Assembly (NCBI GenBank): GCA_033763895.1
Contig: JANRJQ010000007.1
Coordinates: 124,001 to 188,000 of the forward strand
Length of the DNA: 64,000 bases
Direction: 5' to 3'
Source of the DNA: Chloroherpetonaceae bacterium
Lineage (GTDB): Bacteria; Bacteroidota; Chlorobiia; Chlorobiales; Thermochlorobacteraceae
Shown: piece by piece, positions 1 to 64,000 of the stretch
Layout of the letters: the number at the start of each line of letters is the position of its first letter
Numbering within the stretch: position 1 is the stretch's first letter
The notes under the pieces: model-generated
The model's database searches: none
What the model was told of the DNA's origin: nothing
Seen by the model: only the letters and a program-made list of their open reading frames with translations
Program-made: the position numbers and the translations under genes

Positions 1-1
1 T

Positions 2-1435
2 GGTGCGACGCTCAACTCAGCGGAGTCCATTAATAAAGCGCTTGAACTCATCAAAAAATCAGGAGCAGTTCAAGTTGATTTCAAGTTTGTAGATTTCCCC
101 GGAATGCTTCAACACATTTCATTCCCGGTTTCACAAATTAGCGAAGAGACCTTTAGTGAAGGGTTCAAATTCGACGGTTCATCGATTCGAGGATGGAAGG
201 CAATCAATGAATCAGATATGAACATCGTCCCCGATGCCTCGTCAGCATTGGTTGATCCGTTTATGGCAGGCCCAACTGTTTCATTTTTTGCTGATATTTT
301 TGAACCACTTTCCCAAGACATTTACGAACGCGCTCCGCGAAATATTGCAAAGAAAGCAGAGGAATATCTTAAATCAACTGGTCTTGGCGATACAGCTTAC
401 TTTGGTCCTGAATCTGAATTCTTTTTATTCTCCGATGTCCGTTATGGAACCGGAATGAATGAATCCTACTATCATGTTGATTCACCCGAAGCACTTTGGA
501 ACACCGGTAAAACTGAAATTGGGGGTAACAAGGGATATAAAATCCGTAATAAAGAAGGGTACTTCCCTGTTCCACCAACGGATACTCTCCAAGATATCCG
601 AACCGAGATGGTTCAAGTAATGGAAAAATGTGGCTTCATTGTTGAAGCGCATCATCACGAAGTGGCAACCGGCGGTCAATGCGAAATCGATTTCCGCTTC
701 GATACACTGACCACATGCGCCGATAAGCTTTTGTTTTTTAAATATATCGTTAGGAATGTCGCTGCGAAGCACGGCTTAAGCGCCACCTTTATGCCAAAAC
801 CGGTTTTTGGAGATAACGGCTCAGGTATGCATGTTCACCAATCCATTTGGAAAGATGGCAAACCGCTTTTCGCAGGTGACAAATATGCCGGACTTTCAGA
901 AATGGCGTTGTATTATATCGGTGGATTACTTAAACATGCACCGGCTCTTTTAGCCATCACAAACCCAACCACCAATTCTTACAAGCGATTGGTTCCGGGT
1001 TTTGAGGCTCCGGTAAACTTGGCATACTCAGCACGCAACCGCTCCGCCTCAATTCGAATTCCTGTTTTGAAATCTCCAAAAGCAAAACGCCTTGAATTCC
1101 GTTGCCCAGATTCCACCGCCAATCCTTATTTGGCATTCTCAGCTTGCTTGATGGCAGGCATTGATGGAATTAAGAATAAAATTCATCCCGGCGAGCCGAT
1201 GGAGATTGACATTTACGAAGCTTCTAAAGAAGAATTGAAAAAAGTTCCATCTACTCCGGGCTCACTTGAAGAGGCACTAAGAGCTCTTGAAGCAGACCAT
1301 AAATTTTTACTTGAAGGCGGCGTATTTACTGAAGATGTGCTTCAAACCCATATCAAGTATAAATACGATAAAGAGGTCAATCCAATGCGACTTCGCCCGC
1401 ATCCTTATGAATTCAACTTATACTATGATATTTAA
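2..1435 (+). CDS. glnA: Glutamine synthetase type I, 5'-truncated by the window edge
   Basis: Makes glutamine from glutamate, ammonia and ATP in the cytoplasm. The frame is open from base 2, so about 34 residues precede the first internal Met at 104 (they include [16 protein letters not shown]), and the true start lies left of the window. Visible family blocks are the N-terminal [10 protein letters not shown], the glutamate/metal block [10 protein letters not shown], the ATP-site block [26 protein letters not shown], and the C-terminal [11 protein letters not shown]. The visible ~477 residues match the ~470 of the GSI family. A Tyr in DIYEAS lies where the adenylylated Tyr of GSI-beta enzymes sits (NLYDLP); whether it is modified cannot be read from sequence. 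A strong hairpin terminator follows. Confidence 0.97.
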
Positions 1436-1500
1436 TTAAACGAGTTGTTCTTTTGTTCTTTCATAATGGTGATGTCTCTTTGCAGGCGAATAACCTGCGC

Positions 1501-1534
1501 AACAAGGCTTGCTTCGGCAAGCCTTGTTTGTTTT
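1501..1534 (+). terminator. Rho-independent terminator after glnA
   Basis: A 12-bp perfect stem (AACAAGGCTTGC / GCAAGCCTTGTT) closed by a TTCG tetraloop is followed by TGTTTT. It lies 66 bases after the glutamine synthetase stop and separates it from ribD. Confidence 0.9.
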
Positions 1535-1625
1535 AATGAATAATATCTAACACATTTATCAAGATTCTTATTCATTGTTCTCATTTCTCAATTTTTCTCC
1601 CTAACTTTCTAAAACCTATTTTTTA

Positions 1626-2756
1626 ATGAAAAGAAAAGCAACAACAAGGCCACCTGAAGCTTCATTTGATGCTGACGATGTTCGTTTTATGAAGCGTTGC
1701 CTTTCGCTTGCAAAGCGTGGTGAGGGTTTGGTTAGTCCGAATCCTATGGTCGGTAGTGTTGTGGTTTATAAAGGAAAAATTATTGGCGAAGGCTGGCATA
1801 AAAAATATGGCGAGTGGCATGCGGAAGTTAACGCCATTAACTCTGTCAAAAATCCGGAGTTTCTTTCTAAATCTACGCTCTATGTAAATCTTGAACCTTG
1901 TTCGCATTTTGGGAAAACCCCTCCTTGCTCCGATCTCATAATTGAAAAGAAAATCCCGAAAGTCGTCATAGGATGCAAAGATCCTTTTCCTAAAGTTTCA
2001 GGACGAGGAATCAAGAAGTTGAGTGAAGCAGGTGTAGAGGTTCATTTTGGTTTGTTAGAACAAGAGTCGAAACAACTCAATGAACATTTCATTTCATTTC
2101 ATGCAAATCATCGGCCGTTTTTTGGAATAAAGGTCGCTCAAAGTTTGGATGGAAGAATTGCTACTGCGACTAAAGATTCGAAATGGATTTCCTCTGAGAG
2201 TGCGCGCGCTTACGCTCATTTACTTCGTTCGCAATATGACGCCGTGATGATTGGAACGGGCACCGCACTTACAGATAATCCTGCACTCACCGTGCGTAAT
2301 ACAAAAGGACGAAATCCTAAGCGAATTGTTTTAGATCGAAAGCTGTCTATCCCGCTCCACGCCACCATCTTTAGCAACGATTCACCCACATTTCTCTTTA
2401 CTTCTCGTGTGAATAAAAAGCATCCCAAAATCAAGGCCCTTTCTAATAAAGGAATTCTGATTCGTTTTGTTGGTGAAAAGCAAGAAGGTTTAAATATTGA
2501 AGAAATCTCACAATCCCTTTTTGATGAAAAGATATTATCCGTCTTGGTTGAAGGCGGAGGCAAACTTCATGCCTCCCTCTTAAAATTAGGCTTGGGAGAT
2601 AAAATTCATATTTTCATTTCACCAAAAATTATTGGTGGAGACGGTACACCCTCGATAGGAACACTTGGCATTAAATCAATTTCAGAATCTCTTTCAATCG
2701 AGCAAAACGTATTGAAAGTATTTGGAGATACTCTTCTTATTGAAGGATATTTGTAA
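1626..2756 (+). CDS. ribD: Bifunctional riboflavin deaminase/reductase RibD
   Basis: Catalyses two successive steps of riboflavin synthesis: deamination of the pyrimidine intermediate, then NADPH reduction of its ribosyl chain. The N-terminal deaminase domain (about residues 15-150) has the zinc site HAEVNAI and PCSHFGKTPPC. The C-terminal RibD_C reductase domain (about 160-376) contains GIKVAQSLDGRIAT and VEGGGKLHASLL. Length (376) is typical. No other riboflavin gene is adjacent. The DUF309 gene begins 17 bases downstream on the same strand and is probably co-transcribed. Confidence 0.96.
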   Translation: MKRKATTRPPEASFDADDVRFMKRCLSLAKRGEGLVSPNPMVGSVVVYKGKIIGEGWHKKYGEWHAEVNAINSVKNPEFLSKSTLYVNLEPCSHFGKTPPCSDLIIEKKIPKVVIGCKDPFPKVSGRGIKKLSEAGVEVHFGLLEQESKQLNEHFISFHANHRPFFGIKVAQSLDGRIATATKDSKWISSESARAYAHLLRSQYDAVMIGTGTALTDNPALTVRNTKGRNPKRIVLDRKLSIPLHATIFSNDSPTFLFTSRVNKKHPKIKALSNKGILIRFVGEKQEGLNIEEISQSLFDEKILSVLVEGGGKLHASLLKLGLGDKIHIFISPKIIGGDGTPSIGTLGIKSISESLSIEQNVLKVFGDTLLIEGYL

Positions 2757-2773
2757 GCGAGAATTTCCCAATT

Positions 2774-3271
2774 ATGATTGCACCACGCAAACGCTCAATC
2801 GATGAAATCATCGAACGATATCATTCAAAGAGTTTACCCCTATTAGAACCAATTTTTAGTGAAAAACAAGGTGTTCTTTTTGAGAGAGGTGTAGTAGAAT
2901 TTAATCAGACTTTATTTTATGATGCACATGAATCTTGGGAACATTGCTGGAGAGCGATGAGAAATGATGTTACCGATGATTCCGAAATTATTGTAAGAGG
3001 ACTTGTTCAATTGGCTGCCGGATTCCATTGTATTCAACAGCAAAGAAAAAAGGATGCGAAAAGAAACTTTCAGAAAGCTTTACCCAAAATTGACTTAGCA
3101 CCAGTTCGCCTTTTTAATCTTGACTTTCACTCGCTTCAATCTTTCCTTCATTCAAAAGAATTTGAAACATCTCATCTATTTCAAGAAATAAATTTTCAAG
3201 AAATAAGTTTTCCAAAACTTTTACTTTTAGACAAAAATGATGGAGCCAGAAACCATTCAAACGGGGCGTAA
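2774..3271 (+). CDS. DUF309 family protein
   Basis: A 165-residue protein carrying the DUF309 signature: YDAHESWEHCWRAM, then GLVQLAAGFHCIQQ. The family is a small all-helical fold of unknown function with a conserved HE..WE motif. The residues after about 120 (LHSKEFETSHLFQEINFQ) look unconserved. The gene follows ribD closely and ends 39 bases before the next start, so a ribD-DUF309-secreted protein unit is likely. No function is assigned. Confidence 0.85.
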   Translation: MIAPRKRSIDEIIERYHSKSLPLLEPIFSEKQGVLFERGVVEFNQTLFYDAHESWEHCWRAMRNDVTDDSEIIVRGLVQLAAGFHCIQQQRKKDAKRNFQKALPKIDLAPVRLFNLDFHSLQSFLHSKEFETSHLFQEINFQEISFPKLLLLDKNDGARNHSNGA

Positions 3272-3310
3272 CCGAAAAGCCATACGAGTAGGATATAAAC
3301 ACAAATCACG

Positions 3311-3739
3311 ATGAAGCTTATCTTTTCTCTGTTGCTTGCATTTTGCGTCGGTTCTACTTCACTTTTCGCTCAAGATTACCAAGCATTTCTCATGAAAGAT
3401 ATGGTAGCTATTGAGAGTGGGAAATACAAAACAACCGGATATTCAATTATCACTTTTAGTGACGGGCATACCCTTCAAGTGAAATCGTATGCAGAAGCAC
3501 CAGCCTCAGGCGTTATTAGCCGCGATCATTTCGTTGCTTTATTCAGCATTTTAGCCCATTCTATTGGAGACGAGTTTACAAAAGGTGATGAAGGGGCAAA
3601 GTCGAAAGATGTCGATGAATTGATTGGGAATCCGGATGTCGTCATCAATTGTTTTATGACTAAAAATGGAATTCAAGTTGAAATAAAGACCAATCAAGGG
3701 ACGAACAGACAGACTATGAAGTGGAGCGATTTATTTTAA
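3311..3739 (+). CDS. Small secreted protein of unknown function
   Basis: A 142-residue protein with a clear N-terminal signal peptide (MKLIFSLLLAFCVGSTSLFAQ, likely cleavage after FAQ), so it is probably periplasmic. The mature part of about 120 residues is mixed alpha/beta and contains TYSFSDGH-like text (ITFSDGHTLQVKSY) and a C-terminal EIKTNQGTNRQTMKW. I do not recognise a family. It is the last gene of the ribD unit and is followed by a terminator. Confidence 0.8.
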   Translation: MKLIFSLLLAFCVGSTSLFAQDYQAFLMKDMVAIESGKYKTTGYSIITFSDGHTLQVKSYAEAPASGVISRDHFVALFSILAHSIGDEFTKGDEGAKSKDVDELIGNPDVVINCFMTKNGIQVEIKTNQGTNRQTMKWSDLF

Positions 3740-3765
3740 TTCATTCAACGTTAAATGAAATAAAG

Positions 3766-3794
3766 ATGGGCAGCACCAACTGCCCATTTTTTTT
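3766..3794 (+). terminator. Rho-independent terminator
   Basis: A perfect 8-bp stem (ATGGGCAG / CTGCCCAT) with loop CACCAA is followed by eight T. It ends the ribD/DUF309/secreted-protein unit and lies just before the end of the convergent lipoate-ligase-like gene. Confidence 0.9.
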
Positions 3795-3810
3795 CAATTT
3801 TCTTATCACT

Positions 3811-4539
3811 TTAGCCATAAGCCTTTTTAAATGAATTTTCGATGGCCAAAGAAAGCTTTGCTGTAGAGATTGACGGGATTGGTAATTCAGAGAGTGAAAT
3901 CGTTTTCATTCTCAAATCGTCTTTGATTTTGGTCTTTAGGCTGTCGCTTGCAAGAAGGTACTCGGCCAAGTCTTGATGCTTTTGAGAAAGTAAGATTGAC
4001 CCGTGTTGAAGCAATACTTCTCCTTCATTGAATTGGTATCGCCTTTGTGCCGAGCCGACCAACTTTCTTCCGTTGATTTCCAATTCATATCGAGCGGAAG
4101 CGCTGAAGCACGCCGCGGATTCAATTTTTGAAAATGTTTCCGAAAAGTTCGGCTCAGTTTTTTGAAAGTCAGTTTGAATGCCTAAAGCAGAAAAAGCCTC
4201 AGCAAGCGTGAGATGAATTTTTTTATAATGTGTCGAATTGCTTTCAGAGGCTCGCTCGATGAACGCATAGGTTAATTCATCGGCATGAAAGACCGCCCGC
4301 CCACCGGTTGGCCTTTTAATAAACCCAATCCCATCCCTTTTGATCTTTTCCAAATCAAACAGAGATTCAGTTTGGTGAAAGCCAATTGAGATGCAAAAAG
4401 GATTCCATTGATAAAGCCTTAGTATTGCTAGGTTTTCGCCGAATTGTTTTTCAAGTTCAAAAATTTGGGAGACAAGGCGAAAATCTTCCGCCATATTTAC
4501 TTCTCCTGAAGCGGAATTGAGACCTAAAGATATAACCAA
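3811..4539 (-). CDS. Lipoate/octanoyl-protein ligase family protein (LplA/LipM-like)
   Basis: Member of the BPL/LplA/LipB fold (PF03099), which moves lipoyl or octanoyl groups onto E2 and H-protein lysines. Key blocks are NMAEDFRLV near the N-terminus, then RPTGGRAVFHADELTYAF (the ligase RR.tGGgaV.H motif) and CFSASARYELEINGRKLVGSAQRR containing the conserved lysine region. The 242 residues fit a stand-alone ligase or octanoyltransferase without the accessory domain. The start shown is a TTG; it preserves the family's usual stretch before NMA, whereas the first ATG (4494) would remove it. Which of ligase, LipM or LipL it is cannot be decided from sequence. Confidence 0.85.
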   Translation of the reverse strand: MVISLGLNSASGEVNMAEDFRLVSQIFELEKQFGENLAILRLYQWNPFCISIGFHQTESLFDLEKIKRDGIGFIKRPTGGRAVFHADELTYAFIERASESNSTHYKKIHLTLAEAFSALGIQTDFQKTEPNFSETFSKIESAACFSASARYELEINGRKLVGSAQRRYQFNEGEVLLQHGSILLSQKHQDLAEYLLASDSLKTKIKDDLRMKTISLSELPIPSISTAKLSLAIENSFKKAYG

Positions 4540-4740
4540 GGTTAAGGCGCTTTGTTTTTAATTCGTCTAAAACAACTTGTAGTTAAACAAAATTAATACG
4601 GTAATGTTTTGCAAGCCTTAACTTTTTTTATACCTTTCGGGACTATTCTTGTAGTAGTGAAGTTTGCAGTATCCGTAGTAACCGGCAAAAAACGAAACCC
4701 GCTTTAACGGGGCATTAACATTTATAACGGAGAGAAAAAA

Positions 4741-5466
4741 ATGGCAACTATTGATTTTAACGGAAATGCCCGCGAGGCATTTGTTGAAGAAAGTGTTTTA
4801 GGGGCTGCTCGCCGCCACAAAGAGCACATTGGCTATTTCTGTGGAGGCCACGGACTTTGCCAAACCTGCGAAGTCGTTGTAAGCGAAGGTAAAGACAATC
4901 TTTCACCAATGACTGAAGTAGAGAAAGCTTGGCTATCACAAGAAAAGCAAACAAACGGACATCGTTTGGGTTGCCAATCACACGTTGCTAAAGAAGGCAC
5001 TGTAAAGCTTCAAACACGCACTGAAATGATGCGTTGGTATTTTAACCGTGCGTTTGTGGAGCAACCAAAGGAAGCCTCCAAGCATCCTCAAGGTTATGTA
5101 GGTGAGTTTTTGGAATACTTTGGTAAAGAAACTGTGATGCATGTTACGGCGGTTCCTTTCGTCGCAGCGAATGCAGGTCAGCGATTAATCAAGGGTGAAT
5201 TCACAACCAACACACTTACCGATGCATTGAATGCTTGGAGCGAACGCGCACCTGAGGTTGGAGATTTTGTAACAAAATCAGCCAATGGTATGGGTGATTT
5301 TCTTGGTAAAAATGGCGGTGAGCTTGCAAAATCGATTACACCGATGGTTGATTCCCTTTTTACATCGGGAAAGTCGCTTGTCGATTCAGTCTTTAAATCT
5401 GGAGCGAGCGCAACAGTGACCAAAGAAGGTGAAAAACCGATTCCCGTTCAAATTAAAAAGGTTTGA
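4741..5466 (+). CDS. Chlorosome envelope [2Fe-2S] protein, CsmI/CsmJ/CsmX type
   Basis: An adrenodoxin-like ferredoxin domain occupies about residues 1-100. Its ligands are Cys34, Cys40, Cys43 and Cys78 (pattern C-x5-C-x2-C...C in GYFCGGHGLCQTC and RLGCQSH). It is followed by a ~140-residue low-complexity amphipathic tail rich in Gly, Ser and Lys. This layout and the length (241) match the chlorosome envelope proteins CsmI, CsmJ and CsmX of green sulfur bacteria, thought to pass electrons to quinones inside the chlorosome. A good ribosome-binding site (GGAGAG) lies 7 bases before the ATG. It is monocistronic, with a ~200-base upstream region and its own terminator. Which of I, J or X it corresponds to is not decidable here. 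Confidence 0.85.
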   Translation: MATIDFNGNAREAFVEESVLGAARRHKEHIGYFCGGHGLCQTCEVVVSEGKDNLSPMTEVEKAWLSQEKQTNGHRLGCQSHVAKEGTVKLQTRTEMMRWYFNRAFVEQPKEASKHPQGYVGEFLEYFGKETVMHVTAVPFVAANAGQRLIKGEFTTNTLTDALNAWSERAPEVGDFVTKSANGMGDFLGKNGGELAKSITPMVDSLFTSGKSLVDSVFKSGASATVTKEGEKPIPVQIKKV

Positions 5467-5487
5467 TCTTAAAAAAATATTGATTTG

Positions 5488-5518
5488 AAAGCGGCTTAGG
5501 AACGAAGCCGCTTTTTTT
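5488..5518 (+). terminator. Rho-independent terminator after the chlorosome gene
   Basis: Stem AAAGCGGCTT / GAAGCCGCTTT with a short AGGAAC loop is followed by seven T. It lies 22 bases after the stop of the CsmI/J/X-like gene. Confidence 0.9.
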
Positions 5519-5573
5519 ATTCTTTAATTCTTTGCATCTTATATGATTCGAATAACCTATCTGTAGTTTTAGT

Positions 5574-6302
5574 ATGTCCGCAGTAACTGATACAACGCTC
5601 CGCACACTTGAAGTCACCATCAAACGCTTCAATCCAGAAAAAGATAAAGTGCCTCATTTTGAGGTTTACACGGTTCAAGCATATCCGACGGAACGTGTAT
5701 TGGATGTCCTCAATAAAGTGAAATGGGATCAAGATGGCACTTTAACCTATCGTAAATCTTGTGCCCACGGGGTTTGTGGTAGTGACGCAATGATGATAAA
5801 TGGTGAAAATAAATTGGCTTGCGTTACTCTTGTAAAGGATATCAAAGGAAATAAAATTAAAGTTGAGCCGCTTCCGGGAGCTCCGGTAATCAAAGATCTG
5901 GTCATTGATATGAATGGTTTTTGGCGAAGATATGAATCGGTAATGCCATATCTTGTCAATAACGACCCTGCGCCTGAAATTGAACGCTATCAAAGTGCAG
6001 AAGATCAAGAGATTATTGAAGAATCTACGAAGTGCATTCTTTGCGGTGCTTGCTCCTACTCGTGCCCATCAACTTGGAGCGACGAAGAGTATCTAGGCCC
6101 AGCAGCAATGCTTAAAGCTTACCGTTTTATTTTCGACACTCGCGATCAAGCCGGTGACGATCGAATAAAGATCATTGATAACAACAAAGGATTATGGAAA
6201 TGCTACACCATCTTCAACTGTGTGCAAGCCTGTCCAAAAGAAATTGATATCACCAAGCACCTTTCTGCATTAAAACGAAAGGCTGTTAGTGAACGGGTGT
6301 AA
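5574..6302 (+). CDS. sdhB: Succinate dehydrogenase/fumarate reductase iron-sulfur subunit
   Basis: Electron-transfer subunit of the membrane-associated succinate:quinone (or quinol:fumarate) oxidoreductase. The N-terminal plant-ferredoxin domain ligates [2Fe-2S] through Cys63, Cys68, Asp71 and Cys83 (SCAHGVCGSD ... NKLAC); Asp at the third position also occurs in E. coli SdhB. The C-terminal domain has CILCGACSYSCPS for [4Fe-4S] and CYTIFNCVQACPKEID contributing the [3Fe-4S] ligands. Length 242 is normal. No SdhA or SdhC gene is adjacent, so the complex is encoded at split loci. frdB is an alternative name. A palindromic terminator follows. Confidence 0.95.
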   Translation: MSAVTDTTLRTLEVTIKRFNPEKDKVPHFEVYTVQAYPTERVLDVLNKVKWDQDGTLTYRKSCAHGVCGSDAMMINGENKLACVTLVKDIKGNKIKVEPLPGAPVIKDLVIDMNGFWRRYESVMPYLVNNDPAPEIERYQSAEDQEIIEESTKCILCGACSYSCPSTWSDEEYLGPAAMLKAYRFIFDTRDQAGDDRIKIIDNNKGLWKCYTIFNCVQACPKEIDITKHLSALKRKAVSERV

Positions 6303-6324
6303 ATTGAATTTTGGCTATTTGATA

Positions 6325-6356
6325 AAAACCGTGGAATTCCACGGTTTTTATTTTTC
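6325..6356 (+). terminator. Terminator after sdhB
   Basis: The nearly perfect palindrome AAAAACCGTGGAATTCCACG continues into GTTTTTATTTTTC, 22 bases after the sdhB stop. Confidence 0.88.
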
Positions 6357-6463
6357 TAGCACAACTTTTTGAAATCGTTTTCTTCTTTTCACACTTAAGA
6401 ATTACAAGGTGAGTCCCAAAAAACTTTTTTACATTTGATCAATCATTAACAAAGAATTTAGAA

Positions 6464-7693
6464 ATGGCAAAGAGCTATACAAGTGACTTCGGTTATATGG
6501 ATTTTGATGTAGGCATGCAAACACTTGAACGAATGGTTGCCCGTTCGGAAAAAAAGATGCACGTCAATTTGGGTATTCCGAAGGAGATGGCTCTTGATGA
6601 AAAGCGCGTTGCCATTGCACCCAGCGGCGTTCGGGTGATTATAGAGAACGGACACACGGTAATGATTGAGCGAAATGCCGGAGAGCATTGCAATTTCACG
6701 AATGAAGAGTACTCTGAAGCCGGTGCTGAAATTATTGATTCTGTTGAAGAGCTTTACAAGAAATCGAATTTGATCGTCAAGGTTGCACCGCCTTTACCGG
6801 CGGAGTATGATTTGTTACAGCGCGATCAGGTGCTTGTTTCAGCGTTGCACTTGGGAAGTGTGCGAACAGCTTATATTGAATCGCTTTTAAGCCGTGGAGT
6901 GACGGCCTTGGGTTATGAATTCATCGAAACCCGCGATGGCGAGCTGCCGATTGTTCGTTCAATGAGCGAAATCGCCGGAGCCTTGGCAATTCAAACTGCC
7001 GCGAAATATTTGGAAACAACGAGTGGCGGCAGAGGAATTCTTTTGGGCGGATGCGCGGGTGTGCCACCTGCAACCGTTGTTATTTTAGGAGCAGGAACTG
7101 TTTCTCATTATTCCGCTCAAGCGGCGCTTGGCTTAGGCGCCTATGTGATTGTGATTGATAAAGAATTAAATCGCTTGCGCCGCTTTGAGACGATATTTAA
7201 CCGCAGAATTACCACTGCAATTGCCAATGACCATTACATAGCACGAGCGGCGAAAATTGCGGATGTCATGATTGGGGCTATGAACCCTCGCGGAAAGGTC
7301 ATGAAACCAATCGTCTCGGAAGATATGGTGATGAATATGCAGAAAGGTGCGGTTATTGTAGATGTTTCAATCGATCAAGGCGGCTGTTTCGAAACCAGTC
7401 AAAGGACTTCGCATAGTGAACCGATTTTTGTCAAATATGGCGTTACCCATTATTGCGTTCCCAATATGCCCTCGGGTGTTGCGAGAACAGCGTCGTATGC
7501 GCTAACAAATGCCTTACTTCCTTTTGTGCTTAAATTTGGAGAATATGCAAGCATTTCGGATGCGCTTTGGAAAAGCACAAGTCTTCGCAATGGGGCTTAT
7601 ACCTACAAAGGATACATTACAAAAAAAGTTTTAGCCGATCTTTCGGGGCTAACTTTTCGGGAAATACAAATGCTTCTTGCGACCAATATTTAA
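6464..7693 (+). CDS. ald: Alanine dehydrogenase
   Basis: NAD-dependent L-alanine dehydrogenase (alanine + NAD+ to pyruvate + ammonia + NADH). About 31 residues precede the usual start MHVNLGIPKEMALDEKRVA, as in Bacteroidota and Chlorobiota homologues, giving 409 residues. The catalytic Lys (LIVKVAPPLP) and His (VSALHLGSV) are present, as is the substrate region VSIDQGGCFETSQRTSH. The dinucleotide loop reads ILGAGTVSHYSAQ, with Ser where the third glycine of GxGxxG is usual. It stands alone between sdhB and a convergent regulator operon. The downstream hairpin lies inside the 3' end of the convergent gene. Confidence 0.94.
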   Translation: MAKSYTSDFGYMDFDVGMQTLERMVARSEKKMHVNLGIPKEMALDEKRVAIAPSGVRVIIENGHTVMIERNAGEHCNFTNEEYSEAGAEIIDSVEELYKKSNLIVKVAPPLPAEYDLLQRDQVLVSALHLGSVRTAYIESLLSRGVTALGYEFIETRDGELPIVRSMSEIAGALAIQTAAKYLETTSGGRGILLGGCAGVPPATVVILGAGTVSHYSAQAALGLGAYVIVIDKELNRLRRFETIFNRRITTAIANDHYIARAAKIADVMIGAMNPRGKVMKPIVSEDMVMNMQKGAVIVDVSIDQGGCFETSQRTSHSEPIFVKYGVTHYCVPNMPSGVARTASYALTNALLPFVLKFGEYASISDALWKSTSLRNGAYTYKGYITKKVLADLSGLTFREIQMLLATNI

Positions 7694-7717
7694 TTGGCTT
7701 CTGCGTTTCAAAACGAA

Positions 7718-8494
7718 TCATCGTCCAAGCCACTCTTTAAAGGGAGTGGCTTTTTCTTTGCTGACAATTACTTCATCATCAATTCTCGGTGAGAGGGTTA
7801 CTTTTAACTTCCCTCCAAAAGAAGCTTCAATGGCTTCAATCGAAGAAGCCGAACCAATTACCCAACGATTTAAGCGAAAAAAATTGTTGGGATTGAGTTG
7901 GGTTTCGATTTCTTCAAGGGTTTCTGGAATGATAAATTTTCTACCTTCATTTGAAACAAGGGTTGTGATTTTCGATGTTGAGTAGAAATAATTTATCGAT
8001 TGAACCGGAATTGAAATCATCTGCCCTCGAGATTCTACTAAGAATCGGGTTCGATACTGAACTTTGGAAGTTGCTTCTTTAATTAGATTTTCTAATTGAC
8101 TTAGCCTTTTTTCAATTGCACGTTCAGGTTCATTCTCCCTTCGAAGCCGAAGCAATTTTTCAATGGCTTTTTGAAGATCCTGAAAGTCAAATGGCTTAAG
8201 AAGATAATCGATACTATTGACCTTAAAGGCTTGAAGGGCATATTCGTCGTAGGCAGTCGTAAAGATAATTGGGCACTCAATCGACACTTGGTTAAATATT
8301 TCAAACGAAATGCCATCGGCAAGGTGAATATCAAAAAAAGCCAAATCAGGCATTTGATGATTCGAAAACCATTTTACTGCTCCTGAGACGGTATCAATGA
8401 CAGAGAGTATCTGATAAGAAGCGTTCATATCTTTCAGCATAATCTCTAATCTTTTTGCTGCAAATGGCTCGTCTTCTAAAATTAAAATATTCAT
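7718..8494 (-). CDS. LytTR-family response regulator
   Basis: An N-terminal receiver domain (about 1-120) has acidic residues near the start (LEDEPFAAKR), the phospho-acceptor Asp in LAFFDIHLADG, and the conserved Lys in LLKPFDFQDL. The C-terminal LytTR DNA-binding domain (about 150-258) contains YFYSTSKITTLVSNEGRKFIIPETLEEIE and FFRLNRWVIG. It overlaps the sensor kinase by four bases (ATGA at 8491-8494), showing translational coupling. It is the last gene of an efflux/two-component operon and presumably regulates it. Confidence 0.95.
   Translation of the reverse strand: MNILILEDEPFAAKRLEIMLKDMNASYQILSVIDTVSGAVKWFSNHQMPDLAFFDIHLADGISFEIFNQVSIECPIIFTTAYDEYALQAFKVNSIDYLLKPFDFQDLQKAIEKLLRLRRENEPERAIEKRLSQLENLIKEATSKVQYRTRFLVESRGQMISIPVQSINYFYSTSKITTLVSNEGRKFIIPETLEEIETQLNPNNFFRLNRWVIGSASSIEAIEASFGGKLKVTLSPRIDDEVIVSKEKATPFKEWLGR
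7727..7755 (+). terminator. Hairpin terminator of ald, inside the convergent regulator gene
   Basis: AAGCCACTC / GGAGTGGCTT with loop TTTAAAG, followed by a TTTTTC tail. It lies 34 bases after the ald stop, within the last codons of the convergent response regulator, so the two genes share these bases for different purposes. Confidence 0.7.
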
Positions 8495-9669
8495 TCTTCT
8501 GCTATAGGTTCAACAGTTTGAGGTAATTCATCGTGAGTTAAAAGTGGAAGCAACACCGTAAATTGTTCATTATCTTTTGAGACTCTGATTCCCTTCTTCG
8601 ATTGGCCTTTTTGGGACAAGAGTTCATATCGTTCTTCAATACTTTTCAACCCTATTCCCACATGATTTTCATCAATTTTGCCATTAATTGGTTTAATCTG
8701 ACTTAAGCTTTTTAACTGTAATGTATTGGAAATAATCGCTACGCTCGGTGTGGCGGAGATGAAAATGGTCAATGGCTTTTCAATTGAAACAATATTATGC
8801 TTAACCGCATTTTCAATGAGTAATTGAAGACTCATGACCGGAAGAAATTTGTTAAGACTTTGCTCATCAATATCCCAAATTGTTTTGAGATTCGTTCCAA
8901 AACGGGTTTCCAATAAATACAAATAGCTTTTTGCGAAAGCCAGCTCCTCTTCATAAGTCACCAACGACTTATGATGGCTTTGTAAAACATACCTATACAC
9001 TTTTGCCATTTGAGAGACGAATTCAGTTGCCTTGGAAGGGTTTTCTTCAATCAGAGATGAAAGCACATTCAATGTATTAAATAGGAAATGGGGATCGATC
9101 TGATTTTTGATTGCTCGTAGTTCAGAAGCCAGTAACGAGCGTTTCATTTTTTCTGATTCTAATACCGTATATCGCCATCGATTAAAAAAAACCAGTCCTG
9201 TATAAGAGCCGGTAAGGGCTATCGTAGCGAGCACAGAGAAAGCCAACATGAATAGCATATAAGCAGGAGAAATCCACTCGTTACAAACGATGAGGTAGTA
9301 AAATCCATTGACCAAAATTCCAATTGCAATGCTAAGCCCTGAATGCGCTGTCAACTGAACTAAAATTCGGGTTAATGGCCTTTCTTCCCAGCTAAAAAAT
9401 CGATGCAGAAAATCCGAAAGGAGCAGGTAGGTTTCAGAAAGTAAAATAACCTGAAGGACTGTTGGAATTAAGTCGTAAGTGTAGGCCCAAGCGCCATACT
9501 CGATGTAATATCGACTAATACCCGGATTATCATGAAACCGTGCGACGTATTCCGGATCAACAAAGTAATTCGGAATCGACAGGGCGACAGCAATAACAGG
9601 CAATCCAACCAACCGAAACCAAAGCGTAAACCCATCCACTGGATTCTTGCCGACGCTGTTAGTGCTCAT
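8491..9669 (-). CDS. LytS/YehU-type sensor histidine kinase
   Basis: A 392-residue membrane kinase. Several hydrophobic segments in the first ~190 residues (such as LLSETYLLLSDFL and FMLAFSVLATIALTGSYTGLVFF) form the sensor region. The His_kinase domain (PF06580) follows, with the phospho-acceptor His in IKNQIDPHFLFNTLNVLSSL, then an HATPase region with LLIENAVKHNI and GIGLKSIEERY. Its start overlaps the end of the RND gene by 11 bases and its end overlaps the response regulator by 4, so it is coupled to both. The signal is unknown; envelope stress or a pump substrate is a reasonable inference. Confidence 0.93.
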   Translation of the reverse strand: MSTNSVGKNPVDGFTLWFRLVGLPVIAVALSIPNYFVDPEYVARFHDNPGISRYYIEYGAWAYTYDLIPTVLQVILLSETYLLLSDFLHRFFSWEERPLTRILVQLTAHSGLSIAIGILVNGFYYLIVCNEWISPAYMLFMLAFSVLATIALTGSYTGLVFFNRWRYTVLESEKMKRSLLASELRAIKNQIDPHFLFNTLNVLSSLIEENPSKATEFVSQMAKVYRYVLQSHHKSLVTYEEELAFAKSYLYLLETRFGTNLKTIWDIDEQSLNKFLPVMSLQLLIENAVKHNIVSIEKPLTIFISATPSVAIISNTLQLKSLSQIKPINGKIDENHVGIGLKSIEERYELLSQKGQSKKGIRVSKDNEQFTVLLPLLTHDELPQTVEPIAEE

Positions 9670-12600
9670 CGTTTATTTCTTCAAAGTTAAATCCTAAAGC
9701 TTTTTCTAATTCGATTGAAGCTAAAATAAAATCAACCAAAGATGCAAGGTAGCGCGAAGACGATTCTTTGAGTGAAAATTCGGCATCGGTAACATCAAGT
9801 TGTTTCGCCAATCCTTTTGAATATCTGCTTTTCACCAATTGAAAATTTCTTTCAGCCAATACTTTTGTTGAAGCAATTGAGGAAACCCTGCTTTCGGCTT
9901 CTCGCCTTGCTAAGACGGCATTTTCAACTTGAACATGAATTTCCTTTTCAATCTGCCGCAATTCTTCCTCCTTTGTTTTTCGATCAATCTCTGCTGCCTC
10001 AATTTGGCCGCCAAGCGAATTCGCAGTAAAAATGGGAAGTGAGAATTGGAGACCCACAAATGAATTCACCGGTGCATCACTTCCTTGAATTGGAAGACCA
10101 GAAAAACGATTTGACTGTGCTTGTATCTGTACTGCACCAATGAGTGAGAGCTTTGGCATTAATGCCCCGATTTCTCGATCCACTGTCGCTTCGGCAACTT
10201 CTTTCTGAATTGCAATAGACTTTTTATCACTCCTTTGATTGAGAGCTTGAAGAATCAAGGTATCAAGGGTTTGCAAAGATGGTTGAAATTTATTTCGTTG
10301 CATTTCATATAGTATTTCTAATGAATCTTCAATCTTCAATTGAACTGAACCGGGAAGGTTTAGTAGCAATTTCAGATAAGAATGCAACCGAATTTCTTGA
10401 TGTGCAATTCGCTCTGACTCAGGCCGAAGCGATTGAATGGAGACATAAGATCGTAAGGTATCCGTTTCAGAAATAAGACCCGCATTATAAAGCCTTTGAT
10501 TTTCTCGATGAATATCTTCTGCTCTTTGAATTGACGATTCAATGAGACGCTTTTCAGAATGGAGAAACAAAATAGAGACATAAGTTTTTCTTGCTTCCGT
10601 AACCACAGCAATTTCTTGCCCTTCTCGCTCCGTTTTTGCCAACGATTCGAGGAGTGAAGAAGCTTTAATCCCAATCCAAGTTTCATAATTCAATAAGGGT
10701 AACTCAAGCGACATATTTCCCACATACGAATTCGGCAAGCTTGCTTCGATGGGCGAAACACCACCAATTGGCCCAAATTCTCCCGTTGTGGGATTGATTC
10801 CCAAATTGGGTAAAAAGAAAACTTGAGGACGAATATTATAAGTATAGTTTAAGGATGCGTTTAGCGATGGCAGTGCGTTACCAATGGCTGTTCTTACTTG
10901 CGCCTTTGTTTTTAGTTCTTGCAAACGCGCCATTTTAATCGCAACATTTTCTTTGCGTGCTAAAGATTTAACCGTTTCAAAATTCAAGGGTTTACTTACG
11001 AATTCTTGTGCTTGTAACTCTTTAATTGACATCGTTAAGGCTGTCAGGATGAACATCAAGACCACTGATTTCATGATTTGATTTGAGGCATTATTTCGAT
11101 GAGAGAGATGTTTTTCATTCATAATTTCATTTGAATTTGAAAATTGAATTTCATTCTTTGATAACTCTTCTTGATTGACTGCTTTGGTAAATTCAGGATC
11201 AATCGGATTCATTTCAATGAACTTTAATACTCCTGATTTTGATATCCACGACTTAAGCTTTGCGACAAGATTTTCAATGTCGATGAAGATTGTTGGCACA
11301 AGAAGCAGGGTTAGAAACATCGAACTCGAAAGCCCGCCGATAAGTGCCCAACCCAAGCCATTTTTCCACTCTGAGCCACCCCCAGAAGAAAGAGCAACCG
11401 GTAACATTCCAATAACCATCGCAACGGTGGTCATCAAGATTGGTCTTAATCGGGTTTCGCCGGCTTCTAAAAGTGAATCGTATAACGTCATTCCACCTTT
11501 ACGATTTTGAATGGTCCGATCGACAAGCAAAATGGCATTTTTTCCGACGAGACCCGTGAGCATAATTAAGCCAAGAATTGAAAAAATGTCGAGTACGCTG
11601 CCAGTAACTGCCAAGGCAATCAAAGCACCAGTGATTGCCACCGGAATTGAAAAAAGCACAATCAAAGGATAAATGAATGAGTCGTAAAGGGCAACCATCA
11701 CCAAATAAATAAAGAGAATCGCTGCAAGAAATGCCAAACCGAGTTTGCCGAATGAATCGCCTTGCATTTCAAGATCCCCTTCCAAGCTGATTCGAGTTCC
11801 TTGTGTTAGAGGTATGTTTCTTAAGGCATTATTGAAATCCTCTCCGATTTCTCCGGTAGAGCGGCCAAATGGTTTTGCGAAAATGGTGATACTTGGCATT
11901 CGATTTTTTCTTTCGAGCTTTGATGGCGAATCAATTGTGCGAATTGAAGCCACGCTGAGAATCGGAACTTTAACCCCACTTTGATTTTGAATAACGAGCG
12001 AAGAAAGGAAATCCGTTGATTTTTTTTCTTCATCACGATAACTAATTCGAATCGGCATTTCGGTTTCATTCAAGGTGAATTTGGATTCCTCATCCCCGGC
12101 AAATGCGACTCTCAATGCGTAAGACACCTCAGCCAATGAGAGTCCGTTTTCCGTGAGTTTTTCATCGTCTATTCGAAACTCAATTTCAGACTTGCTTCCT
12201 GCAAATGAAAGGCGGACATCGCTAATTCCTGAAATAGATTGAAGCGACCCTGCCACAAGAGACACTGATTTCAGAAGTGAATCTCTCGATGCGTTACTTA
12301 GATTGATCATTATCGGGTAACCATCTCCTGTCCCAAATAGACCGATCGGTGAAATTCTCGCCTTAACGCCCGGGTAATTGGTAATCATTGTTTTTAGTGC
12401 TTCGGATACTTGGTCTGAATTCCTTTTTCTCTCCCCTTTTGGGACAAGTTGAACGAACATTTCAATAACATTTGAAGCGGATTCTCCCAGAAATGCTTCG
12501 TTCGAAGAACCCACTGTCGAGAAAATTTTCTTTACCTCAGGGAATTCTTTGAGCTTTTGTTCAATTGATTTTGCGAAGTCATTTGTCTCTTCGAGCTTGG

Positions 12601-14326
12601 TACCAACCGGCAATTCCATTACAACCGAAAGCTCTCCGCGGTCCATCGGTGTTACAAATTCTCCTCCTATAAACCCAAGCGGAATAAGAGAGATTGCAAA
12701 AACAAGTGAGGCTACACTTCCAACGAGAATTGTTTTACGATGAGAGAGCGCCCATTTCAACACCGATAGATAGATTTTAGAAAGGGACTCAATCATTTTC
12801 TCAAAACGAATGATGATTCTTCCAAATACTGAAGATGAATTGAGGTGTGTCAGTTTACTAAATCGACTGGCCAACATTGGAGTAAGCGTAAAGCAAACAA
12901 ACAAACTCATCAAAGTTGAAAACACCACCACAAGTGCAAACTCTCGAATGATGTTCCCGGCAATTCCCGGCACAAAAGAAAGCGGAAGGAATACCACGAC
13001 ATCGACCAGTGTGATTGAAATTGCAGAAAAACCAATTTCGTTTCTGCCTTCAAGCGCTGCACGAAAGGGTGTCTTTTCCATTTCAAGATGACGGAAAATA
13101 TTTTCCAATACCACGATGGAATCGTCAACCAAAATGCCTATGACCAATGACATCGCGAGGAGGGTCATCAGGTTTAACGAAAACCCAAAGAGAGACATAA
13201 AAATAAATGTTGAAATCAATGAGGCCGGAATCGAAATCATCACGATTACGGCGCTTCTGAGGCTATGCAAAAAAAGAAGCATAACCGCAGCAACAAGGAT
13301 TATGGCAACCAAGAGATCATGTGTCACGGCATCAGCAGCGGCAAGTGTAAATTCTGATCCATCGGAGGCAATATCAAATTGCAATTCTTCTGCCGAATAC
13401 GTATCGCGAAGCTTTTTAATCTCTTCTCGAACGAGCCGAGAGATTTCAACGGAATTTGCACCGCTCTGCTTTTGAATTAAGAGGGCAATCGACTCGTTGC
13501 TATTTAATCGGCTAAAGGTTTCTTGATCTTTTAAACCTAATGTCACTTCTGCGACATCCGAAATTTTAACCTTTGAACCGTTAGGAAGATTAACAATTGT
13601 TTTATTCTTGATTTCATCGAGAGATAAAAACTTTCCGTTTACTCTTAAAGAAATCTCTTGATCTTTGGCTTTTACTTTTCCTGCCGGCAGATTATAATTT
13701 GTTTGAGATATTGCTTCTGAAATGCTCAACGCGGTCAATCCAAAATCTTCCAGCTTTTTAGCATCTAGCTTCACTTGAACTTCCCTTTCACTCCCGCCAA
13801 CCAAAGTTACATTTCCAACTCCTTCTAATTGTGAAAGTGCCGGCCGAATTCGTTCTTTCAGCAACTTATAAAATTCACTCATCGGTAAATTACTTGTAGC
13901 GCTAAGCCGCATCACAGGTAAATCGGAAAGTGAAAACTTAGAAAGCGTTGGTGTCTTCGCTTTTTCCGGTAAGGTGCTTAAAATTTCATTTACTTTTCTT
14001 TGCGCTGCGGCAAGAGCTAAGTCTTCATTGACGGTCAATTCAAACTCTACATAAGTCACTGAGTAACCTTCGGCTGAGGTTGAGGTGATTCTTTTCACTC
14101 GATCGAGTGTTGATAGCGCATCTTCAATTTTTTTAGTCACCGAAGATTCAACATCGCTTGGAGAGGCACCCGGATAAACTGTTGTTACCGTAACAGAGGG
14201 CGTATCAATCTTTGGGAGCAATTCATACTTCATTAATGAGTATGAAAAAAGCCCAATTGAACCTAATAGAATGAAGACAACGATGATTAGGCTTGGTCTT
14301 CGAATCGATAATTCTGTAATTGTCAT
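9659..14326 (-). CDS. RND efflux pump (HAE1/AcrB type) fused to a TolC-like outer-membrane factor
   Basis: A 1555-residue fusion. Residues 1 to about 1035 are a complete HAE1-family RND transporter: N-terminal TM helix, porter domains, LLAMSLVIGILVDDSIVVLENI (TM4 proton-relay Asp pair), and a second half ending in LLLVPTIFIDI. A linker with no hydrophobic segment follows. At residues 1085-1107 there is a sequence that looks exactly like a signal peptide (MKSVVLMFILTALTM...LQAQ). Residues ~1108-1555 are a TolC/OEP protein (NALPSLNASLNYTYN, two helical repeats, ending IELEKALGF). CzcA-TolC fusions are known in Bacteroidota; a HAE1-TolC fusion with a retained signal-like segment is less usual. 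The gene lies between its adaptor (7-base gap) and the sensor kinase (11-base overlap). Confidence 0.92.
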   Translation of the reverse strand: MTITELSIRRPSLIIVVFILLGSIGLFSYSLMKYELLPKIDTPSVTVTTVYPGASPSDVESSVTKKIEDALSTLDRVKRITSTSAEGYSVTYVEFELTVNEDLALAAAQRKVNEILSTLPEKAKTPTLSKFSLSDLPVMRLSATSNLPMSEFYKLLKERIRPALSQLEGVGNVTLVGGSEREVQVKLDAKKLEDFGLTALSISEAISQTNYNLPAGKVKAKDQEISLRVNGKFLSLDEIKNKTIVNLPNGSKVKISDVAEVTLGLKDQETFSRLNSNESIALLIQKQSGANSVEISRLVREEIKKLRDTYSAEELQFDIASDGSEFTLAAADAVTHDLLVAIILVAAVMLLFLHSLRSAVIVMISIPASLISTFIFMSLFGFSLNLMTLLAMSLVIGILVDDSIVVLENIFRHLEMEKTPFRAALEGRNEIGFSAISITLVDVVVFLPLSFVPGIAGNIIREFALVVVFSTLMSLFVCFTLTPMLASRFSKLTHLNSSSVFGRIIIRFEKMIESLSKIYLSVLKWALSHRKTILVGSVASLVFAISLIPLGFIGGEFVTPMDRGELSVVMELPVGTKLEETNDFAKSIEQKLKEFPEVKKIFSTVGSSNEAFLGESASNVIEMFVQLVPKGERKRNSDQVSEALKTMITNYPGVKARISPIGLFGTGDGYPIMINLSNASRDSLLKSVSLVAGSLQSISGISDVRLSFAGSKSEIEFRIDDEKLTENGLSLAEVSYALRVAFAGDEESKFTLNETEMPIRISYRDEEKKSTDFLSSLVIQNQSGVKVPILSVASIRTIDSPSKLERKNRMPSITIFAKPFGRSTGEIGEDFNNALRNIPLTQGTRISLEGDLEMQGDSFGKLGLAFLAAILFIYLVMVALYDSFIYPLIVLFSIPVAITGALIALAVTGSVLDIFSILGLIMLTGLVGKNAILLVDRTIQNRKGGMTLYDSLLEAGETRLRPILMTTVAMVIGMLPVALSSGGGSEWKNGLGWALIGGLSSSMFLTLLLVPTIFIDIENLVAKLKSWISKSGVLKFIEMNPIDPEFTKAVNQEELSKNEIQFSNSNEIMNEKHLSHRNNASNQIMKSVVLMFILTALTMSIKELQAQEFVSKPLNFETVKSLARKENVAIKMARLQELKTKAQVRTAIGNALPSLNASLNYTYNIRPQVFFLPNLGINPTTGEFGPIGGVSPIEASLPNSYVGNMSLELPLLNYETWIGIKASSLLESLAKTEREGQEIAVVTEARKTYVSILFLHSEKRLIESSIQRAEDIHRENQRLYNAGLISETDTLRSYVSIQSLRPESERIAHQEIRLHSYLKLLLNLPGSVQLKIEDSLEILYEMQRNKFQPSLQTLDTLILQALNQRSDKKSIAIQKEVAEATVDREIGALMPKLSLIGAVQIQAQSNRFSGLPIQGSDAPVNSFVGLQFSLPIFTANSLGGQIEAAEIDRKTKEEELRQIEKEIHVQVENAVLARREAESRVSSIASTKVLAERNFQLVKSRYSKGLAKQLDVTDAEFSLKESSSRYLASLVDFILASIELEKALGFNFEEINDEH

Positions 14327-14333
14327 TGCAAGT

Positions 14334-15422
14334 TTAGTTTTGATAAATTTTCAAAGTAATCTGTGAAAGGTCTCTCCCTGTCAGGCGCTCTTTTTCAATA
14401 AGATTTTGTCCTTTAACGACCACTTGTTCATTTTCATTTAAACCGTTATGAATAATGACATCTGTCTCACGGGTTTCACTGATTTCTACCATTGTTTTCA
14501 CCGTCTTACCGTTTTGATAGAGATAAACGAAATTTGCTTCTCCTTCTTTGAGAACTGCAATTCGGGGAATGGTGAGCGCCTCATTTTGAATTGAAGGCAT
14601 TGTGATGGTCGCAGAGACACCGGCCAACAAGTGAATGGATTGAGTGTTTTGAAGAACGATTTCGACCGGAAATTTTCGGCTGTTATCAGCAAGGACTCCA
14701 ATCTGTTTGACCACACCTTTGAAGGTTTCATTTTTGTTATTAATCTTAACTTGAACCGCTAACCCTTTGTGAATATTCTCAATGTCGGATTCATGCACAT
14801 AGACAATGAGTTTGAGTTCGCTCAGGTCAGAAATTTTATAGACCGGCGTACCGATTTGGAGGTTCATGCCTAATTCGACCGATTTTTCAACCACATATCC
14901 TGTAAATGGGCTCGTGAGTCTTGTATTTTCAAACTGCTTTCGGAGTTCTTTGAATTCGCTTTCCCTTAAAGAGAGCTCGAGTTCGGCGTTTTCGAGATCG
15001 GTTTCTGAAACATTATTCTCTCTCTTCAGATCTTGCAAACGCGTCACATCTTTCTTTGCTTTCAGTAGCCTTGCTTCGGCTGCATTTAGTTGTGCCTCTT
15101 GAACTTCGCTTTCAAGTTTGACAAGCACTTGACCTTTAGCAACTTTATCGCCCAATGAAACCGCAGCAAAAAGCACTTTTCCGGAGCCTTCACTAATCAG
15201 AGTGACATTACGCTTTGGTTCAAGAACTGAGCGAAAGAGAAGTTTCTTTTGTACCGAGCGCTTCTTCGCTTCCGCAATTTCTACCGGAATTATTGAAGAA
15301 GTGTTTTCTTGAAATTGGTTTTCTTTTTGAGCTTCACCGGGGTTTATAAATCCATTGATGAAAAAGAGCCCAATAAATATGACTGCGATCATTAGGGCAA
15401 TTGAGACTATTTTACGCTTCAT
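14334..15422 (-). CDS. RND periplasmic adaptor (membrane fusion protein)
   Basis: A 362-residue HlyD/AcrA-type adaptor linking the inner-membrane pump to the outer-membrane channel. It has an N-terminal signal or anchor helix (IVSIALMIAVIFIGLFFI), split lipoyl halves (LISEGSGKVLFAAVSLGDKVAKGQVLVKL and LTSPFTGYVVEKSVELGMNLQIG), a coiled coil between them rich in Glu, Lys and Leu, and a C-terminal beta-barrel/membrane-proximal region ending in GLNENEQVVVKGQNLI. It is the first gene of the operon adaptor / RND-TolC / LytS / LytTR. The substrate is unknown. The intergenic region upstream holds candidate regulator sites. Confidence 0.93.
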   Translation of the reverse strand: MKRKIVSIALMIAVIFIGLFFINGFINPGEAQKENQFQENTSSIIPVEIAEAKKRSVQKKLLFRSVLEPKRNVTLISEGSGKVLFAAVSLGDKVAKGQVLVKLESEVQEAQLNAAEARLLKAKKDVTRLQDLKRENNVSETDLENAELELSLRESEFKELRKQFENTRLTSPFTGYVVEKSVELGMNLQIGTPVYKISDLSELKLIVYVHESDIENIHKGLAVQVKINNKNETFKGVVKQIGVLADNSRKFPVEIVLQNTQSIHLLAGVSATITMPSIQNEALTIPRIAVLKEGEANFVYLYQNGKTVKTMVEISETRETDVIIHNGLNENEQVVVKGQNLIEKERLTGRDLSQITLKIYQN

Positions 15423-15488
15423 TGATGTTTCAAATTGGTTATTATAAAATCGCTTAAAATTACGCGACTTTCTTTTTGGAGGTTTTCC

Positions 15489-15526
15489 GAAACTGCCCGA
15501 AACGGCGAAATTCCTCCCTGAAACGG
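15489..15526. promoter_or_regulatory. Candidate LytTR-type operator: three direct repeats
   Basis: Three direct copies of GAAAC(T/G)G start at 15489, 15499 and 15520, about 67-104 bases upstream of the adaptor ATG. Starts are spaced 10 and 21 bases, so all lie on one face of the helix. LytTR regulators bind paired direct repeats about 21-22 bases start to start, and the complement reads CCGTTTC, which shares the central GTT of LytTR sites. The operon encodes such a regulator. Assignment is inference. Confidence 0.4.
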
Positions 15527-15551
15527 AAATGTTTTAATCTGAATTGTAGAA

Positions 15552-15779
15552 ATGAGGAAACCGGAAGAAGGAAAAAACAATCCTATTGCTTCAAATTTGG
15601 TTATTAAGTTGCAAAATGAAGCTGCTCAAGTTGGATTTGAGGCAAGTATTGTAGGCAATTTGGTTTACATTGCTTCTGAGTTTCAATACTTTAGATTTGA
15701 AAACCTAAACGAAGCGAAAGAATTTTTACGTGAAAAAAGAAATGAGAAACTTGCACGGCTGTACTTGAATGTGAAATAG
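15552..15779 (+). CDS. Small hypothetical protein
   Basis: A 75-residue, Lys/Glu-rich protein (MRKPEEGKNNPIASNLVIKL...LREKRNEKLARLYLNVK) with no membrane segment or signal peptide. The predicted alpha-beta-beta-alpha pattern is regular, and it has its own ATG start in the region divergent from the efflux operon. I recognise no family. Codon use resembles its neighbours, so it is probably a real gene. Confidence 0.55.
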   Translation: MRKPEEGKNNPIASNLVIKLQNEAAQVGFEASIVGNLVYIASEFQYFRFENLNEAKEFLREKRNEKLARLYLNVK

Positions 15780-15866
15780 ATTAACAGAAACGCGATAAGA
15801 ATTAATCACTTCTTTTCTTGAAATCTTGTATCTTTTCACCCTCACATTAGTCAGATAAATTTATTC

Positions 15867-16631
15867 ATGATTACCTTAGAAAATTTTTCAAAATCTTTTG
15901 GAAGAGGCACCGCAAATGAGGTGCAAGCACTCAGCGAAGTAAATCTTACAATTGGCAGTGGCGAATTCGTTACGGTCATTGGTGCCAATGGCAGTGGAAA
16001 ATCCACTCTCTTAAATGCAATTGCCGGAAGCTTTTTTGGAGATACCGGATCGATTCTCATCGATAATAACGATGTAACTCGCCAACCCAATTTTAAGCGA
16101 GCAAAATATATTGGACGTGTATTTCAAAACCCTTACAGCGGTACAGCCCCAAGCATGACCATCGCTGAAAACTTGCAATTGGCGGCACTTCGCGATAAAC
16201 CCAAAACGCTTCGTTTTGGACTATCTTCTAAACAAAAAGCCTACCTCAAAGAAAGAGTCGCTGAACTCGAAATGGGATTAGAAGACCGATTGGATACACC
16301 GATAGGACTACTCTCCGGTGGACAGCGTCAGGCTTTAACCCTTTTGATGGCAACACTGAATGAACCCAGCATTCTTTTGCTTGACGAACACACCGCCGCA
16401 CTTGACCCAAAGTCAACCGCGCAAATTCTTTATATCACTAACCTTGTGATTAAAAAGTACAAACTGACAACCCTCATGATTACTCACTCAATGGAGCAAG
16501 CGGCGACACTCGGAAACCGCATCATTATTATGAGTTTCGGTAAAATCGCTTTTGATATACCCTCTGAAGATAAACGCGATATCACAGAAAAAGATCTTTT
16601 AGGAAAACTGGCATCGCTTATTTTCACTTAA
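15867..16631 (+). CDS. ABC transporter ATP-binding protein, orphan
   Basis: A 254-residue ATPase. Walker A is IGANGSGKSTLL, the signature motif LLSGGQRQALTL, Walker B SILLLDEHTAALDPKS, and the switch His is in LMITHSMEQA. The stretch RVFQNPYSGTAPSMTIAENLQLA is characteristic of ATPases that pair with the ABC_sub_bind (TrpX/YtqA-like) solute-binding protein and its permease. Neither partner gene is adjacent: upstream is a small hypothetical gene and downstream the BchH-like gene. The substrate cannot be inferred. The gene has its own short upstream region. Confidence 0.9.
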   Translation: MITLENFSKSFGRGTANEVQALSEVNLTIGSGEFVTVIGANGSGKSTLLNAIAGSFFGDTGSILIDNNDVTRQPNFKRAKYIGRVFQNPYSGTAPSMTIAENLQLAALRDKPKTLRFGLSSKQKAYLKERVAELEMGLEDRLDTPIGLLSGGQRQALTLLMATLNEPSILLLDEHTAALDPKSTAQILYITNLVIKKYKLTTLMITHSMEQAATLGNRIIIMSFGKIAFDIPSEDKRDITEKDLLGKLASLIFT

Positions 16632-16773
16632 GAATTTCACCGAGGCTTATCCGAATTTTTTTGAATCTCATAACTCGATTTTCTCGAACCCCCGCTTCAA
16701 CATTCATTTCCCCTTTTAACTTCAATCGTTCTTGATTACATTTGATCAGCTAAAACCATAAAATGAACGAACG

Positions 16774-18219
16774 ATGAAGAGTAACCACATCAATCGAAAT
16801 CTTGATTCCCACAATCATTTACCTGAAGACCTGCAATCATTTTTGAAGAATCTTTCTCCCGAAGATGAAGCAAAACTTCTTAAAATTGTTAATGCAGGTA
16901 AAGACCTTCTTGGCAAATTGCAAACCAACGAAAATGAAATTCACTCGCTTCTAAATGCTCTCGAAGGTGGATATACACTACCACAATTCGGCGGCGATGT
17001 TATTCGAGATGGTTCTGCTGTATTGCCAACCGGTCGCAATATTCATGCAATGGATCCTTGGCGAATTCCATCTGATCTTGCAATGAAACGCGGCGCTCAC
17101 ATCGCTGAAAAATTAATTGAAGCCCACCAAGAAGAAAATGGGATTTATCCAGAAACAATCGCACAAGTGCTATGGGGAATGGATACCATTAAAACAAAAG
17201 GCGAGCCCGTGGCCATCATTCTTGGTCTCTTTGGTGCTGAACCGATCAAGGATGGACAGGGAAAAATTTCTTCGTATGGTCTTATCCCGATTGAAAAATT
17301 GGGGCGTCCTAGAATTGATGTGCTCATGACAGCATCCGGCATATTTCGCGATACTTTTGGGATGCAAATGGATTTTCTTGACCGATTGGTACAACTTGCC
17401 GCTTCTGCAGATGAACCTCACGAGATGAATTTTATTCGGAAACATGTCGATGAAATTATGGCGGAAAAAAGAATCACTTTTGAACAAGCCACCGCTCGAA
17501 TCTTCACGCAGCGCGAAGGCGACTACGGCACCTATGTCGATGATCAAATCGAATCGTCATCGTGGCAAGAAGAAAATGAACTCGGCGATATGTTCATCAA
17601 GCGGAATTCCTATTCATACGGAGGCAAGCGAAGCGGAACAGAAAACACTTTGGTTTTGGAATTGATGATGAAAAAAGTAGATCGAATTTCTCAAGAAATC
17701 GATTCAGTTGAATATGGGCTAACCGATCATCAACATTACTTTGCACAATCCGGCGCGATGAGCCAAGCCGTTGAAAAACGCAGCGGAAAAAAAGTGTCCG
17801 TCAGCTATATCGAATCCTACACTTCCGAAACAAACATTCAGAATCTTGATTCAATGATTCGTATGGAAGCACGCACCAAAATTTTGAATCCGAAATGGTA
17901 TGATACAATGCTCAAAAACGGGCGAAGCGGTGCCGCAGAAATCTCCTCTCGCTTCACTTATCTCTTGGGCTGGTCTGCCACAACCAAGTCTGTTGACAAA
18001 TGGGTATTTGATGAATCAGCCAAAACATTTCTTTTTGATGAGGAAATGCGAAATAAACTGGAAAAACTCAACCCGGAAGCATTAAAAAATATGACCGGCA
18101 GAATGCTCGAAGCCGCCGGCCGTGGCCTATGGAACGCTTCGGAGGATGATTTAGAGAAGCTCCGCGAACTGTATGCTGATTTGGAAGATAAACTTGAAGG
18201 AATAAAAGTGACCTCCTGA
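16774..18219 (+). CDS. C-terminal half of a BchH-type magnesium chelatase H subunit, stand-alone
   Basis: BchH is the ~1250-1300-residue porphyrin-binding subunit that inserts Mg2+ into protoporphyrin IX. This protein has only 481 residues and aligns by eye to the C-terminal part. From about residue 75 come GGDVIRDGSAVLPTGRNIHAMDP, YPETIAQVLWGMDTIKTKGEP, ELGRPRIDVL-type text, EMNFIRKH, YGLTDHQHYF, ARTKILNPKWYDTML and LLGWSATTKSVDKWV. Residues 1-60 are a helical segment resembling the region before GGD in full-length enzymes. It has a normal ATG 140 bases after the ABC gene, and no remnant of the N-terminal half is upstream. It could be a natural split subunit acting with an N-terminal half elsewhere, a regulator or an evolving relic; the frame is fully intact. 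Confidence 0.85.
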   Translation: MKSNHINRNLDSHNHLPEDLQSFLKNLSPEDEAKLLKIVNAGKDLLGKLQTNENEIHSLLNALEGGYTLPQFGGDVIRDGSAVLPTGRNIHAMDPWRIPSDLAMKRGAHIAEKLIEAHQEENGIYPETIAQVLWGMDTIKTKGEPVAIILGLFGAEPIKDGQGKISSYGLIPIEKLGRPRIDVLMTASGIFRDTFGMQMDFLDRLVQLAASADEPHEMNFIRKHVDEIMAEKRITFEQATARIFTQREGDYGTYVDDQIESSSWQEENELGDMFIKRNSYSYGGKRSGTENTLVLELMMKKVDRISQEIDSVEYGLTDHQHYFAQSGAMSQAVEKRSGKKVSVSYIESYTSETNIQNLDSMIRMEARTKILNPKWYDTMLKNGRSGAAEISSRFTYLLGWSATTKSVDKWVFDESAKTFLFDEEMRNKLEKLNPEALKNMTGRMLEAAGRGLWNASEDDLEKLRELYADLEDKLEGIKVTS

Positions 18220-18355
18220 TTATCACTTTCTTATTAATTACTTGATAATCCACGCTATCGGCTTAACCCCCTTTCTCCTTTTCTCCATTCCACTTTGTTT
18301 CAATTTGATAACTTTGTAATCATTCTAGTCACTTATTTATTTCATCGCATTTAAA

Positions 18356-18847
18356 ATGAACTTTCTTGCATCGTTGGAATCGGTTCTTAATCAACTTCCC
18401 AAAGAGAAAGGCGGTTACTACTTTTTTTCTATCGAAAGTGAAATTGTTAGCCGATTCCCCAATGGAAAAGAAACCCGGCTTTGCGTTTCGTTCAATAATC
18501 GACTTCGGCTCTACTGTGGCTTAAACCACTTAGGGGACGGGAATTATTACATCATTTTTGCGACACGCTATGTGAAATCATTGAAGTTGAAGATCGGTGA
18601 TCCGGTTCATCTTGAAATCAGAGAAGATTCAAGCCCGCTTGGCGTTGAAATTCCACCTCTCATTGAAGTTTTTCTTAAATCTGATCGAAAAGCTTCGAAG
18701 AATTTTGATTCACTTACCGATGGCAAGAAACGAAGCTTGATTCACGGAGTCAATAAGCTCAAGTCTCCAGAAAAAATGTTAGAGAAATTTCAAAAGTTGC
18801 TTGCAATTGCAATTACACCAAAAAACGGAAGGAAGGGCGCGTTATAG
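18356..18847 (+). CDS. YdeI/OmpD-associated (DUF1905-containing) family protein
   Basis: A 163-residue cytoplasmic protein. The N-terminal part (RLCVSFNNRLRLYCGLNHLGDGNYYIIFATRYVKSLKLKIGDPVHLEI) resembles DUF1905, a small beta-barrel. The C-terminal part (SLTDGKKRSLIHGVNKLKSPEKMLEKFQKLL) matches the helical bacteriocin-protection YdeI/OmpD-associated domain. The biochemical role of the family is unknown. It has an ATG start and lies alone on the plus strand. Confidence 0.78.
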   Translation: MNFLASLESVLNQLPKEKGGYYFFSIESEIVSRFPNGKETRLCVSFNNRLRLYCGLNHLGDGNYYIIFATRYVKSLKLKIGDPVHLEIREDSSPLGVEIPPLIEVFLKSDRKASKNFDSLTDGKKRSLIHGVNKLKSPEKMLEKFQKLLAIAITPKNGRKGAL

Positions 18848-18964
18848 CACCATTCTTTTAATTTTTATTTGTTTGTACCAAACCAGTTACTCACGAACAC
18901 CCGAAAGGTGTTAAATTTCTTTCTATTAAATCAAAACTTGTTGTTTCACTCTCCTTTACTTGAC

Positions 18965-20689
18965 ATGTATAGCTACTGCTTCAATTTTGTGACCGTAAGA
19001 GCAATCATCATCACCTCTTTTTTTCTCTTTACCGCAGAAAATTTACTTGGGCAAGCCGATATGGTTCCCTTTTTCAATCTGAATAGTGCAGTGAGTGTAT
19101 ATGACTTTCTGAAGACAATGCGAGTGAAGAAAATTATTGCTCAATACAATGACGATAATATCAACCTATCTCGTGGTGAGCTTTCAAAATTACTTGATGA
19201 AATTGAATCTAAACGCGACTTGCTTTCTTCCACCGAAAAGATTTTGCTTGAGCGCTATAAACTCACCTACCGTGAGGAATTGATTGAGGATAAAGAACTA
19301 AGTACTGTATTGATTGATGGTGCCGAAAACTTCGGCTACCGTTTGGGCGATATGTTTTTTTCAGACAAAGAAAAGTTCTTCTATTTCCGTCGCCTTTCAG
19401 ACAAAAGCACTCTCTTTATCGATATGATGGGTAATGGGACAAACCCTTATCAATTCAGCCCGAATTCGGGGCGAACCTCTATGATTTGGGATGGGGGCTT
19501 TCGAGCGAGAGGAACGCTTAAAGGAAACTTAGGATATGCCCTTGCATTTTATAAAGGTTTTTTAAGAGGCGATCGGGAACTTATGTTGCTTGCTCGCCCA
19601 ATCTTAAAAGCAAATTTCAAGTTTGTTGAGAATATTGATGCTTTTGCAAGTTATGACTTCACCGAGGGCTACATCCGTTACGAAACCGATCCAGAAGAAG
19701 ATTTTCATCTTTCTGTTCAATTCGGGCGCGAAGATATTCGCTATGGGTTAGGCTACGGAAGCAGGCTCGTTTGGTCAGGAGAATCCCCGGCTCCGGATAT
19801 GCTCAAGTTTAATTTATCCTATGGTGCCCTTCACTACTCTCAAGTTCATTTGTCTGTTCCGGGGGATTTTTCTTTTAACAGACTTGATAATTTTACCAAG
19901 TATTTTGCAATTCACCGCGTTAAGCTCGCATTTACGGAACTCTTTGATATTGGTATCGGCGATATTGTGGTTTACTCCGATCGTGGAATCGACTTTGCAT
20001 ATCTCAACCCATTTCTATTTTATAAATTTGCTGAGCAATCGCTTCAAGACCGTGACAATGGCTTGATGTTCTTTGATATCCAAACCCACTTTTTCAAAAA
20101 CCTTGAGTTTCAAGCCACCTTCTTAATGGATGAAACACCCGACTTCGGTAACATCAATCGCTTTTCCAATAAATGGGCTTACCAAATTGGCGCTTTTCTT
20201 TACGAACCCTTTGGTCTTGAAAATTTTTCCGCTGTCTTCGAATACACTTACATTCGCCCTTATGTTTATACTCATTGGAATCCCAAAAATGTTTACTCTT
20301 CTTGGGGCATCGGTTCAGGCCATCGGCTTCAACCTAATTCTGATGAACTCTATGCACGCTTGAATTACAATCTTAGCGATCGTATCCGTTTTCAATTTGA
20401 AGCGGCAAGAAGTCGTCACGGCCGAAATCGATTGGCACCCGATGGCAGCATTCTCGAAAATGTTGGCGGTGACATTCGTGTCCCATATCGCCCCGTTGAT
20501 CCTGAAAATGCACCCTTTCTTGCGGGCGTGCTTCATCGTGGGGTTTTATTGGGTGGAGAAATTACTTTTGAGCCTTGGAAAAACTACTTGCTCAATTTTC
20601 GATATCAATTTCGGAGCGATCGAAATACAGAAACAAATGCTCTTGAAGAATCCAGTATCTTTGTTTTTCGCTTTGGGTTTGAATACTAA
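18965..20689 (+). CDS. Outer-membrane beta-barrel protein, Wzi-like capsule assembly family
   Basis: With the start at the ATG of MYSYCFNFVTVRA, the 574-residue protein has a signal peptide ending near ENLLGQA. An upstream TTG at 18869 would add a less natural N-terminus. The C-terminal ~430 residues are alternating aromatic/polar strands (YALAFYKGFLRGDRE, FGREDIRYGLGYGSRLVWSGESP, IVVYSDRGIDFAYLNPFLFYKFAEQ, ending in FVFRFGFEY), as in Wzi-like barrels (PF14052) that hold capsule or exopolysaccharide on the cell surface. The final aromatic residue fits an outer-membrane barrel. The next gene starts 17 bases later. Confidence 0.8.
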   Translation: MYSYCFNFVTVRAIIITSFFLFTAENLLGQADMVPFFNLNSAVSVYDFLKTMRVKKIIAQYNDDNINLSRGELSKLLDEIESKRDLLSSTEKILLERYKLTYREELIEDKELSTVLIDGAENFGYRLGDMFFSDKEKFFYFRRLSDKSTLFIDMMGNGTNPYQFSPNSGRTSMIWDGGFRARGTLKGNLGYALAFYKGFLRGDRELMLLARPILKANFKFVENIDAFASYDFTEGYIRYETDPEEDFHLSVQFGREDIRYGLGYGSRLVWSGESPAPDMLKFNLSYGALHYSQVHLSVPGDFSFNRLDNFTKYFAIHRVKLAFTELFDIGIGDIVVYSDRGIDFAYLNPFLFYKFAEQSLQDRDNGLMFFDIQTHFFKNLEFQATFLMDETPDFGNINRFSNKWAYQIGAFLYEPFGLENFSAVFEYTYIRPYVYTHWNPKNVYSSWGIGSGHRLQPNSDELYARLNYNLSDRIRFQFEAARSRHGRNRLAPDGSILENVGGDIRVPYRPVDPENAPFLAGVLHRGVLLGGEITFEPWKNYLLNFRYQFRSDRNTETNALEESSIFVFRFGFEY

Positions 20690-20706
20690 GTTTATCGCCA
20701 ATCTCA

Positions 20707-21891
20707 ATGATTTCAAAAATTGAACTGCTCAAAACCCTTGTAGAAACTGAAACCTATATTCGCTTCGAGAAGTATCGTGGGTACGACCCTTATGATGGCT
20801 TAATGTCTCCACTATTCACGCTGCCGATTCTCAATTCAAATAAAATTCTCAGATGGGGGTTTCAGCAGGTTTTTCGGCGTCTCCCTATTAATCTTCGCCC
20901 GCTACTTGGTATCAGAAAAGGATACAATCCTGTGACTTTAGCACTTTCACTCTATGCTTATAGTAACCTTGCAAAAGCGATACCCGAGCGTTATAGTAAT
21001 TTCAAAAAGGAATCGCTATTTCTTATCTCGGAGTTAAAAAAATTTGACTCAAGAAATTATCACCCGAATAAGTACAGCGGTGCTGCGTGGGGTTATGATT
21101 TCGATTGGGAGGCTCAATACGCACGAATTCCTCGTTTTACACCCACTGTTGTTGCAACAGGATTTGTAACCAATGCTCTCTTTACAGCCTTTCAAGAGTT
21201 TAAGTTTGAAGAAGCTTTTGACCTATGTCTTTCAGCAACAAACTTTGTCCGTAAAGATTTAAACCGCACTTTTTTGCCCGATCGCTCAAAAGAATTTTGC
21301 TGGTCTTACTCTCCCTACGATAAGCAAGCCGTATTGAACGCCACAATGAAAGGGGCACGGCTTTTATCTCAAGTGTATTCGGTTAGCGGGGATAAGGAAC
21401 TGATTGAAGAAGCACGACATACAGTGGGTTATGTAATGGCGGCGCAGCATCAATCCGGTGCTTGGTCTTATTCGAAAGGTGATACTCGTGTTTGGTCTGA
21501 TAATTTTCATACCGGTTATGTACTCGATTGCCTCGATGATTACCGTTCGTATTCAGGCGATCAAAGCATTTCACACGCTTTTCATAAAGGTCTTGAATAT
21601 TATGTAACGCATTTTTTTGATTCAGATGGGGCACCGAAATATTATGACGCCAACCGTTTCCCGATTGATGCCACATCGGCCGCACAGTCGCTTTTCACGC
21701 TTGTCAGATTTGGATATAAAAAAACTGCTTTAGGGGTTATGGATTATATGAAAAGAACGATGTATTCGAAAAAGGGGTACTTTTATTATCAGGAAAAGAA
21801 ATGGTACAAGAATCGTATTCCTTACATGCGATGGTCAACCGCGTGGATGTTTGCAGCAATGAGCTATCTTTACAGGCACATCGGCGATTAA
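20707..21891 (+). CDS. Predicted alpha/alpha-toroid protein, possibly polysaccharide-related
   Basis: A 394-residue protein without signal peptide. It shows repeated helical hairpins typical of alpha/alpha toroids (six-hairpin glycosidase-like folds): ALSLYAYSNLAKAIPE, TGFVTNALFTAFQEF, MKGARLLSQVYSVSGDKELIEEARHTVGYVMAAQHQSGAWSYS and TGYVLDCLDDYRSYSG. Aromatic and acidic residues cluster as in sugar-binding clefts (DNFHTGYVLD). I cannot assign a glycosidase family or catalytic residues. Being directly downstream of a Wzi-like protein suggests exopolysaccharide processing. Its stop overlaps the convergent hisC stop by 4 bases. Confidence 0.6.
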   Translation: MISKIELLKTLVETETYIRFEKYRGYDPYDGLMSPLFTLPILNSNKILRWGFQQVFRRLPINLRPLLGIRKGYNPVTLALSLYAYSNLAKAIPERYSNFKKESLFLISELKKFDSRNYHPNKYSGAAWGYDFDWEAQYARIPRFTPTVVATGFVTNALFTAFQEFKFEEAFDLCLSATNFVRKDLNRTFLPDRSKEFCWSYSPYDKQAVLNATMKGARLLSQVYSVSGDKELIEEARHTVGYVMAAQHQSGAWSYSKGDTRVWSDNFHTGYVLDCLDDYRSYSGDQSISHAFHKGLEYYVTHFFDSDGAPKYYDANRFPIDATSAAQSLFTLVRFGYKKTALGVMDYMKRTMYSKKGYFYYQEKKWYKNRIPYMRWSTAWMFAAMSYLYRHIGD

Positions 21892-23033
21892 GGCTTGGAA
21901 AAAATTTGCTTAAGTGCCTCAATACATTTTCGATTTTGATGCATCATTCCGATTGAAATCCTCAAACAATGCGGTAATCCAAAAGCCTTTAAAGGCCGAG
22001 AGATGATTCCTCTTTTCAAAAGTTCTTCCGATACATCATTCACTTTTGACTCACTTTTCAAATCAATCATTACAAAATTGGCATGCGACGGCACCCAAGC
22101 AAGACCTAATTCCTCAAAAGCAAAAGTAAACTCATGATACCCTTGGCGGTTGTTAGCAATTGTTTTGGCTAAAAACGCTTCATCATCCAACGCTGCCAAA
22201 GCGCCAACTTGGGCAAGCATGTTGGGCTCGAACGGGAGTTTTACTTTTAATAGGTTATTGATGAATTTCTCATGAGCAAAGCCATACCCCACACGAAGCC
22301 CGGCGAGCCCGAATCCTTTCGAAAAAGTTCTCAAAGTGATGACATTATCATAACGATACGACATCGAATCGGGGTAATCCAAACTTTCCGCCGCAAATTC
22401 AAAATACGCTTCATCTAAAATGATGATAACCCGCTCCGGAACTCGTTGCATAAAGCGGTCAAATTCATCTTTCGTAAAAATACTTCCTGTTGGGTTATTG
22501 GGGTTGCAGAGATACACCACTTTCGTTCGCTCGTTAATCGCTTCTCCAATGGCGTCAAGATTAAATCGGTAGTTTTCCTTCATTGGGATATACTGCACTT
22601 TCAAACCGCTTGAATCTGCAAGTACTTTGAAGCCAATGAAAGTATTTTGAGAAGTGATGAGTTCATCGGTATCGCAAATGAAGGTGCGCAAAATATCTGC
22701 CATAATGCCTTCTGAACCCGCACCAACAATCACATTTTCGATTTTAAGCTTAAACATTTCCGCCAGCTTTCCGCGAAGCTTTAATGCAAGTGGATCGGGA
22801 TAATAATTGACACCGCTTGCTGCGGCAACAACTGCTTCAATTGCTTTGGGTGATGCACCAAGAAGGTTTTCATTCGAAGCAAGTTTATGAACTTCTTTTA
22901 ACCCATACAGGGATTGAATTTCTTCAATGCTTCTACCTGCTTTATATGGCTGAAGGGTTTCAATGTGATTTGGAACTAATTTTGAAACTTGTGGCTCTGC
23001 CATTGGAACCAAGATTTCTTCTTCGTTTGACAT
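21888..23033 (-). CDS. hisC: Histidinol-phosphate aminotransferase (copy 1)
   Basis: A PLP-dependent fold-type I aminotransferase that converts imidazole-acetol phosphate to histidinol phosphate. Visible motifs are LASNENLLGASP near the N-terminus, VYLCNPNNPTGS (cofactor site), ILDEAYFEFA with the Asp contacting pyridine N, the Schiff-base Lys in TLRTFSKGFGLAGLRVGYG, and phosphate-binding CLRISIGMM near the C-terminus. The 381 residues include a short N-terminal extension. It is last in the minus-strand unit hisC-like / permease / methylmalonyl-CoA mutase / hisC. A paralogue lies 3 kb away, so one copy may act on another amino acid such as phenylalanine or tyrosine. Confidence 0.88.
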   Translation of the reverse strand: MSNEEEILVPMAEPQVSKLVPNHIETLQPYKAGRSIEEIQSLYGLKEVHKLASNENLLGASPKAIEAVVAAASGVNYYPDPLALKLRGKLAEMFKLKIENVIVGAGSEGIMADILRTFICDTDELITSQNTFIGFKVLADSSGLKVQYIPMKENYRFNLDAIGEAINERTKVVYLCNPNNPTGSIFTKDEFDRFMQRVPERVIIILDEAYFEFAAESLDYPDSMSYRYDNVITLRTFSKGFGLAGLRVGYGFAHEKFINNLLKVKLPFEPNMLAQVGALAALDDEAFLAKTIANNRQGYHEFTFAFEELGLAWVPSHANFVMIDLKSESKVNDVSEELLKRGIISRPLKAFGLPHCLRISIGMMHQNRKCIEALKQIFSKP

Positions 23034-23076
23034 TGATTTTTCCTCTACCCTGAATAGAATCTTTTATAATCCATCA

Positions 23077-24762
23077 TTAAAAAACCGGCGTTTCTTGATA
23101 CTCTCCGAATTCTTCACGAAGAACACTGCACACTTCGCCTAATGAGACATACGCGTGCATCGCTTTTATCAGCGAAGGCATCAAATTGGTTTGATTTTTC
23201 GCTGCATCGCGAATCTCGCGGATCGCAGTTTGTACATCTTCTTGATTTCTTGATGCTTTGAGTTCCCTTAGCCTTGCAATTTGCATGAGCTGAGATTCCG
23301 GTGTGATTTTAAGAATCGGAATATCAATCTTTTCATCTTTCTCATAATAGTCATTGACACCGACGATGATGCGGTCTTTACGGTCAATTTCCTGCTGATA
23401 TTTGTAAGACGCATCCGCGATTTCCTTTTGTGGGAATCCTCTTTCGATTGCTTCAATCATTCCACCCATTCCCTCGATTTTCTCGAAATAGCGTTCAACG
23501 GCTTCTTCAATTTTCACTGTCAGTGATTCAAGGTAGTAACTACCGCCAAGTGGATCGACAGTATTAATCACGCCCGTCTCATTGGCAATAATTTGCTGCG
23601 TTCTTAAAGCAATCCTCACTGCCTTTTCACTTGGCAACGCAAGGGCTTCGTCCATTGAATTGGTATGCAAAGATTGTGTGCCACCAAGAACTGCCGCAAG
23701 CGCTTGAAACGCCACACGCACAATGTTGTTTTCAGGCTGTTGAACCGTAAGCGTGCATCCTGCTGTTTGCGTGTGAAAACGCAATTGCCAAGAGCGTTCT
23801 TCTTTCGCACCGTATTTGTATCGAAGCCGCTTTGCCCAAATTTTTCTTGCGGCTCTGAACTTTGCGATTTCCTCGAAGAAATCGTTGTGAGAATTAAAAA
23901 AGAATGAGATTCTCGGCGCAATCACATCGACATTCATTCCACGTTCAATTGCGGCTTCCAAATACGCAAAGCCATCGGCAAGCGTAAATGCAAGCTCTTG
24001 AACCGCGGTTGAACCGGCCTCGCGTATGTGATAACCTGAAACGGAAATCGGGTTGAATTTTGGCATCTCGGTGGCACAATATTCAAACATATCAGTGATA
24101 ATGCGCATCGAGGGCGTTGGTGGAAAAATGTATTCCTTTTGAGCGATATACTCTTTCAAAATATCGTTTTGAATCGTTCCGCGGACTTGCTTCAGGTTTC
24201 GTCCTTGCTTTTGCGCTGTTGCAATAAATGCAGCAAGGGCAATCATTGCTGTAGAATTGATGGTCATTGATGTGGATACTTTTTCCAAATTGATGCCTTC
24301 AAATATTACTTCCATATCGGCGAGCGACGAAAATGACACGCCGCAGACCCCTACTTCTCCAGAGGCCATTTCGTGATCGCAATCCCAACCCATTAATGCC
24401 GGTAAATCGAAAGCAACCGATAATCCGTCTTGACCTCGCTCTAATAAAAACTTGTATCTCGCGTTGGTTTCTTCTGGTGTGGCAAAGCCCGAAAAGAGCC
24501 GCATTGTCCACCATTTGCCACGGTAAAGATTTTGATGAATAGAACGGGTATATGGGAATTCACCGCTGTTTCCAATTTCATTCTGATAAGAAATTGGTTC
24601 AGTGTCAAGCGGGGTGTAAAGCGGTTCAATCTTTTCCCAACTGAGGTTTTCAAACTTTTGAGAGAGCTCTGGATTGGCTTGATTCTTCTCTTTCCACCGT
24701 TGAAAGTCAATTTCCAAGCGTTCTAATTCAGAAATAGCAATATCCATATTTGGTGATGTCAT
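23077..24762 (-). CDS. mutA: Methylmalonyl-CoA mutase large (catalytic) subunit, separate from its B12 domain
   Basis: Interconverts (R)-methylmalonyl-CoA and succinyl-CoA. The 561 residues cover only the catalytic TIM barrel, as in archaeal-type two-chain mutases. Visible blocks are FPYTRSIHQNLYRGKWWTMRLFSGFATPEETN, GQDGLSVAFDLPALMGWD, SMTINSTAMIALA, RGTIQNDILKEYIAQKEYIFPP, FHTQTAGCTLTVQQPENNIVRVAFQALAAVLGGTQSLHTNSMDEALALP. No cobalamin-binding DxHxxG motif is present, so the B12 subunit must be encoded elsewhere. It sits 43 bases upstream of hisC copy 1. In Chlorobiota it could serve propionate assimilation or odd-chain/branched amino-acid metabolism. Confidence 0.92.
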   Translation of the reverse strand: MTSPNMDIAISELERLEIDFQRWKEKNQANPELSQKFENLSWEKIEPLYTPLDTEPISYQNEIGNSGEFPYTRSIHQNLYRGKWWTMRLFSGFATPEETNARYKFLLERGQDGLSVAFDLPALMGWDCDHEMASGEVGVCGVSFSSLADMEVIFEGINLEKVSTSMTINSTAMIALAAFIATAQKQGRNLKQVRGTIQNDILKEYIAQKEYIFPPTPSMRIITDMFEYCATEMPKFNPISVSGYHIREAGSTAVQELAFTLADGFAYLEAAIERGMNVDVIAPRISFFFNSHNDFFEEIAKFRAARKIWAKRLRYKYGAKEERSWQLRFHTQTAGCTLTVQQPENNIVRVAFQALAAVLGGTQSLHTNSMDEALALPSEKAVRIALRTQQIIANETGVINTVDPLGGSYYLESLTVKIEEAVERYFEKIEGMGGMIEAIERGFPQKEIADASYKYQQEIDRKDRIIVGVNDYYEKDEKIDIPILKITPESQLMQIARLRELKASRNQEDVQTAIREIRDAAKNQTNLMPSLIKAMHAYVSLGEVCSVLREEFGEYQETPVF

Positions 24763-24818
24763 AATTATTGGAATGTGTCTATGAAGTTAAGTAAAAATGA
24801 TTAACTCCAAAGATTGAA

Positions 24819-26105
24819 TTACAATTTCAGTGCTTCAACAGGCTTTAATCGAGAGGCAATTCGTGAAGGAATAAATGAGGCAACATAACACACAAAAAAG
24901 GCAAGGATGGTAACCGTTAGATAATGCCACGGATTGAACGAAAGGGGTAATTCTGATATGTAATAGGTCTCTTCCGGCAAGCCGATGATGTGAAGGTTCT
25001 TTTCCAAAATTGTAAGAAGGAAAGATAATAGATTCCCAATCACAATCCCAATTCCTCCAATAATCATTGCTTGAATGGTAAATACCCTTTGAATTCGCTT
25101 TGGGTCAAATCCTATGGTGAGAAGAATCCCTATTTCCTCTGTGCGTTCAAGAACAAAAATGAGCAACGTGGAAATGATATTGAACGAAGCCACAACCGTT
25201 AGTACAATAAGCAAAAGCGGAATGATGTTTTCTTGAAGTTTTAGCCAAGAGATGATATTTGAGTATTGCTCAAAGACGGTTTGTGAATACATCGGATACT
25301 CGGTGTATTGACTAACAATTCGTTCGGTTTCGCCAAGTAGAGTGAAATCGTTTGTTCTCAAATCAAATCCGGAAATCATTTTATCTTTTTTCAAAAAAGC
25401 TTGTAGTGCAGTTAAATTTGTAAAGACCTGCACTTCATCGAATCCTTGAGAAAGGCCGGTTTCATAAATGCCGATAACGGTTCCCTTTCGTAGCCTCATC
25501 AAAGAAATGACATCTCGTATCGTTAGGTTCATTTCATAAAAAGACTCCTCCTCCTCTTTTGAACCGATTATCAAAAGGTCTTCTCCGATTGAAACACCCA
25601 AGGTTGAAGCGAGTTTTTTTCCAATCACAATTGGAATTTTAACCGTGGGATTGTGGTCTTCAAGAGTTATTTCATCTAAAAATTTTCCCGCAATTATTTT
25701 ATTTCTTAAAAAAGAAACATCTCGTTTCGGGTCTATCCCTTTCAGAATTATCGCATCAATTGAATTCAACTCTTTTTTGTCAATCGCTTTCAGAATTGCT
25801 TTTGATTGTAGGTAGGGAGAAACGGCTTCAATGTTGGGGATTACGGTAAGTAATGAATCAAAGGCTTTGGAATAACCAACCATTTTATTTCCTAAGTGGC
25901 TCACATTAATATGCGACCCAAAGCCAATTAATTTGGATTGAATGATTTCTGAAAATCCATTCACAATACCCAAAGCGATAATCAGTGCTGAGGTTCCAAG
26001 TGAAACGCCTAAAGCCGCAGCCCAAGCAAGAAACGACGCCTTTTTCCCTCGCCCATTCTTACTTGAGAAAATAAACCTTGTTGCAATTTCCCATTCCAGC
26101 GTCAT
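24819..26105 (-). CDS. FtsX/LolC-E-type ABC transporter permease
   Basis: A 428-residue permease with the LolC/LolE layout: an N-terminal cytoplasmic segment IATRFIFSSKNGRGKKASFLAW, TM1 (ALGVSLGTSALIIALGIVNGF), a large periplasmic MacB-PCD domain, then three TM segments with the FtsX signature (ILERTEEIGILLTIGFDPKRI in RTEEIG form). LolCE extracts lipoproteins from the inner membrane to LolA. The start is set at the ATG at 26105, whose ATGA overlaps the stop of the upstream aminotransferase; the longer frame from 26189 would read inside that gene. The ATPase partner LolD is not nearby. Confidence 0.88.
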   Translation of the reverse strand: MTLEWEIATRFIFSSKNGRGKKASFLAWAAALGVSLGTSALIIALGIVNGFSEIIQSKLIGFGSHINVSHLGNKMVGYSKAFDSLLTVIPNIEAVSPYLQSKAILKAIDKKELNSIDAIILKGIDPKRDVSFLRNKIIAGKFLDEITLEDHNPTVKIPIVIGKKLASTLGVSIGEDLLIIGSKEEEESFYEMNLTIRDVISLMRLRKGTVIGIYETGLSQGFDEVQVFTNLTALQAFLKKDKMISGFDLRTNDFTLLGETERIVSQYTEYPMYSQTVFEQYSNIISWLKLQENIIPLLLIVLTVVASFNIISTLLIFVLERTEEIGILLTIGFDPKRIQRVFTIQAMIIGGIGIVIGNLLSFLLTILEKNLHIIGLPEETYYISELPLSFNPWHYLTVTILAFFVCYVASFIPSRIASRLKPVEALKL

Positions 26106-27202
26106 TTTGAAAACGAAGGCATGATTTCGGCAAGCGCGTTCAAAAGCCGTTCGTTTTCTTCTTTTTTCCCAATACCCACGCGTAAACATCCCGTCATCAT
26201 TGGGTAAGACGAGACATCACGAACCAAGATATTTCTTGATTGAAGCAATTGAAATACTTGCTTTGGATCGGAAACTCGGATCACGAAAAAGTTCGCATCG
26301 GTTTCAAAGACTTTTGTATTTGGAATTTCTTTCAAAAGAATTTCCATTCGCGCTCGCTCTTCTAAAATCGAATTCACTTGAGATTGTATCAAATCATACC
26401 GTTCGATGAGTTTCACAGTTGTAATTTCAGCAAGGCGAGACGAGGCAAAGGGAATCTTTGGTTTCAGCAATTCAGCGATTAAATCGGGGTTACTGATCGC
26501 AAACCCGACTCTTAACCCTGCTGCTGCAAATGCCTTTGAAAAGGTTCTTAGAATTACCACATTTCCATAATCGTAAATAAGCGAAAGCGCTGACTTCTGC
26601 CGAGAGAATTCGATATAGGCTTCATCAATCAGAACAATAGCATTGGATTCTTCAACAATGCGAAGTGTATCTTCAAATTTTAGTGATTTACCCGTTGGGT
26701 TATTGGGTGTGGTGAGTGTAATCAGATTAGGCCTTGAGCGCTCGGCTTCCTCCAAAATAGATTCAACATCATAATCGAGTTCATCCGTCATTCCAACTTT
26801 CAAAATCTCTGCTTGAAGAATCCCCGCGACTTTCTCATAGAGCGAAAAGTTAGGCGTGGGAATCAGCACTTTTGCACCACGCCACAGAGTAGCCAAAAAA
26901 ATCGTGTAAATCAGTTCATTGGATCCATTTCCGCCCATCACACATTCTTTTGGCACACCGATATGGTTTGCAAAACTTTCAATGGCTTCTTGAGGGAATA
27001 AATTGGGATATCGGTTCCATTCTTCTTTATAGAAAGTATTAAGGATATCTAATTTTAAGTCGTTTGGGATGTCATTCGGGTTTTCATTCTGATTGAGTTT
27101 TACTTCTGCTACTTGCCCGCCAACAACAGCATAAGGCGTCATTTCGCGAAGCGCCGGATTGATATGATCCAGAAAATCTTTTTCTGTTGGAAATTTCAGC
27201 AT
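26102..27202 (-). CDS. HisC-like aminotransferase (copy 2)
   Basis: A second PLP aminotransferase of the histidinol-phosphate family, 366 residues from the ATG at 27202 (an upstream ATG at 27241 would add a poorly conserved MLRLVYKSNIKLE). Motifs are LNQNENPNDIP, TLTTPNNPTGKSL, VLIDEAYIEFSRQ, the PLP Lys in LRTFSKAFAAAGLRVGFA, and CLRVGIGKKEENE. It is first in the operon and overlaps the permease start (ATGA). It differs clearly from copy 1 at 21888, so they are old paralogues; which one makes histidine is not decidable here. Confidence 0.88.
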   Translation of the reverse strand: MLKFPTEKDFLDHINPALREMTPYAVVGGQVAEVKLNQNENPNDIPNDLKLDILNTFYKEEWNRYPNLFPQEAIESFANHIGVPKECVMGGNGSNELIYTIFLATLWRGAKVLIPTPNFSLYEKVAGILQAEILKVGMTDELDYDVESILEEAERSRPNLITLTTPNNPTGKSLKFEDTLRIVEESNAIVLIDEAYIEFSRQKSALSLIYDYGNVVILRTFSKAFAAAGLRVGFAISNPDLIAELLKPKIPFASSRLAEITTVKLIERYDLIQSQVNSILEERARMEILLKEIPNTKVFETDANFFVIRVSDPKQVFQLLQSRNILVRDVSSYPMMTGCLRVGIGKKEENERLLNALAEIMPSFSK

Positions 27203-27284
27203 TTCTAATTTGATATTACTTTTGTAAACCAACCTGAGCAACTTAAGGTTGATTTTCCTTTAAGAATGAAAATAACAAAGCCGC

Positions 27285-27527
27285 GTGGATTCTCTTGCAA
27301 AACTTTTTGTGTCTCTAGGAATCTTATTTCTCTTCGTCGGGATTGGGATTTGGGGATTGAATCGAGTAGGAATCCACCCTTTCTCTTGGTTTGGTCGATT
27401 GCCGCTTGACTTTCAATTGGACTACCCAAATATCAAGTTCTATTTTCCCTTGGGTAGTATGATTTTAATCTCACTCTTCTTAAGCCTCATACTTTATTTG
27501 TTTAACAAGTTTCGCGGCCAGTTTTAA
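27285..27527 (+). CDS. DUF2905 family small membrane protein
   Basis: An 80-residue protein with two TM helices (FVSLGILFLFVGIGIWGL and GSMILISLFLSLILYLF) flanking the diagnostic loop FGRLPLDFQLDYPNIKFYFPLGS. This matches the DUF2905 pattern GRLPGDI...NFTFYFPLGTSI. The function is unknown. The start codon is GTG at 27285. It is divergent from the HisC-like operon. Confidence 0.85.
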   Translation: MDSLAKLFVSLGILFLFVGIGIWGLNRVGIHPFSWFGRLPLDFQLDYPNIKFYFPLGSMILISLFLSLILYLFNKFRGQF

Positions 27528-27642
27528 GAAATTGAGATTCTTGATTGGATCAACGAACAAATCTTTAACCGGCTTCGCTTTTACATTGTAGGATAAAAGG
27601 CGGTTCTTTATCTTTATTTCTTTCAATTTCAATATTCACTTG

Positions 27643-29445
27643 ATGACTCGGCTCTCATTATTCATTCTCAGTTTCCTTTTCGTCAACGCGTTTTCTCTTT
27701 CCGCCCAAGATTTAAATCAACTACGGATGTTTGGCGATCAATCAAATACGACTACGCCGGCAGGGGAAAGTCGTTCTCTTCTTCTCAAGAACTACTTTTC
27801 ATCATTTAATCAAGATCAAAGCCCCATCGACCGTTTATCGAATTCCACTCAAGCCTCTCCTGTATTTCCATCTTTTCCTCTTGAAGGGGTCATTGACCCA
27901 AGTAAATATCTATTAGGTTCAGGAGATATATTTGAAATTAGTGTTGCGAGTGTAACCCCGGTTATTTTTAGGGTTAGCGTGAATGTTGAAGGTAAAATAA
28001 ACATCCCAAATGTTGGTTCATTTGAAGCCGCGGGAAGATATCTTAGTGAAATTAAACCTGAAATCATTTTAAAATTAAAAAGACTCTATAAAGACGAAGC
28101 AATCAATGTTTCTTTATCCAATCCTCGTTCATTCATTATTGCAATTTCAGGCGCTGTTAAAACCCCCGGAAAATATGTTGTTTCTTCGCTTGACCGTTTG
28201 GATAAAGTGATTTTGCAATCAAACATTTCTCCCCCAGAGCCAACACAGTTGGCTCCAAATATTCAAAGTGATCGGTTAAATAGTGACAAGCTCTCGGTTA
28301 GGCTTTATCCAAATGCTAGCCCGCTTATTCAACCATCGCTCAGGCATATTTCTATCCGTCGAAAAAATGGCAGCGTATTTAAAGCAGACTTATTGCGGTT
28401 TTATTTAACCGGAGATCGATCAACCAATCCGAATCTTCAAGAGGGTGATGTTGTTACAGTGCAAAATGCCGCAGCAGGAGAAGTTGATAAAATAGGAATT
28501 TATGGGGCAGTACAAATTCCATTAATATGTGAATATCATCCGTCCGATAGCCTTCTCACCTTATTTTCATTTGCCCAAGGCGGAACTCAAAATGCTGATT
28601 TAGAACAGGTACAATTGGTACGAGAGAATAATGGCACCTTTGAATCCAAAATTATTAATTTAACTCGCGTAATTGAAGGAAAAGAGCCGAATTTCCCACT
28701 TCTTCCTAACGATCGTATTCAAGTTCCAGAAAAAAAACATAAAAAATTAGGAAATATTACGATTAAAGGAGAAGTTAAATACCCCGGTTATTTTTCAATT
28801 CATGAAGGTGAAACGACATTAAAGCAAGTCATTACCCTTGCCGGAGGATTTACTGAAAATGCATTATTAAATGGTGCAAAGATTTTTAGAAAACCAAAAC
28901 CGGAAGATCCAAATGCAAGAGAACCGATATCCGTGACAGACCCCGGCTTCGAACGGGCAAGAATTGTTCGTGGGAGCAACCTTAGTTCCGAAGAGGCACA
29001 AACCTTTGATTTAGATTTTGCGGCAAGAAGAAATTTTGTATCCGCGAATTTTAACGAGATTTTCTCAAAAGAGAGCAATAAAGATATTGAGCTTTTAGAT
29101 GGCGATGTTGTGATTATCCCAAAGGATGATCAAACCGTGTATATCGTCGGTCAAGTTCAACGACCCGGTTTTATTAAATATCGAAGCGGTTGGAAAGTGG
29201 AGGACTATATTTTAGCGGCGGGCGGTGAAACCTCGGAATCTTCCGGCGATGTTAAAATTATGAAAGCAGGAAGCGATGAATGGAAAAACCCCGGCGAAAC
29301 CATCATTGAATCCGGCGATTGGATTATTGCCCCGAAAAGAGTAAGAAAAACATTTTCTCAGGTACTCTCTGAATATTCACCGATATTATCACTCTTTGCG
29401 ACAGTGGTTACCTTAGGTGTTTTAATCTTTCAAGTTACTCGCTAA
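27643..29445 (+). CDS. Polysaccharide export protein (Wza-like) with SLBB domains
   Basis: A 600-residue protein with a signal peptide (MTRLSLFILSFLFVNAFSLSAQ); the start is the ATG at 27643, preceded in frame by a TTG. A Poly_export domain starts near residue 90 (YLLGSGDIFEISVASVTPVIFRVSVNVEGKINIPNVG). Several SLBB repeats follow (IKGEVKYPGYFSIHEGETTLKQVITLAGGFTENA, VYIVGQVQRPGFIKYRSGWKVEDYILAAGGETSES), and a C-terminal TM segment (ILSLFATVVTLGVLIFQVTR). Wza-like proteins form the outer-membrane secretion channel for capsule or exopolysaccharide. The C-terminal helix would be the outer-membrane anchor. No glycosyltransferase or Wzc gene is adjacent. Confidence 0.9.
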   Translation: MTRLSLFILSFLFVNAFSLSAQDLNQLRMFGDQSNTTTPAGESRSLLLKNYFSSFNQDQSPIDRLSNSTQASPVFPSFPLEGVIDPSKYLLGSGDIFEISVASVTPVIFRVSVNVEGKINIPNVGSFEAAGRYLSEIKPEIILKLKRLYKDEAINVSLSNPRSFIIAISGAVKTPGKYVVSSLDRLDKVILQSNISPPEPTQLAPNIQSDRLNSDKLSVRLYPNASPLIQPSLRHISIRRKNGSVFKADLLRFYLTGDRSTNPNLQEGDVVTVQNAAAGEVDKIGIYGAVQIPLICEYHPSDSLLTLFSFAQGGTQNADLEQVQLVRENNGTFESKIINLTRVIEGKEPNFPLLPNDRIQVPEKKHKKLGNITIKGEVKYPGYFSIHEGETTLKQVITLAGGFTENALLNGAKIFRKPKPEDPNAREPISVTDPGFERARIVRGSNLSSEEAQTFDLDFAARRNFVSANFNEIFSKESNKDIELLDGDVVIIPKDDQTVYIVGQVQRPGFIKYRSGWKVEDYILAAGGETSESSGDVKIMKAGSDEWKNPGETIIESGDWIIAPKRVRKTFSQVLSEYSPILSLFATVVTLGVLIFQVTR

Positions 29446-29609
29446 AAATTCCATTTCGCTTGAAATGAATCTCATTTTCTAATTAAGAATAAAGCGACCA
29501 AGAGATCCCCCCACACATTTTCAATTTTTTAACTCCTTCCGCTCGGTGATTTTGACATACTCAATCACCTTCGCTTTTCACTCTTCACTTTTTTTCTTCA
29601 CTGAATTTA

Positions 29610-29720
29610 TTACTTCACCAGCATGATATTCTTTGCTTGGATAAAACTCCCTGATTGCTGCGACCTTGATGAGCTCACTTGAGTGCTTGACGAGTTGATT
29701 TCAATCCAGTAGAAATAAAG
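29610..29720 (-). pseudogene. Remnant of a T9SS C-terminal sorting domain (sub-array A end)
   Basis: An open minus-strand frame ends ALYFYWIEI...QQSGSF, then IQAKNIMLVK and a stop, which is the tail of a type A T9SS sorting domain (compare YFYQLKSGNFVQTKKMMLVK of the intact protein at 34526). Nothing upstream codes for a matching cargo: the frame breaks into the RHS core copy at 29734. The same core-to-tail junction is found at 42095-42200. The rest of the 29446-30025 stretch holds RHS copy 1 and the 3' end of the DUF5615 pseudogene, and otherwise nothing I recognise. Confidence 0.7.
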
Positions 29721-29733
29721 AGCTCTGGTTGAA

Positions 29734-29839
29734 CAAAAAACTCCCCATTCCTTACCACATACTTCAAAGGCGCATTTCCGCAGAAGCCGTAGGGCGAGAA
29801 CTGCTGGTCGGCGGGGTCTATGGCATAGAAGCGGTTGAA
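29734..29839 (-). repeat. RHS core copy 1 (truncated)
   Basis: Encodes FNRFYAIDPADQQFSPYGFC, then GNAPLKYVVRNGEFF. The 5' part of the core, before the FNRFYA codons, is missing. It leads in the coding direction into the T9SS tail remnant. Confidence 0.85.
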
Positions 29840-29863
29840 AAAATTATTAGAATGAGATTTGAA

Positions 29864-30229
29864 TTAAACTGGTCCAGAAATTAAAATCGAAATTTCGTTT
29901 TCTCCAATTCGGATTGTTTTCCCCATTCTTTTTTTCTTTGTTTTGAAACTTGGGTGTTTAAGAAATCGGCGGATTGCAATTGCCACTTGGTCTGGCTGTA
30001 TTCTTAAAACTACAAGGCAATACGATTAGTGGTTCCAATTTAATTTTTCAAAATCACTATCCCTTGTAAAGAAAGTTACTTCTTTGAGGGAGTGAAGGAG
30101 AGGGAGAATATGATTAACATCTTGCATCCCTTTTTGCCCGATTTCAACCCCGATTTGACGGAAGGGTATCTTAAACAGCCGAAGTTTTTTTCGCTCTTCT
30201 TGTGCGATATTCTCGTCGAGTATGTACAT
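29864..30229 (-). pseudogene. DUF5615/PIN-like toxin, interrupted by one in-frame stop
   Basis: The frame starting MYILDENIAQEERKKL runs through TRDSDFEKLNWNH to a TAA at 30026-30028. It then continues unchanged for 53 more codons (SYCLVVLRIQPDQVAIAIRR...KKRMGKTIRIGENEISILIS) to a stop at 29864. Together ~120 residues form a complete DUF5615-type toxin with N-terminal DEN, central RDSDF and C-terminal RMG motifs. One point change accounts for the break. The start overlaps the DUF433 antitoxin by 59 bases. Sequencing error or readthrough cannot be excluded. Confidence 0.75.
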
Positions 30230-30440
30230 CTCGAATTGATTTAATAGCTAATTCTACAGCTTCAGCAACAGCTTCAGGTGGAATAAGTGAATTATATTTT
30301 TCTGAAATAGATTGAAACGTTTTCCCTTTAGAGACATAAAATAGTGCATCTGCTACCGCGATTCTCGTCCCTATGAAACGCAATTCACCATTTCCTTTTT
30401 CAGAGTCGGATTCGATGTACTTTCCTAAGATTTTTCTCAT
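30171..30440 (-). CDS. DUF433 antitoxin-like protein
   Basis: An 89-residue protein with the DUF433 pattern: GELRFIGTRIAVADALFYVSKGKTFQSISEKYNSLIPPEAVAEAVELAI. DUF433 proteins are winged-helix-like antitoxins usually paired with DUF5615 toxins, as here. The frame is intact while the toxin is broken. The C-terminal tail (RREYRTRRAKKTSAV) overlaps the toxin start in another frame. It lies directly after RHS core copy 2 in the coding direction. Confidence 0.78.
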   Translation of the reverse strand: MRKILGKYIESDSEKGNGELRFIGTRIAVADALFYVSKGKTFQSISEKYNSLIPPEAVAEAVELAIKSIRDVHTRREYRTRRAKKTSAV

Positions 30441-30530
30441 GAGGCTCTTTTATTGTTCATCTTAGATAACTATTTGTTTTCAAAAACCAAAATGTAGCTT
30501 ATAAATTTTTGCCCTTAGTTTCAATAACAT

Positions 30531-30693
30531 AGCGTAGGTCGAGAACTGCTGATCGGAGGGGTCAATGGTACAGAAACGGTTGAAGTCGGTGTTGTAAATA
30601 CGTGCCCTAAAGTTTCAGAGTTTGCCGTCGCCTTCGTTTTCTTGGCCGGAGAAGTAATAGCGGTACCACTATGTTAGGCCGTTACCTACAGTT
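30531..30693 (-). repeat. RHS core copy 2
   Basis: Recognisable from GCGTAGGTCGAGAACTGCTG to the TACCACTATGTTAGGCCG end. Point differences and frame damage make it non-coding as read. It abuts the DUF433/DUF5615 locus. Confidence 0.85.
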
Positions 30694-30900
30694 GCATACT
30701 TTATTATACTAGAGGTGGGAAGGTCTGTCACTTCTGATTTGCTCTTACAATTTTTCCTCAAGTATATCAGTAGAACTTTTCACATACAGAGGTTTACTCA
30801 GTTTAAAAGCTACTAAATTTTCGTATATTGTCAGATTCTGAAATTTGATTCAAATCTATTTTGAGTATCGTGTTTATACCTTTTTTCTATATGTCGGTAT

Positions 30901-31137
30901 ATGATAAAGAAAATTTTAACTCCTCAACAGAACAGTTATAACTTGAGCATACCTCCAAACTATATCGGTAAAAAGATTGAAATACTGATTTATGCTTTGG
31001 ACGAAGTCGTACCTGAAAAGTTTGCTTCCCCAAAAAAGACCTTTTCTGATTTCTGTGGTATTTTATCGGAAAGTGATTATCAATCATTAAAAGCCCACTC
31101 CGAAGAGGCGCGAAAAGAATGGAACAGAGATATTTAA
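30901..31137 (+). CDS. VapB-like antitoxin
   Basis: A 78-residue protein, MIKKILTPQQNSYNLSIPPNY... with a C-terminal DFCGILSESDYQSLKAHSEEARKEWNRDI. This is the tail type found in antitoxins that wrap PIN-domain toxins. The N-terminal part looks like a beta-strand DNA-binding or AbrB-like segment. Its stop overlaps the start of the PIN toxin by 19 bases, the usual coupled antitoxin-toxin order. Confidence 0.75.
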   Translation: MIKKILTPQQNSYNLSIPPNYIGKKIEILIYALDEVVPEKFASPKKTFSDFCGILSESDYQSLKAHSEEARKEWNRDI

Positions 31138-31530
31138 TCGATACCAATGTTATCATTGATAATTTCGGAAACAAGCTTACTCCAAGCGCAAAATTTTTCT
31201 TTAATAACTTAGAAATAATTATTTCTGCTATTACAAAGATTGAATTATTAGGTTGGAAAGGTGCTACAGAAAATCAATTAACCCCGGTATATCGATTTAT
31301 TGAACTTGTGACTGTTTTACCAATCAGTGAAGATGTAGTAAACCTCACAATTTCTATCAGGCAATCCAAAAAAATTGCTTTAGGGGACGCTTTAATTGCC
31401 GCTACCGCAATTGTTTATGACTTTAATTGCCGCTACCGCAATTGTTTATGATTTAACACTCATTTCCCGGAATATCGCCGATTTTACGAATATTGATGGA
31501 CTAAAAATTCTTGACTCGAATACTCTTTAA
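31119..31530 (+). pseudogene. VapC-like PIN-domain toxin disrupted by a 31-bp tandem duplication
   Basis: Starts MEQRYLIDTNVIIDNFGNKL (first catalytic Asp) with KIELL (Glu) and GDALIAATA (Asp). At 31390-31451 a 31-base segment is present twice in tandem, which shifts the frame after AIVYD and stops it at 31451. Removing one copy restores the reading AIVYDLTLISRNIADFTNIDGLKILDSNTL to a stop at 31528-31530, i.e. a complete PIN domain including its last acidic motif. It is a single lesion that could revert by recombination between the copies. The antitoxin upstream is intact. Confidence 0.88.
31390..31451 (+). repeat. Perfect 31-bp tandem duplication in vapC
   Basis: Two identical adjacent copies (31390-31420 and 31421-31451), beginning CTTTAATTGCCGCTACCGCA and ending TTTATGA. 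31 is not a multiple of three, so the duplication shifts the toxin frame. Confidence 0.97.
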
Positions 31531-31599
31531 TAGTAGTATCCGTGCTAAGTCATATTTTAATAAATGTTTCCCTCCTTAGTACTTTAATAAATATTTTCA

Positions 31600-31757
31600 A
31601 AACCATCAACGGCGAATTTCCGCAGAAAGCGTAGGGCGAGAACTGCTGGTCGGCGGGGTCTAAGGCATAGAAACGGTTGAAGTCGGTGTTGTAAAGCCGT
31701 GCTTTAAAGTTCCAAAGTTTGCCATCGCCTTCGTTTTCTTGGCCCGTGTAGTAATTT
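31600..31757 (-). repeat. RHS core copy 3
   Basis: Near-complete core from the GGCGAATTTCCGCAGAAAGC end to CTTGGCCCGTGTAGTAATTT. It lies 70 bases beyond the end of the disrupted vapC and just after the lipoprotein gene in array order. Confidence 0.9.
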
Positions 31758-31769
31758 CTATCCTATTAC

Positions 31770-32225
31770 TTATCTCGGATAAGTAAGTCTTCCATTGAGT
31801 CGAGCTATTTCTTCAATACTAAAGTCATATCTTACAATTATCTTATATCCAGCACGAATTTCTTCCCAACTGTATTTGGCGACTGTATCGGGATCAAATA
31901 TGTAAATTGATAATGTATCTGATGATGAACCAATTTCTTTGCGTAAAATAGTCTCATAATCATCGCTAAAGACACCCAAATACAAATACGTGTAGTCAAT
32001 TATGTAATGAGTGTCACCGGGTATAAGTTTACTAAAATTAGGCTTAAAAGATGGTAAAGTTGTATCTGGATGTATTGATCCTTGATACGGGTCTGGATAT
32101 GGTTGAGCCCCTACTAAATAGAGAAGGGTGTCAGTGGAATTATTAGAAAGACTTACATTATATCTCCCGACACAACCAACTAATGATAAAGTAAATAATG
32201 CTAAAAGAAATATTTTTTTCCACAT
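31770..32225 (-). CDS. Lipoprotein, candidate immunity protein for the metallopeptidase toxin
   Basis: A 151-residue lipoprotein (MWKKIFLLALFTLSLVGCVGRY, lipobox LVGC). The mature part is beta-rich with tyrosines (YLVGAQPYPDPYQGS, HYIIDYTYLYLGVFSDDYE). It has no recognised family. It begins 86 bases downstream of the RHS-tip metallopeptidase gene on the same strand, the usual position of an immunity gene, and membrane anchoring would suit a toxin acting in the periplasm. The immunity role is inference from position. Confidence 0.6.
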   Translation of the reverse strand: MWKKIFLLALFTLSLVGCVGRYNVSLSNNSTDTLLYLVGAQPYPDPYQGSIHPDTTLPSFKPNFSKLIPGDTHYIIDYTYLYLGVFSDDYETILRKEIGSSSDTLSIYIFDPDTVAKYSWEEIRAGYKIIVRYDFSIEEIARLNGRLTYPR

Positions 32226-32311
32226 ATATAATAAATTTATTTTCTTAATAAAATTGGAGGAAATTGACTCTGTCGAGGATAAATCCGAGGGTAGTCTCTT
32301 TCAAAATTATT

Positions 32312-33304
32312 TCAATTCACCCCATACCTTGCAAAATAATCCGCCGCATATCGATTGGCCTCCATTTCAAAATCTTGTATGTCATGCGTGCTAATTCTAG
32401 CACCCCAAGGGTCATTTCTTACCCACTGTGCTGACATAGCACTCAATAAACTGGGGATACCAATATTAGACAAATATCTAAATCCCAACTTTCGACTTTG
32501 AAAAGTATGACCATATTCGTGCATCAATAGGGGGTCATTAAGTATATCAAATGATGAATTTGGTGTGTCTGCCCAGATATGCTTACCTAAGGAAACACCA
32601 CTTCCTTTACCGTTATAACTTACTGAAAAAGTTACTCCACCAAAGTATCTGACCTCGTCCACATTTCCTGTTAGGTTCATCCATTGTGAGGTTATAGCTC
32701 CAATATTTGATTGGGGTTGCTCCCAACTATTTTGGAGTATTCCACTCCCTATTTTTTCCCAGAATCCTTTTGTTTCATCCAAATAATAGTCTCCCAGAAA
32801 AATTTTAACTGAATTTTCTAAACACGTAAAATCAAGTGAGAAGACCGAATTTGTAAAATTAAATGGAATGCTGAGTGAAGAGGTTAAATTCTTTAGCGCA
32901 TCTGTACCGGCGATGATAGGCCCTATAATCGGAATACTATAAGTTAACCCCTTTCCAAGCGTTGAACCAACCCTACTAATAGAGCCACTTACTACTGCAT
33001 CAAGGCCGTCAAATACATTCTTTATATTTCCCTCATATATTTGTGTAATAAGGTTAAATACTCCAAAAATATTGAAAAACTCCCCATTCCTATCTACAAA
33101 CATCAGCGGCGAATTCCCGCAGAAGGCGTATGGAGAGAACTGCTGGCCGTTGGGGTCTAAGGCATAGAAACGGTTGAAGTCTGTATTGTAAAGCCGTGCT
33201 CTAAAGTTCCAGAGCTTGCCATCGCCTTCGTTTTCTTGGCCGGAGATGTATTTTAGGAACTTTAGTGTCGGGTCGCCGCCTACGAAGGTAGGCATTAAAT
33301 CCAT
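32312..33304 (-). CDS. RHS-core protein with zinc-metallopeptidase-like C-terminal toxin domain
   Basis: A 330-residue orphan tip. Residues ~15-75 are the RHS core (ISGQENEGDGKLWNFRARLY...FCGNSPLMFVDRNGEFF), which in full RHS toxins closes the cocoon and is where the tip is cleaved. A Gly-rich linker (about 80-150) is followed by the tip domain. Its LLMHEYGHTFQSRKLG has an HExxH-like zinc motif, with a further DIQDFEMEANRYAADYFARYG carrying a possible third Glu ligand. The frame is intact but no YD-repeat region precedes it. A candidate lipoprotein immunity gene follows. Expression may need recombination onto a full-length RHS gene. Confidence 0.85.
   Translation of the reverse strand: MDLMPTFVGGDPTLKFLKYISGQENEGDGKLWNFRARLYNTDFNRFYALDPNGQQFSPYAFCGNSPLMFVDRNGEFFNIFGVFNLITQIYEGNIKNVFDGLDAVVSGSISRVGSTLGKGLTYSIPIIGPIIAGTDALKNLTSSLSIPFNFTNSVFSLDFTCLENSVKIFLGDYYLDETKGFWEKIGSGILQNSWEQPQSNIGAITSQWMNLTGNVDEVRYFGGVTFSVSYNGKGSGVSLGKHIWADTPNSSFDILNDPLLMHEYGHTFQSRKLGFRYLSNIGIPSLLSAMSAQWVRNDPWGARISTHDIQDFEMEANRYAADYFARYGVN
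33074..33295 (-). repeat. RHS core copy 4
   Basis: Complete core, including the AACTCCCCATTCCTATC distal end and the GGGTCGCCGCCTACGAAGGT proximal end shared with copy 9. It is in frame with the metallopeptidase tip. Confidence 0.92.
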
Positions 33305-33405
33305 CTTCTTAATCCGTCCTCTTACCTTGTGTTAAGAACTTCTTTTTTGTTTTAATTATTTTTTCTATATTTCTAAGTTACATAAATTGTAATTTAGTTC
33401 TAAGT

Positions 33406-33714
33406 TTGGTTATAATAAAAAAATATCCGTTTATTGCTTTTATTAAGGCACATGCTGATTCCTCTATTCCATTACAAGAATGGTACCATTCTGTTAAGTC
33501 AGCTAGTTGGAAGAATCATGCTGATTTGAAAGCACATTACCCTTCTGCTGATTTTATCGGAAACGGAAGGTATGTTTTCAACATCAAGGGTAATAAATAT
33601 AGATTAATTGCTTTTGTACACTTTAAGATTCGTACTGTCTTTATCAAATTTATTGGAACACATGCAGAATATGATAAAATCGATCCTAAAACCATAGAGC
33701 AAATTGATTATTAA
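33406..33714 (+). CDS. higB: HigB family mRNA-interferase toxin
   Basis: A 102-residue protein matching the HigB_toxin family (PF09907): LQEWYHSVKSASWKNHADLKAHYPSADFIGNGRYVFNIKGNKYRLIAFV and FIKFIGTHAEYDKID. These ribosome-dependent RelE-fold nucleases act on mRNA. The start shown is a TTG that fits the family length. The toxin precedes the antitoxin, the order typical of higBA. Both genes are intact, on the strand opposite the RHS cores, and sit between copies 4 and 5. Confidence 0.9.
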   Translation: MVIIKKYPFIAFIKAHADSSIPLQEWYHSVKSASWKNHADLKAHYPSADFIGNGRYVFNIKGNKYRLIAFVHFKIRTVFIKFIGTHAEYDKIDPKTIEQIDY

Positions 33715-33772
33715 TTGATTGAATTAATAATAGGGTTATTTTTGTATCAAAACTTTAATTAGTATATCTCTC

Positions 33773-34150
33773 ATGAAAATCAAAACAAAATCAGAATACA
33801 CTGCCGCAATAAAGAAACTTGAAACTTGGGCACAAAAAAATCCTGATGGAAATGATCCTGAAACGAACATGAAAATGCAAATGATTTCTGAAGCAATTGA
33901 AGCCTATGAGGATAAATCTCTGCCAAGTTCATTTCGGGAAATTCCCCAACCAACCACAATACCAGATGCTTTAAGATATAAAATGTATGAACTTAATCTA
34001 GACCAAAAAGATTTGGCAAAAAAATTGGGTATTGCACCGACAAGAATTTCTGAAATTCTTTCAAAAAAGAGAAAAATAAATTTGAGTTTAGCAAAAAAGC
34101 TACACTCAAAACTCGGGCTTGATCCAAGGTTTATTTTAGAAAAAGCTTAA
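33773..34150 (+). CDS. higA: HigA antitoxin with XRE-type helix-turn-helix
   Basis: A 125-residue antitoxin. The N-terminal helical segment (AIKKLETWAQKNPDG) is followed by a C-terminal HTH domain (LRYKMYELNLDQKDLAKKLGIAPTRISEILSKKRKINLSLAKKLHSKLGLDPRFIL). HigA neutralises HigB and represses the operon. It starts 58 bases after higB; typical gaps are shorter, but no other start is evident. Confidence 0.92.
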   Translation: MKIKTKSEYTAAIKKLETWAQKNPDGNDPETNMKMQMISEAIEAYEDKSLPSSFREIPQPTTIPDALRYKMYELNLDQKDLAKKLGIAPTRISEILSKKRKINLSLAKKLHSKLGLDPRFILEKA

Positions 34151-34232
34151 TTGAATTTAATTAGGATTTACCTTTGTATTGAATTATTTATTCGGATTTA
34201 CGAATTCTTACTGTAAATTCTTTTTTCTTCCT

Positions 34233-34382
34233 ATTTCCGCAGAAGGCGTAGGGCGAGAATTGCTGGTCGGCGGGGTCTAAAGCATAGAAACGGTTGAAAT
34301 CGGTGTTGTAAAGTCTCGCTCTAAAGTTCCAGAGCTTGCCATCGCCTTCGTTTTCTTGGCCGGAGAAGTAATAGCGGTAAAA
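34233..34382 (-). repeat. RHS core copy 5
   Basis: Core begins abruptly at ATTTCCGCAGAAGGCG, 82 bases after higA, and ends GAGAAGTAATAGCGGTAAAA. No C-terminal domain follows in the coding direction. Confidence 0.92.
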
Positions 34383-34525
34383 AAATGTTAAGCACTAATC
34401 GATTCATTAGTGTCTCTTAGAGTTTTACTAATGTCGTGCTCACCACAGATTCCCGACGCGTCGCTCCACGACTTGCGGAAATGACATAAAGGGTACAACG
34501 CTTCTTCAATCTTAATTGACAACTC

Positions 34526-37500
34526 CTACTTCACCAACATCATCTTCTTTGTTTGCACAAAATTGCCTGATTTCAACTGATAGAAATACACCCCGCTCGC
34601 GAGCTTCGCCGCATTGAAATTCACTTGATACTTCCCTGCCTCTTTTGGTTCATTCACGAGTGTAGTCACTTCGCGACCCAACACATCATACACCTTAAGC
34701 GTCACTTGCCCGCTTTGCGGCAATTGATACGCAATCACCGTATTCGGATTGAAGGGGTTCGGGAAGTTTTGTTCAAGCGCAAACTCCGTTGGTAACAATG
34801 TCCTTACTTCACTTTCAAGCAACGTTTTATCACCTACCAATACCTTAAAACTCATCACATCTTTCGTTCCGGCAAAGCCATACACACAGCTTCTACTTAG
34901 CGAACTCACCCGCTTTTGCGATTCATCCACCAGAAGCACTTCCAAACCCTTTGGAACAGACTCAATCCCCATCACCTGAATCGTATGCCATCCACGTTTC
35001 AACGACCGCACTTCAAACTGCCATTCTTCTTTACCGACAAAGGGCGGACGGATATCCACGCTATATCGCGGAAACGCCTCATCCCAATTGCTATGCGGGA
35101 AATAGAGGTACGCCAAATCATGCGCAAGCGGTGGCTCGGGATAATCAAATGCATCGCGCCCTTTTGTGGCTACAGATGATACGCCAAGCTCATTATCCAC
35201 ATCTTTATTTTCTGGCGTGGTTAAGTGGATTTTCAAACGCCAGCCATCAGTAGCGTTCTCCGCAAATCGTTGAGATTCTTCCGTGGTGGAAAGTGTGGTT
35301 GTTGTGGCGGGGTTAGGAATCACCAATTGTGTAATGCCGGCAGGGATATTCACATAATATCCAACATACGGCGTCATTGTATTTTCAATGGTATATGCAC
35401 CATTATAGCCGCGAAGTGCCGAGCCGCTGAGGTCGCCGAAAACCGAGGTCGCCGTTTGAACCGCACTCCACGACACCGCCGTGTTAAACGGATTGGTGAT
35501 AATATTCCAACTATTTGCACGCACAGGGATAAGTGCACGGTTATTCGAGAGCGAAAGATTCCCGTTAAAAGCCGGTGCGGTTAATCCCCTGCGTGCTATA
35601 ACCCAAACGCCTTCACCAATATTGGTTCGCGAGGCCGGTTGAAGTAAATCGTATGTAGTGCCATTGTCAGTAAAAATGCGCCAATCTTTGGCATCGACTT
35701 GAGTAATACCAAAATCAGATGGAGAAATTCCACGACCCGGCAGCCCTGTAAGTCGATAACTCGTATTCGAGACCGTTTCTTGTCCGCTTAAATTCGGGAC
35801 ACTCGGTAAGGCTTGTGCCGCTATTGAAATCGGTGATGAAACGGCAGCCGAAACCGTGCCTGAAACATTGACCGTTTGTGCGGCCGCGCCTGTACTGGTA
35901 TGTGTAATTTGACCGGACGGCGTGCCTGCGGTTTGACCTGTAAGCCGCACTTGAATGGCCGTTGGCCCCACCGTTCCGCCTAATTGAGATAGGTTAATGA
36001 TTGAACCGAATTGACCTTGATTCCCAACACGAATTGCATAGCCCGTTGGTGCTGTAATTACGACTTGAGCGGTTAACCCCGACCACGAAACCTGATACCC
36101 CTGAACCTGAGATGGGATACCAATTGATGTTGAAAACGCAGTCATCGAAGAGGAGACTGTTATGGATGAAAGGGTTGAAGCAACATTCCCCGATACCGCA
36201 ACCGTTTGAGTAAGTGCACCAGTTGAAGCGTGTGTGATGTTTCCGCTAAAATTTCCTTGCGACGTTCCGGTGAGCCTCACCTCAATTGGTGTTGTTGGAA
36301 GTGAATCTCCTTGTCTTGCAAATGCTAACCGAGAAACAAATACATTTTGTGTTCCCCCTCGCCTGACTTCAAAGCCTGCCGGAGGTGTCACAATCAAGCT
36401 ATCTGAAAGATTTCTGCCATTTACAAAATATTGCGACGTGCTCGAAGGCGTACCGGCGGTTGTACTAAAATTAAATGGTCCAACAGTGCTAAGCCCAATC
36501 AAAGGATTTTCAGTAGTGACACTTCCGCTCACCGCCACATTTTGCGTGGTTGCGCCTGTGCTCGTATGGGTGATGTTCCCGCTGAATGAACCTGCAATTG
36601 CGCCGGTAAGCCGAACTTGAATGGTGGTAATTGCAAGCGTACCGCTTGAAGGCGCAAGACTCAGCGCACTTGTTTGAAAACTGCCACTCGTCCCTTGCCG
36701 AATCTCAAACCCGCTTGGTGGTGTAATGACGACATTCCCCGTTAGGTTTGACCCGGAAACCGTGTATTCTTGCGCTGTTGAAGGCGTGCCTGTAGTTGAA
36801 GAAAAAGCGTTTAGGGTTGAACTACTTACGGTGACAAATGAGGTCGCTGTCACCGTGCCGCTCACCGCAAGTGCGAATGGGGTCGCGCCACTCGAGGTCA
36901 CGCGAACGGAATCGGAAACGTTACCCGATGTTGTTCCTGCTAAACGAACTTGAATGGTCAAGTTTTGCAAAGTTCCACCAACAACGCTCGATGTCATTTG
37001 CGATTGAAATGACCCGCTTGTCCCAAAGCGCCCTTCAAATCCATTTGGAAAGGATACAGAAATCGATTCGCGGACATTCGTCACATTTAGTGAAAACGAT
37101 TGCGTTGCGGAAGGAACCCCCGGGGTAGTTGCAAAAGTTGTGAGAGAACCGGAAGCGAGCGAAAGTTGCGGCGTTGTTCCCGTTAAATTCCTTGAAAAGG
37201 TTAATAGATTCGGATCTTGAGCAGTAATCAGGTCAAGCCTACCGTCGCGATCCAAATCTGCCGTTAAAACTTCATTCACATTCGACAAAAATACCCTTGC
37301 ACTTACCGCGCTTGCAAACGACGATACCCCAAGCGCCCCGGGCGAACTCACATTTCTATAAACCAATAATTGGGAAGTAAAGCCGGTATTACACACAATT
37401 AAGTCGTTTCGCCCATCGCCATCAATATCCGATGCATCAACATCGTTATAATTCCCCGAGACAGCGGAGTAAGAAACAAACCCGATAAAACCTTGCGAGC

Positions 37501-40500
37501 TGATGGCTGAACCGCTCGTAATATTATTTTGAATAAACATCACGACAACCGGAGAAAAGCGATTGGTAAAAACAAAATCAAGCCGACCATCACCATCCAA
37601 GTCGGAGAGTTTGAGATTATAGGCAGGATTGACGGAGTTCAGCGCAACTTGGGTTCCTAATGTGGTGGCAGTGAAATTTCCCGTTCCCGCATTGTTTTGA
37701 TAAATGAGAATAGTCGCGCTGTTTCTGAAACCCACAGCGATATCCACTTTCGAATCACCATTCAAATCCCCAACAGCCAAAAATTCATTTCCTGAAAACC
37801 CGCTTGAATAATTCACCGCCGTTTGAAACGCCGCACTCGTTAAACTTCCACCGGAATAGAGATTTCTAAGCAGACTGATGCCATTGGTGCCGTTGCGATT
37901 GCTCACCACAAGGTCTAACCGGCCATCGTTATCAATATCGGCTATCGCCACTTGCCCGGGCTCTGAAAAACCTGAAATCACAATCGGGGCTTGGAATGAA
38001 ATGCTGCCAGATGTAGAAGTATTTCGGAAAATAGAAATCGAGCCGCCGAATAAATTATTGCAAACAATATCCACTCGCCCATCGCCATCAAAATCACCGG
38101 TGGCGAGATGGTTTGGAAAATCGCCGCCTGTCGAAAGGTATAGGGGGGATGAAAAGAAGGATTGGCTGAGCAATTGCGGGTTATTTGTATTTCGAAATAT
38201 AACCAAGGAATCGCGCGAGGGATAAGCAGCGATAATATCCAAGATGCCGTCATTATCGAAATCCACAGCTTTGGGAGAAAACGGCTGATCGATAAGATCA
38301 AGCGAGGCGGTCGAAGCCAATGAGCTTGGCGCAAAAGCGGTTGAGCCGGAAATCGTTGGTGTAAATTTTCGTGTGCTCAGCGCAGTTAAGCCCGTAGCCG
38401 TATTGGTTACAGAAATAAAATCGTTTTGAGCATTGGTAGGCGTAGTGACGGTCAGTTGCGTTGCGGTCGCGGCGGTTACGGTGGCTATGGCAGTGCCAAA
38501 CCGCACTTGATTATTCGCTGCCGTGGTATTAAACCCGCTGCCTATGATAGTAATCGGCGTTCCTTCTGAACTATTGGCGCTGGTTGGGGTGAAGGAGCTA
38601 ATGCTTGGTCGTAGCGATGGATTCACAGTACCAAGAACAGAAACCGTTACTGATTGAGCGCCGGTGCTGGTATGGGTGATTGTCCCATTAAATGAACCCA
38701 AGGTTACGCCGGTAAGTCTTGTTTCAATTTGAATTGATGCGGCTTGGACTCCGATAGCCAACCGAGTTGAATATGGGTTTGTCGTTCCCCCCCGTCGAAT
38801 TTCTAACCCTTGGGAAGCCGTAAGAATCAAACTATCGGTTAGGTTTTCACCTTGAACGGTATAAATATTTGAATTGGATGGAATCCCTTGTGTTGTTGCC
38901 AGAGGAGGTAATGAATTTGAGCTTACCGTAATTTTAGGACCACCTGTTACATTTCCTGAAACCGGAATTTTGAGCGAAATGCTTGATGAGGAGTGACGCA
39001 TCGTGTCACTGATAGTTCCCGTTTGACCGCCAGTTAAGCGAAGCCCAATCGGAAATGCCGGATTTGTTCCAAAAGAAAAATTTGTACTGACTTGATTTGA
39101 AAATGTTTGGACCGCGCCATATTGAAATTCAAACCCTGTGGGCGCAACAATGTTTAGCGCTTCACGCAGGTTTTTGACATTCAATGAATAGGTTTGAACA
39201 TTAGAGGCAATACCAAAAGAAGTTGAAAATGAATTTAAGGTGCTTGGGGCCGCTGAAATTTCTGCAACAGTGCCCAACAAATTTTTGGCAAATCCATAAA
39301 CAATCGATTTCGTTGAATAAAACAAATCTAATCTTCCATCATTATCCAAGTCCAAAATGGCCGCACTTTGAATATCTGCGGGGTCAGAACTCACAACCCT
39401 TGCCGCAAGAAAGGAATTGGATGATAAATTTCCCGAACTGTTATTTTGAAAAACGAGAATTTTACCTTCCCCGCCATTCACAGCAATTAGATCATTTTTT
39501 CCATCGCCATTAATATCTGCTGGGATTACATCTCTAAAACTACCGGAGGCCGCCGGGTAAACAATCGGTGCGCCAAACGAAGCAACGGTAAAGTTTCCTG
39601 AAAGCACATTATTTTGAATGAGAGAAAGCGAGGATGTACCGCTCTCATTGAGAAACACAAAATCTAAACGACCATCATTATTTAAATCAGAAAGTGTTAA
39701 ATCCATTGTAGGATTGCCAACGTTTAGAGTAAATGGAGACGCAAAAGTCGATGATGTGAAATCGCCCGACGAGGCGGTGTTGCGCAATAGTACAAGCGAA
39801 TTCTGTGTTCGATTCCCGACGCTAATATCCCCCTTCCCATCGTTATTAAGATCACCAACGGCAAAATACTCATTATTGGAGAGGCCTGTAGAAACATTAA
39901 ACGCCTGCTTAAAAGAAATCTCTCCTAATGACTCTGATTCTCTTACATTTCGTACCAAACTAATGCCACTACTGCCACTGGCATTGGCGACGATTAGATC
40001 AAGTTTGCCATCTTGGTCTATATCCGCAATTGCCACTTGCGACGGGCTACTGAAACCGATGATATTAAAGGGGGTTCCAAAACTGATAGTGCCGCTTACC
40101 GATATGTTTCGGTAAATAGAAATTGCATTTGAAGATTGATTCACTAGTACTACTTCCGGTTTACCATCGTTATCAAGATCGCCAACTGCGGCATGAACCG
40201 GTAAAGTGACATTGGCTGGTAACGTGATTGGCGTATCAAAATATTCTGCTCCGTTGGTGTATCGGTTTTTATAAATTCCAAATGTTCCATTATTAAACAA
40301 CGCCAGATAATCCGTTTTTCCATCATCATCAAAATCAGCCGCAAGTTGAAACGCGGATTCATTTGGAAAGTCACTCTGATTTGCCCACGAAAACGATTGT
40401 TCAGAAATGGATTCAGTAGGGGAAAAAGTTGGTGTGAATTTCAACTTCGAAACTCCCGTTCCATTTGTTTGGGGATTGGTCACGGTGATAAAATCATTCG

Positions 40501-40741
40501 TTGCGCCGGCAGGGACAGAAACCACCAATTGCGTCGCTGTTGCAGTGCTCGCCGTTGCCCGAGTTGCGCCAAACCGCACAACATTATTCGATACTGTGGT
40601 ATTAAACCCACTGCCTGTGATAGTTACTGAGGTACCAACATTGCCGGAGCTTGGGGTAAAGGATGTAATTGCAATTTGCGCGAAGGCATGAACTAATAGT
40701 AACGGGGTAACAATCAAGTAAGTCAATAAAAACTTTTTCAT
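34526..40741 (-). CDS. Giant secreted FG-GAP/VCBS and IPT/TIG repeat protein with T9SS sorting tail
   Basis: A 2071-residue protein with a signal peptide (MKKFLLTYLIVTPLLLVHAFAQ). Two parallel modules each start with an IPT/TIG domain (ITSFTPSSGNVGTSVTITGSGFN near 25; ISSFTPTSANSSEGTPITIIGSGFN near 715). FG-GAP/VCBS propeller repeats follow with DxDxDG-type calcium loops (AADFDDDGKTD, VGDLDNDGKPE, VADIDNDGR-like), then Ig-like LTG...SGNITHTSTGA repeats. The C-terminus is a T9SS type A domain (EQNFPNPFNPNTVIAYQLPQ ... GVYFYQLKSGNFVQTKKMMLVK). It is probably a cell-surface adhesin or gliding-related protein. It separates the two RHS sub-arrays and shares its tail with their terminal remnants. 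Confidence 0.92.
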   Translation of the reverse strand: MKKFLLTYLIVTPLLLVHAFAQIAITSFTPSSGNVGTSVTITGSGFNTTVSNNVVRFGATRATASTATATQLVVSVPAGATNDFITVTNPQTNGTGVSKLKFTPTFSPTESISEQSFSWANQSDFPNESAFQLAADFDDDGKTDYLALFNNGTFGIYKNRYTNGAEYFDTPITLPANVTLPVHAAVGDLDNDGKPEVVLVNQSSNAISIYRNISVSGTISFGTPFNIIGFSSPSQVAIADIDQDGKLDLIVANASGSSGISLVRNVRESESLGEISFKQAFNVSTGLSNNEYFAVGDLNNDGKGDISVGNRTQNSLVLLRNTASSGDFTSSTFASPFTLNVGNPTMDLTLSDLNNDGRLDFVFLNESGTSSLSLIQNNVLSGNFTVASFGAPIVYPAASGSFRDVIPADINGDGKNDLIAVNGGEGKILVFQNNSSGNLSSNSFLAARVVSSDPADIQSAAILDLDNDGRLDLFYSTKSIVYGFAKNLLGTVAEISAAPSTLNSFSTSFGIASNVQTYSLNVKNLREALNIVAPTGFEFQYGAVQTFSNQVSTNFSFGTNPAFPIGLRLTGGQTGTISDTMRHSSSSISLKIPVSGNVTGGPKITVSSNSLPPLATTQGIPSNSNIYTVQGENLTDSLILTASQGLEIRRGGTTNPYSTRLAIGVQAASIQIETRLTGVTLGSFNGTITHTSTGAQSVTVSVLGTVNPSLRPSISSFTPTSANSSEGTPITIIGSGFNTTAANNQVRFGTAIATVTAATATQLTVTTPTNAQNDFISVTNTATGLTALSTRKFTPTISGSTAFAPSSLASTASLDLIDQPFSPKAVDFDNDGILDIIAAYPSRDSLVIFRNTNNPQLLSQSFFSSPLYLSTGGDFPNHLATGDFDGDGRVDIVCNNLFGGSISIFRNTSTSGSISFQAPIVISGFSEPGQVAIADIDNDGRLDLVVSNRNGTNGISLLRNLYSGGSLTSAAFQTAVNYSSGFSGNEFLAVGDLNGDSKVDIAVGFRNSATILIYQNNAGTGNFTATTLGTQVALNSVNPAYNLKLSDLDGDGRLDFVFTNRFSPVVVMFIQNNITSGSAISSQGFIGFVSYSAVSGNYNDVDASDIDGDGRNDLIVCNTGFTSQLLVYRNVSSPGALGVSSFASAVSARVFLSNVNEVLTADLDRDGRLDLITAQDPNLLTFSRNLTGTTPQLSLASGSLTTFATTPGVPSATQSFSLNVTNVRESISVSFPNGFEGRFGTSGSFQSQMTSSVVGGTLQNLTIQVRLAGTTSGNVSDSVRVTSSGATPFALAVSGTVTATSFVTVSSSTLNAFSSTTGTPSTAQEYTVSGSNLTGNVVITPPSGFEIRQGTSGSFQTSALSLAPSSGTLAITTIQVRLTGAIAGSFSGNITHTSTGATTQNVAVSGSVTTENPLIGLSTVGPFNFSTTAGTPSSTSQYFVNGRNLSDSLIVTPPAGFEVRRGGTQNVFVSRLAFARQGDSLPTTPIEVRLTGTSQGNFSGNITHASTGALTQTVAVSGNVASTLSSITVSSSMTAFSTSIGIPSQVQGYQVSWSGLTAQVVITAPTGYAIRVGNQGQFGSIINLSQLGGTVGPTAIQVRLTGQTAGTPSGQITHTSTGAAAQTVNVSGTVSAAVSSPISIAAQALPSVPNLSGQETVSNTSYRLTGLPGRGISPSDFGITQVDAKDWRIFTDNGTTYDLLQPASRTNIGEGVWVIARRGLTAPAFNGNLSLSNNRALIPVRANSWNIITNPFNTAVSWSAVQTATSVFGDLSGSALRGYNGAYTIENTMTPYVGYYVNIPAGITQLVIPNPATTTTLSTTEESQRFAENATDGWRLKIHLTTPENKDVDNELGVSSVATKGRDAFDYPEPPLAHDLAYLYFPHSNWDEAFPRYSVDIRPPFVGKEEWQFEVRSLKRGWHTIQVMGIESVPKGLEVLLVDESQKRVSSLSRSCVYGFAGTKDVMSFKVLVGDKTLLESEVRTLLPTEFALEQNFPNPFNPNTVIAYQLPQSGQVTLKVYDVLGREVTTLVNEPKEAGKYQVNFNAAKLASGVYFYQLKSGNFVQTKKMMLVK

Positions 40742-40763
40742 TGCGGTGATCTTGGGTTTTGGT

Positions 40764-41858
40764 TTATGGTTGGTTTGTTGGTCTTATCGGTGGCGAAGGC
40801 AAATCGGGCAAAGCGGTAGGCGTGCCGGTATCTCCACCGCCGCCGCCGCCGCCAAGCAGCACAACCGCGCCCGCCCCCACAAGCCCGACACCGCCTAAAA
40901 CCCAAAGCCACGGAAATCCGCCTTTGCTTTCTTCAACCTTGGTTGGTGCAGGCGGTTGAGGTGCTTTCGGTGGCGTTGAAGGTGCCATAGTTTGTGCACG
41001 GAGGAGTGAGTCTTCGCGCGCTTCTTTCACTCTTTGCGCTTCGGCTATTGCTTCTGCATTTTTTCCGCTTTCACGCTTTTGTGCGGCTTCAATGCTTTCG
41101 CGGGTACCAACCCAATAGGTTTTGGATTTATTCGGATTGATGAAAATATCTTGTTTGCCGGCAAAGAAATCTTTGGCTTGTACGGTGATGATTTGCGTAA
41201 CCGAGGGCATCACCAAATAAGTAAAGATTTTTCGATCGTCGGAGATTACCGGATTTCCATAAAAGCCATCATCCACATTGGTGCTGATTTGGAGATTGAC
41301 ATCCAATGTATTTTTCAAAATCAGAACACCGTAGCCATTCTTGACCTCAGAGCCTGCAACTTCAGCCGCTTCAATGAATACAATCGACTTGCGTTCATCT
41401 TTGGGGTCTTCTTTTGCAGGGGCTAACGGCTGAACGGCAATCGGCGGCGGCATGTTTTCGCTCCTAAGCTTGACATCGTAATACTGCCCGATTTTTTCCT
41501 GAAAGGTGAGCGTGAGTTCTAAGTTTTCAAAAAGACTGTTGAGCGGGGTGAGTGTGATTCGGGTCGGCTTCTCTGCTTCAAAAAAAAGCGTGTAAACATA
41601 CTTGGTTTCTTTGCCTCGCCCTTCCTTGCGTTTACGTGTATCAACGGGTTCGGGGTCGGAGAAAATATCCAGTTCCCCAACCTCTGACGCAAATACAACG
41701 GCACCTGCCTTTGGATAACTTGATGAAATCAGCGGTCCTGTTTTGGTGGGCTTCGCTTCGATAGGACGCGAGTCTTGCGCAAACAGGGCTTTATTTGCAA
41801 TCAAAACAAGAAGAAGAAAGATAAAAACGCGACAGAGAGAAGTTGGCGAAAGGCGCAT
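40764..41858 (-). CDS. Signal-peptide protein with C-terminal membrane helix, unknown function
   Basis: With the start at the ATG 41858, a signal peptide (SLCRVFIFLLLVLIANKALFAQ) precedes ~230 residues of beta-rich sequence (VYTLFFEAEKPTRITLTPLNSL, SIVFIEAAEVAGSEVKNGYGVLILKNTL). A Glu/Ala-rich helix follows (REDSLLRAQTM), then a Pro-rich spacer and a TM helix (FPWLWVLGGVGLVGAGAVVLLGG) with a Gly run. The layout suggests a periplasmic protein tethered at its C-terminus, or a sorting/assembly accessory. It ends 22 bases before the 2071-residue surface protein, which it probably accompanies as an operon partner. I recognise no family. Confidence 0.75.
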   Translation of the reverse strand: MRLSPTSLCRVFIFLLLVLIANKALFAQDSRPIEAKPTKTGPLISSSYPKAGAVVFASEVGELDIFSDPEPVDTRKRKEGRGKETKYVYTLFFEAEKPTRITLTPLNSLFENLELTLTFQEKIGQYYDVKLRSENMPPPIAVQPLAPAKEDPKDERKSIVFIEAAEVAGSEVKNGYGVLILKNTLDVNLQISTNVDDGFYGNPVISDDRKIFTYLVMPSVTQIITVQAKDFFAGKQDIFINPNKSKTYWVGTRESIEAAQKRESGKNAEAIAEAQRVKEAREDSLLRAQTMAPSTPPKAPQPPAPTKVEESKGGFPWLWVLGGVGLVGAGAVVLLGGGGGGGDTGTPTALPDLPSPPIRPTNQP

Positions 41859-42094
41859 GTATAATTGAGTTGATTGATAGAGTAAATAAGTTTTTTTAGC
41901 TACGATAAGATAACCAATCCAACCTTTTGTTAAAAAAATTGAACAAAAAAGGCGACCCTGTGGACGCCTCAAACATTCACAATTTTTTAACTCACCAACG
42001 CTACAGTGATTTCGATACTTCGATAGTCTCAGCGCATTGCAGGCTCAATCACCTTCGCATTTCATTCTTCACTTATCACTCTTCACTGAATCTA

Positions 42095-42187
42095 TTACTT
42101 CGTCAGAATCATCTTCTTTGTTTGCAAAAGGTTGCTCGATTGCAGCGAGCCTGACGTCCTAATTCTAATACGGTAGAAATATAATAG
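42095..42187 (-). pseudogene. Remnant of a T9SS C-terminal sorting domain (sub-array B end)
   Basis: The minus-strand frame reads LLYFYRIRIRTSGSLQSSN, then LLQTKKMILTK and a stop. The junction to RHS copy 6 (TTTTTTGTTGAAGCAG... then the YFY codons) is homologous to that of copy 1 at 29.7 kb. The flanking non-coding text (AATTTTTTAACTC, CTCAATCACCTTCGC, CTTCACTGAAT) is also shared with 29519-29610, so the two ends derive from one ancestor by duplication. Confidence 0.7.
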
Positions 42188-42198
42188 CTGCTTCAACA

Positions 42199-42348
42199 AA
42201 AAATCATTCCATTCCTATCCACAAACATCAGCGGCGAATTTCCGCAGAACGCGTAGGGCGAGAACTGCTGACCCTTGGGGTCTAATGCATAAAAACGGTT
42301 GAAATCGGTGTTGTAAAGCCGTGCTCTAAAGTTCCATAGCTTGCCGTT
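42199..42348 (-). repeat. RHS core copy 6
   Basis: Core with distal end through CCTATCCACAAACATCAGCG; proximally cut at the LWNF codons. It encodes ALDPKGQQFSPYAFCGNSPL and leads into the T9SS tail remnant. Confidence 0.9.
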
Positions 42349-42520
42349 ATTAATGTTGTAAATTTAATGCATTACCACTAACTTTAGCCAACATGTTTAT
42401 ATTAAAAAGTACAAACTATTACTTATTTTCACGCCTCACTAGACTTAAAGGTAATTCAATTATTTAATAAGAGAAAATTGACTTTTTACTCTATTAATAC
42501 AATTCAAACATTCCAGTAAA

Positions 42521-42736
42521 ATGAGACAAGTAAAAGTATATACCACAGATAAGGAATACAGCCATTTTGTAGAACTGGCTAAAAACCTGCATTATGTTAA
42601 AAAAATTGAAACGGATGATGAGCCAACAAAAGAAGAAATTATCAGCAATTTAAAGCGCGGTTTTGAAGAAATAAAATTAATTAAAAAAGGCAAATTAAAA
42701 ACGACTCCCGCAAAAGAATTTTTGAATGAGTTATAA
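42521..42736 (+). CDS. RelB-like antitoxin (pair 1)
   Basis: A 71-residue antitoxin, MRQVKVYTTDKEYSHFVELAKNL... with the C-terminal EIKLIKKGKLKTTPAKEFLNEL typical of antitoxins paired with RelE/ParE-fold toxins in Bacteroidota. It overlaps the downstream toxin start by 11 bases. It is a paralogue of the antitoxin at 44465. Intact. Confidence 0.75.
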   Translation: MRQVKVYTTDKEYSHFVELAKNLHYVKKIETDDEPTKEEIISNLKRGFEEIKLIKKGKLKTTPAKEFLNEL

Positions 42737-43052
42737 AGTTGAAATAACTTCTAACTTTAAGAAGGAAGCAAAAAAGCTTACAAAAAAATACCCATCACTA
42801 AAATAAGAACTTGCTGATCTATTTTCCGAACTGGAAAAACACCCTACAAAAGGAATTCCTCTTGGTAATGTTGTTTATAAAATTCGAATTTCTATAGCTT
42901 CCAAAAATAAGGGGAAGTCTGGTGGTGCAAGAATCATTACATTTGTGAAAATTATTGATGAAACAGTTTTCCTGTTTTCCATATATAGTAAAGGCGATGT
43001 GGATACACTTACTGATAAACAAATACAGGAAATCATGAAGGAATTTATATAA
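42726..43052 (+). pseudogene. RelE/ParE-like toxin with one in-frame stop
   Basis: The frame starts MSYKVEITSNFKKEAKKLTKKYPSLK, meets a TAA at 42804-42806, and continues in the same frame through ELADLFSELEKHPTKGIPLGNVVYKIRISIASKNKGKSGGARIITFVKI to a stop at 43050-43052. It aligns throughout with the intact toxin at 44661 (KKYPSLISEIYQLVSTLKTNPTQGKSLG), so a single point change at codon 27 explains the break. Confidence 0.85.
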
Positions 43053-43085
43053 CGTATAAAATTGTATAAAATGCGTTTTTTGAAA

Positions 43086-43232
43086 TATTTCCGCAGAAAG
43101 AGTAGGGCGAAAATTGCTGACCCTCGGGGTCTAAGGCATAGAAACGGTTGAAGTCGGTATTGTATAATCGTGCTCTAAAGTTCCAGAGTTTGCCGTCGCC
43201 TTCGTTTTCTTGGCCGGAGAAGTAATCGCGGT
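43086..43232 (-). repeat. RHS core copy 7
   Basis: Begins abruptly at ATTTCCGCAGAAAGAG, 33 bases after the RelE pseudogene, and ends GAGAAGTAATCGCGGT. No tip follows in the coding direction. Confidence 0.92.
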
Positions 43233-43509
43233 CTCAGAGATTTTGGATTACTAAACCAATCGAATTACAACAGATTTGTGCTATTTTACTTTTTTTATTT
43301 GAAAATAGTAATTTAATTATATTGTTAAACTTTTCCTGTCCAACATACTTGTATTGGAAGTCATTAACAGCAAGTTTGACAACAAGACGGTCAAGCGTTT
43401 ATAGGATATTGAAAATCTAAAAGTAGTCGCCAGAGAGCACTTTTTTTAGCGGTGTTGGATACATTCCTTGCTAAAGATATAATGAAGTCAATTTATAAAT
43501 AATTCAAAG

Positions 43510-43725
43510 ATGGAAACAGTATTAATACAAATCAACAATACCAAGGCTTATAGGCTTTTAGAGGACTTAGAAGATTTACATATTATCAAAGTTCTTAAAA
43601 AAAGTATTCAGCCTCAGCAAAAGCTTTCTGAAAAGTATGCTGGCAAACTGCCTGCTGATGTGGTGGACGAACTTCAAAATTATGTAACCCAAAGCCGTAA
43701 CGAATGGAACCACCGAAGTATCTAA
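43510..43725 (+). CDS. VapB-like antitoxin (intact pair)
   Basis: A 71-residue protein, METVLIQINNTKAYRLLEDLEDL... with a C-terminal LPADVVDELQNYVTQSRNEWNHRSI resembling the tail of the antitoxin at 30901 (EEARKEWNRDI). It overlaps the PIN toxin start by 22 bases. Confidence 0.78.
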   Translation: METVLIQINNTKAYRLLEDLEDLHIIKVLKKSIQPQQKLSEKYAGKLPADVVDELQNYVTQSRNEWNHRSI

Positions 43726-44093
43726 TTGACACCAATGTTGTGATTGATTATCTCGGTAATAAACTCCCGGCTTCTGGTATGGATTTTATGAATACCGTTA
43801 TTGATGCAGTCCCTAATGTTTCGGTAGTTACCAAAATTGAGGTACTTGGCTTTAATGCCCCCGAACAGCATTACCAACTGCTTACTAATTTTATCAATGA
43901 TGCTAATGTATTGGACTTAACCAACATTGTGGTAGAAGCAAGTATTGAAATTCGTAAAAAAATCAAAACCAAATTACCCGATGCCATCATTGCCGCAACG
44001 GCTCTTGTTACGGGCTTGGTTCTTATCTCTCGCAATATCAACGACTTTAAAAATATAGATGGATTGCAGGTCATTGACCCGCATAGACTTTAA
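43704..44093 (+). CDS. vapC: VapC PIN-domain toxin (intact)
   Basis: A 129-residue PIN-domain ribonuclease: YLIDTNVVIDYLGNKLPASG (first Asp), VVTKIEVLGF (Glu), TKLPDAIIAATALV (Asp) and LVLISRNINDFKNIDGLQVID (last acidic residue), the four acidic positions expected for Mg2+-dependent tRNA/rRNA cleavage. It is homologous to the duplicated toxin at 31119 and shows what that one encoded. The stop lies only 9 bases from RHS core copy 8. Confidence 0.92.
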   Translation: MEPPKYLIDTNVVIDYLGNKLPASGMDFMNTVIDAVPNVSVVTKIEVLGFNAPEQHYQLLTNFINDANVLDLTNIVVEASIEIRKKIKTKLPDAIIAATALVTGLVLISRNINDFKNIDGLQVIDPHRL

Positions 44094-44102
44094 ACCAAAA
44101 AT

Positions 44103-44295
44103 GCGAATTTCCGCAGAAGGCGTAGGGAGAAAATTGCTGACCCTTGGGTTCTAAGGCATAGAAACGGTTGAAATCTGTGTTGTAAAGTCTCGCTCTAAAG
44201 TTCCAAAGTTTGCCACCCTGTTCGTTTTCTTGGCCGGAGAAGTAGTATCGGTACCACGGCGTTAGGCCGTGGCCTACAACGGTTGGTGATAACTC
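44103..44295 (-). repeat. RHS core copy 8
   Basis: Encodes VVGHGLTPWYRYYFSGQENE and the whole core to FCGNS, then runs into text derived from the vapC 3' end. It carries the TACCACGGCGTTAGGCCGTG proximal end, as in copy 2. Confidence 0.92.
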
Positions 44296-44464
44296 CAACC
44301 ACTGAATGTTATTTAAAAAATTTCAGTTATTAGTTTTTCATATTAATTCTGAAAGTTTTTCTATATTTAAGTAGATGTATAATTCTTCAAGTTTAAGAAA
44401 TGGTCTTCTTTAAAATACTTGTTACAAAAGTAATTAAAGGATAACTAATAATTTTTTTCTTTTT

Positions 44465-44671
44465 ATGAAAGTTCTCTTAGATATTAAAGATAGTAAAGCT
44501 AAACCGCTTTTAGAAGTGCTTAGAGGATTGCCTTATGTTAAGGCAAAAAAGATCCTTGATGAAAAGGAATTGTTAATTAGCGAAATAAAAGAATCGGTTG
44601 AAGAGCTGAAATTAATCCGAGCAGGAAAAAAAATTGCTCGAAATGCAGATGATTTCCTCAATGAATTATAG
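44465..44671 (+). CDS. RelB-like antitoxin (pair 2)
   Basis: A 68-residue antitoxin, MKVLLDIKDSKAKPLLEVLRGLPYVKAKKI..., ending ELKLIRAGKKIARNADDFLNEL. It has the same tail and the same 11-base overlap with its toxin as the pair at 42521. Confidence 0.78.
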   Translation: MKVLLDIKDSKAKPLLEVLRGLPYVKAKKILDEKELLISEIKESVEELKLIRAGKKIARNADDFLNEL

Positions 44672-44990
44672 CGTAAAAACGACGGATATATTTGAGAAGC
44701 AAGCAAAGAGGCTGATAAAAAAATATCCATCCTTAATATCAGAAATCTACCAACTTGTTTCAACCCTTAAAACAAATCCCACCCAAGGCAAATCACTTGG
44801 GAAAAACTGTTATAAAGTTCGAATTTCAATAGCCTCTAAGGGGAAAGGTAAATCTGGTGGTGCAAGATTAATTACAAATTTTGTTATTTCAGAAAATACC
44901 GTTTATTTAATTTCAATTTACGATAAATCTGAGAAGGACTCAATCTCTGACAAAGAATTATCGATTCTCCTTCAATCAATTCCTCAATAA
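44661..44990 (+). CDS. RelE/ParE-like toxin (intact, pair 2)
   Basis: A 109-residue toxin from the ATG at 44661 (MNYSVKTTDIFEKQAKRLIKKYPSLISEIYQL...). It carries SLGKNCYKVRISIASKGKGKSGGARLITNFV, the basic beta-sheet of the RelE fold, and DKSEKDSISDKEL at the end. The start is set by the 11-base overlap with the antitoxin stop and by the paralogue at 42726. Intact. Confidence 0.85.
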   Translation: MNYSVKTTDIFEKQAKRLIKKYPSLISEIYQLVSTLKTNPTQGKSLGKNCYKVRISIASKGKGKSGGARLITNFVISENTVYLISIYDKSEKDSISDKELSILLQSIPQ

Positions 44991-45032
44991 TTCGAGATTA
45001 TAGGAAAAAATACAACCTTTGTCTTTGCCTAT

Positions 45033-45491
45033 CTACTTTTTCTCATTTATCTCAATAAATACTTCCTTTTTTTGAACATCTTCGTTCAAATAAACTCTTA
45101 CCTTTTTTGGGTAAAACAGATGATTTCGACTATTCTTGACTTGTTCAATTTTTTCTTGTGTAATTGAAGGGATAATTCCCACATACAGTTTCATAGCTTT
45201 AAGTGCATTTTCAACATCCGTTGTAGTACAAATCTCAAGATCCACGTATTCCATACATTCATGCAGTTGTGATGAATAGTCCATAAGAAACATATTCATA
45301 CTTTCATCAATTTCATTTAATGCATCTTGTCTAGTAAAACAAATTTCGCCATTTAAATCCGATATTTTTAATAAATTATAATTATTTTTAAATGGTGCGT
45401 ATATACACAGAATTACGGTTAAGTCATTTGTTTGTATTTCTCTATTGTTACAAATGATTTTTACTATTAAGGCCTCTGGAAATATGAGCAT
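45033..45491 (-). CDS. Candidate immunity protein
   Basis: A 152-residue soluble protein (MLIFPEALIVKIICNNREIQTNDL..., ALKAMKLYVGIIPSITQEKIEQVKNSRNHLFYPKKVRVYLNED) with no recognised family. It starts 4 bases after the end of the RHS-tip toxin pseudogene on the same strand, the position of an immunity gene in polymorphic toxin loci. It is intact although its toxin carries an in-frame stop. Confidence 0.6.
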   Translation of the reverse strand: MLIFPEALIVKIICNNREIQTNDLTVILCIYAPFKNNYNLLKISDLNGEICFTRQDALNEIDESMNMFLMDYSSQLHECMEYVDLEICTTTDVENALKAMKLYVGIIPSITQEKIEQVKNSRNHLFYPKKVRVYLNEDVQKKEVFIEINEKK

Positions 45492-45495
45492 CGTA

Positions 45496-46476
45496 TTAAT
45501 TTTTAGGTATTGAGATATTCACTTTTAGTTGATCAATCCTTATAGGACTTACCAATGGCCAATTTCCCGGGAAAACATGAAATTCATACCCACCGTCATA
45601 TTGACCATAATTAGGTTTTACCATCCCTTCATGTATTACTTGAATTTGATCATTCTTAAATGTAACCCTAAAACTTGGTTTGGAAGGCAAAGCTAACTTT
45701 GATTGTGCAGATTGAGCATCGTCATAAAATTCATTACTATAATGAACAGATTTTGGCTTACCTTTGGCATCAACACCCGGAATAACACCATCTCTATCAA
45801 TTGCTTGCATTTCGCCTTCGCCAATATATCTGAAACCTATACCATCTAAAGCATTGCCAGTAATTGGATTTCTACCTTGGTCTATTGCTTGCGCGCTTGA
45901 AATAATTCCACCTTGAACAAATCCGTTAATTGCTCCAGATTTTAACCCACTTATAAACCCTGTTCCAAAATTACCATCAAAACTTCCTCCATTATACCAA
46001 CTCAAGGTGCCATTAACTATTCCAGATACGAAGCCTCCTGTTATCGCGTTTGATACCGCTCCATTTAATGCCGGTGAGGATGATAATGAAAATCCATTGA
46101 TTGTGGTATGATTTAATGCTGTACCTACATAGGGCTGAATAATGGTGCTAAGTCAAAAACTGGCAACAGAAATACTCGAACTAATTAGGCCACTTCCTAA
46201 ACCTTGCCCCAGATTTCCACCCCTTAACAATGTATTTCCAAAACCTTGAATGAAGCCGCCAATCGCAGCCCCACCATATCCGGGCCATAAAAGATTTGAT
46301 GCAGCTGAAGCACCTCCAATTGCAGCAAAACCAGCAAACTTACCTATGTTAAAACTTCCATCCTGAGTTATTGCATCCCAATTTGAAATTACATTGTTTG
46401 TTGCACCTAATGAAACTGCTGCAATCGCTGCCCAAGTAAATGGATCAAAAAACTCCCCATTCCTATCCACAACCAT
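45496..46476 (-). pseudogene. RHS-tip toxin interrupted by an in-frame TGA
   Basis: From the core (FCRNSPLMVVDRNGEFFDPF) the frame runs through a Gly/Ala-rich linker to SSSISVASF and a TGA at 46153-46155. It then continues in frame (LSTIIQPYVGTALNHTTING ... GGFVSGIVNGTLSWYNGG) to the tip domain ending IDQLKVNISIPKN. The tip has GFRYIGEGEMQAIDRDGVIPG and KPKSVHYSNEFYDDAQSAQ, a layout seen in RHS tips of the ADP-ribosyltransferase-like or TreTu-like type (low certainty). One nonsense change separates it from an open 327-codon frame. No start codon precedes the core; a stop lies just upstream at about 46688. Confidence 0.8.
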
Positions 46477-46676
46477 CAGAGGCGAATTCCTGCAGAAGGC
46501 ATAGGGCGAGAACTGCTGATCGGCGGGGTCTATGGCATAGAAGCGGTTGAAGTCTGTATTGTACAGCCGTGCTCTAAAGTTCCAGAGTTTGCCATCGCCT
46601 TCGTTTTCTTGGCCGGAGAAGTAATCGCGGTACCACGATGTTGGGTCGAAGCCACCCTCAAATAGGTAGGCAGTGC
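46446..46676 (-). repeat. RHS core copy 9
   Basis: Complete core with distal AACTCCCCATTCCTATCC and proximal GTTGGGTCGAAGCC ... GGTAGGCAG. It is in frame with the interrupted toxin. Confidence 0.93.
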
Positions 46677-46684
46677 TTTACGCT

Positions 46685-47026
46685 TTAAGTCAATTTATTT
46701 ATCAGCCTGCGAACTAAACCCAAAAAAAATGTTGAGGATACTTCTCCAAGCACACCAAGAATCAGGGTTTCGGAAAGTGTGGTTAGTTTAAGCAACTTAA
46801 ACACCGAGGGTTTATTTAATCCTGTTTTTTGAAATTCGATATCATCAGGCAACAAAATCACGTCGTCTAATTCTGCGTTGCTTAATTGGGAAGAAATAAA
46901 CATCACCAGATAGTCGTTATAAGTCGTAGAGGCGGGCGATAAAATCAAGACTGGTCTTTGTTTTGCGCCAGTACCGTCTGTAAAAGGAAACTCAGCAAGG
47001 ACAATTTCCCCGCGCTTATATTTCAT
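46685..47026 (-). CDS. MazF/PemK-family toxin
   Basis: A 113-residue endoribonuclease of the PemK/MazF fold: YKRGEIVLAEFPFTDGTGAKQRPVLILSP (catalytic Arg in the QRPVLI strand), VMFISSQLSNAELDDVIL, TGLNKPSVFKLLKLTTL and ILGVLGEVSS. It is on the same strand as the RHS cores, immediately behind copy 9, and overlaps the stop of its antitoxin by 4 bases (ATGA). Intact. Confidence 0.9.
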   Translation of the reverse strand: MKYKRGEIVLAEFPFTDGTGAKQRPVLILSPASTTYNDYLVMFISSQLSNAELDDVILLPDDIEFQKTGLNKPSVFKLLKLTTLSETLILGVLGEVSSTFFLGLVRRLINKLT

Positions 47027-47256
47027 CGCTGCTCCTTGAGGTCTTTCAATGAATATCCATCTTCCGACTCACTTTTAAGAAAGGCAAAAGTTGGGTCTTT
47101 TTGAATAAGATTCAAGGTGATATTAACTTCTTCAGATTGCGAAGGCTTCGCAACCTCACGCTGCAATTCGTGAGTAATGAACTCGATAAGTAATAGTTTT
47201 TCAGCTACAGAGCAGAATTTCACTGCATTTGTGATTTCTTGAATTGACATAATCAA
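47023..47256 (-). CDS. Antitoxin of the MazF-like toxin
   Basis: A 77-residue acidic protein, MSIQEITNAVKFCSVAEKLLLIEFITHEL... with a C-terminal DPTFAFLKSESEDGYSLKDLKEQR. This N-terminal helical pattern (TxxAxxLSxxEKxxLIexLxxeL) is common in small antitoxins. It lies directly upstream of, and overlaps, the PemK/MazF toxin. It is not a classical AbrB-type MazE. Confidence 0.75.
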   Translation of the reverse strand: MIMSIQEITNAVKFCSVAEKLLLIEFITHELQREVAKPSQSEEVNITLNLIQKDPTFAFLKSESEDGYSLKDLKEQR

Positions 47257-47363
47257 CTGAAGGATATTTTTTTCTTTAATATACTCAACCTATAGGATTT
47301 TCTTTAAAGTCAATTTTCATAGCCTATCTTTTAGAATCACTTTCAAAATAAAGTTAAAAAATC

Positions 47364-47482
47364 TCCGCAGAAAGCGTAGGGCGAGAACTGCTGATCGGCA
47401 GGGTCTAAAGCATAGAAGCGGTTGAAGTCGGTGTTGTAAAGTATTGCTCTAAAATTCGAGAGCTTGGAATCGCCTTCATTTT
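47364..47482 (-). repeat. RHS core copy 10 (degenerate)
   Basis: Begins at TCCGCAGAAAGCGTAGGG and ends at AGCTTGGAATCGCCTTCATT; several substitutions and an early proximal end. Confidence 0.88.
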
Positions 47483-47503
47483 ATCTTATTATGTTGGAAA
47501 TAA

Positions 47504-48088
47504 TTATTCTATACTCCCATTATTTAATTCGTCCATTATCCAATTATCTGAAGGTGGTAATGAATCGTATTGTACAAACTGAAGTTTATAATATATTTCT
47601 TTCTCTACAAATTTTTTTCCTTCTTGAATTCTTTTTGTATAAAATACAATTGTTGTATCATTTAATACAAAACCTTCTAATTCCACAACTTTCCATAAAA
47701 GTATTTTGAATCCTCCACTTGGCATAGAATTATGTCCAAAATATTGTACAAATATTTTTTATCTTTCAACTTCATATCTTCCCCACATCCACAAATCATT
47801 TATTCTTATATCTTCAATTTTTTTTAATTTATAATTTTTCAAATTTTTTTCTCCAAACGGGTTACAAAAATAACCATTTCTAAAAAAAATCAATGTGTAA
47901 TCATTGTATATAATGCCGTTTTCTTTAATTGGCATATAATAATAACCATTTGTTTTAAATTTTACTTTTGTAGAATCAAATTCATCAATTCTTTTCTTAT
48001 TGAACTTCCACAAAGTAAAATCTGATGAAATACATGAATTAATAAAAAAAACAGATAGAGCAAAAATTATATGTTTATAATTTTTCAT
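47504..48088 (-). pseudogene. Lipoprotein, candidate immunity protein, with one in-frame stop
   Basis: The frame starts MKNYKHIIFALSVFFINSCISS (lipoprotein signal, lipobox INSC) and reads through WMWGRYEVER to a TAA at 47759-47761. It continues in the same frame (KIFVQYFGHNSMPSGGFKIL ... DNWIMDELNNGSIE) to 47504. The upstream and downstream halves have the same composition and no overlap with other genes, so this is best read as one 195-codon gene with a nonsense change. It lies just downstream of the type-23-like toxin, as expected for its immunity gene. Confidence 0.65.
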
Positions 48089-48112
48089 AAAATCTTATTC
48101 CTATTATGAAAA

Positions 48113-49067
48113 TTAATAATAAAATCTATTCCTACTACCATAATGATAATACAATGAGCTATAATTCCCTCTTTTAAAATAAGGTGAACCAGAAATATAT
48201 TTGTGAACACCATTTTGAAAAAAAACCCTGTATCCAAGGTTCATTAATTCCAAATCTATGGACACTCCCATTTTGACCGGCAATTCCACAATATAGACTA
48301 CTAAAGTAAACTTTGCCATTTTTATATGTATTTTTTTCATTTCCCCCCCAATAAGGATCTTCATAATTTGGTTCTAAATTATTATCATCTTTAGATGAAC
48401 CAGCATTATTTGTATAAATTTCAGAACCAACCTTAAAGTTGTAAGCACTAATTTCCAAAGTTGATGTTCTTCCTTTATCAGAATTTAATAGGTCGTTATA
48501 AAGACTTAAGCTAAATTGATTGTTTCCTAATTGCACACCATCCACTGTTTGGTTAAAATCACTTTCAGTTCCTCTAAATTGTGTTCGTGATAATAGGAAT
48601 TTATTATTTCCATCGGTGTAACCTCCAAATACCCCAGCGGTAATATAAGGACCGTTAGTGATTAAGCCAGAACCGCCTCCAACTCCAATACTTCCTCCAA
48701 ACACTGAATTCCCAAAACGTGCCTCTCCACTTAAATTTAATCCAAGAGAAATACCATTAGTATTTAATGAAAATGAAGGGGATAAACTAAGAGATACATT
48801 ACCGATTTGCATATTTGCACTTGGTAAATATGAACTTGCAATTGCTGAAGCTGACCACCCTACTGAGCCCCAAAAACCTGCTGAAGCACCACCTGTATTT
48901 AACGCCAACCAACCCTGCGCTGCTAAATAACCACCTGATTTTACAGCTTCCCATCCCCAATCACCTTTAGAAATGCCGTGATGCAAATATCCTGCTGTAA
49001 ATGAAACTCCAACCATAATTAAATCATCAATTATAAACCAGCGCCCTTTCTTATCCACATACATCAA
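48113..49067 (-). pseudogene. RHS-tip toxin, polymorphic toxin type 23-like, frameshifted in a homopolymer
   Basis: Starts within core copy 11 (MYVDKKGRWF) and continues through a Gly-rich beta-repeat region (SLSPSFSLNTNGISLGLNLSG, GSIGVGGGSGLITNG) to NGKVYFSSLYCGIAGQNGSVHRFGINEPWIQ. The text then goes out of frame at an eight-base A run (48218-48225 on the plus strand). The other frame supplies the missing end, FFQNGVHKYISGSPYFKRGN then YSSLYYHYG. This matches the type 23 polymorphic-toxin tip of Bacteroidota (NGxVYSSPLYxG...VQNFVHKYI). Removing one base of the run restores the full frame. The core itself also carries a TAG at 49209-49211. Confidence 0.82.
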
Positions 49068-49227
49068 TGGCGAATTTCCGCAGAAGGCGTAGGGCGAGAA
49101 CTGTTGGTCGGCGGGGTCTAAGGCATAGAAACGGTTGAAGTCGGTGTTGTATAGCCTCGCTCTAAAGTTCCAAAGTTTTCCATCGCCTTCGTTTTCTTGG
49201 CCGGAGAACTAGTATCGGTACCACGGA
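49041..49227 (-). repeat. RHS core copy 11
   Basis: Complete core; a C-to-G change turns the second Tyr of YRYYFSG into TAG (49209-49211). It is in frame with the type-23-like tip. Confidence 0.93.
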
Positions 49228-49383
49228 ATTTGAATTGAAACAGATCGTGTTTCCAAAAAATGAAATTTTAAACTTTTAATTACATAATAGTATAAGAAAA
49301 CTTTTCATATCTTTTTTTGTATTAAATTATTAAATTTATAGGGTGTATTTTTAATAACATTATACTTAATTGCTAATTTCTTC

Positions 49384-49845
49384 CTAATTTAGCTGTTCTT
49401 TGAACCATAAATTCATTTTTTTAATCACACTCTTTTCTCCGACAATAAAATCACTTGCAAATTCTTCTGTCAAAGCAGCACTTATCTTTATTGAATCTTC
49501 AACTGTTTTAACATCTTTAAAGAAGTCTTTATAATCCTTACCTATTTTATACTTAATTATCTCATCCAAATAAAAAGTTTGGAGCTGATAATCCTCTTTT
49601 TTAAAAAATTCTTTAATAGTGTATATACCGGGTCGAATTTCGAACTCATCAATATTTTGATTGGAAAATTGTATTTGGGGAAATTTTTCACGAAATTCAT
49701 AAATAATATAAACACCTACAGTACTAGATGAAAATTTTGCATATAGAGCATAGTCGTAAGCTATAATTTCTTTTATCTTAAAATTATATTTAGACAACAA
49801 AAAACCAAAATGTTTGCTGACTATTTCAAAGTGATTTTTATTCAT
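49384..49845 (-). CDS. Candidate immunity protein of the intact RHS tip
   Basis: A 153-residue soluble protein, MNKNHFEIVSKHFGFLLSKYNFKIKEIIAYDYALYAKFSSSTVGVYIIYEF... Small acidic alpha/beta proteins with this type of N-terminus are frequent immunity proteins in Bacteroidota toxin loci. It begins 3 bases after the stop of the RHS-tip toxin on the same strand. The role is inferred from position. Confidence 0.65.
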   Translation of the reverse strand: MNKNHFEIVSKHFGFLLSKYNFKIKEIIAYDYALYAKFSSSTVGVYIIYEFREKFPQIQFSNQNIDEFEIRPGIYTIKEFFKKEDYQLQTFYLDEIIKYKIGKDYKDFFKDVKTVEDSIKISAALTEEFASDFIVGEKSVIKKMNLWFKEQLN

Positions 49846-49848
49846 TGG

Positions 49849-50868
49849 TTAATATCCTAAAAGTTTTATAGTTGGATAGCCTAACTCTTCAATTATATCC
49901 TTCTCAAGTTGATAAAATGGGCTTGTTATATTTGTCCCCTTCGGACCAATATCATAAATCTTATATCCTTGACTAATTTTTGACTTGAGCCATCTTGCAT
50001 TTCTTGATTTTGCTGCAATAAGTTCTGCTTCCGTCATTAATCGGTCCCTTGGAAAATTTTTTGTCCAAGCTTGATACCATTTTGCCCCAATAGATCTTGC
50101 AGCAGGTTTAACTCTATACATACCTTCACCGATAACAATTGCCTTCTCTACACTTCTTGTTACACTTGGGAACAAACGCGCCCCCCCAATAAGCGAAGCA
50201 CTCGAACCAGCAAGCAATAGTGGATCTAAACCAGCTGAGATAGCCGTAGCAGCAACCTCTTCGAATATATCAATATTTTTTACATATTGAAGGTATTCAG
50301 GGTCTTGTGGGCTAGAAAACCCTTGAAGCGTTGAAGTGCCTTGTAATGCATTTAATGCATCTCCAAGTGCTTTCTTACCTGCAAAGGCTTCTTTAAAGCT
50401 TGTTGGAGTTGGAGCATCGGTGATTTCTAATTCGCCTTTGTATTTAACCTCCGGTGCAATATCATCCCCATCAATTATATTTATTTTCCTTCCAAATAAT
50501 TCACTATTTGTTGTACCGTTTGCATTTGGTATCGTTGTATTGAGTGGCAACGGCTGAATCGTGGGGTAAAACGCTATTTTTGCTAACCAAAGAGCATTAA
50601 CAGCCATTGAAACACTAAATACAGATTTGAGTGCAGTGATAATTGTAGGTGTCCCCCAAACTATTAATTCTGCAACCCGCCCATTCTTATCCACAACCAT
50701 CAGCGGCGAATTTCCGCAGAAGGCGTAGGGCGAGAACTGTTGGTCGGCGGGGTCTAAGGCATAGAAACGGTTGAAGTCTGTATTGTACAGCCGTGCTCTA
50801 AAGTTCCACAGTTTGCCGTCGCCTTCGTTTTCTTGGCCGGAGTGTAGCGAAAATACATAAAAGTACAA
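49849..50868 (-). CDS. RHS-core protein with intact uncharacterised toxin tip
   Basis: A 339-residue orphan tip. Residues 10-70 are the RHS core (SGQENEGDGKLWNFRARLYN ... FCGNSPLMVVDKNGRV), then a hydrophobic segment (IITALKSVFSVSMAVNALWLAK), a ~120-residue linker, and a basic C-terminal domain (RSIGAKWYQAWTKNFPRDRL, AKSRNARWLKSKISQGYKIYDIGPKGTNITSPFYQLEKDIIEELGY). The YDIGP...S.FY..E pattern recurs in polymorphic toxin tips of unresolved activity, probably nucleases. The frame is open and the immunity candidate is adjacent. No YD repeats are upstream, only a repeat-rich intergenic region. Confidence 0.8.
   Translation of the reverse strand: MYFYVFSLHSGQENEGDGKLWNFRARLYNTDFNRFYALDPADQQFSPYAFCGNSPLMVVDKNGRVAELIVWGTPTIITALKSVFSVSMAVNALWLAKIAFYPTIQPLPLNTTIPNANGTTNSELFGRKINIIDGDDIAPEVKYKGELEITDAPTPTSFKEAFAGKKALGDALNALQGTSTLQGFSSPQDPEYLQYVKNIDIFEEVAATAISAGLDPLLLAGSSASLIGGARLFPSVTRSVEKAIVIGEGMYRVKPAARSIGAKWYQAWTKNFPRDRLMTEAELIAAKSRNARWLKSKISQGYKIYDIGPKGTNITSPFYQLEKDIIEELGYPTIKLLGY
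50679..50843 (-). repeat. RHS core copy 12
   Basis: Complete core from CCCATTCTTATCCACAACCA to TTCTTGGCCGGAGTG, in frame with the intact tip; the most upstream copy of the array in coding direction. Confidence 0.93.
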
Positions 50869-51000
50869 CTTTTAACCACCGTAATGATGCACTTCTTTGC
50901 TGTTCGGTTTTAATTAGGCGTCTCTACGGTTACGATTCGCTATTCACGGTAAGCAAGAACAGTTCATTTTTTTGCCTGCTTCATTAAATCATTATGCCGC

Positions 51001-51159
51001 TTTGTTACCGTGATTATGCCACATTATTACCGTGATTATGCAGCCTTTTCACCGCGATTATGCTGCATTGTTACCGTAAGAATGCAGCCTTCTCACCGTT
51101 AAAACCAGCTTGATTTCCGCCGTTAAAACCAAGCTGGTTTTCGCCGTCAAAACCAATGC
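51001..51159. repeat. Seven degenerate 22-24-bp tandem units
   Basis: Units built on TTACCGTGATTATGCAGCCT drift to CACCGTTAAAACCAGCTTG and CGCCGTCAAAACCAATGCA; starts are near 51001, 51024, 51047, 51069, 51091, 51113 and 51137. They fill most of the 353-base gap between RHS copy 12 and the HU-like gene. No reading frame accompanies them. Confidence 0.75.
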
Positions 51160-51221
51160 ATTGTTCACTTTTTTGACTAAAATATTACTTTTCGTAATTT
51201 TTTAGAGAGTTTCTCATGCAC

Positions 51222-51920
51222 TTAGGGCACGGTAAGGAAGTCGGAAAGGCTTCCTTTTCGCACCGTATTGTCTTTGGTATAGGAGCGCCGAACGTCAAGC
51301 GTATAGGTTCCCGCCGTAAGCGTAGGCGGTATATTAAACATCAATTTACCTTGGGTTCGGGTGGCATACACGGCGACTTTGGTTTCGGTTCCGTCATTTC
51401 GCACAAAAAAGACCCCTTCATCCGGATTTTGGGGATTGAATTTTAATTCTTCCCCCACAATCTGCCCGATTCCTCCCGGCGTAACAATGCTATTCACGGT
51501 ATTGGTATTCACATTCAAGAATTCAAGCAATGTAGGGCTTGGAATTGGCTGCAAGGTTTTCTCAACCCTTGCATTTTGAAACTTTTCTGTAAGCAAAGTA
51601 CCCGATGAAACGGTTGCACGCACCGTGTGGCGCGAGGGGTCGAACGAATCGGTGACGCTATCAAATACCCCGGAAATCCCTGAACGGATATTGACGAGTG
51701 GGAGGTTGACAAAATTCCCATCGGCGACTTCATCCGCAACCACTTCAAAGAAGAGGTTTAAGACGGCGCGTGCGTCGGTTTCCGTGACGAGTGTTCCCCT
51801 TCGCGTCATCTTTGTGATGATATCCTCAAAAGTTAAAGAGTCATTGGCGATAACCCGAGCCGATTGGTCGTTCGGGTCGGGCGTAATCGGATTCGGCTGC
51901 AAATAATAGTTTATAGGCAT
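51222..51920 (-). CDS. HU/IHF-like DNA-binding domain protein with DUF4469 C-terminus
   Basis: A 232-residue protein. The N-terminal ~120 residues (YYLQPNPITPDPNDQSARVIANDSLTFEDIITKMTRRGTLVTETDARAVLNLFFEVVADEVADGNFVNLPLVNIRSGISGVFD) match the HU-like domain found in Bacteroidota/Chlorobiota proteins that also carry DUF4469. The C-terminal ~85 residues (GVFFVRNDGTETKVAVYATRTQGKLMFNIPPTLTAGTYTLDVRRSY) are that beta-sandwich. DNA binding is plausible from the fold but unproven. The 51921-52308 stretch upstream holds its promoter region and no convincing gene. Confidence 0.75.
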   Translation of the reverse strand: MPINYYLQPNPITPDPNDQSARVIANDSLTFEDIITKMTRRGTLVTETDARAVLNLFFEVVADEVADGNFVNLPLVNIRSGISGVFDSVTDSFDPSRHTVRATVSSGTLLTEKFQNARVEKTLQPIPSPTLLEFLNVNTNTVNSIVTPGGIGQIVGEELKFNPQNPDEGVFFVRNDGTETKVAVYATRTQGKLMFNIPPTLTAGTYTLDVRRSYTKDNTVRKGSLSDFLTVP

Positions 51921-52271
51921 AGTTGTAAAGATGTTTTAGAGATTGAAAAAACAATGAAACATTCTCATTCTATGGATGCCAATCAAACACACGGTAGCCT
52001 TGTCTAGAATGCACCAATGCACGGCGCAGCATTTATGAAGCGTAACGAAAGAAACAGTGAATTTGAGAGAACGGAGTAGAACGCCGGGGAACTTTGGGGT
52101 TCCGGGGGTTCTAAACAGCATCGGGTTATTTTAAGATATTTTTTTGAAGATTTCAAGGAAAGACATGTCTCTACAGCCGATAAAATAGATTTTAACAAAA
52201 ATTTAATCGTGAGTTTATAAGAAAATCAATTTAGAAAGTATGGAGAAAATGAGAAATTACTCACAACTACA

Positions 52272-52299
52272 AAAAAGGCGACCCTTTGGCCGCCTTTTT
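52272..52299 (-). terminator. Probable terminator after the secreted-protein pair
   Basis: AAAAAGGCG...CGCCTTTTT inverted repeat just below the stop of the gene at 52309; a T-run follows on the minus strand. A similar hairpin half occurs near 41945. Confidence 0.6.
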
Positions 52300-52308
52300 C
52301 CTTTTAGT

Positions 52309-53283
52309 TTAATCTTCAACAGGGAAATCGCTTAATTTTAATACAGAATCACCAGAGGTTTCTTTTGAGGGTTGCCACGCGCGCACATGAATAATCGGGG
52401 AGTTTTCATCTCTAAAGTCAATCAGCAAAAATAAATAGCCTCTATCGGAATAATTGGGCGTAGCATAGTTCTGAACCAAATTGACCCCATAAATATGCGG
52501 CAAAGCGGGATGCCGAACGACTTCAAGGCTATCAAATTCAACTTTTATGTACCTTGAAGCCTTAAAAACATCGCGCAGGCGTTTCATATACTGCGCTTTT
52601 GTTTGCCGGATCAGTTCAACCCGAGCCGGTGCCAAACCCATCATATCTTTTGAAGGCTTTTCTTGAATTACTTTTCCGGTGATAATGAGCGCATTATCAC
52701 TAAATACTTTTTGGAGAAATAAAATATCCTTGCGGTTATATGAAGTTCGAAAGTTCTCGGCAAAGTCCAAAATGAGTTTCCTAAGCCGTAAATCGGTGAC
52801 ATCTTCGCCATTTGTTACCTTAGTCGCTTGAGTGCCAAGCCCGAAATACAAATCTTCAATTTCACCCTTAAGATTAAATACAAAAACGCCGAGTTCTTTT
52901 TGAATTGAGCCGTCATCTAAAGTTAAAGAAAGCGGAATATCTCGGATTTCATATCCTTTGCCCGTTGGCAATTCCAATAAATTTACTTTTAATTCTAATT
53001 CCGTGCACCGAAAAGCTTGTGTTTGCCAAAGCCGTTTAATGGCAAATTTTCCTTCAAGGGATATCGCCACATCGGTGAAATCCGGCTCCGTTTCTGCCTC
53101 TAAAAATCCTGAATTAAAATTGTTAAGAAGTTTCGTTACGGATTTTTCTATTGTGCTCTGAGCCGCTTTATTTTTTGATTGATTTAAAAAAGAAACTTTC
53201 GTTTTATTTTGTGCCACTACTTCTAACCCGAAAATCAAAAAAAGAACGATGAAAAAAAAGTGAGAAATTTGATGTTTTTTCAT
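52309..53283 (-). CDS. Secreted protein of unknown function, NTF2-like C-terminal part
   Basis: A 324-residue protein with a signal peptide (MKKHQISHFFFIVLFLIFGLEVVAQ). The first half is beta-rich (AISLEGKFAIKRLWQTQAFRCTELELKVNLLEL). Residues ~160-310 (ILDFAENFRTSYNRKDILFLQKVFSDNALIITGKVI ... YLFLLIDFRDENSPIIHVRAWQP) look like an NTF2/SnoaL-type cone fold, common in Bacteroidota surface proteins. It lies 13 bases downstream of the PKD protein gene and is probably co-expressed with it. No defined function. Confidence 0.72.
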   Translation of the reverse strand: MKKHQISHFFFIVLFLIFGLEVVAQNKTKVSFLNQSKNKAAQSTIEKSVTKLLNNFNSGFLEAETEPDFTDVAISLEGKFAIKRLWQTQAFRCTELELKVNLLELPTGKGYEIRDIPLSLTLDDGSIQKELGVFVFNLKGEIEDLYFGLGTQATKVTNGEDVTDLRLRKLILDFAENFRTSYNRKDILFLQKVFSDNALIITGKVIQEKPSKDMMGLAPARVELIRQTKAQYMKRLRDVFKASRYIKVEFDSLEVVRHPALPHIYGVNLVQNYATPNYSDRGYLFLLIDFRDENSPIIHVRAWQPSKETSGDSVLKLSDFPVED

Positions 53284-53296
53284 TTGAAAATATTAA

Positions 53297-54817
53297 TTAA
53301 TTAATTTGAACCCAAATTGCCTGCATGCCTTTTGTTTTTTCCTTAACATCCTGAAGTGATTCACCGGTAAAAAAATCTTTTCGGGTTTTATCTGTCTGCA
53401 AATCAGTGAAAATGGTGCTTAATTTTTTTTCTTTTGGATTAACCACAATAACCACACATCGATCGGTGTTGGAGAAATCGGTTTGCCTTCCAAAAGTAAT
53501 TTTACCTTTATTTTTCAATTCAGTGAGAACTGAAAAAACTGAATCCGCCGAAGTAACCGGGCTAAGCGACGCCAATATTGGTGGCAATTGAATTTTTGGA
53601 ACGGCAATAATGTCAACCCCCTCTGAGGCATTTGCTTTGACTTCAATCTCTTTTGTAACCTTAAAGTCTTTAATGTTATTCACCGTTAGGGTGACTTTAT
53701 AAACACCCGGTTTTGCATAACGCGTTGATGCCTTAAACGTCTTTGACGTATTCCCGTCTCCAAAATCCCAATTGATTCCATCAGGCAAAAGACTCACGTG
53801 TTTTAATATTGGGGTAAAAACCACATTGAACTCATTTATTTCTGCAGAAAAATCAATGTTTACTATTTTTGAAAATTCAATTTGAAGTCTTCTCTGATCG
53901 ATAAAACGCTCCGATTCAAAATTCTCCAACATATCGGGTGGGAGTGATTTTTTATCTAAATACGGAATAAGTTTCAACCGAAATTCTTTCTTTGGCGCGT
54001 CCGGGTCACCATAAAGTGTAAATTTTCCCTTGCCATCAATCACCGTTATTTGCGGGGAATCTTGGCTTTCAAGCTTCGCAAAAAGCTTTTCAACCGGTTG
54101 ATTTCGATAATAAAGTTCAACAGGAATTGTAAAAGCCGAGGTTCTCTCCGTCCCGCTTTCTTCAATATTATTGGCAAGAACCTTAATATCAATTTGTGAG
54201 AAATAAAGCTTTAACTTTAAATCCAAAAAAGCTCGTGCATCAGGAAACTCAACATTTTGAAGTTCACTTTTATACTTGATTGGTTTAGGGGAATAAAAGG
54301 ATTGAAGATAAGCTCGAAGGTATTGATCAATTGATTTACTCAGCCCAAGATTTTTTTCAACTTGCTCAGCGGTAAGTATCACGCCACGTAATTGTTCCGC
54401 AACATCATTAAATGACGCTTCTACGTCTGAAAGCTTTATGAAAGCAAAAGCCTTATACTTTCCATCGTTTTGTTTACCACCATCTATAAACCTTAGGCCT
54501 TGAAGATTTAATCGCGAAGTGGAACGCACCGTCATACTGTAACTTTCGGTGTATTCACCGTTTACTTGCTTCGATTCAAGATTGGATTGTGAAAAAACAT
54601 TTTGCACAATCTGTTCTATAACGAGTTTCTTTGCAGCGTTTCTTGCGGCTTCCAAACTTTCATCACTTATTTCAGCAAAAAGAAAAGACGGGTCAGTTCG
54701 AATGCCGCTTACCTTAACATTGTATTGCTGAGTATCATCTTGTGATAACAATTGAGAGGATGAAAATAGAAGAAAAGAAATGCCAAGGATTAAAAATCGA
54801 TGTCGAAATCGTTTCAT
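53297..54817 (-). CDS. Secreted protein with LPP20-like N-terminal and PKD domain
   Basis: A 506-residue protein from the ATG at 54817 (MKRFRHRFLILGISFLLFSSSQLLSQ signal peptide); an upstream ATG at 54856 is possible. The N-terminal region (ISDESLEAARNAAKKLVIEQIVQNVFSQ ... RFIDGGKQNDGKYKAFAFIKLSD) resembles LPP20/flagellar-assembly-like domains. A PKD domain lies near residues 345-430 (GINWDFGDGNTSKTFKASTRYAKPGVYKVTLTV). The C-terminal part ends GMQAIWVQIN. Together with the following gene this pair is found in surface or secretion contexts of Bacteroidota; the role is unknown. Confidence 0.75.
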   Translation of the reverse strand: MKRFRHRFLILGISFLLFSSSQLLSQDDTQQYNVKVSGIRTDPSFLFAEISDESLEAARNAAKKLVIEQIVQNVFSQSNLESKQVNGEYTESYSMTVRSTSRLNLQGLRFIDGGKQNDGKYKAFAFIKLSDVEASFNDVAEQLRGVILTAEQVEKNLGLSKSIDQYLRAYLQSFYSPKPIKYKSELQNVEFPDARAFLDLKLKLYFSQIDIKVLANNIEESGTERTSAFTIPVELYYRNQPVEKLFAKLESQDSPQITVIDGKGKFTLYGDPDAPKKEFRLKLIPYLDKKSLPPDMLENFESERFIDQRRLQIEFSKIVNIDFSAEINEFNVVFTPILKHVSLLPDGINWDFGDGNTSKTFKASTRYAKPGVYKVTLTVNNIKDFKVTKEIEVKANASEGVDIIAVPKIQLPPILASLSPVTSADSVFSVLTELKNKGKITFGRQTDFSNTDRCVVIVVNPKEKKLSTIFTDLQTDKTRKDFFTGESLQDVKEKTKGMQAIWVQIN

Positions 54818-54876
54818 TAGAGGAAAAAAGAGTTTAAATGAAGTGAGTAAATTCAAATAAAAAAATAAACAAAAAA

Positions 54877-54903
54877 AAGCCTGATTCCAAGAATCAGGCT
54901 TTA
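54877..54903 (-). terminator. Terminator after the SGNH hydrolase gene
   Basis: Perfect 9-bp stem AAGCCTGATT / GAATCAGGCTT with a CCAA loop; on the minus strand it is followed by a long T-run (plus-strand A-run 54857-54878). Confidence 0.9.
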
Positions 54904-54928
54904 ATTTTAATGCGAAAAAAGAAATTCT

Positions 54929-56539
54929 TTATTGAACTCCACCCACCGCTTCGAGCGTGCTCTTGAGTGTTTCGGGATTGTAATTTTTGAACGATTCAAT
55001 CGGTGATTCTTCTCCAATTGTCAATGTCGGAATTGAAGCCCCCTGCCCTGCTCTGACAATGCCATCGGGAATAGAGCGGGTTCTCACGAGCGGAATATTT
55101 GCAGTAAAAAGGCGATTAATGACTTTGATAAATTCGTTCGCCACCACCCCGTGTGCTTTCGGCGAAGGATGTACCCCATCCATTGTAAATAAGCCACCGG
55201 AACCTAAAGCAGTTTTCAAGAATTCACCATCACTCCAAATTCCGCCGGCACCAACAATGCCATTGAAGAGCGCATTTACATCCACAAGCCCATCGGCTCT
55301 TGAAGGGACTTGTGCACGAATGGCATTATTAAAATTCGTTACGGCTGTACGGGCAATAGTAAGTTCACCATCATCCAAAATAAATTGGTTAGGAATCGGG
55401 TTAGACACTGAAAGCCCAAATGGAGCTCCGGTATTAATTCCAAGATTTGCCAAAATCAGTGAGTCTTGAACGTTGGTAGGAAGCGTTGTGATATTCGAAA
55501 TCGCAGCTCTCAAAATACCGGCCCAATAACCGCGCGCAAAAGTTCTTGCGGTTGAACCAACTTGCTGAATGGCAGTACCACCTGTGAGCAAGACTAATCC
55601 GCGAACGCCAACATCACGCGTGCGAAGCCAAGTCGGCGTTCCCATTGCAGGATTTGCTCCCGGCCCGGGGCCGCGTTGGTAAACCACACTATCGATTCTA
55701 TTAATTGTTAATAATGTTCTAAAATTTGCAGAAATCGTTGTGAAAAAAGGAATAGCCGTTACATCTGGAATATTTCCAAGAATTATTCGAGTATTGGCAT
55801 CCACTTTCGCCACACGAAGGGCAGAATCTAGAGCAAAATTAAATGTTGCAACATTCGTTGGCGCGGTTGGAGATACACCGCCGCTGGTTGCATATCCCAA
55901 GACATCATTATTCCCAAGCCAAAAAGTAACCAATTTATTTCCGGTTTGCGGTTGTAAAACGGCTCTTGCTTGTTGAACCGGCGAGGTATTTCCCAGCAAA
56001 GGATTTCTTAATACAGGGTCAATTAGAGCGGATCTCGAGAAACTATTGCTTGCCGTAAAAGCGCCCCAAGCATCTGCCATTACAATTCCGGGTATTGCAA
56101 GATTGTTATAAGGACGGCTTAATGCTGAATTCTTCAGCGTAAGAGTAGTATTCGGATTTGTTGATGTTATTGGTGAACCGGTTGAAGTGTAGCCTGCAAG
56201 CTCGATTCTTCCGGGTGAGCCGGGCTCGGCAACTAAAGGCATTTGAAACTTCGAAGTGCCACTGCCCACTTCTCCATTTCCGTGTGCTTGACGAGCGATA
56301 ATAGCCGGATAACTATAAAATTGCCCGGATTCATACAATGAGCCTGAAAGAAAACCCGCCGTGATACTATTTCCCAATGCGACATACCGCGAAGCATCGA
56401 AAGTACCAAGTTCCCCAGTACCGGGATCTCCAAAATTATCAATAGATGGTGAGGTTGGGGTGTCTTGACAACCAAGAAGTCCGATTGCCAAAATAATTGA
56501 AAAAAACGATTGAATGTAAAGCGAATGGCGCTTTGCCAT
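54929..56539 (-). CDS. SGNH/GDSL-type hydrolase lipoprotein
   Basis: A 536-residue lipoprotein (MAKRHSLYIQSFFSIILAIGLLGCQDTP, lipobox LLGC). The start at 56539 is preceded by a perfect Shine-Dalgarno (GGAGGAGAT). Block I is YVALGNSITAGFLSG (nucleophile Ser in GNS, variant of GDS), block III LGNNDVLG, and block V MDGVHPSPKAHG with the catalytic Asp/His pair. These enzymes hydrolyse esters or lipids. The insert between blocks is long (~200 residues). It is probably outer-membrane-anchored and monocistronic. Confidence 0.88.
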   Translation of the reverse strand: MAKRHSLYIQSFFSIILAIGLLGCQDTPTSPSIDNFGDPGTGELGTFDASRYVALGNSITAGFLSGSLYESGQFYSYPAIIARQAHGNGEVGSGTSKFQMPLVAEPGSPGRIELAGYTSTGSPITSTNPNTTLTLKNSALSRPYNNLAIPGIVMADAWGAFTASNSFSRSALIDPVLRNPLLGNTSPVQQARAVLQPQTGNKLVTFWLGNNDVLGYATSGGVSPTAPTNVATFNFALDSALRVAKVDANTRIILGNIPDVTAIPFFTTISANFRTLLTINRIDSVVYQRGPGPGANPAMGTPTWLRTRDVGVRGLVLLTGGTAIQQVGSTARTFARGYWAGILRAAISNITTLPTNVQDSLILANLGINTGAPFGLSVSNPIPNQFILDDGELTIARTAVTNFNNAIRAQVPSRADGLVDVNALFNGIVGAGGIWSDGEFLKTALGSGGLFTMDGVHPSPKAHGVVANEFIKVINRLFTANIPLVRTRSIPDGIVRAGQGASIPTLTIGEESPIESFKNYNPETLKSTLEAVGGVQ

Positions 56540-56885
56540 ATCTCCTCCGGTCATTAGTTAAGGTAAAAGTAATTGTTGTTTTGTCTCATTCAACCCATTG
56601 GTGATACTTCATTTAACTGGATTTAAACCTACTCCATCTAAATGAAACAACTCACTTTTTGAAGTTGATAAAGCAATGTATCACAAGTAAAAGTTGGGAA
56701 ACATACATAATCACTTTCATTTTTCAAACCCTTAAAAAAAAATAAACGGATGATTAGGTTAAGTCATCCATTATAGTATATTACGCAACTTTTTAGTGCC
56801 TTAACTTTTAGAACTTTTATATTCGTTGCCCGCCAAAACAGGCGAAAGCAACTCCAATTCAACAATTACAAGGAGATAAGCGACA

Positions 56886-59510
56886 ATGATGAAGCAATTA
56901 CGACGCGTAGCTATACTGCTATTTTCGATCGTTTTATGCGTGTCTTTCACCAACTTCCTCAACGCCCAAAATGTTGGAAGTTTACGCGGAACCGTAAAAG
57001 ATAAAGCCACCGGTGATCCGCTCGCCGGCGCAACGGTTCAACTTACCTCAAAGCTTGGAACCAAAACCACCACAGACGGAAAATTCGAAATTAATGTGAT
57101 TGCCGAAGGGAATTACACGCTAAGTGTGAGATATGTTGGCTACCAAAATTATTCTCAATCCATTACAATTAAGCCCGGGGATAATACTGTAACCGTCTCC
57201 TTAAAGGAAATGGAAACCGTAGCCTCTGAAATTGTGGTCACTGCTTCTAAAGGAAGACAAGAAAAGCGTTTAGACGCGCCCGTCACAATTGAAGCTGTGA
57301 ATGCTGATGCACTTCGTCAAACAGCCACAACTTCGCCACTCGGCGCAGTCGCGAAGTTAAAAGGGATTGATTTTGTCGAGCGCGGTATCAATACTGTTGA
57401 TATAACTTCGCGCGGGCTAAATACCCAATTCAATACAAGAATGCTGACTCTTATCGATGGCAGATTGGCAACTTTGCCCGGTCTCGGTCTTCCGCAGTTT
57501 ATGCTTGCCCCGAATCCTTCTTCGGATATTGCCAATATTGAAGTTGTTGTGGGCCCTGCGGCTGCGCTTTATGGCCCAAATGCACACGCCGGAGTTGTAA
57601 ATATGATTACCAAAAACCCTTTTGATTTTGCAGGAGCTGAAGTTCGGGTAAAAGGGGGAAATCAATCGCTTTATGATGTGAATTTTAGATTCGCAGATTA
57701 CATCGGAGATTTCGGGTTCAAAGTAACTGCACAGTTAATGGATGCAGAGCAATTTGCAGCCGGAAACACATTTATGTTTGTTCCACCCGGTTTCATTGGT
57801 CAAAACCAAACACTTGCGAACCCAGAAACACCAGCGGCCATTAGAACAAGCCCCTCTACCATTCAGCAATTTTTCGACTTAGGTTATGCTTTCCGCGAAA
57901 ATGAATTGACCAATAACCGTGCGGGTCTAAGAAAAGTTGATGGCGGTTTGTTTTACAAGAGTGAAGCGTTTAATGCAAAACTTGCCGGAGGCTACTCTCA
58001 ATCTACCGGATTTATCGGTTCAAACTTTGGTGTTCTTGAAGCCAATCAATATGTGATTAACTACCAAAATTTACAATTGAACGGCATTTTGAAAATGGGC
58101 GAAAATGATTTGAATTGGTTTGCCCAAGTTACCCGTACAGCCAATGATGCCGGAAATTCTTTTCAAATTCACGATAAAGCGGAGTGGATTGCTCGCCAAG
58201 TCATTGCCATTCGTTCAAATCCCGCAACAGCAACGCTTTCACGAGATCAAGTAATGGCATTGATAAACTATTCCGTCGTCGATAGTGGCGCCGCAACCAT
58301 CGATAATTCTTCGATGCTTGATTCCGAGTTTCAACTTCGCACCAATCTTGAAGGCTTTGATATTGTCGGCGGATTTCAGTACCGTTCCTATATGCCGGAA
58401 GCGAGTTATCTCTCTAATTTTGTAGAACCCCTTCGTGGTCAAGCAGATAATGTCGTTAATTTAGACATCGATGCCACTGAAATAGGCGGTTACCTTCAGA
58501 TTGATAAGAAACTCTCCGATAAATTCCGTTTCAATGTTGCAGGTCGTTTGGATAAGCACACCTATTATGATCTTCAGTTCAGCCCGAAAGTGACTTTTCT
58601 TTATACCGCTTCAACAGACCACAATATTCGAATCGGGTATAATCGCGCCTTCAAAGTTCCGGTGATTCTCGAAAATCACTTATACCTCTTTAATGGCGGT
58701 GCTCGCGGAAATGTGGGTGGCTATACTGTTGTATCCGGTGCAACCGGTTTGACACTTCAAGATGCTTTGAATAATGGCGGAACAATTTCAGCACAATATG
58801 GCGCACTTCGTCCGGAAGTTGTTAATTCAGTTGAAATCGGATACAAAGGGCTTATAGACAAAAAACTCTTCTTTGACGCGGTCGCTTATTATTCACATTA
58901 TGAAAATTTTATTAGTCCCGCATTTGCCGTTTCAAATGGCGTAACCACTTTTGCCTATGACCAACGAACAGGCCGTAGAGTTGGTGTTGTTGAAGCAGCC
59001 AATGGTACCCCGTTGGCATCAGGAGTCCCGGGGTCACTGACGACTTACTTCAATTATGGCTCAGCCGATATTGCCGGCGTTGATATTGGGATTTCCTATT
59101 ATTTCTCAGCAAACGTGAGCCTTGAAGTCAGCGCTTCTTTTATCACGCTTGCTGCATCAGAAAATCAATTTGAATCACAAGGTATTCCGCTTACCCTTAA
59201 TGTTCCTACAACAAAGTACAAAGCCACACTTTCAATGAGAAATCAAATTGTGGATGGCACTTTCTTGAACCTGCACGGGCGTCATATTCCGGGTTATACT
59301 TTCCAAGCAGGTCGTTGGAATGGTCGTTTAAATGATCGTACAGTCGTTGATCTTACTGTAGGTTATGAATGGCGCGATGAAGGTCTCACGTTCCAAGTCG
59401 GGGTTAACAATATGTTTGATAATCAAACGCCTGATGTGTTGGGCTCGCCGATTATGCGTCGTTTCGTGATGGGGCAAATCAGCAAAACTTTTGGAAGTTT
59501 TTTTAATTAA
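56886..59510 (+). CDS. TonB-dependent outer-membrane receptor with carboxypeptidase-D-like N-terminal domain
   Basis: An 874-residue protein. It has a signal peptide (MMKQLRRVAILLFSIVLCVSFTNFLNAQ), a CarboxypepD_reg-like domain (about 30-115: GSLRGTVKDKATGDPLAGATVQLTS), a plug (about 130-240: APVTIEAVNADALRQTATT, VEVVVGPAAALYGPNAHAGVVNMITKNP) and a 22-strand-type barrel ending in a C-terminal aromatic strand (FVMGQISKTFGSFFN). ASEIVVTASKG may be the TonB box. A strong Shine-Dalgarno (AAGGAGAT) precedes the ATG. The substrate is unknown. It does not have a SusD partner nearby. The 331-base region upstream holds only the promoters of this gene and the divergent SGNH gene. Confidence 0.93.
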   Translation: MMKQLRRVAILLFSIVLCVSFTNFLNAQNVGSLRGTVKDKATGDPLAGATVQLTSKLGTKTTTDGKFEINVIAEGNYTLSVRYVGYQNYSQSITIKPGDNTVTVSLKEMETVASEIVVTASKGRQEKRLDAPVTIEAVNADALRQTATTSPLGAVAKLKGIDFVERGINTVDITSRGLNTQFNTRMLTLIDGRLATLPGLGLPQFMLAPNPSSDIANIEVVVGPAAALYGPNAHAGVVNMITKNPFDFAGAEVRVKGGNQSLYDVNFRFADYIGDFGFKVTAQLMDAEQFAAGNTFMFVPPGFIGQNQTLANPETPAAIRTSPSTIQQFFDLGYAFRENELTNNRAGLRKVDGGLFYKSEAFNAKLAGGYSQSTGFIGSNFGVLEANQYVINYQNLQLNGILKMGENDLNWFAQVTRTANDAGNSFQIHDKAEWIARQVIAIRSNPATATLSRDQVMALINYSVVDSGAATIDNSSMLDSEFQLRTNLEGFDIVGGFQYRSYMPEASYLSNFVEPLRGQADNVVNLDIDATEIGGYLQIDKKLSDKFRFNVAGRLDKHTYYDLQFSPKVTFLYTASTDHNIRIGYNRAFKVPVILENHLYLFNGGARGNVGGYTVVSGATGLTLQDALNNGGTISAQYGALRPEVVNSVEIGYKGLIDKKLFFDAVAYYSHYENFISPAFAVSNGVTTFAYDQRTGRRVGVVEAANGTPLASGVPGSLTTYFNYGSADIAGVDIGISYYFSANVSLEVSASFITLAASENQFESQGIPLTLNVPTTKYKATLSMRNQIVDGTFLNLHGRHIPGYTFQAGRWNGRLNDRTVVDLTVGYEWRDEGLTFQVGVNNMFDNQTPDVLGSPIMRRFVMGQISKTFGSFFN

Positions 59511-59527
59511 GTTTTTTTTGATTCATA

Positions 59528-59560
59528 AAAAAGAGGGTGGCTTATGTCACCCTCTTTTTA
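59528..59560 (+). terminator. Terminator after the TonB-dependent receptor
   Basis: AAAAAGAGGGTG / CACCCTCTTTTTA with loop GCTTATGT, 18 bases beyond the stop. Confidence 0.9.
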
Positions 59561-59602
59561 TTTTGGTGAATTTTGTTTTCTCTGTGATTTTGTATTTAAA
59601 CT

Positions 59603-59630
59603 GAAAAAAGCCTTGGAATCAAGGCTTTTT
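59603..59630 (-). terminator. Terminator of the tRNA gene
   Basis: AAAAAGCCTTG / CAAGGCTTTTT with a GAAT loop, just past the 3' end of tRNA-Pro on the minus strand (the palindrome also works on the plus strand). Confidence 0.8.
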
Positions 59631-59653
59631 ATTGAAAGGCTTTTGAACCTTTG

Positions 59654-59726
<73 letters not shown>

Positions 59727-59810
59727 TAAACAAACGGGTTGCAAACATACAATTTTTCGATAAGTTTGCAAAGGAATCAAACAATAAAAAATTCAATCAT
59801 CCATTTTATT

Positions 59811-60368
59811 GTGCTAAGAATTATTTCAGGCGAATTCAACCGTCGTGTGATTCGGACAATTGAATCAAAAGATATGCGTCCAACGACTGACCGCGTTCGG
59901 CAATCGCTCTTTGATTTTCTATTTCATCGAATCGATTTCGAAGGAATTTCATCGCTCGATTTGTATGCAGGGAGCGGCATTTTAGGATTTGAAACATTAA
60001 GCCGAGGGGCGGAATCAGTTACATTTGTTGAGTCGAATATTCAAGTTACGAAAGCCATTGAAGCTAACTGCAAAATGCTCAAAGTTGAATCTCGTGCGAT
60101 CCTATTAACGATGGATGCATTGCAGTTTCTTGATAAAAATGACCGTACTTTTGACCTGATTTTCGCTGACCCGCCCTACCGATATGAATATCATACCCAA
60201 TTAATCAATCTCTTAATTTCGAAAAACCTGCTCAAGCCGGATGGTGTCTTTGTATTAGAACACCACGCTACTGCGAATTTTTCAACTTCTCCGCTATTTT
60301 GCTTAAGAAAAGAATTTGGAACGACAGTAATCAGTTTTTTTTCTGTAAATAAATCAATTTTTGAATGA
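59811..60368 (+). CDS. rsmD: 16S rRNA (guanine(966)-N2)-methyltransferase
   Basis: A SAM-dependent methyltransferase of small-subunit assembly. With the GTG start at 59811 ([16 protein letters not shown], the normal RsmD N-terminus; an upstream TTG would add an unconserved stretch reaching toward the tRNA) it has 185 residues. Motifs are [18 protein letters not shown], the SAM motif [21 protein letters not shown], and the catalytic [13 protein letters not shown]. It overlaps coaD by 4 bases (ATGA), a common bacterial arrangement. Confidence 0.94.
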
Positions 60369-60847
60369 AACGCGCAATTTATCCGGGGACATTCGACCCA
60401 ATTACAAATGGTCATATGGATGTTTTAGAGCGAGCACTAACGATTTTTGATGAGGTCACGATTGTCGTTGCAGAAAATTCTCAAAAAAAGACCCTATTTA
60501 CAAATGAAGAACGTGTTAGCATTATCCGAGAATCGGTTGCTCACGATAAAAGAATAAAAGTGGAACTCTTTGAAGGTGGATTATTGGTTAAATATGCCGA
60601 GAAGTTAGGTGTTAATGCCATCATCCGCGGCTTGAGGCAAGTGGCTGATTTTGAATATGAATTTCAAATTGCTTTAATGAATCGGCATTTATACCCTCAT
60701 ATCACTACTGTATTTCTGATGCCAGATGAAAAATATACCTATCTTACTTCATCAATTATCCGTGAAGTAGCAAGATTAGGCGGAGATGTCTCAGATTTTT
60801 TACCAAAACCGGCTCAAATTGCCCTTCAAAAAAAATTTAATGATTAA
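60365..60847 (+). CDS. coaD: Phosphopantetheine adenylyltransferase
   Basis: Penultimate step of coenzyme A synthesis (4'-phosphopantetheine + ATP to dephospho-CoA). A 160-residue nucleotidyltransferase with the ATP site [43 protein letters not shown], and the C-terminal [20 protein letters not shown]. Translationally coupled to rsmD. A bidirectional palindrome follows. Confidence 0.97.
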
Positions 60848-60865
60848 ACGACTTCGTCAATAAAA

Positions 60866-60897
60866 TAAAAAGAGGCGATTTTATCGCCTCTTTTTAT
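60866..60897. terminator. Bidirectional terminator between coaD and the T9SS phosphatase
   Basis: AAAAAGAGGCGAT / ATCGCCTCTTTTT with a TTT loop and A/T runs on both sides; serves the converging genes. Confidence 0.9.
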
Positions 60898-60920
60898 TTT
60901 AATCTGAAATCTGATTTCGC

Positions 60921-63086
60921 TTATTTTACCAATAACATTTTTTTCGCTTCGACAAAAGTACCCGCCTTCAATTGATAAAAATAAACACCACTCGCTAATT
61001 CGCCGGCATTAAATTTAATAGTGTATGTTCCGGCATTTTGACGCTGATTTAGTAAGGTAACCACGACTCTTCCAAGTGCATCATAAATTCTGAAAGTAAC
61101 ATCCTGAGTTGAGGGAAGTGAATATCGAATATTGGTCGTTGGATTAAATGGGTTTGGATAATTTTGTTCTAATACAAATGCTTTTGCTTTTGAATTTTCA
61201 CGTTTGGCGACATTAGCCGGTGCTTGACCATTACCTCTGAAAATGGTTGGGATAACCCCTGCTCCAAATCCATTATTATCCGGATCATTCGAGACAATTA
61301 TTAAAGTATCGATATTTAACCCGGAAGTGCTTGGTCTGAAATTGACCGGTAATTGAGAAATGCCTTTCGGTGCGATCCGAATCGGGAAAGTAACAAATGA
61401 AGGAACCGTGGCTCTTCCAGCGGCTCCCTTTAAGTTTGAAACTGCATTCACCACGACAGTATCGATTCCGTTATTGACGAGCAATATTGCACCAAGTGAA
61501 TCTTTACTTACAGGTAGTGTACCGTAGTCATACCCTTGCGGGGCAACAGTAAGATTGCGGGAGGCAACAAGGTGACCGGCCGGTTGATTATAACTTCCAA
61601 CTTGAACGCCTTGATCGTCAAAGTAATCAACACGCACTGAATCATTACCAAATACAGTAACTCTACCAAAGTGACTATTGAAATTATTCGCAGCCCCAAA
61701 ACCCGGTATAGCAGATTGCCTTGCACGATTCCAAACAAAAATTCCAAAAGTTTCAAAAGCATTGACATTGCGAGAATTGTTTTGATCTAATCCCCCAGCC
61801 ATAAATTCAGGAAATAAAGAATTGGCTCCGTTATCTGTTCCGATATTGTGAGAATCTGCACTTAACACAATAACATTGGTAATGTTTGATTCTCGAACAG
61901 CAGAAACCAATTGCTTGACACTCTCATAAAATCCACACCATCCATCAGACACATCAACCGCAATTTGACCGGCTGTAAATACGCCTTCCACAACAGTAAG
62001 CGGGTCAATTCCCGGGACACCTTGAAGCGATAAAGCGACTTCCATCGTTGCGCGTTGAGCGGGATTAAATGCTTCTGCTGAAACAATAAATTTCCAAGTT
62101 GCTGTTGAACTTTTTAAACTTTCAATCAGCCAAGACATTTGATCATCACTAATAATCTTGTGCGTTGCTGGAGGATTAAACTGTAATCTTGTACCTGTTG
62201 GATTTGAAACGGACAGTGGATTTGCGATCCATCCTGCCGCGTTTGGAAAACCATTAAGGTTCGGGTCTCGTGTTGAGCGCGTATCAAGAACAAAAAATTC
62301 TGAATTTCCATAACGAAACTTCTGCCAAATGCCCCGCTGATCAACAAGAGTATAATGCGGAAACATCGCGCGATAACCCACTTGGGAAAAGCGATTCGGT
62401 CCGTTGAAAGTACTATCCGTGTTGTTGTTGGCGTGATCATGATCGCTCCAAGTGTAAGCAACAGGCATTACCTTAAAGACAGAATCCATCTTATAGTTAC
62501 GATCATAACGAGATAGGTACGAATTTCGCACATTGTTATAATCTAGATTAAAATAATTCGTTGGAAAGGCTTGTGTATCGGTTGTATCAGGGTAACCCCA
62601 ATCCCCCATTTGCAACATGAATCGAATGGAATTATCAGCAGCAATTCTTGGAAAAACATTTCCAATTTTTGAAGTTCCACTCGGTGCACCGCCATCTTGT
62701 TGACATGAACCAAAAGCAAAGGCAAATGGCGAAGTTGAGGTACTGTCTAGCGCCGTACGGAAACGACGGATTTCTGATGGTGTTGTTACTGGAATTTGAT
62801 TAATAACAGGTCGATAAAAATACTCTGTATTTGGTTGAAGACTCGTCACCGATATGGTAGCAAAAAGACTGGTATCAACACTCCCAGATGAAACATTTCC
62901 AACCGGATTTGAAAAATCGGTGGTCGTACTCAATTGAAAGGTAATGGTTCCTGCTTGATTCAGCCTTGCAGTGATGCGAGCTGATTTTGGTGATACTGCC
63001 CCAACAATAGGACCGTGGGTAATAACTTGCGCTTGAATATGCGCAACGGAAATGCAAATTAAGCCGATTAATAGAAACTTTTTCAT
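60921..63086 (-). CDS. PhoD-like phosphatase/phosphodiesterase with T9SS sorting tail
   Basis: A 721-residue secreted metallo-hydrolase from the ATG at 63086 (MKKFLLIGLICISVAHIQAQ signal peptide). An N-terminal Ig/FnIII-like domain (IVGAVSPKSARITARLNQAG ... TSLQPNTEYFYRP) leads into the PhoD domain: FGSCQQDGG, FMLQMGDWGYPDTTDT, VAYTWSDHDHANNN, WLIESLKSSTATWKFIVSA and VIVLSADSHNIG (metal ligands). A hydin/ASH-like beta domain (NLTVAPQGYDYGTLPVSKDS) and a type A T9SS tail (EQNYPNPFNPTTNIRYSLPS ... VYFYQLKAGTFVEAKKMLLVK) complete it. Probably surface-exposed phosphate scavenging. Confidence 0.92.
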   Translation of the reverse strand: MKKFLLIGLICISVAHIQAQVITHGPIVGAVSPKSARITARLNQAGTITFQLSTTTDFSNPVGNVSSGSVDTSLFATISVTSLQPNTEYFYRPVINQIPVTTPSEIRRFRTALDSTSTSPFAFAFGSCQQDGGAPSGTSKIGNVFPRIAADNSIRFMLQMGDWGYPDTTDTQAFPTNYFNLDYNNVRNSYLSRYDRNYKMDSVFKVMPVAYTWSDHDHANNNTDSTFNGPNRFSQVGYRAMFPHYTLVDQRGIWQKFRYGNSEFFVLDTRSTRDPNLNGFPNAAGWIANPLSVSNPTGTRLQFNPPATHKIISDDQMSWLIESLKSSTATWKFIVSAEAFNPAQRATMEVALSLQGVPGIDPLTVVEGVFTAGQIAVDVSDGWCGFYESVKQLVSAVRESNITNVIVLSADSHNIGTDNGANSLFPEFMAGGLDQNNSRNVNAFETFGIFVWNRARQSAIPGFGAANNFNSHFGRVTVFGNDSVRVDYFDDQGVQVGSYNQPAGHLVASRNLTVAPQGYDYGTLPVSKDSLGAILLVNNGIDTVVVNAVSNLKGAAGRATVPSFVTFPIRIAPKGISQLPVNFRPSTSGLNIDTLIIVSNDPDNNGFGAGVIPTIFRGNGQAPANVAKRENSKAKAFVLEQNYPNPFNPTTNIRYSLPSTQDVTFRIYDALGRVVVTLLNQRQNAGTYTIKFNAGELASGVYFYQLKAGTFVEAKKMLLVK

Positions 63087-63309
63087 TTTTTTATTGATAA
63101 TGTTTACTAAAATTTCCTTTTTAGGAATTCTAAACAATCACCAATAAAATTAAAGAACGAGGTTTAGATTTGGGTTAAGAAGATGTTAACAAAAATTAAT
63201 AATAGGAGATATTTTATAATCTTTTGATTATAATGAGTTAATATTTCACGTTTTAATATGACCAGACTTAACATAAAGTGGATTTTTTTGGGGGGTGTTA
63301 TCGATTAAT

Positions 63310-63621
63310 TCATTTTACAATTACAACTTTTCGAGTAAATGTATACTCTTCCGCAATAACTTTGCAAAAATACACCCCTCTGCTTGCAATATAAGGATTC
63401 AAATTAATTTGATGGTTACCAGCCTTATAAACGCCACTCCCAAGAGATAGAATTAAGTCGCCTTGAATATTATAAACTTGTATCTCGGCAGCTTGTTCTT
63501 TTGACAATTCAAACTCCAAAACACCATTATTTTGATTCGTGGATGAAACCTGATTTGTAACACAACCACAAAAGCAATAGAGAATTAGTGCTAAAGGGAT
63601 TAAAAATCTTTTATTTACCAT
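63310..63621 (-). CDS. Small lipoprotein made almost entirely of a T9SS-type C-terminal domain
   Basis: A 103-residue protein. A lipoprotein signal (MVNKRFLIPLALILYCFCGC) is followed directly by a short linker and a T9SS type A-like fold: LEFELSKEQAAEIQVYNIQGDLILSLGSGVYKAG ... GVYFCKVIAEEYTFTRKVVIVK. The usual NPFNP motif and any cargo domain are missing. Export by Sec/Lol or by T9SS cannot be told apart. The 63622-64000 stretch shows no further gene; the last ~60 bases look like a hydrophobic signal sequence on the plus strand but lack a start codon. Confidence 0.75.
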   Translation of the reverse strand: MVNKRFLIPLALILYCFCGCVTNQVSSTNQNNGVLEFELSKEQAAEIQVYNIQGDLILSLGSGVYKAGNHQINLNPYIASRGVYFCKVIAEEYTFTRKVVIVK

Positions 63622-64000
63622 TTCTATTTATTTTTAGCTTTAGTCCTACTTCAGAAATATGTAAAAAAGGGCCTATGCAATTATTATCTTATTTAGGAAA
63701 ACTGCAAAAATTGAATAAAACCTATAAATTCAATTTATAAATCCGCATCTACACCAAAATTTTTCCCCTATGTGTTTAAAGTCCCGAATAACTATGCACA
63801 TTTTATAAACCATCGTTTATTGAATAGGTAGCAATTATAGTGTATATATTCAGAATATATTCCCAAGACTATCTTAGGAGAATTGAATTCAAAACTTATA
63901 TTTTAAAGAGAAGATCCATTTAGTTTATTTTTTTTCGTTAGTAAGTATCTCCTTTTCGTTTTGTTTCTTGTTTATTCTTGTTCTGCTCCATATTCTCAAC

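What the first reader, a model, noticed from the sequence alone, without database searches (positions are those of the whole stretch)
16774..18219. Half-length BchH: an intact C-terminal magnesium-chelatase H module
The gene has a normal start and an undamaged 481-codon frame yet contains only the C-terminal ~40 percent of BchH. Green sulfur bacteria carry several full-length BchH paralogues (BchH, BchS, BchT). A split or regulatory subunit would be unusual and could influence partitioning between bacteriochlorophyll species.
Basis: partly seen in the sequence, partly recalled or inferred. Interest (0 to 1): 0.6.

Follow-up and report, generated by a model that had tools for sequence, protein, structure and literature searches.

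The report
Magnesium chelatase H subunit split in two
In a family of hot-spring green bacteria, the large enzyme part that puts magnesium into the chlorophyll precursor is encoded as two separate proteins from distant genes, and in three genomes this two-piece version is the only one, so it almost certainly works as an assembled enzyme.

Summary
Window 16774-18219 (+) is an intact 481-codon gene covering only the C-terminal ~40% of a magnesium-chelatase H subunit. It is not a lone or regulatory fragment. The same genome encodes the missing N-terminal part as an intact 813-codon gene on another 978-kb contig, plus one full-length H paralogue. The same two halves, broken at the same place and never adjacent, occur in four related genomes. 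Three of these, including MAGs GBChlB and 'Ca. Thermochlorobacter aerophilum', have no full-length H at all, yet carry BchD, a BchI-like protein, FMO and CsmA. Trees of each half and of the pair give one clade, sister to the clade holding the full-length S/T-type subunits. The catalytic residues reported for cyanobacterial ChlH are intact but divided: H621, E625 and E660 in the N-half, H1174 in the C-half. Selection is strongly purifying. No intein and no Rfam group II intron explains the break.

Best explanation: a trans-encoded, two-polypeptide BchH whose halves associate non-covalently into one H subunit. The split and its conservation are shown; association and activity are inferred. It is a new variant of a known enzyme. 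I found no published description, but the key 2012 Thermochlorobacter paper was not readable here.

The parts
16774..18219 (+). C-terminal half of a split BchH-type magnesium chelatase H subunit (481 aa); equivalent of ChlH H1174 is H321 in DHQHYF
16834..16926 (+). start of the shared C-half core (residues ~21-51), just after the break; upstream residues 1-20 are variable between genera
16632..16773 (+). 142-bp intergenic region upstream; no N-terminal half, no Rfam match; neighbouring genes are not conserved between genera, so the gene appears to be expressed on its own

Best explanation
Window 16774-18219 encodes the C-terminal polypeptide of a naturally split, trans-encoded H subunit of magnesium chelatase. 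The partner is the 813-aa N-terminal polypeptide encoded on contig C10 (L003:1498-3939, minus). I propose that the two proteins fold as separate modules and bind each other without a covalent link. The break falls in a variable linker (TIGR02025 positions ~773-823). Together they would rebuild the cage of BchH, with the porphyrin site between them: the N-half supplies the equivalents of H621, E625, Y651, Y653 and E660, and the C-half that of H1174. This H would then be served by the BchI-BchD ATPase and insert Mg2+ into protoporphyrin IX. Shown: the split, the common breakpoint, co-occurrence of both halves, common ancestry, residue conservation, purifying selection, and absence of any other H in three phototroph genomes. 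Inferred: physical association, catalytic activity, and that the product feeds all (bacterio)chlorophylls where it is the only H.
For: Own genome: three PF02514 matches, namely full-length (C4), C-half (C7, the window) and N-half (C10), with open frames of 1270, 485 and 818 aa. Same two halves in G001, G002, G004 and G006; G001, G004 and G006 have no full-length copy at completeness 100, 96 and 99%. G001 carries both on one contig, 24 kb apart, so binning error is excluded there. Among 98 class genomes only these five have the ~470-515-aa stand-alone C-terminal frame. N-halves end and C-halves begin at the same alignment region. N-only, C-only and joined trees put the halves in one 99-100%-supported clade, sister to the S/T-type full-length clade and clear of CobN. 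Key residues conserved in all five pairs (residue roles from PMC13297055). dN 0.12/dS 2.4 (N-half) and dN 0.10/dS 2.8 (C-half) between members of genus g3. All these genomes have BchD, a BchI-like protein, FMO and CsmA. C-terminal constructs of other H/CobN proteins have been solved alone (6ys9, 5ewu, 9fpc). No Rfam match near either half in two genomes.
Against: No direct evidence of binding, activity or expression. All split genomes appear to be metagenome assemblies. Two of the five N-halves (G004, G006) carry one frame break each, at different places; in G006 it lies in an A-run, and G004 also has rpoB in two frames, so sequence error is the likelier cause, but this was not checked on reads. 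In G000 and G002 a full-length paralogue could do the work. A structure prediction of the C-half on 3 sequences was poor (pLDDT 45) and adds nothing.
Confidence: 0.87

Rival explanations
1. The C-half is a decaying or truncated remnant, with the full-length paralogue doing all the chelation.
For: A full-length H exists in G000 and G002; two N-halves in draft assemblies have a frame break.
Against: Three genomes have no full-length copy. Both halves are intact in G000, G001 and G002, are 68-87% (C) and 59-86% (N) identical across three genera, keep all tested catalytic residues, and show dN/dS near 0.04-0.05 where dS is measurable.
Confidence: 0.04
2. The C-half is a stand-alone regulatory or porphyrin-carrier protein that does not need the N-half.
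For: The C-terminal module can fold alone in other H proteins (6ys9, 5ewu).
Against: An N-half accompanies it in all five genomes. Where there is no full-length H, catalysis needs residues from both halves.
Confidence: 0.04
3. The two genes are joined at RNA or protein level (trans-spliced intron or split intein) into one full-length BchH.
For: Trans-encoded halves of one protein exist elsewhere by such routes (general knowledge).
Against: The halves add up to about full length (813+481 versus 1267 aa), with no extra intein sequence and each with its own start and stop. N-half tails and C-half heads are variable. No Rfam group II intron match near either half in G000 and G001.
Confidence: 0.02
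4. Assembly or binning artefact: a contiguous gene cut up by misassembly or strain mixing.
For: All split genomes appear to be metagenome assemblies.
Against: The same breakpoint recurs in five assemblies with different neighbours. Both halves lie inside long contigs (524 and 978 kb in G000) and on one contig in G001.
Confidence: 0.02

Closest known systems
BchS and BchT, and the single full-length H of Thermochlorobacter-family genus g4
   Same: Nearest relatives in the tree; C-half 50-57% and N-half 39-47% identical; same catalytic residues (BchS-type has R at H1174)
   Different: Those are single ~1270-aa polypeptides; the split clade is a separate lineage outside them
Canonical BchH of Chlorobiaceae/Chloroherpeton and ChlH of cyanobacteria (4zhj)
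   Same: Same fold family (PF02514 plus DUF3479), same catalytic residues, same partners BchI/BchD
   Different: Single polypeptide; canonical BchH is only ~30% (N) and ~40% (C) identical; no member of this lineage was found in the Thermochlorobacter-family genomes
CobN cobaltochelatase and HmuS dechelatase
   Same: Same superfamily, detected at lower score
   Different: NCBIfam BchH scores 655 and 719 bits for the halves versus at most 378 and 264 for CobN models; the H1174 position is D or C in the CobN-like outgroups

Membership tests
Magnesium chelatase H subunit (BchH/ChlH) | CobN/Mg-chelatase domain PF02514, with DUF3479 at the N terminus | tested here: met
   C-half PF02514 646-1089; N-half PF02514 2-653 plus PF11965
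Magnesium chelatase H subunit (BchH/ChlH) | One polypeptide of ~1200-1330 aa; TIGR02025 score over 829 bits | tested here: not met
   Each half is below the cut-off (654.7 and 718.9 bits); only together do they cover the model, 3-772 and 824-1271
Magnesium chelatase H subunit (BchH/ChlH) | Catalytic and channel residues H621, E625, Y651, Y653, E660, H1174 | tested here: met
   All present across the pair in all five genomes
Magnesium chelatase H subunit (BchH/ChlH) | Phylogenetic place among Mg-chelatase H rather than CobN | tested here: met
Magnesium chelatase H subunit (BchH/ChlH) | BchI and BchD encoded in the same genome | tested here: met
   BchD over cut-off in 11 of 11 genomes; BchI-like ~370-410-aa frames at lower score in most
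Magnesium chelatase H subunit (BchH/ChlH) | ATP-dependent Mg insertion into protoporphyrin IX | not testable with these tools
   needs biochemistry
Split-intein or trans-spliced gene pair | Intein halves or group II intron pieces at the break | tested here: not met
   No extra sequence at the termini; no Rfam match up to E 1 near either half

The most novel reading that the evidence does not exclude
The H subunit is a genuine obligate heterodimer whose active site is formed across two separately encoded proteins, and separate expression of the two halves is itself a control point for chlorophyll synthesis in these aerobic green phototrophs.
Probability: 0.3. Interest if true: 0.68.

Novelty: new variant of a known kind. 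Interest (0 to 1): 0.55.

Why it matters
Magnesium chelatase makes the first committed step of all chlorophyll synthesis, and its ~140-kDa H subunit is hard to study in pieces. Evolution has cut it at one place and kept both pieces in trans, in some genomes as the only H subunit. That marks a natural module boundary and gives two smaller proteins for mixing, labelling and structural work on how the porphyrin cavity opens and closes. The lineages with only the split H, only the full-length H, or both are natural deletion strains for asking what several H paralogues are for. Automated annotation can miss such halves because each scores below the family cut-off.

Tried and rejected
Rfam scan for intron pieces: nothing. 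Gene order around either half is not conserved between genera, so it gives no functional hint. BchD alone did not resolve the base of the family; a first rpoB/FMO tree had two wrong reading frames and was redone. The genome-contig scan found only the two public Thermochlorobacter-type MAGs. Plasmid search gave only ordinary H/CobN proteins for reference. Literature searches found no mention of a split bchH; Liu et al. 2012, which defined 'Ca. Thermochlorobacter aerophilum', is not held.

Full report
What is there. Window 16774-18219 (+) is an open frame of 481 codons with ATG start and TGA stop. It matches the C-terminal end of the H subunit and nothing else: PF02514 646-1089 of 1090, TIGR02025 824-1271 of 1271 and Synechocystis ChlH chain residues 923-1350. 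The N-terminal ~60% is not upstream: the preceding gene is an ABC-transporter ATPase on the same strand.

The missing half. A search of the whole genome with PF02514 found three genes: a full-length 1267-aa H (contig C4), the window gene (contig C7, 524 kb) and an N-terminal half of 813 aa (contig C10, 978 kb). The N-half covers TIGR02025 3-772 and carries the N-terminal DUF3479 domain. The two halves together miss only about 50 model positions, in a stretch that varies in length among full-length H proteins.

Relatives. The same pair occurs in G001, G002, G004 and G006. G001, G004 and G006 have no full-length H; genus g4 (G003, G005, G007) has only a full-length H; G000 and G002 have both. 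G008 (genus g4) has one 565-aa C-terminal frame that runs to a contig end and groups by score with the g4 full-length genes, so it reads as a cut full-length copy. In 98 genomes of the class, only the five split genomes have the stand-alone C-terminal frame of ~470-515 aa; a few other short frames (for example G061, G073) were not followed up and may be contig ends. G010, of a sister family, has an N-part of the same lineage that runs off a contig end, so its state is unknown. In G001 the halves lie on one contig 24 kb apart, in the same direction but with the C-half gene first; elsewhere they are on different contigs. Neighbours differ between genera.

Phototrophy. All eleven genomes examined have BchD and FMO, and all but the incomplete G008 have CsmA. 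BchI-like frames of ~370-410 aa are seen beside or apart from BchD in most. So organisms whose only H is split keep the partner and the light-harvesting genes. GBChlB was described as an aerobic photosynthetic Chlorobi member with FMO and bacteriochlorophyll genes (PMC4161750).

Trees. A tree of joined halves with full-length H, CobN-like, cyanobacterial and proteobacterial sequences gives one split clade with full support, sister to the clade holding the S/T-type subunits and the family's own full-length H, and distant from canonical BchH. N-only and C-only trees agree on this placing, so both halves descend from one gene. The labels BchH/S/T for G034 rest on my memory of the C. tepidum gene order and genome size, not on a name in the data. 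The species tree (rpoB, FMO, BchD) has G010 as sister to the family and leaves G000, g4 and (g2, g3) unresolved. The simplest history is one split by the base of the family, with loss of the pair in g4 and of the full-length gene in G001 and in the G004/G006 line; other orders are possible.

How it likely works. A recent review names H621, E660 and H1174 as essential catalytic residues of ChlH, with E625, Y651 and Y653 along a proposed proton path (PMC13297055). In every split pair the first group (H621, E625, Y651, Y653, E660) lies in the N-half and H1174 in the C-half, all conserved. Neither half alone has the whole site, so the pair must come together for the known chemistry. C-terminal constructs of about this size from other H/CobN proteins have been solved alone, so such a module can fold by itself. 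The halves carry no intein sequence, and no intron family was found near them; hence a non-covalent heterodimer is the inference.

Selection. Where synonymous change is measurable, dN/dS is about 0.04-0.05 for both halves. Two N-halves have a single frame break in draft assemblies; the G004 assembly also breaks rpoB into two frames, which points to sequence error.

Limits. Binding, activity and expression were not tested. Absence of full-length copies rests on metagenome assemblies of 96-100% estimated completeness; one of them (G006) has 13% estimated contamination. Novelty rests on literature searches of open papers only.

Noticed in passing
window 9659-14326 (-): One 1555-aa frame holds a full AcrB-type RND pump (residues 4-1015) followed by an outer-membrane efflux protein domain (best stretch 1354-1545): an apparent pump-OMF fusion next to its periplasmic adaptor gene (14334-15422). 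Could be real or a lost stop.
   Followed up: partly
BchS-type H subunits, e.g. L056:1265-5152, L058:6886-10695, L061:6037-9897, L064:7564-11388: All five BchS-type sequences checked have Arg where ChlH has the catalytic His1174 (DIDRYF instead of DIDHYF), while the BchH-, BchT-, split and family full-length types keep His.
   Followed up: partly
L042 (G010:C335): A genome of a sister family carries an N-part of the split-type H lineage that runs off the contig end; no C-part was found in the assembly, so whether it is split is open.
   Followed up: partly
window 16774-18219 and L003:1498-3939: Both halves fall below the NCBIfam BchH cut-off (829 bits), so automated annotation may not name them BchH; genomes with only the split form may look as if they lack bchH.
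   Followed up: yes
L060:1674-5426 and L065:1245-5081 (G009, G012): A further PF02514 paralogue in the Chloroherpeton-type family has Glu at the H621 position and Cys at the H1174 position; it branches with CobN, so it may be a different metal chelatase or dechelatase.
   Followed up: no

Follow-up and report, generated by a model that had tools for sequence, protein, structure and literature searches.

In Enterobacteriaceae, orphan rhs-CT/rhsI modules carry displaced toxin tips with a partial core in a row, usually without start signals and each with an immunity gene (PMC3967940). Rhs tip/immunity pairs act as type II toxin-antitoxin (TA) loci, toxin and neutraliser forming one loss-resisting unit in the Rhs locus, and it has been argued that they hinder rearrangement of the locus (PMC7043789). 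Standalone toxin cassettes with immunity genes and Ntox-type tips have been described in polymorphic toxin loci (PMC3482391), and in the maf genomic islands of Neisseria, C-terminal toxin cassettes are arrayed with immunity genes, some of them silent and without start codons (PMC4287609). The Vibrio superintegron, a sedentary chromosomal integron, combines head-to-tail repeats, cryptic cassettes and several scattered TA modules, and its TA cassettes stabilise it (PMC11551772).

We analysed a 64,000-nucleotide stretch, called the window below, from a Chloroherpetonaceae bacterium (assembly GCA_033763895.1, contig JANRJQ010000007.1), and the make-up of its Rhs array resembles that of all these systems, the immunity genes here being candidates and stabilisation by TA modules a possibility. 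Unlike in Enterobacteriaceae, no main rhs gene was found, and in more than half of the window gaps type II TA modules replace tip/immunity pairs or stand alongside them. Whereas the Rhs pairs only act as TA loci, true VapBC, RelBE, HigBA, MazEF-like and DUF433/DUF5615 modules lie in the gaps here. The maf islands retain a MafB parent, and TA modules in gaps are not described in the available part of that report; compared with polymorphic toxin loci, no parent was found and classical TA modules are interleaved, although the Ntox type is shared (Ntox23). In contrast to the Vibrio superintegron, the repeat is an Rhs coding remnant and not attC, its edges are variable, no integrase was recognised by eye, and any movement of cassettes is hypothetical.

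Layout of the array and its missing parent

Through a repeat search and a loose BLAST search with one copy, we recovered 12 minus-strand Rhs-core copies across 29736-50842, as many as the first-pass annotation had listed, with BLAST E-values of 1e-26 to 1e-90, so the copies are not due to chance (Table 1). They code for the end of the Rhs core, and Rhs_assc_core (TIGR03696) scored above its cut-off in several. The units lie head-to-tail, measure ~1 kb each and have one repeat in common. Two ordinary genes occupy the block between copies 6 and 5, namely ORF 40764-41972 and the gene of a 2071-aa FG-GAP/TIG protein with a Por_Secre_tail. The type IX tail remnants reported for two copies follow copies 1 and 6 and are homologous (29560-29840 versus 42044-42304, 73%), and since the two copies share the core/type IX tail junction, one unit was probably duplicated inside the array.

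Four copies had been said to lead into toxin tips. The core reads in frame into the tip in copies 4, 11 and 12, whereas the tip of copy 9 is split. Four candidate immunity ORFs are correctly placed, and the two that were scanned had no immunity-family match.

Table 1. Coordinates of cores, toxin tips, immunity candidates and TA modules in the window
Feature	Position	Strand	Remarks
Core copy 1	29736-29839	-	5' part missing; then type IX tail remnant 29595-29669
Core copy 2	30532-30656	-	decayed; then DUF433/DUF5615
DUF433/DUF5615, copy-2 gap	30026-30440	-	DUF433 antitoxin 30171-30440, PF04255 1.9e-6; DUF5615-like toxin from 30229
Core copy 3	31601-31757	-	then VapBC
VapBC, copy-3 gap	30901-31527	+	PF01850 1.7e-9; VapB intact, VapC frameshifted
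Core copy 4	33075-33280	-	inside 32312-33304 with toxin tip
Toxin tip, copy 4	32312-33304	-	HEYGH zinc-peptidase-like motif read from the sequence; no Pfam match
Immunity candidate, copy 4	31770-32225		lipoprotein-like; correctly placed
Core copy 5	34233-34370	-	then HigBA
HigBA, copy-5 gap	33406-34150	+	intact; PF09907 4e-34, PF01381 1.5e-10
Block between copies 6 and 5	34526-41972	-	7.7 kb, two ordinary genes
Core copy 6	42200-42345	-	then last ~20 codons of type IX secretion tail, 42080-42144
Core copy 7	43087-43224	-	then RelBE
RelBE, copy-7 gap	42521-43059	+	antitoxin 42521-42736 intact; one TAA interrupts RelE
Core copy 8	44103-44254	-	then VapBC
VapBC, copy-8 gap	43510-44093	+	intact; PF01850 2.6e-8; toxin end abuts core-8 3' end
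Core copy 9	46448-46653	-	into split toxin tip
Split tip, copy 9	46153-46476 and 45496-46005	-	
Immunity candidate, copy 9	45033-45491		correctly placed
RelBE, copy-9 gap	44465-44990	+	PF06296 9.5e-8; shares gap with toxin tip and immunity candidate
Core copy 10	47360-47482	-	then MazEF-like module
MazEF-like, copy-10 gap (C7:170700)	46685-47256	-	antitoxin candidate 47023-47256; PemK/MazF 46685-47026, PF02452 2.7e-12
Core copy 11	49044-49221	-	one internal TAG; into Ntox23 tip
Ntox23 tip, copy 11	48174-49067	-	PF15528 4.6e-15
Immunity candidates, copy 11	47759-48088, 47504-47725		small downstream ORFs; 47759-48088 correctly placed
Core copy 12	50680-50842	-	into toxin-tip ORF
Toxin-tip ORF, copy 12	49849-50868	-	no Pfam match
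Immunity candidate, copy 12	49384-49845		correctly placed

The absence of a YD-repeat parent, noted earlier for this stretch, extended to the genome. No full-length Rhs parent of the window type was found in the assembly, where PF05593 gave 0 matches and the longest core-bearing open frame had 465 aa; in relatives, core-bearing frames reach 1000-2900 aa and more. The locus is an orphan-Rhs array that is parentless in the assembly. For a second Rhs family of the same genome, the contigs end within it, so its parent may be missing from the assembly. Relatives carry normal parent-plus-orphan Rhs arrays, and such arrays are the established route to ~1-kb units of this kind. It had also been asked whether the cores might be what is left of twelve separate full-length Rhs genes, each destroyed where it stood. 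The cores differ at synonymous sites with a pS of ~0.4 while their amino acids are strongly conserved, and from this each core once resided in a functional gene, as that explanation would have it. However, no copy retains upstream Rhs sequence, the 5' edges lying inside the core or a little way upstream of it, and together with the small units and the arrays of relatives this makes destruction in place very improbable.

Toxin-antitoxin modules in and around Rhs arrays

Type II TA modules occupy 7 of the 11 gaps between cores. Pfam matches to DUF433, PIN (two), HigB, RelE and PemK were obtained in the gaps, and the RelBE module in the copy-9 gap raises the count from the six TA loci proposed at first to seven. 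The PIN, HigB, RelE, PemK and DUF433 genes each have an adjacent small partner ORF, the anatomy of type II TA loci; the DUF5615-like toxin, which contains one interrupting stop, was assigned by eye and had no Pfam match. The antitoxins could not be usefully named with NCBIfam, and promoter scans gave results at chance level and were disregarded. The cores had been described as leading into the TA loci in the coding direction, but for 5 of the 7 modules, which lie on the opposite (plus) strand, no core reading frame runs into the module. In orientation relative to the cores, 10 modules were opposite and 3 the same, which is suggestive only (p = 0.09).

In all three damaged modules (DUF5615 of copy 2, VapC of copy 3 and RelE of copy 7), it is the toxin that is broken, with an intact antitoxin beside it, three cases being too few for significance. 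VapC owes its frameshift to a short tandem duplication close to the 3' end. Pairwise identity is 34-47% among the gap VapCs and 51-60% among the gap RelEs, compared with ~85-90% among the cores; the modules of one family were therefore acquired separately and not copied along the array with the cores. Judging from this divergence within families, cross-neutralisation among the gap modules is unlikely.

To place the modules in the genome, we counted PIN, RelE and PemK toxin matches, the three families of this comparison, HigB and DUF433 being outside the count. The results showed that 10 of 16 (62%) lie inside Rhs arrays, which make up ~1.2% of the genome, with a chance probability of ~5e-16 (PIN 5 of 10, RelE 3 of 3 and PemK 2 of 3 places). 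The window core type is also present at further places, and contig C8 has a lone core-VapBC-core unit without a toxin; when this unit was compared with relatives, their nadB had different neighbours and no cores, the region not being syntenic. PIN, RelBE, VapBC and PemK genes also lie within the gaps, or next to them, in the second, divergent Rhs family (C12, C9 and the start of C7).

Three further genomes from this phylum (G094, G386 and G053) also have Rhs arrays with TA modules beside or inside them, in G094 and G053 at array ends. The placing of TA modules in the same gaps as toxin tips, pointed out in the first-pass annotation, goes far beyond chance and recurs in two Rhs families here and near arrays in those genomes. 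In other Rhs arrays of the phylum (106 gap ORFs in 54 gaps), PIN, RelE, PemK and HigB were absent among the families listed, 18 rarer families aside; with most arrays showing no TA modules, retention cannot be a general rule. The array's RelE family lay away from Rhs in 38 of 40 stretches of other genomes, and the TA families of the array belong to a mobile pool with plasmid relatives. The source genome is the one sample of its genus. Among the other eight genomes of the family, the core occurred only in G001, as a single copy with no TA module recognised beside it; no window cores were found in named genomes or viral contigs, and a single weak plasmid relative (49%) came from Cardinium.

The proposed cassette exchange between cores

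The array had been interpreted as an integron-like cassette store. An integrase-free form of this reading supposes that homologous recombination between cores shuffles the gaps and captures TA and toxin cassettes. Several features are consistent with it: the head-to-tail ~1-kb units with one common repeat, the core/type IX tail junction of copies 1 and 6, B-type segments that recur with an identical 5' edge, and the experimental support for recombination between main and orphan Rhs genes in Salmonella (PMC3967940). On the other hand, same-family TA modules have diverged much further than the cores, which means that core and TA module did not travel as one unit. The core edges are variable, and the core is under coding constraint and lacks the marks of a recombination site. 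Folding of four copies on both strands as DNA gave z values of -1.84 to 0.86; no attC-like folding was seen and the core folds no better than shuffled sequence, and a folded recombination site was rejected on this ground. By eye, none of the ORFs listed next to the array was recognisable as an integrase, and a parent gene into which cassettes could pass was not found. The pN/pS of the cores was 0.07 in toxin units and 0.29 in TA units, and with the cores beside TA modules decaying, these units look like dead ends and not like a store feeding an Rhs gene. We consider such a shuffling platform quite improbable. More broadly, Rhs-core arrays might correspond to a superintegron that works without an integrase, in which core recombination captures and shuffles toxin/immunity and TA cassettes while TA modules anchor the array in the chromosome. 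This proposal seems to us unlikely; if it were true, the two kinds of toxin system would depend on each other for survival.

Proposed lodging and retention of the modules

The explanation we favour, at a probability of about one half, is that TA modules settled in an orphan-Rhs array without a parent and were kept there, perhaps protecting the array from deletion between cores. Each core would be what remains of the coding sequence of an Rhs protein, formerly equipped with a toxin tip and an immunity gene, and loss of the full-length parent would have left the displaced tips in the array. In roughly half of the gaps, TA modules of several families would have lodged separately between the cores from the mobile pool, either in place of the tip or behind the immunity gene, and mostly on the opposite strand with the toxin end against the core 3' end. 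As direct repeats, the cores would make the array prone to deletion, and losing a gap with an active TA module would kill or arrest the cell, so that TA gaps would be kept and toxin gaps lost; a module would be freed only once its toxin was mutated. We infer post-segregational retention as the cause of the TA build-up. Stabilisation of the array by the modules is plausible and agrees with what was observed: the toxin is broken first, the intact modules are too divergent for likely cross-neutralisation, and a lone TA gap persists between two cores on another contig.

A neutral account would treat silent orphan-Rhs DNA as a permissive landing zone: mobile TA modules would land anywhere but last only in places where they disrupt nothing, building up here as they do in defence islands, and the array would gain nothing from them. 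The mobile pool with its plasmid relatives, the modules gathered at array ends and the decay of TA-adjacent cores all agree with it. But insertion sequences or phage genes would then be expected as well, and none was recognised in the window array, where the extra cargo seen consists of TA modules plus a single block with a type IX gene; the concentration of the counted toxins also speaks against it. We regard this account as possible but rather doubtful. The earlier suggestion of antitoxin/immunity reserves, which would here counter Rhs toxins arriving from outside, found no support beyond co-location: no Rhs tip scanned matched the PIN, RelE, HigB or PemK toxin families, and entire modules are kept, not lone antitoxins. 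We give it almost no credence.

TA modules have a known stabilising role in plasmids and integrons. In this relative of the green sulfur bacteria, the row of Rhs tips has also become the principal site of the cell's TA pairs, which suggests, by analogy with integrons, that addiction modules collect in toxin arrays and may protect them. For annotation, a TA gene beside an Rhs core should not be taken for an Rhs tip or immunity gene. Its direct repeats, its mixture of toxin gaps with TA gaps and its modules decayed to different degrees make the array a natural system suited to the old question of whether chromosomal TA modules shield their neighbourhood from deletion, and the concentration of TA modules in arrays of interbacterial weapon fragments ties intracellular addiction to intercellular warfare.

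Rhs cores and gap contents of the window array

A repeat search, and BLAST with one copy as query, found the Rhs-core segment in twelve copies, all on the minus strand, as the first-pass annotation had described. The aligned segment, 104-206 bp per copy, codes for the last part of the Rhs core (TIGR03696), SGQENEGDGKLWNFRARLYNTDFNRFYALDPADQQFSPYAFCGNSPLMVVDRNG. As claimed, copies 4, 9, 11, and 12 continue into toxin tips: Ntox23 at copy 11, one with an HEYGH motif at copy 4, and a split tip at copy 9. Type II toxin–antitoxin (TA) modules do follow cores, in seven gaps (after copies 2, 3, 5, 7, 8, 9, and 10) rather than the six proposed, a RelBE module beside the toxin unit (core, tip, and immunity candidate) of gap 9 having been overlooked. 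The type IX secretion tail remnants noted after two copies were also recovered, with a junction common to copies 1 and 6, which indicates duplication of one unit inside the array. The same short type IX tail end is present at three places, at two of which it immediately follows an Rhs core. These ends flank a 7.7-kb FG-GAP gene block and may have mediated its insertion.

The window occupies C7:124001-188000 of the source genome (3.55 Mb, 14 contigs, 99% complete). This genome was placed in the group of Chlorobiales and Candidatus Thermochlorobacteriaceae/Chloroherpetonaceae metagenome genomes because its nadB is 72-82% identical to theirs. Neither an Rhs repeat family match nor a full-length Rhs gene was found across the assembly, in agreement with the earlier statement that the cores lack a YD-repeat parent. 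Contigs C12 and C9 match exactly over ~100 bases at their ends and so probably adjoin as one array, in which PIN comes first, then three toxin units, then RelBE and VapBC. The array at the start of contig C7 also contains PIN and PemK genes.

Rhs loci and neighbouring features (bare coordinates, window; C, source-genome contigs; L, examined stretches)
Feature	Location	Remarks
Window array	29736-50842	
Type IX tail ends	34506-34575, 42076-42144, 29595-29669	
FG-GAP/TIG protein, 2071 aa	37396-40669	internal duplication, ~1.2 kb, 57% identical
Inverted and tandem repeats	51002-51155	imperfect; immediately upstream of the first core
Window-type core	C7:84491-90523	mostly toxin units; no TA recognised
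Window-type core	C8:94071-95129 (L040:8057-9160)	two cores with only one VapBC between; beside nadB, distant from all other Rhs sequence
Window-type core	C14:28089	fragment
Second, divergent Rhs family	ends of C12 and C9, start of C7	
Bases shared by C12 and C9 ends	L041:12010-12149, L043:8800-8960	
DUF5615-like gene (by eye), related genome	L142:1344-1742	upstream of nadB, on the side holding core-VapBC-core in the source genome
HigA start MHIHPIHTQAD, genome G386	L183:3281-3796, 5215-5568	twice: as HigA and fused to an Rhs repeat fragment

Enrichment, origin and decay of TA modules

Genome-wide, 5 of 10 PIN places and all three RelE places lie in Rhs arrays, and 2 of 3 PemK places lie in or beside them; no Rhs core was found near the remaining PIN places. 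Rhs territory is ~42.5 kb (1.2% of the genome), and the chance of at least 10 of 16 toxin places falling there is ~5e-16 under uniform placement, a generous null as TA modules avoid essential genes. The fifty-fold excess is beyond the reach of any plausible correction for this avoidance.

Toxin-unit cores differ mostly at silent positions, and a pN/pS of 0.07 with pS ~0.4 indicates that they diverged while coding for Rhs protein rather than arising by recent local copying. In TA-adjacent cores constraint is relaxed (pN/pS 0.29), and some contain stops. Because same-family TA modules are only 34-60% identical, far below core-core identity, they were acquired individually, not spread with a core. 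Two toxins have plasmid-borne relatives. In most cases the toxin gene runs on the strand opposite to the Rhs segment and ends against the segment's 3' end. One lesion in the toxin breaks each of three modules and leaves the antitoxin intact (3/3), a pattern consistent with the decay order expected of an active toxin.

Rhs arrays in other genomes of the phylum

Elsewhere, a parent Rhs gene usually heads a row of orphan core-tip-immunity units. We surveyed 106 ORFs in 54 gaps from 19 stretches with such arrays, and among the 25 families listed for them (18 rarer families lie outside this list) there were only a few HTH proteins and no PIN, RelE, HigB, or PemK. TA gaps number about 12 of 22-23 in the source genome versus 0/54 elsewhere among the families listed (Fisher p = 2e-8), or 3/54 when lone HTH genes are counted as TA (p = 6e-6). 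Around RelE places in other genomes, Rhs cores lay within ~4 kb in 2 of 40 stretches. Three exceptions were found: in G094, of the same order, RelBE comes after a truncated core and runs on the strand opposite to it; in G386, HipBA, HigBA, and RelBE have Rhs units on one side and an Rhs fragment on the other; and G053 has HTH-ParE and RelE adjoining an orphan array. The association therefore recurs in the phylum, with the source genome as its extreme case. The doubled HigA start in G386 may be a scar left when TA and Rhs sequences recombined.

Searches of the open-access literature led to work on Maf cassettes, on orphan Rhs modules, and on the stabilisation of integrons by TA, and to surveys of polymorphic toxins. 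They turned up no description of type II TA modules in the gaps of Rhs orphan arrays, which does not prove that there is none.

Integron likeness and proposed retention of TA gaps

The array had been suggested to be an integron-like cassette store using the core as homology block. The repeat has no attC-like folding, its edges are variable, it carries coding constraint, and no cassette movement could be demonstrated; that reading is not supported, and the array does not qualify as an integron. It does share with a superintegron a genuine working resemblance, in the array, the repeats, and the TA modules. Stabilisation by TA is established for the array of the Vibrio superintegron (PMC11551772), and Rhs tip/immunity pairs themselves act as type II TA loci, for which a hindering effect on locus rearrangement has been argued (PMC7043789).

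Most likely, loss of the parent Rhs gene would have left an array of orphan units, mobile TA modules would have lodged between the cores, and TA gaps would then have been retained, as deletion via flanking cores would remove the short-lived antitoxin and leave the toxin. Retention is the step we infer; a neutral sink in its place explains most of the same facts and is a plausible alternative. With retention, the core-VapBC-core unit on C8 would be the expected leftover of such array erosion.
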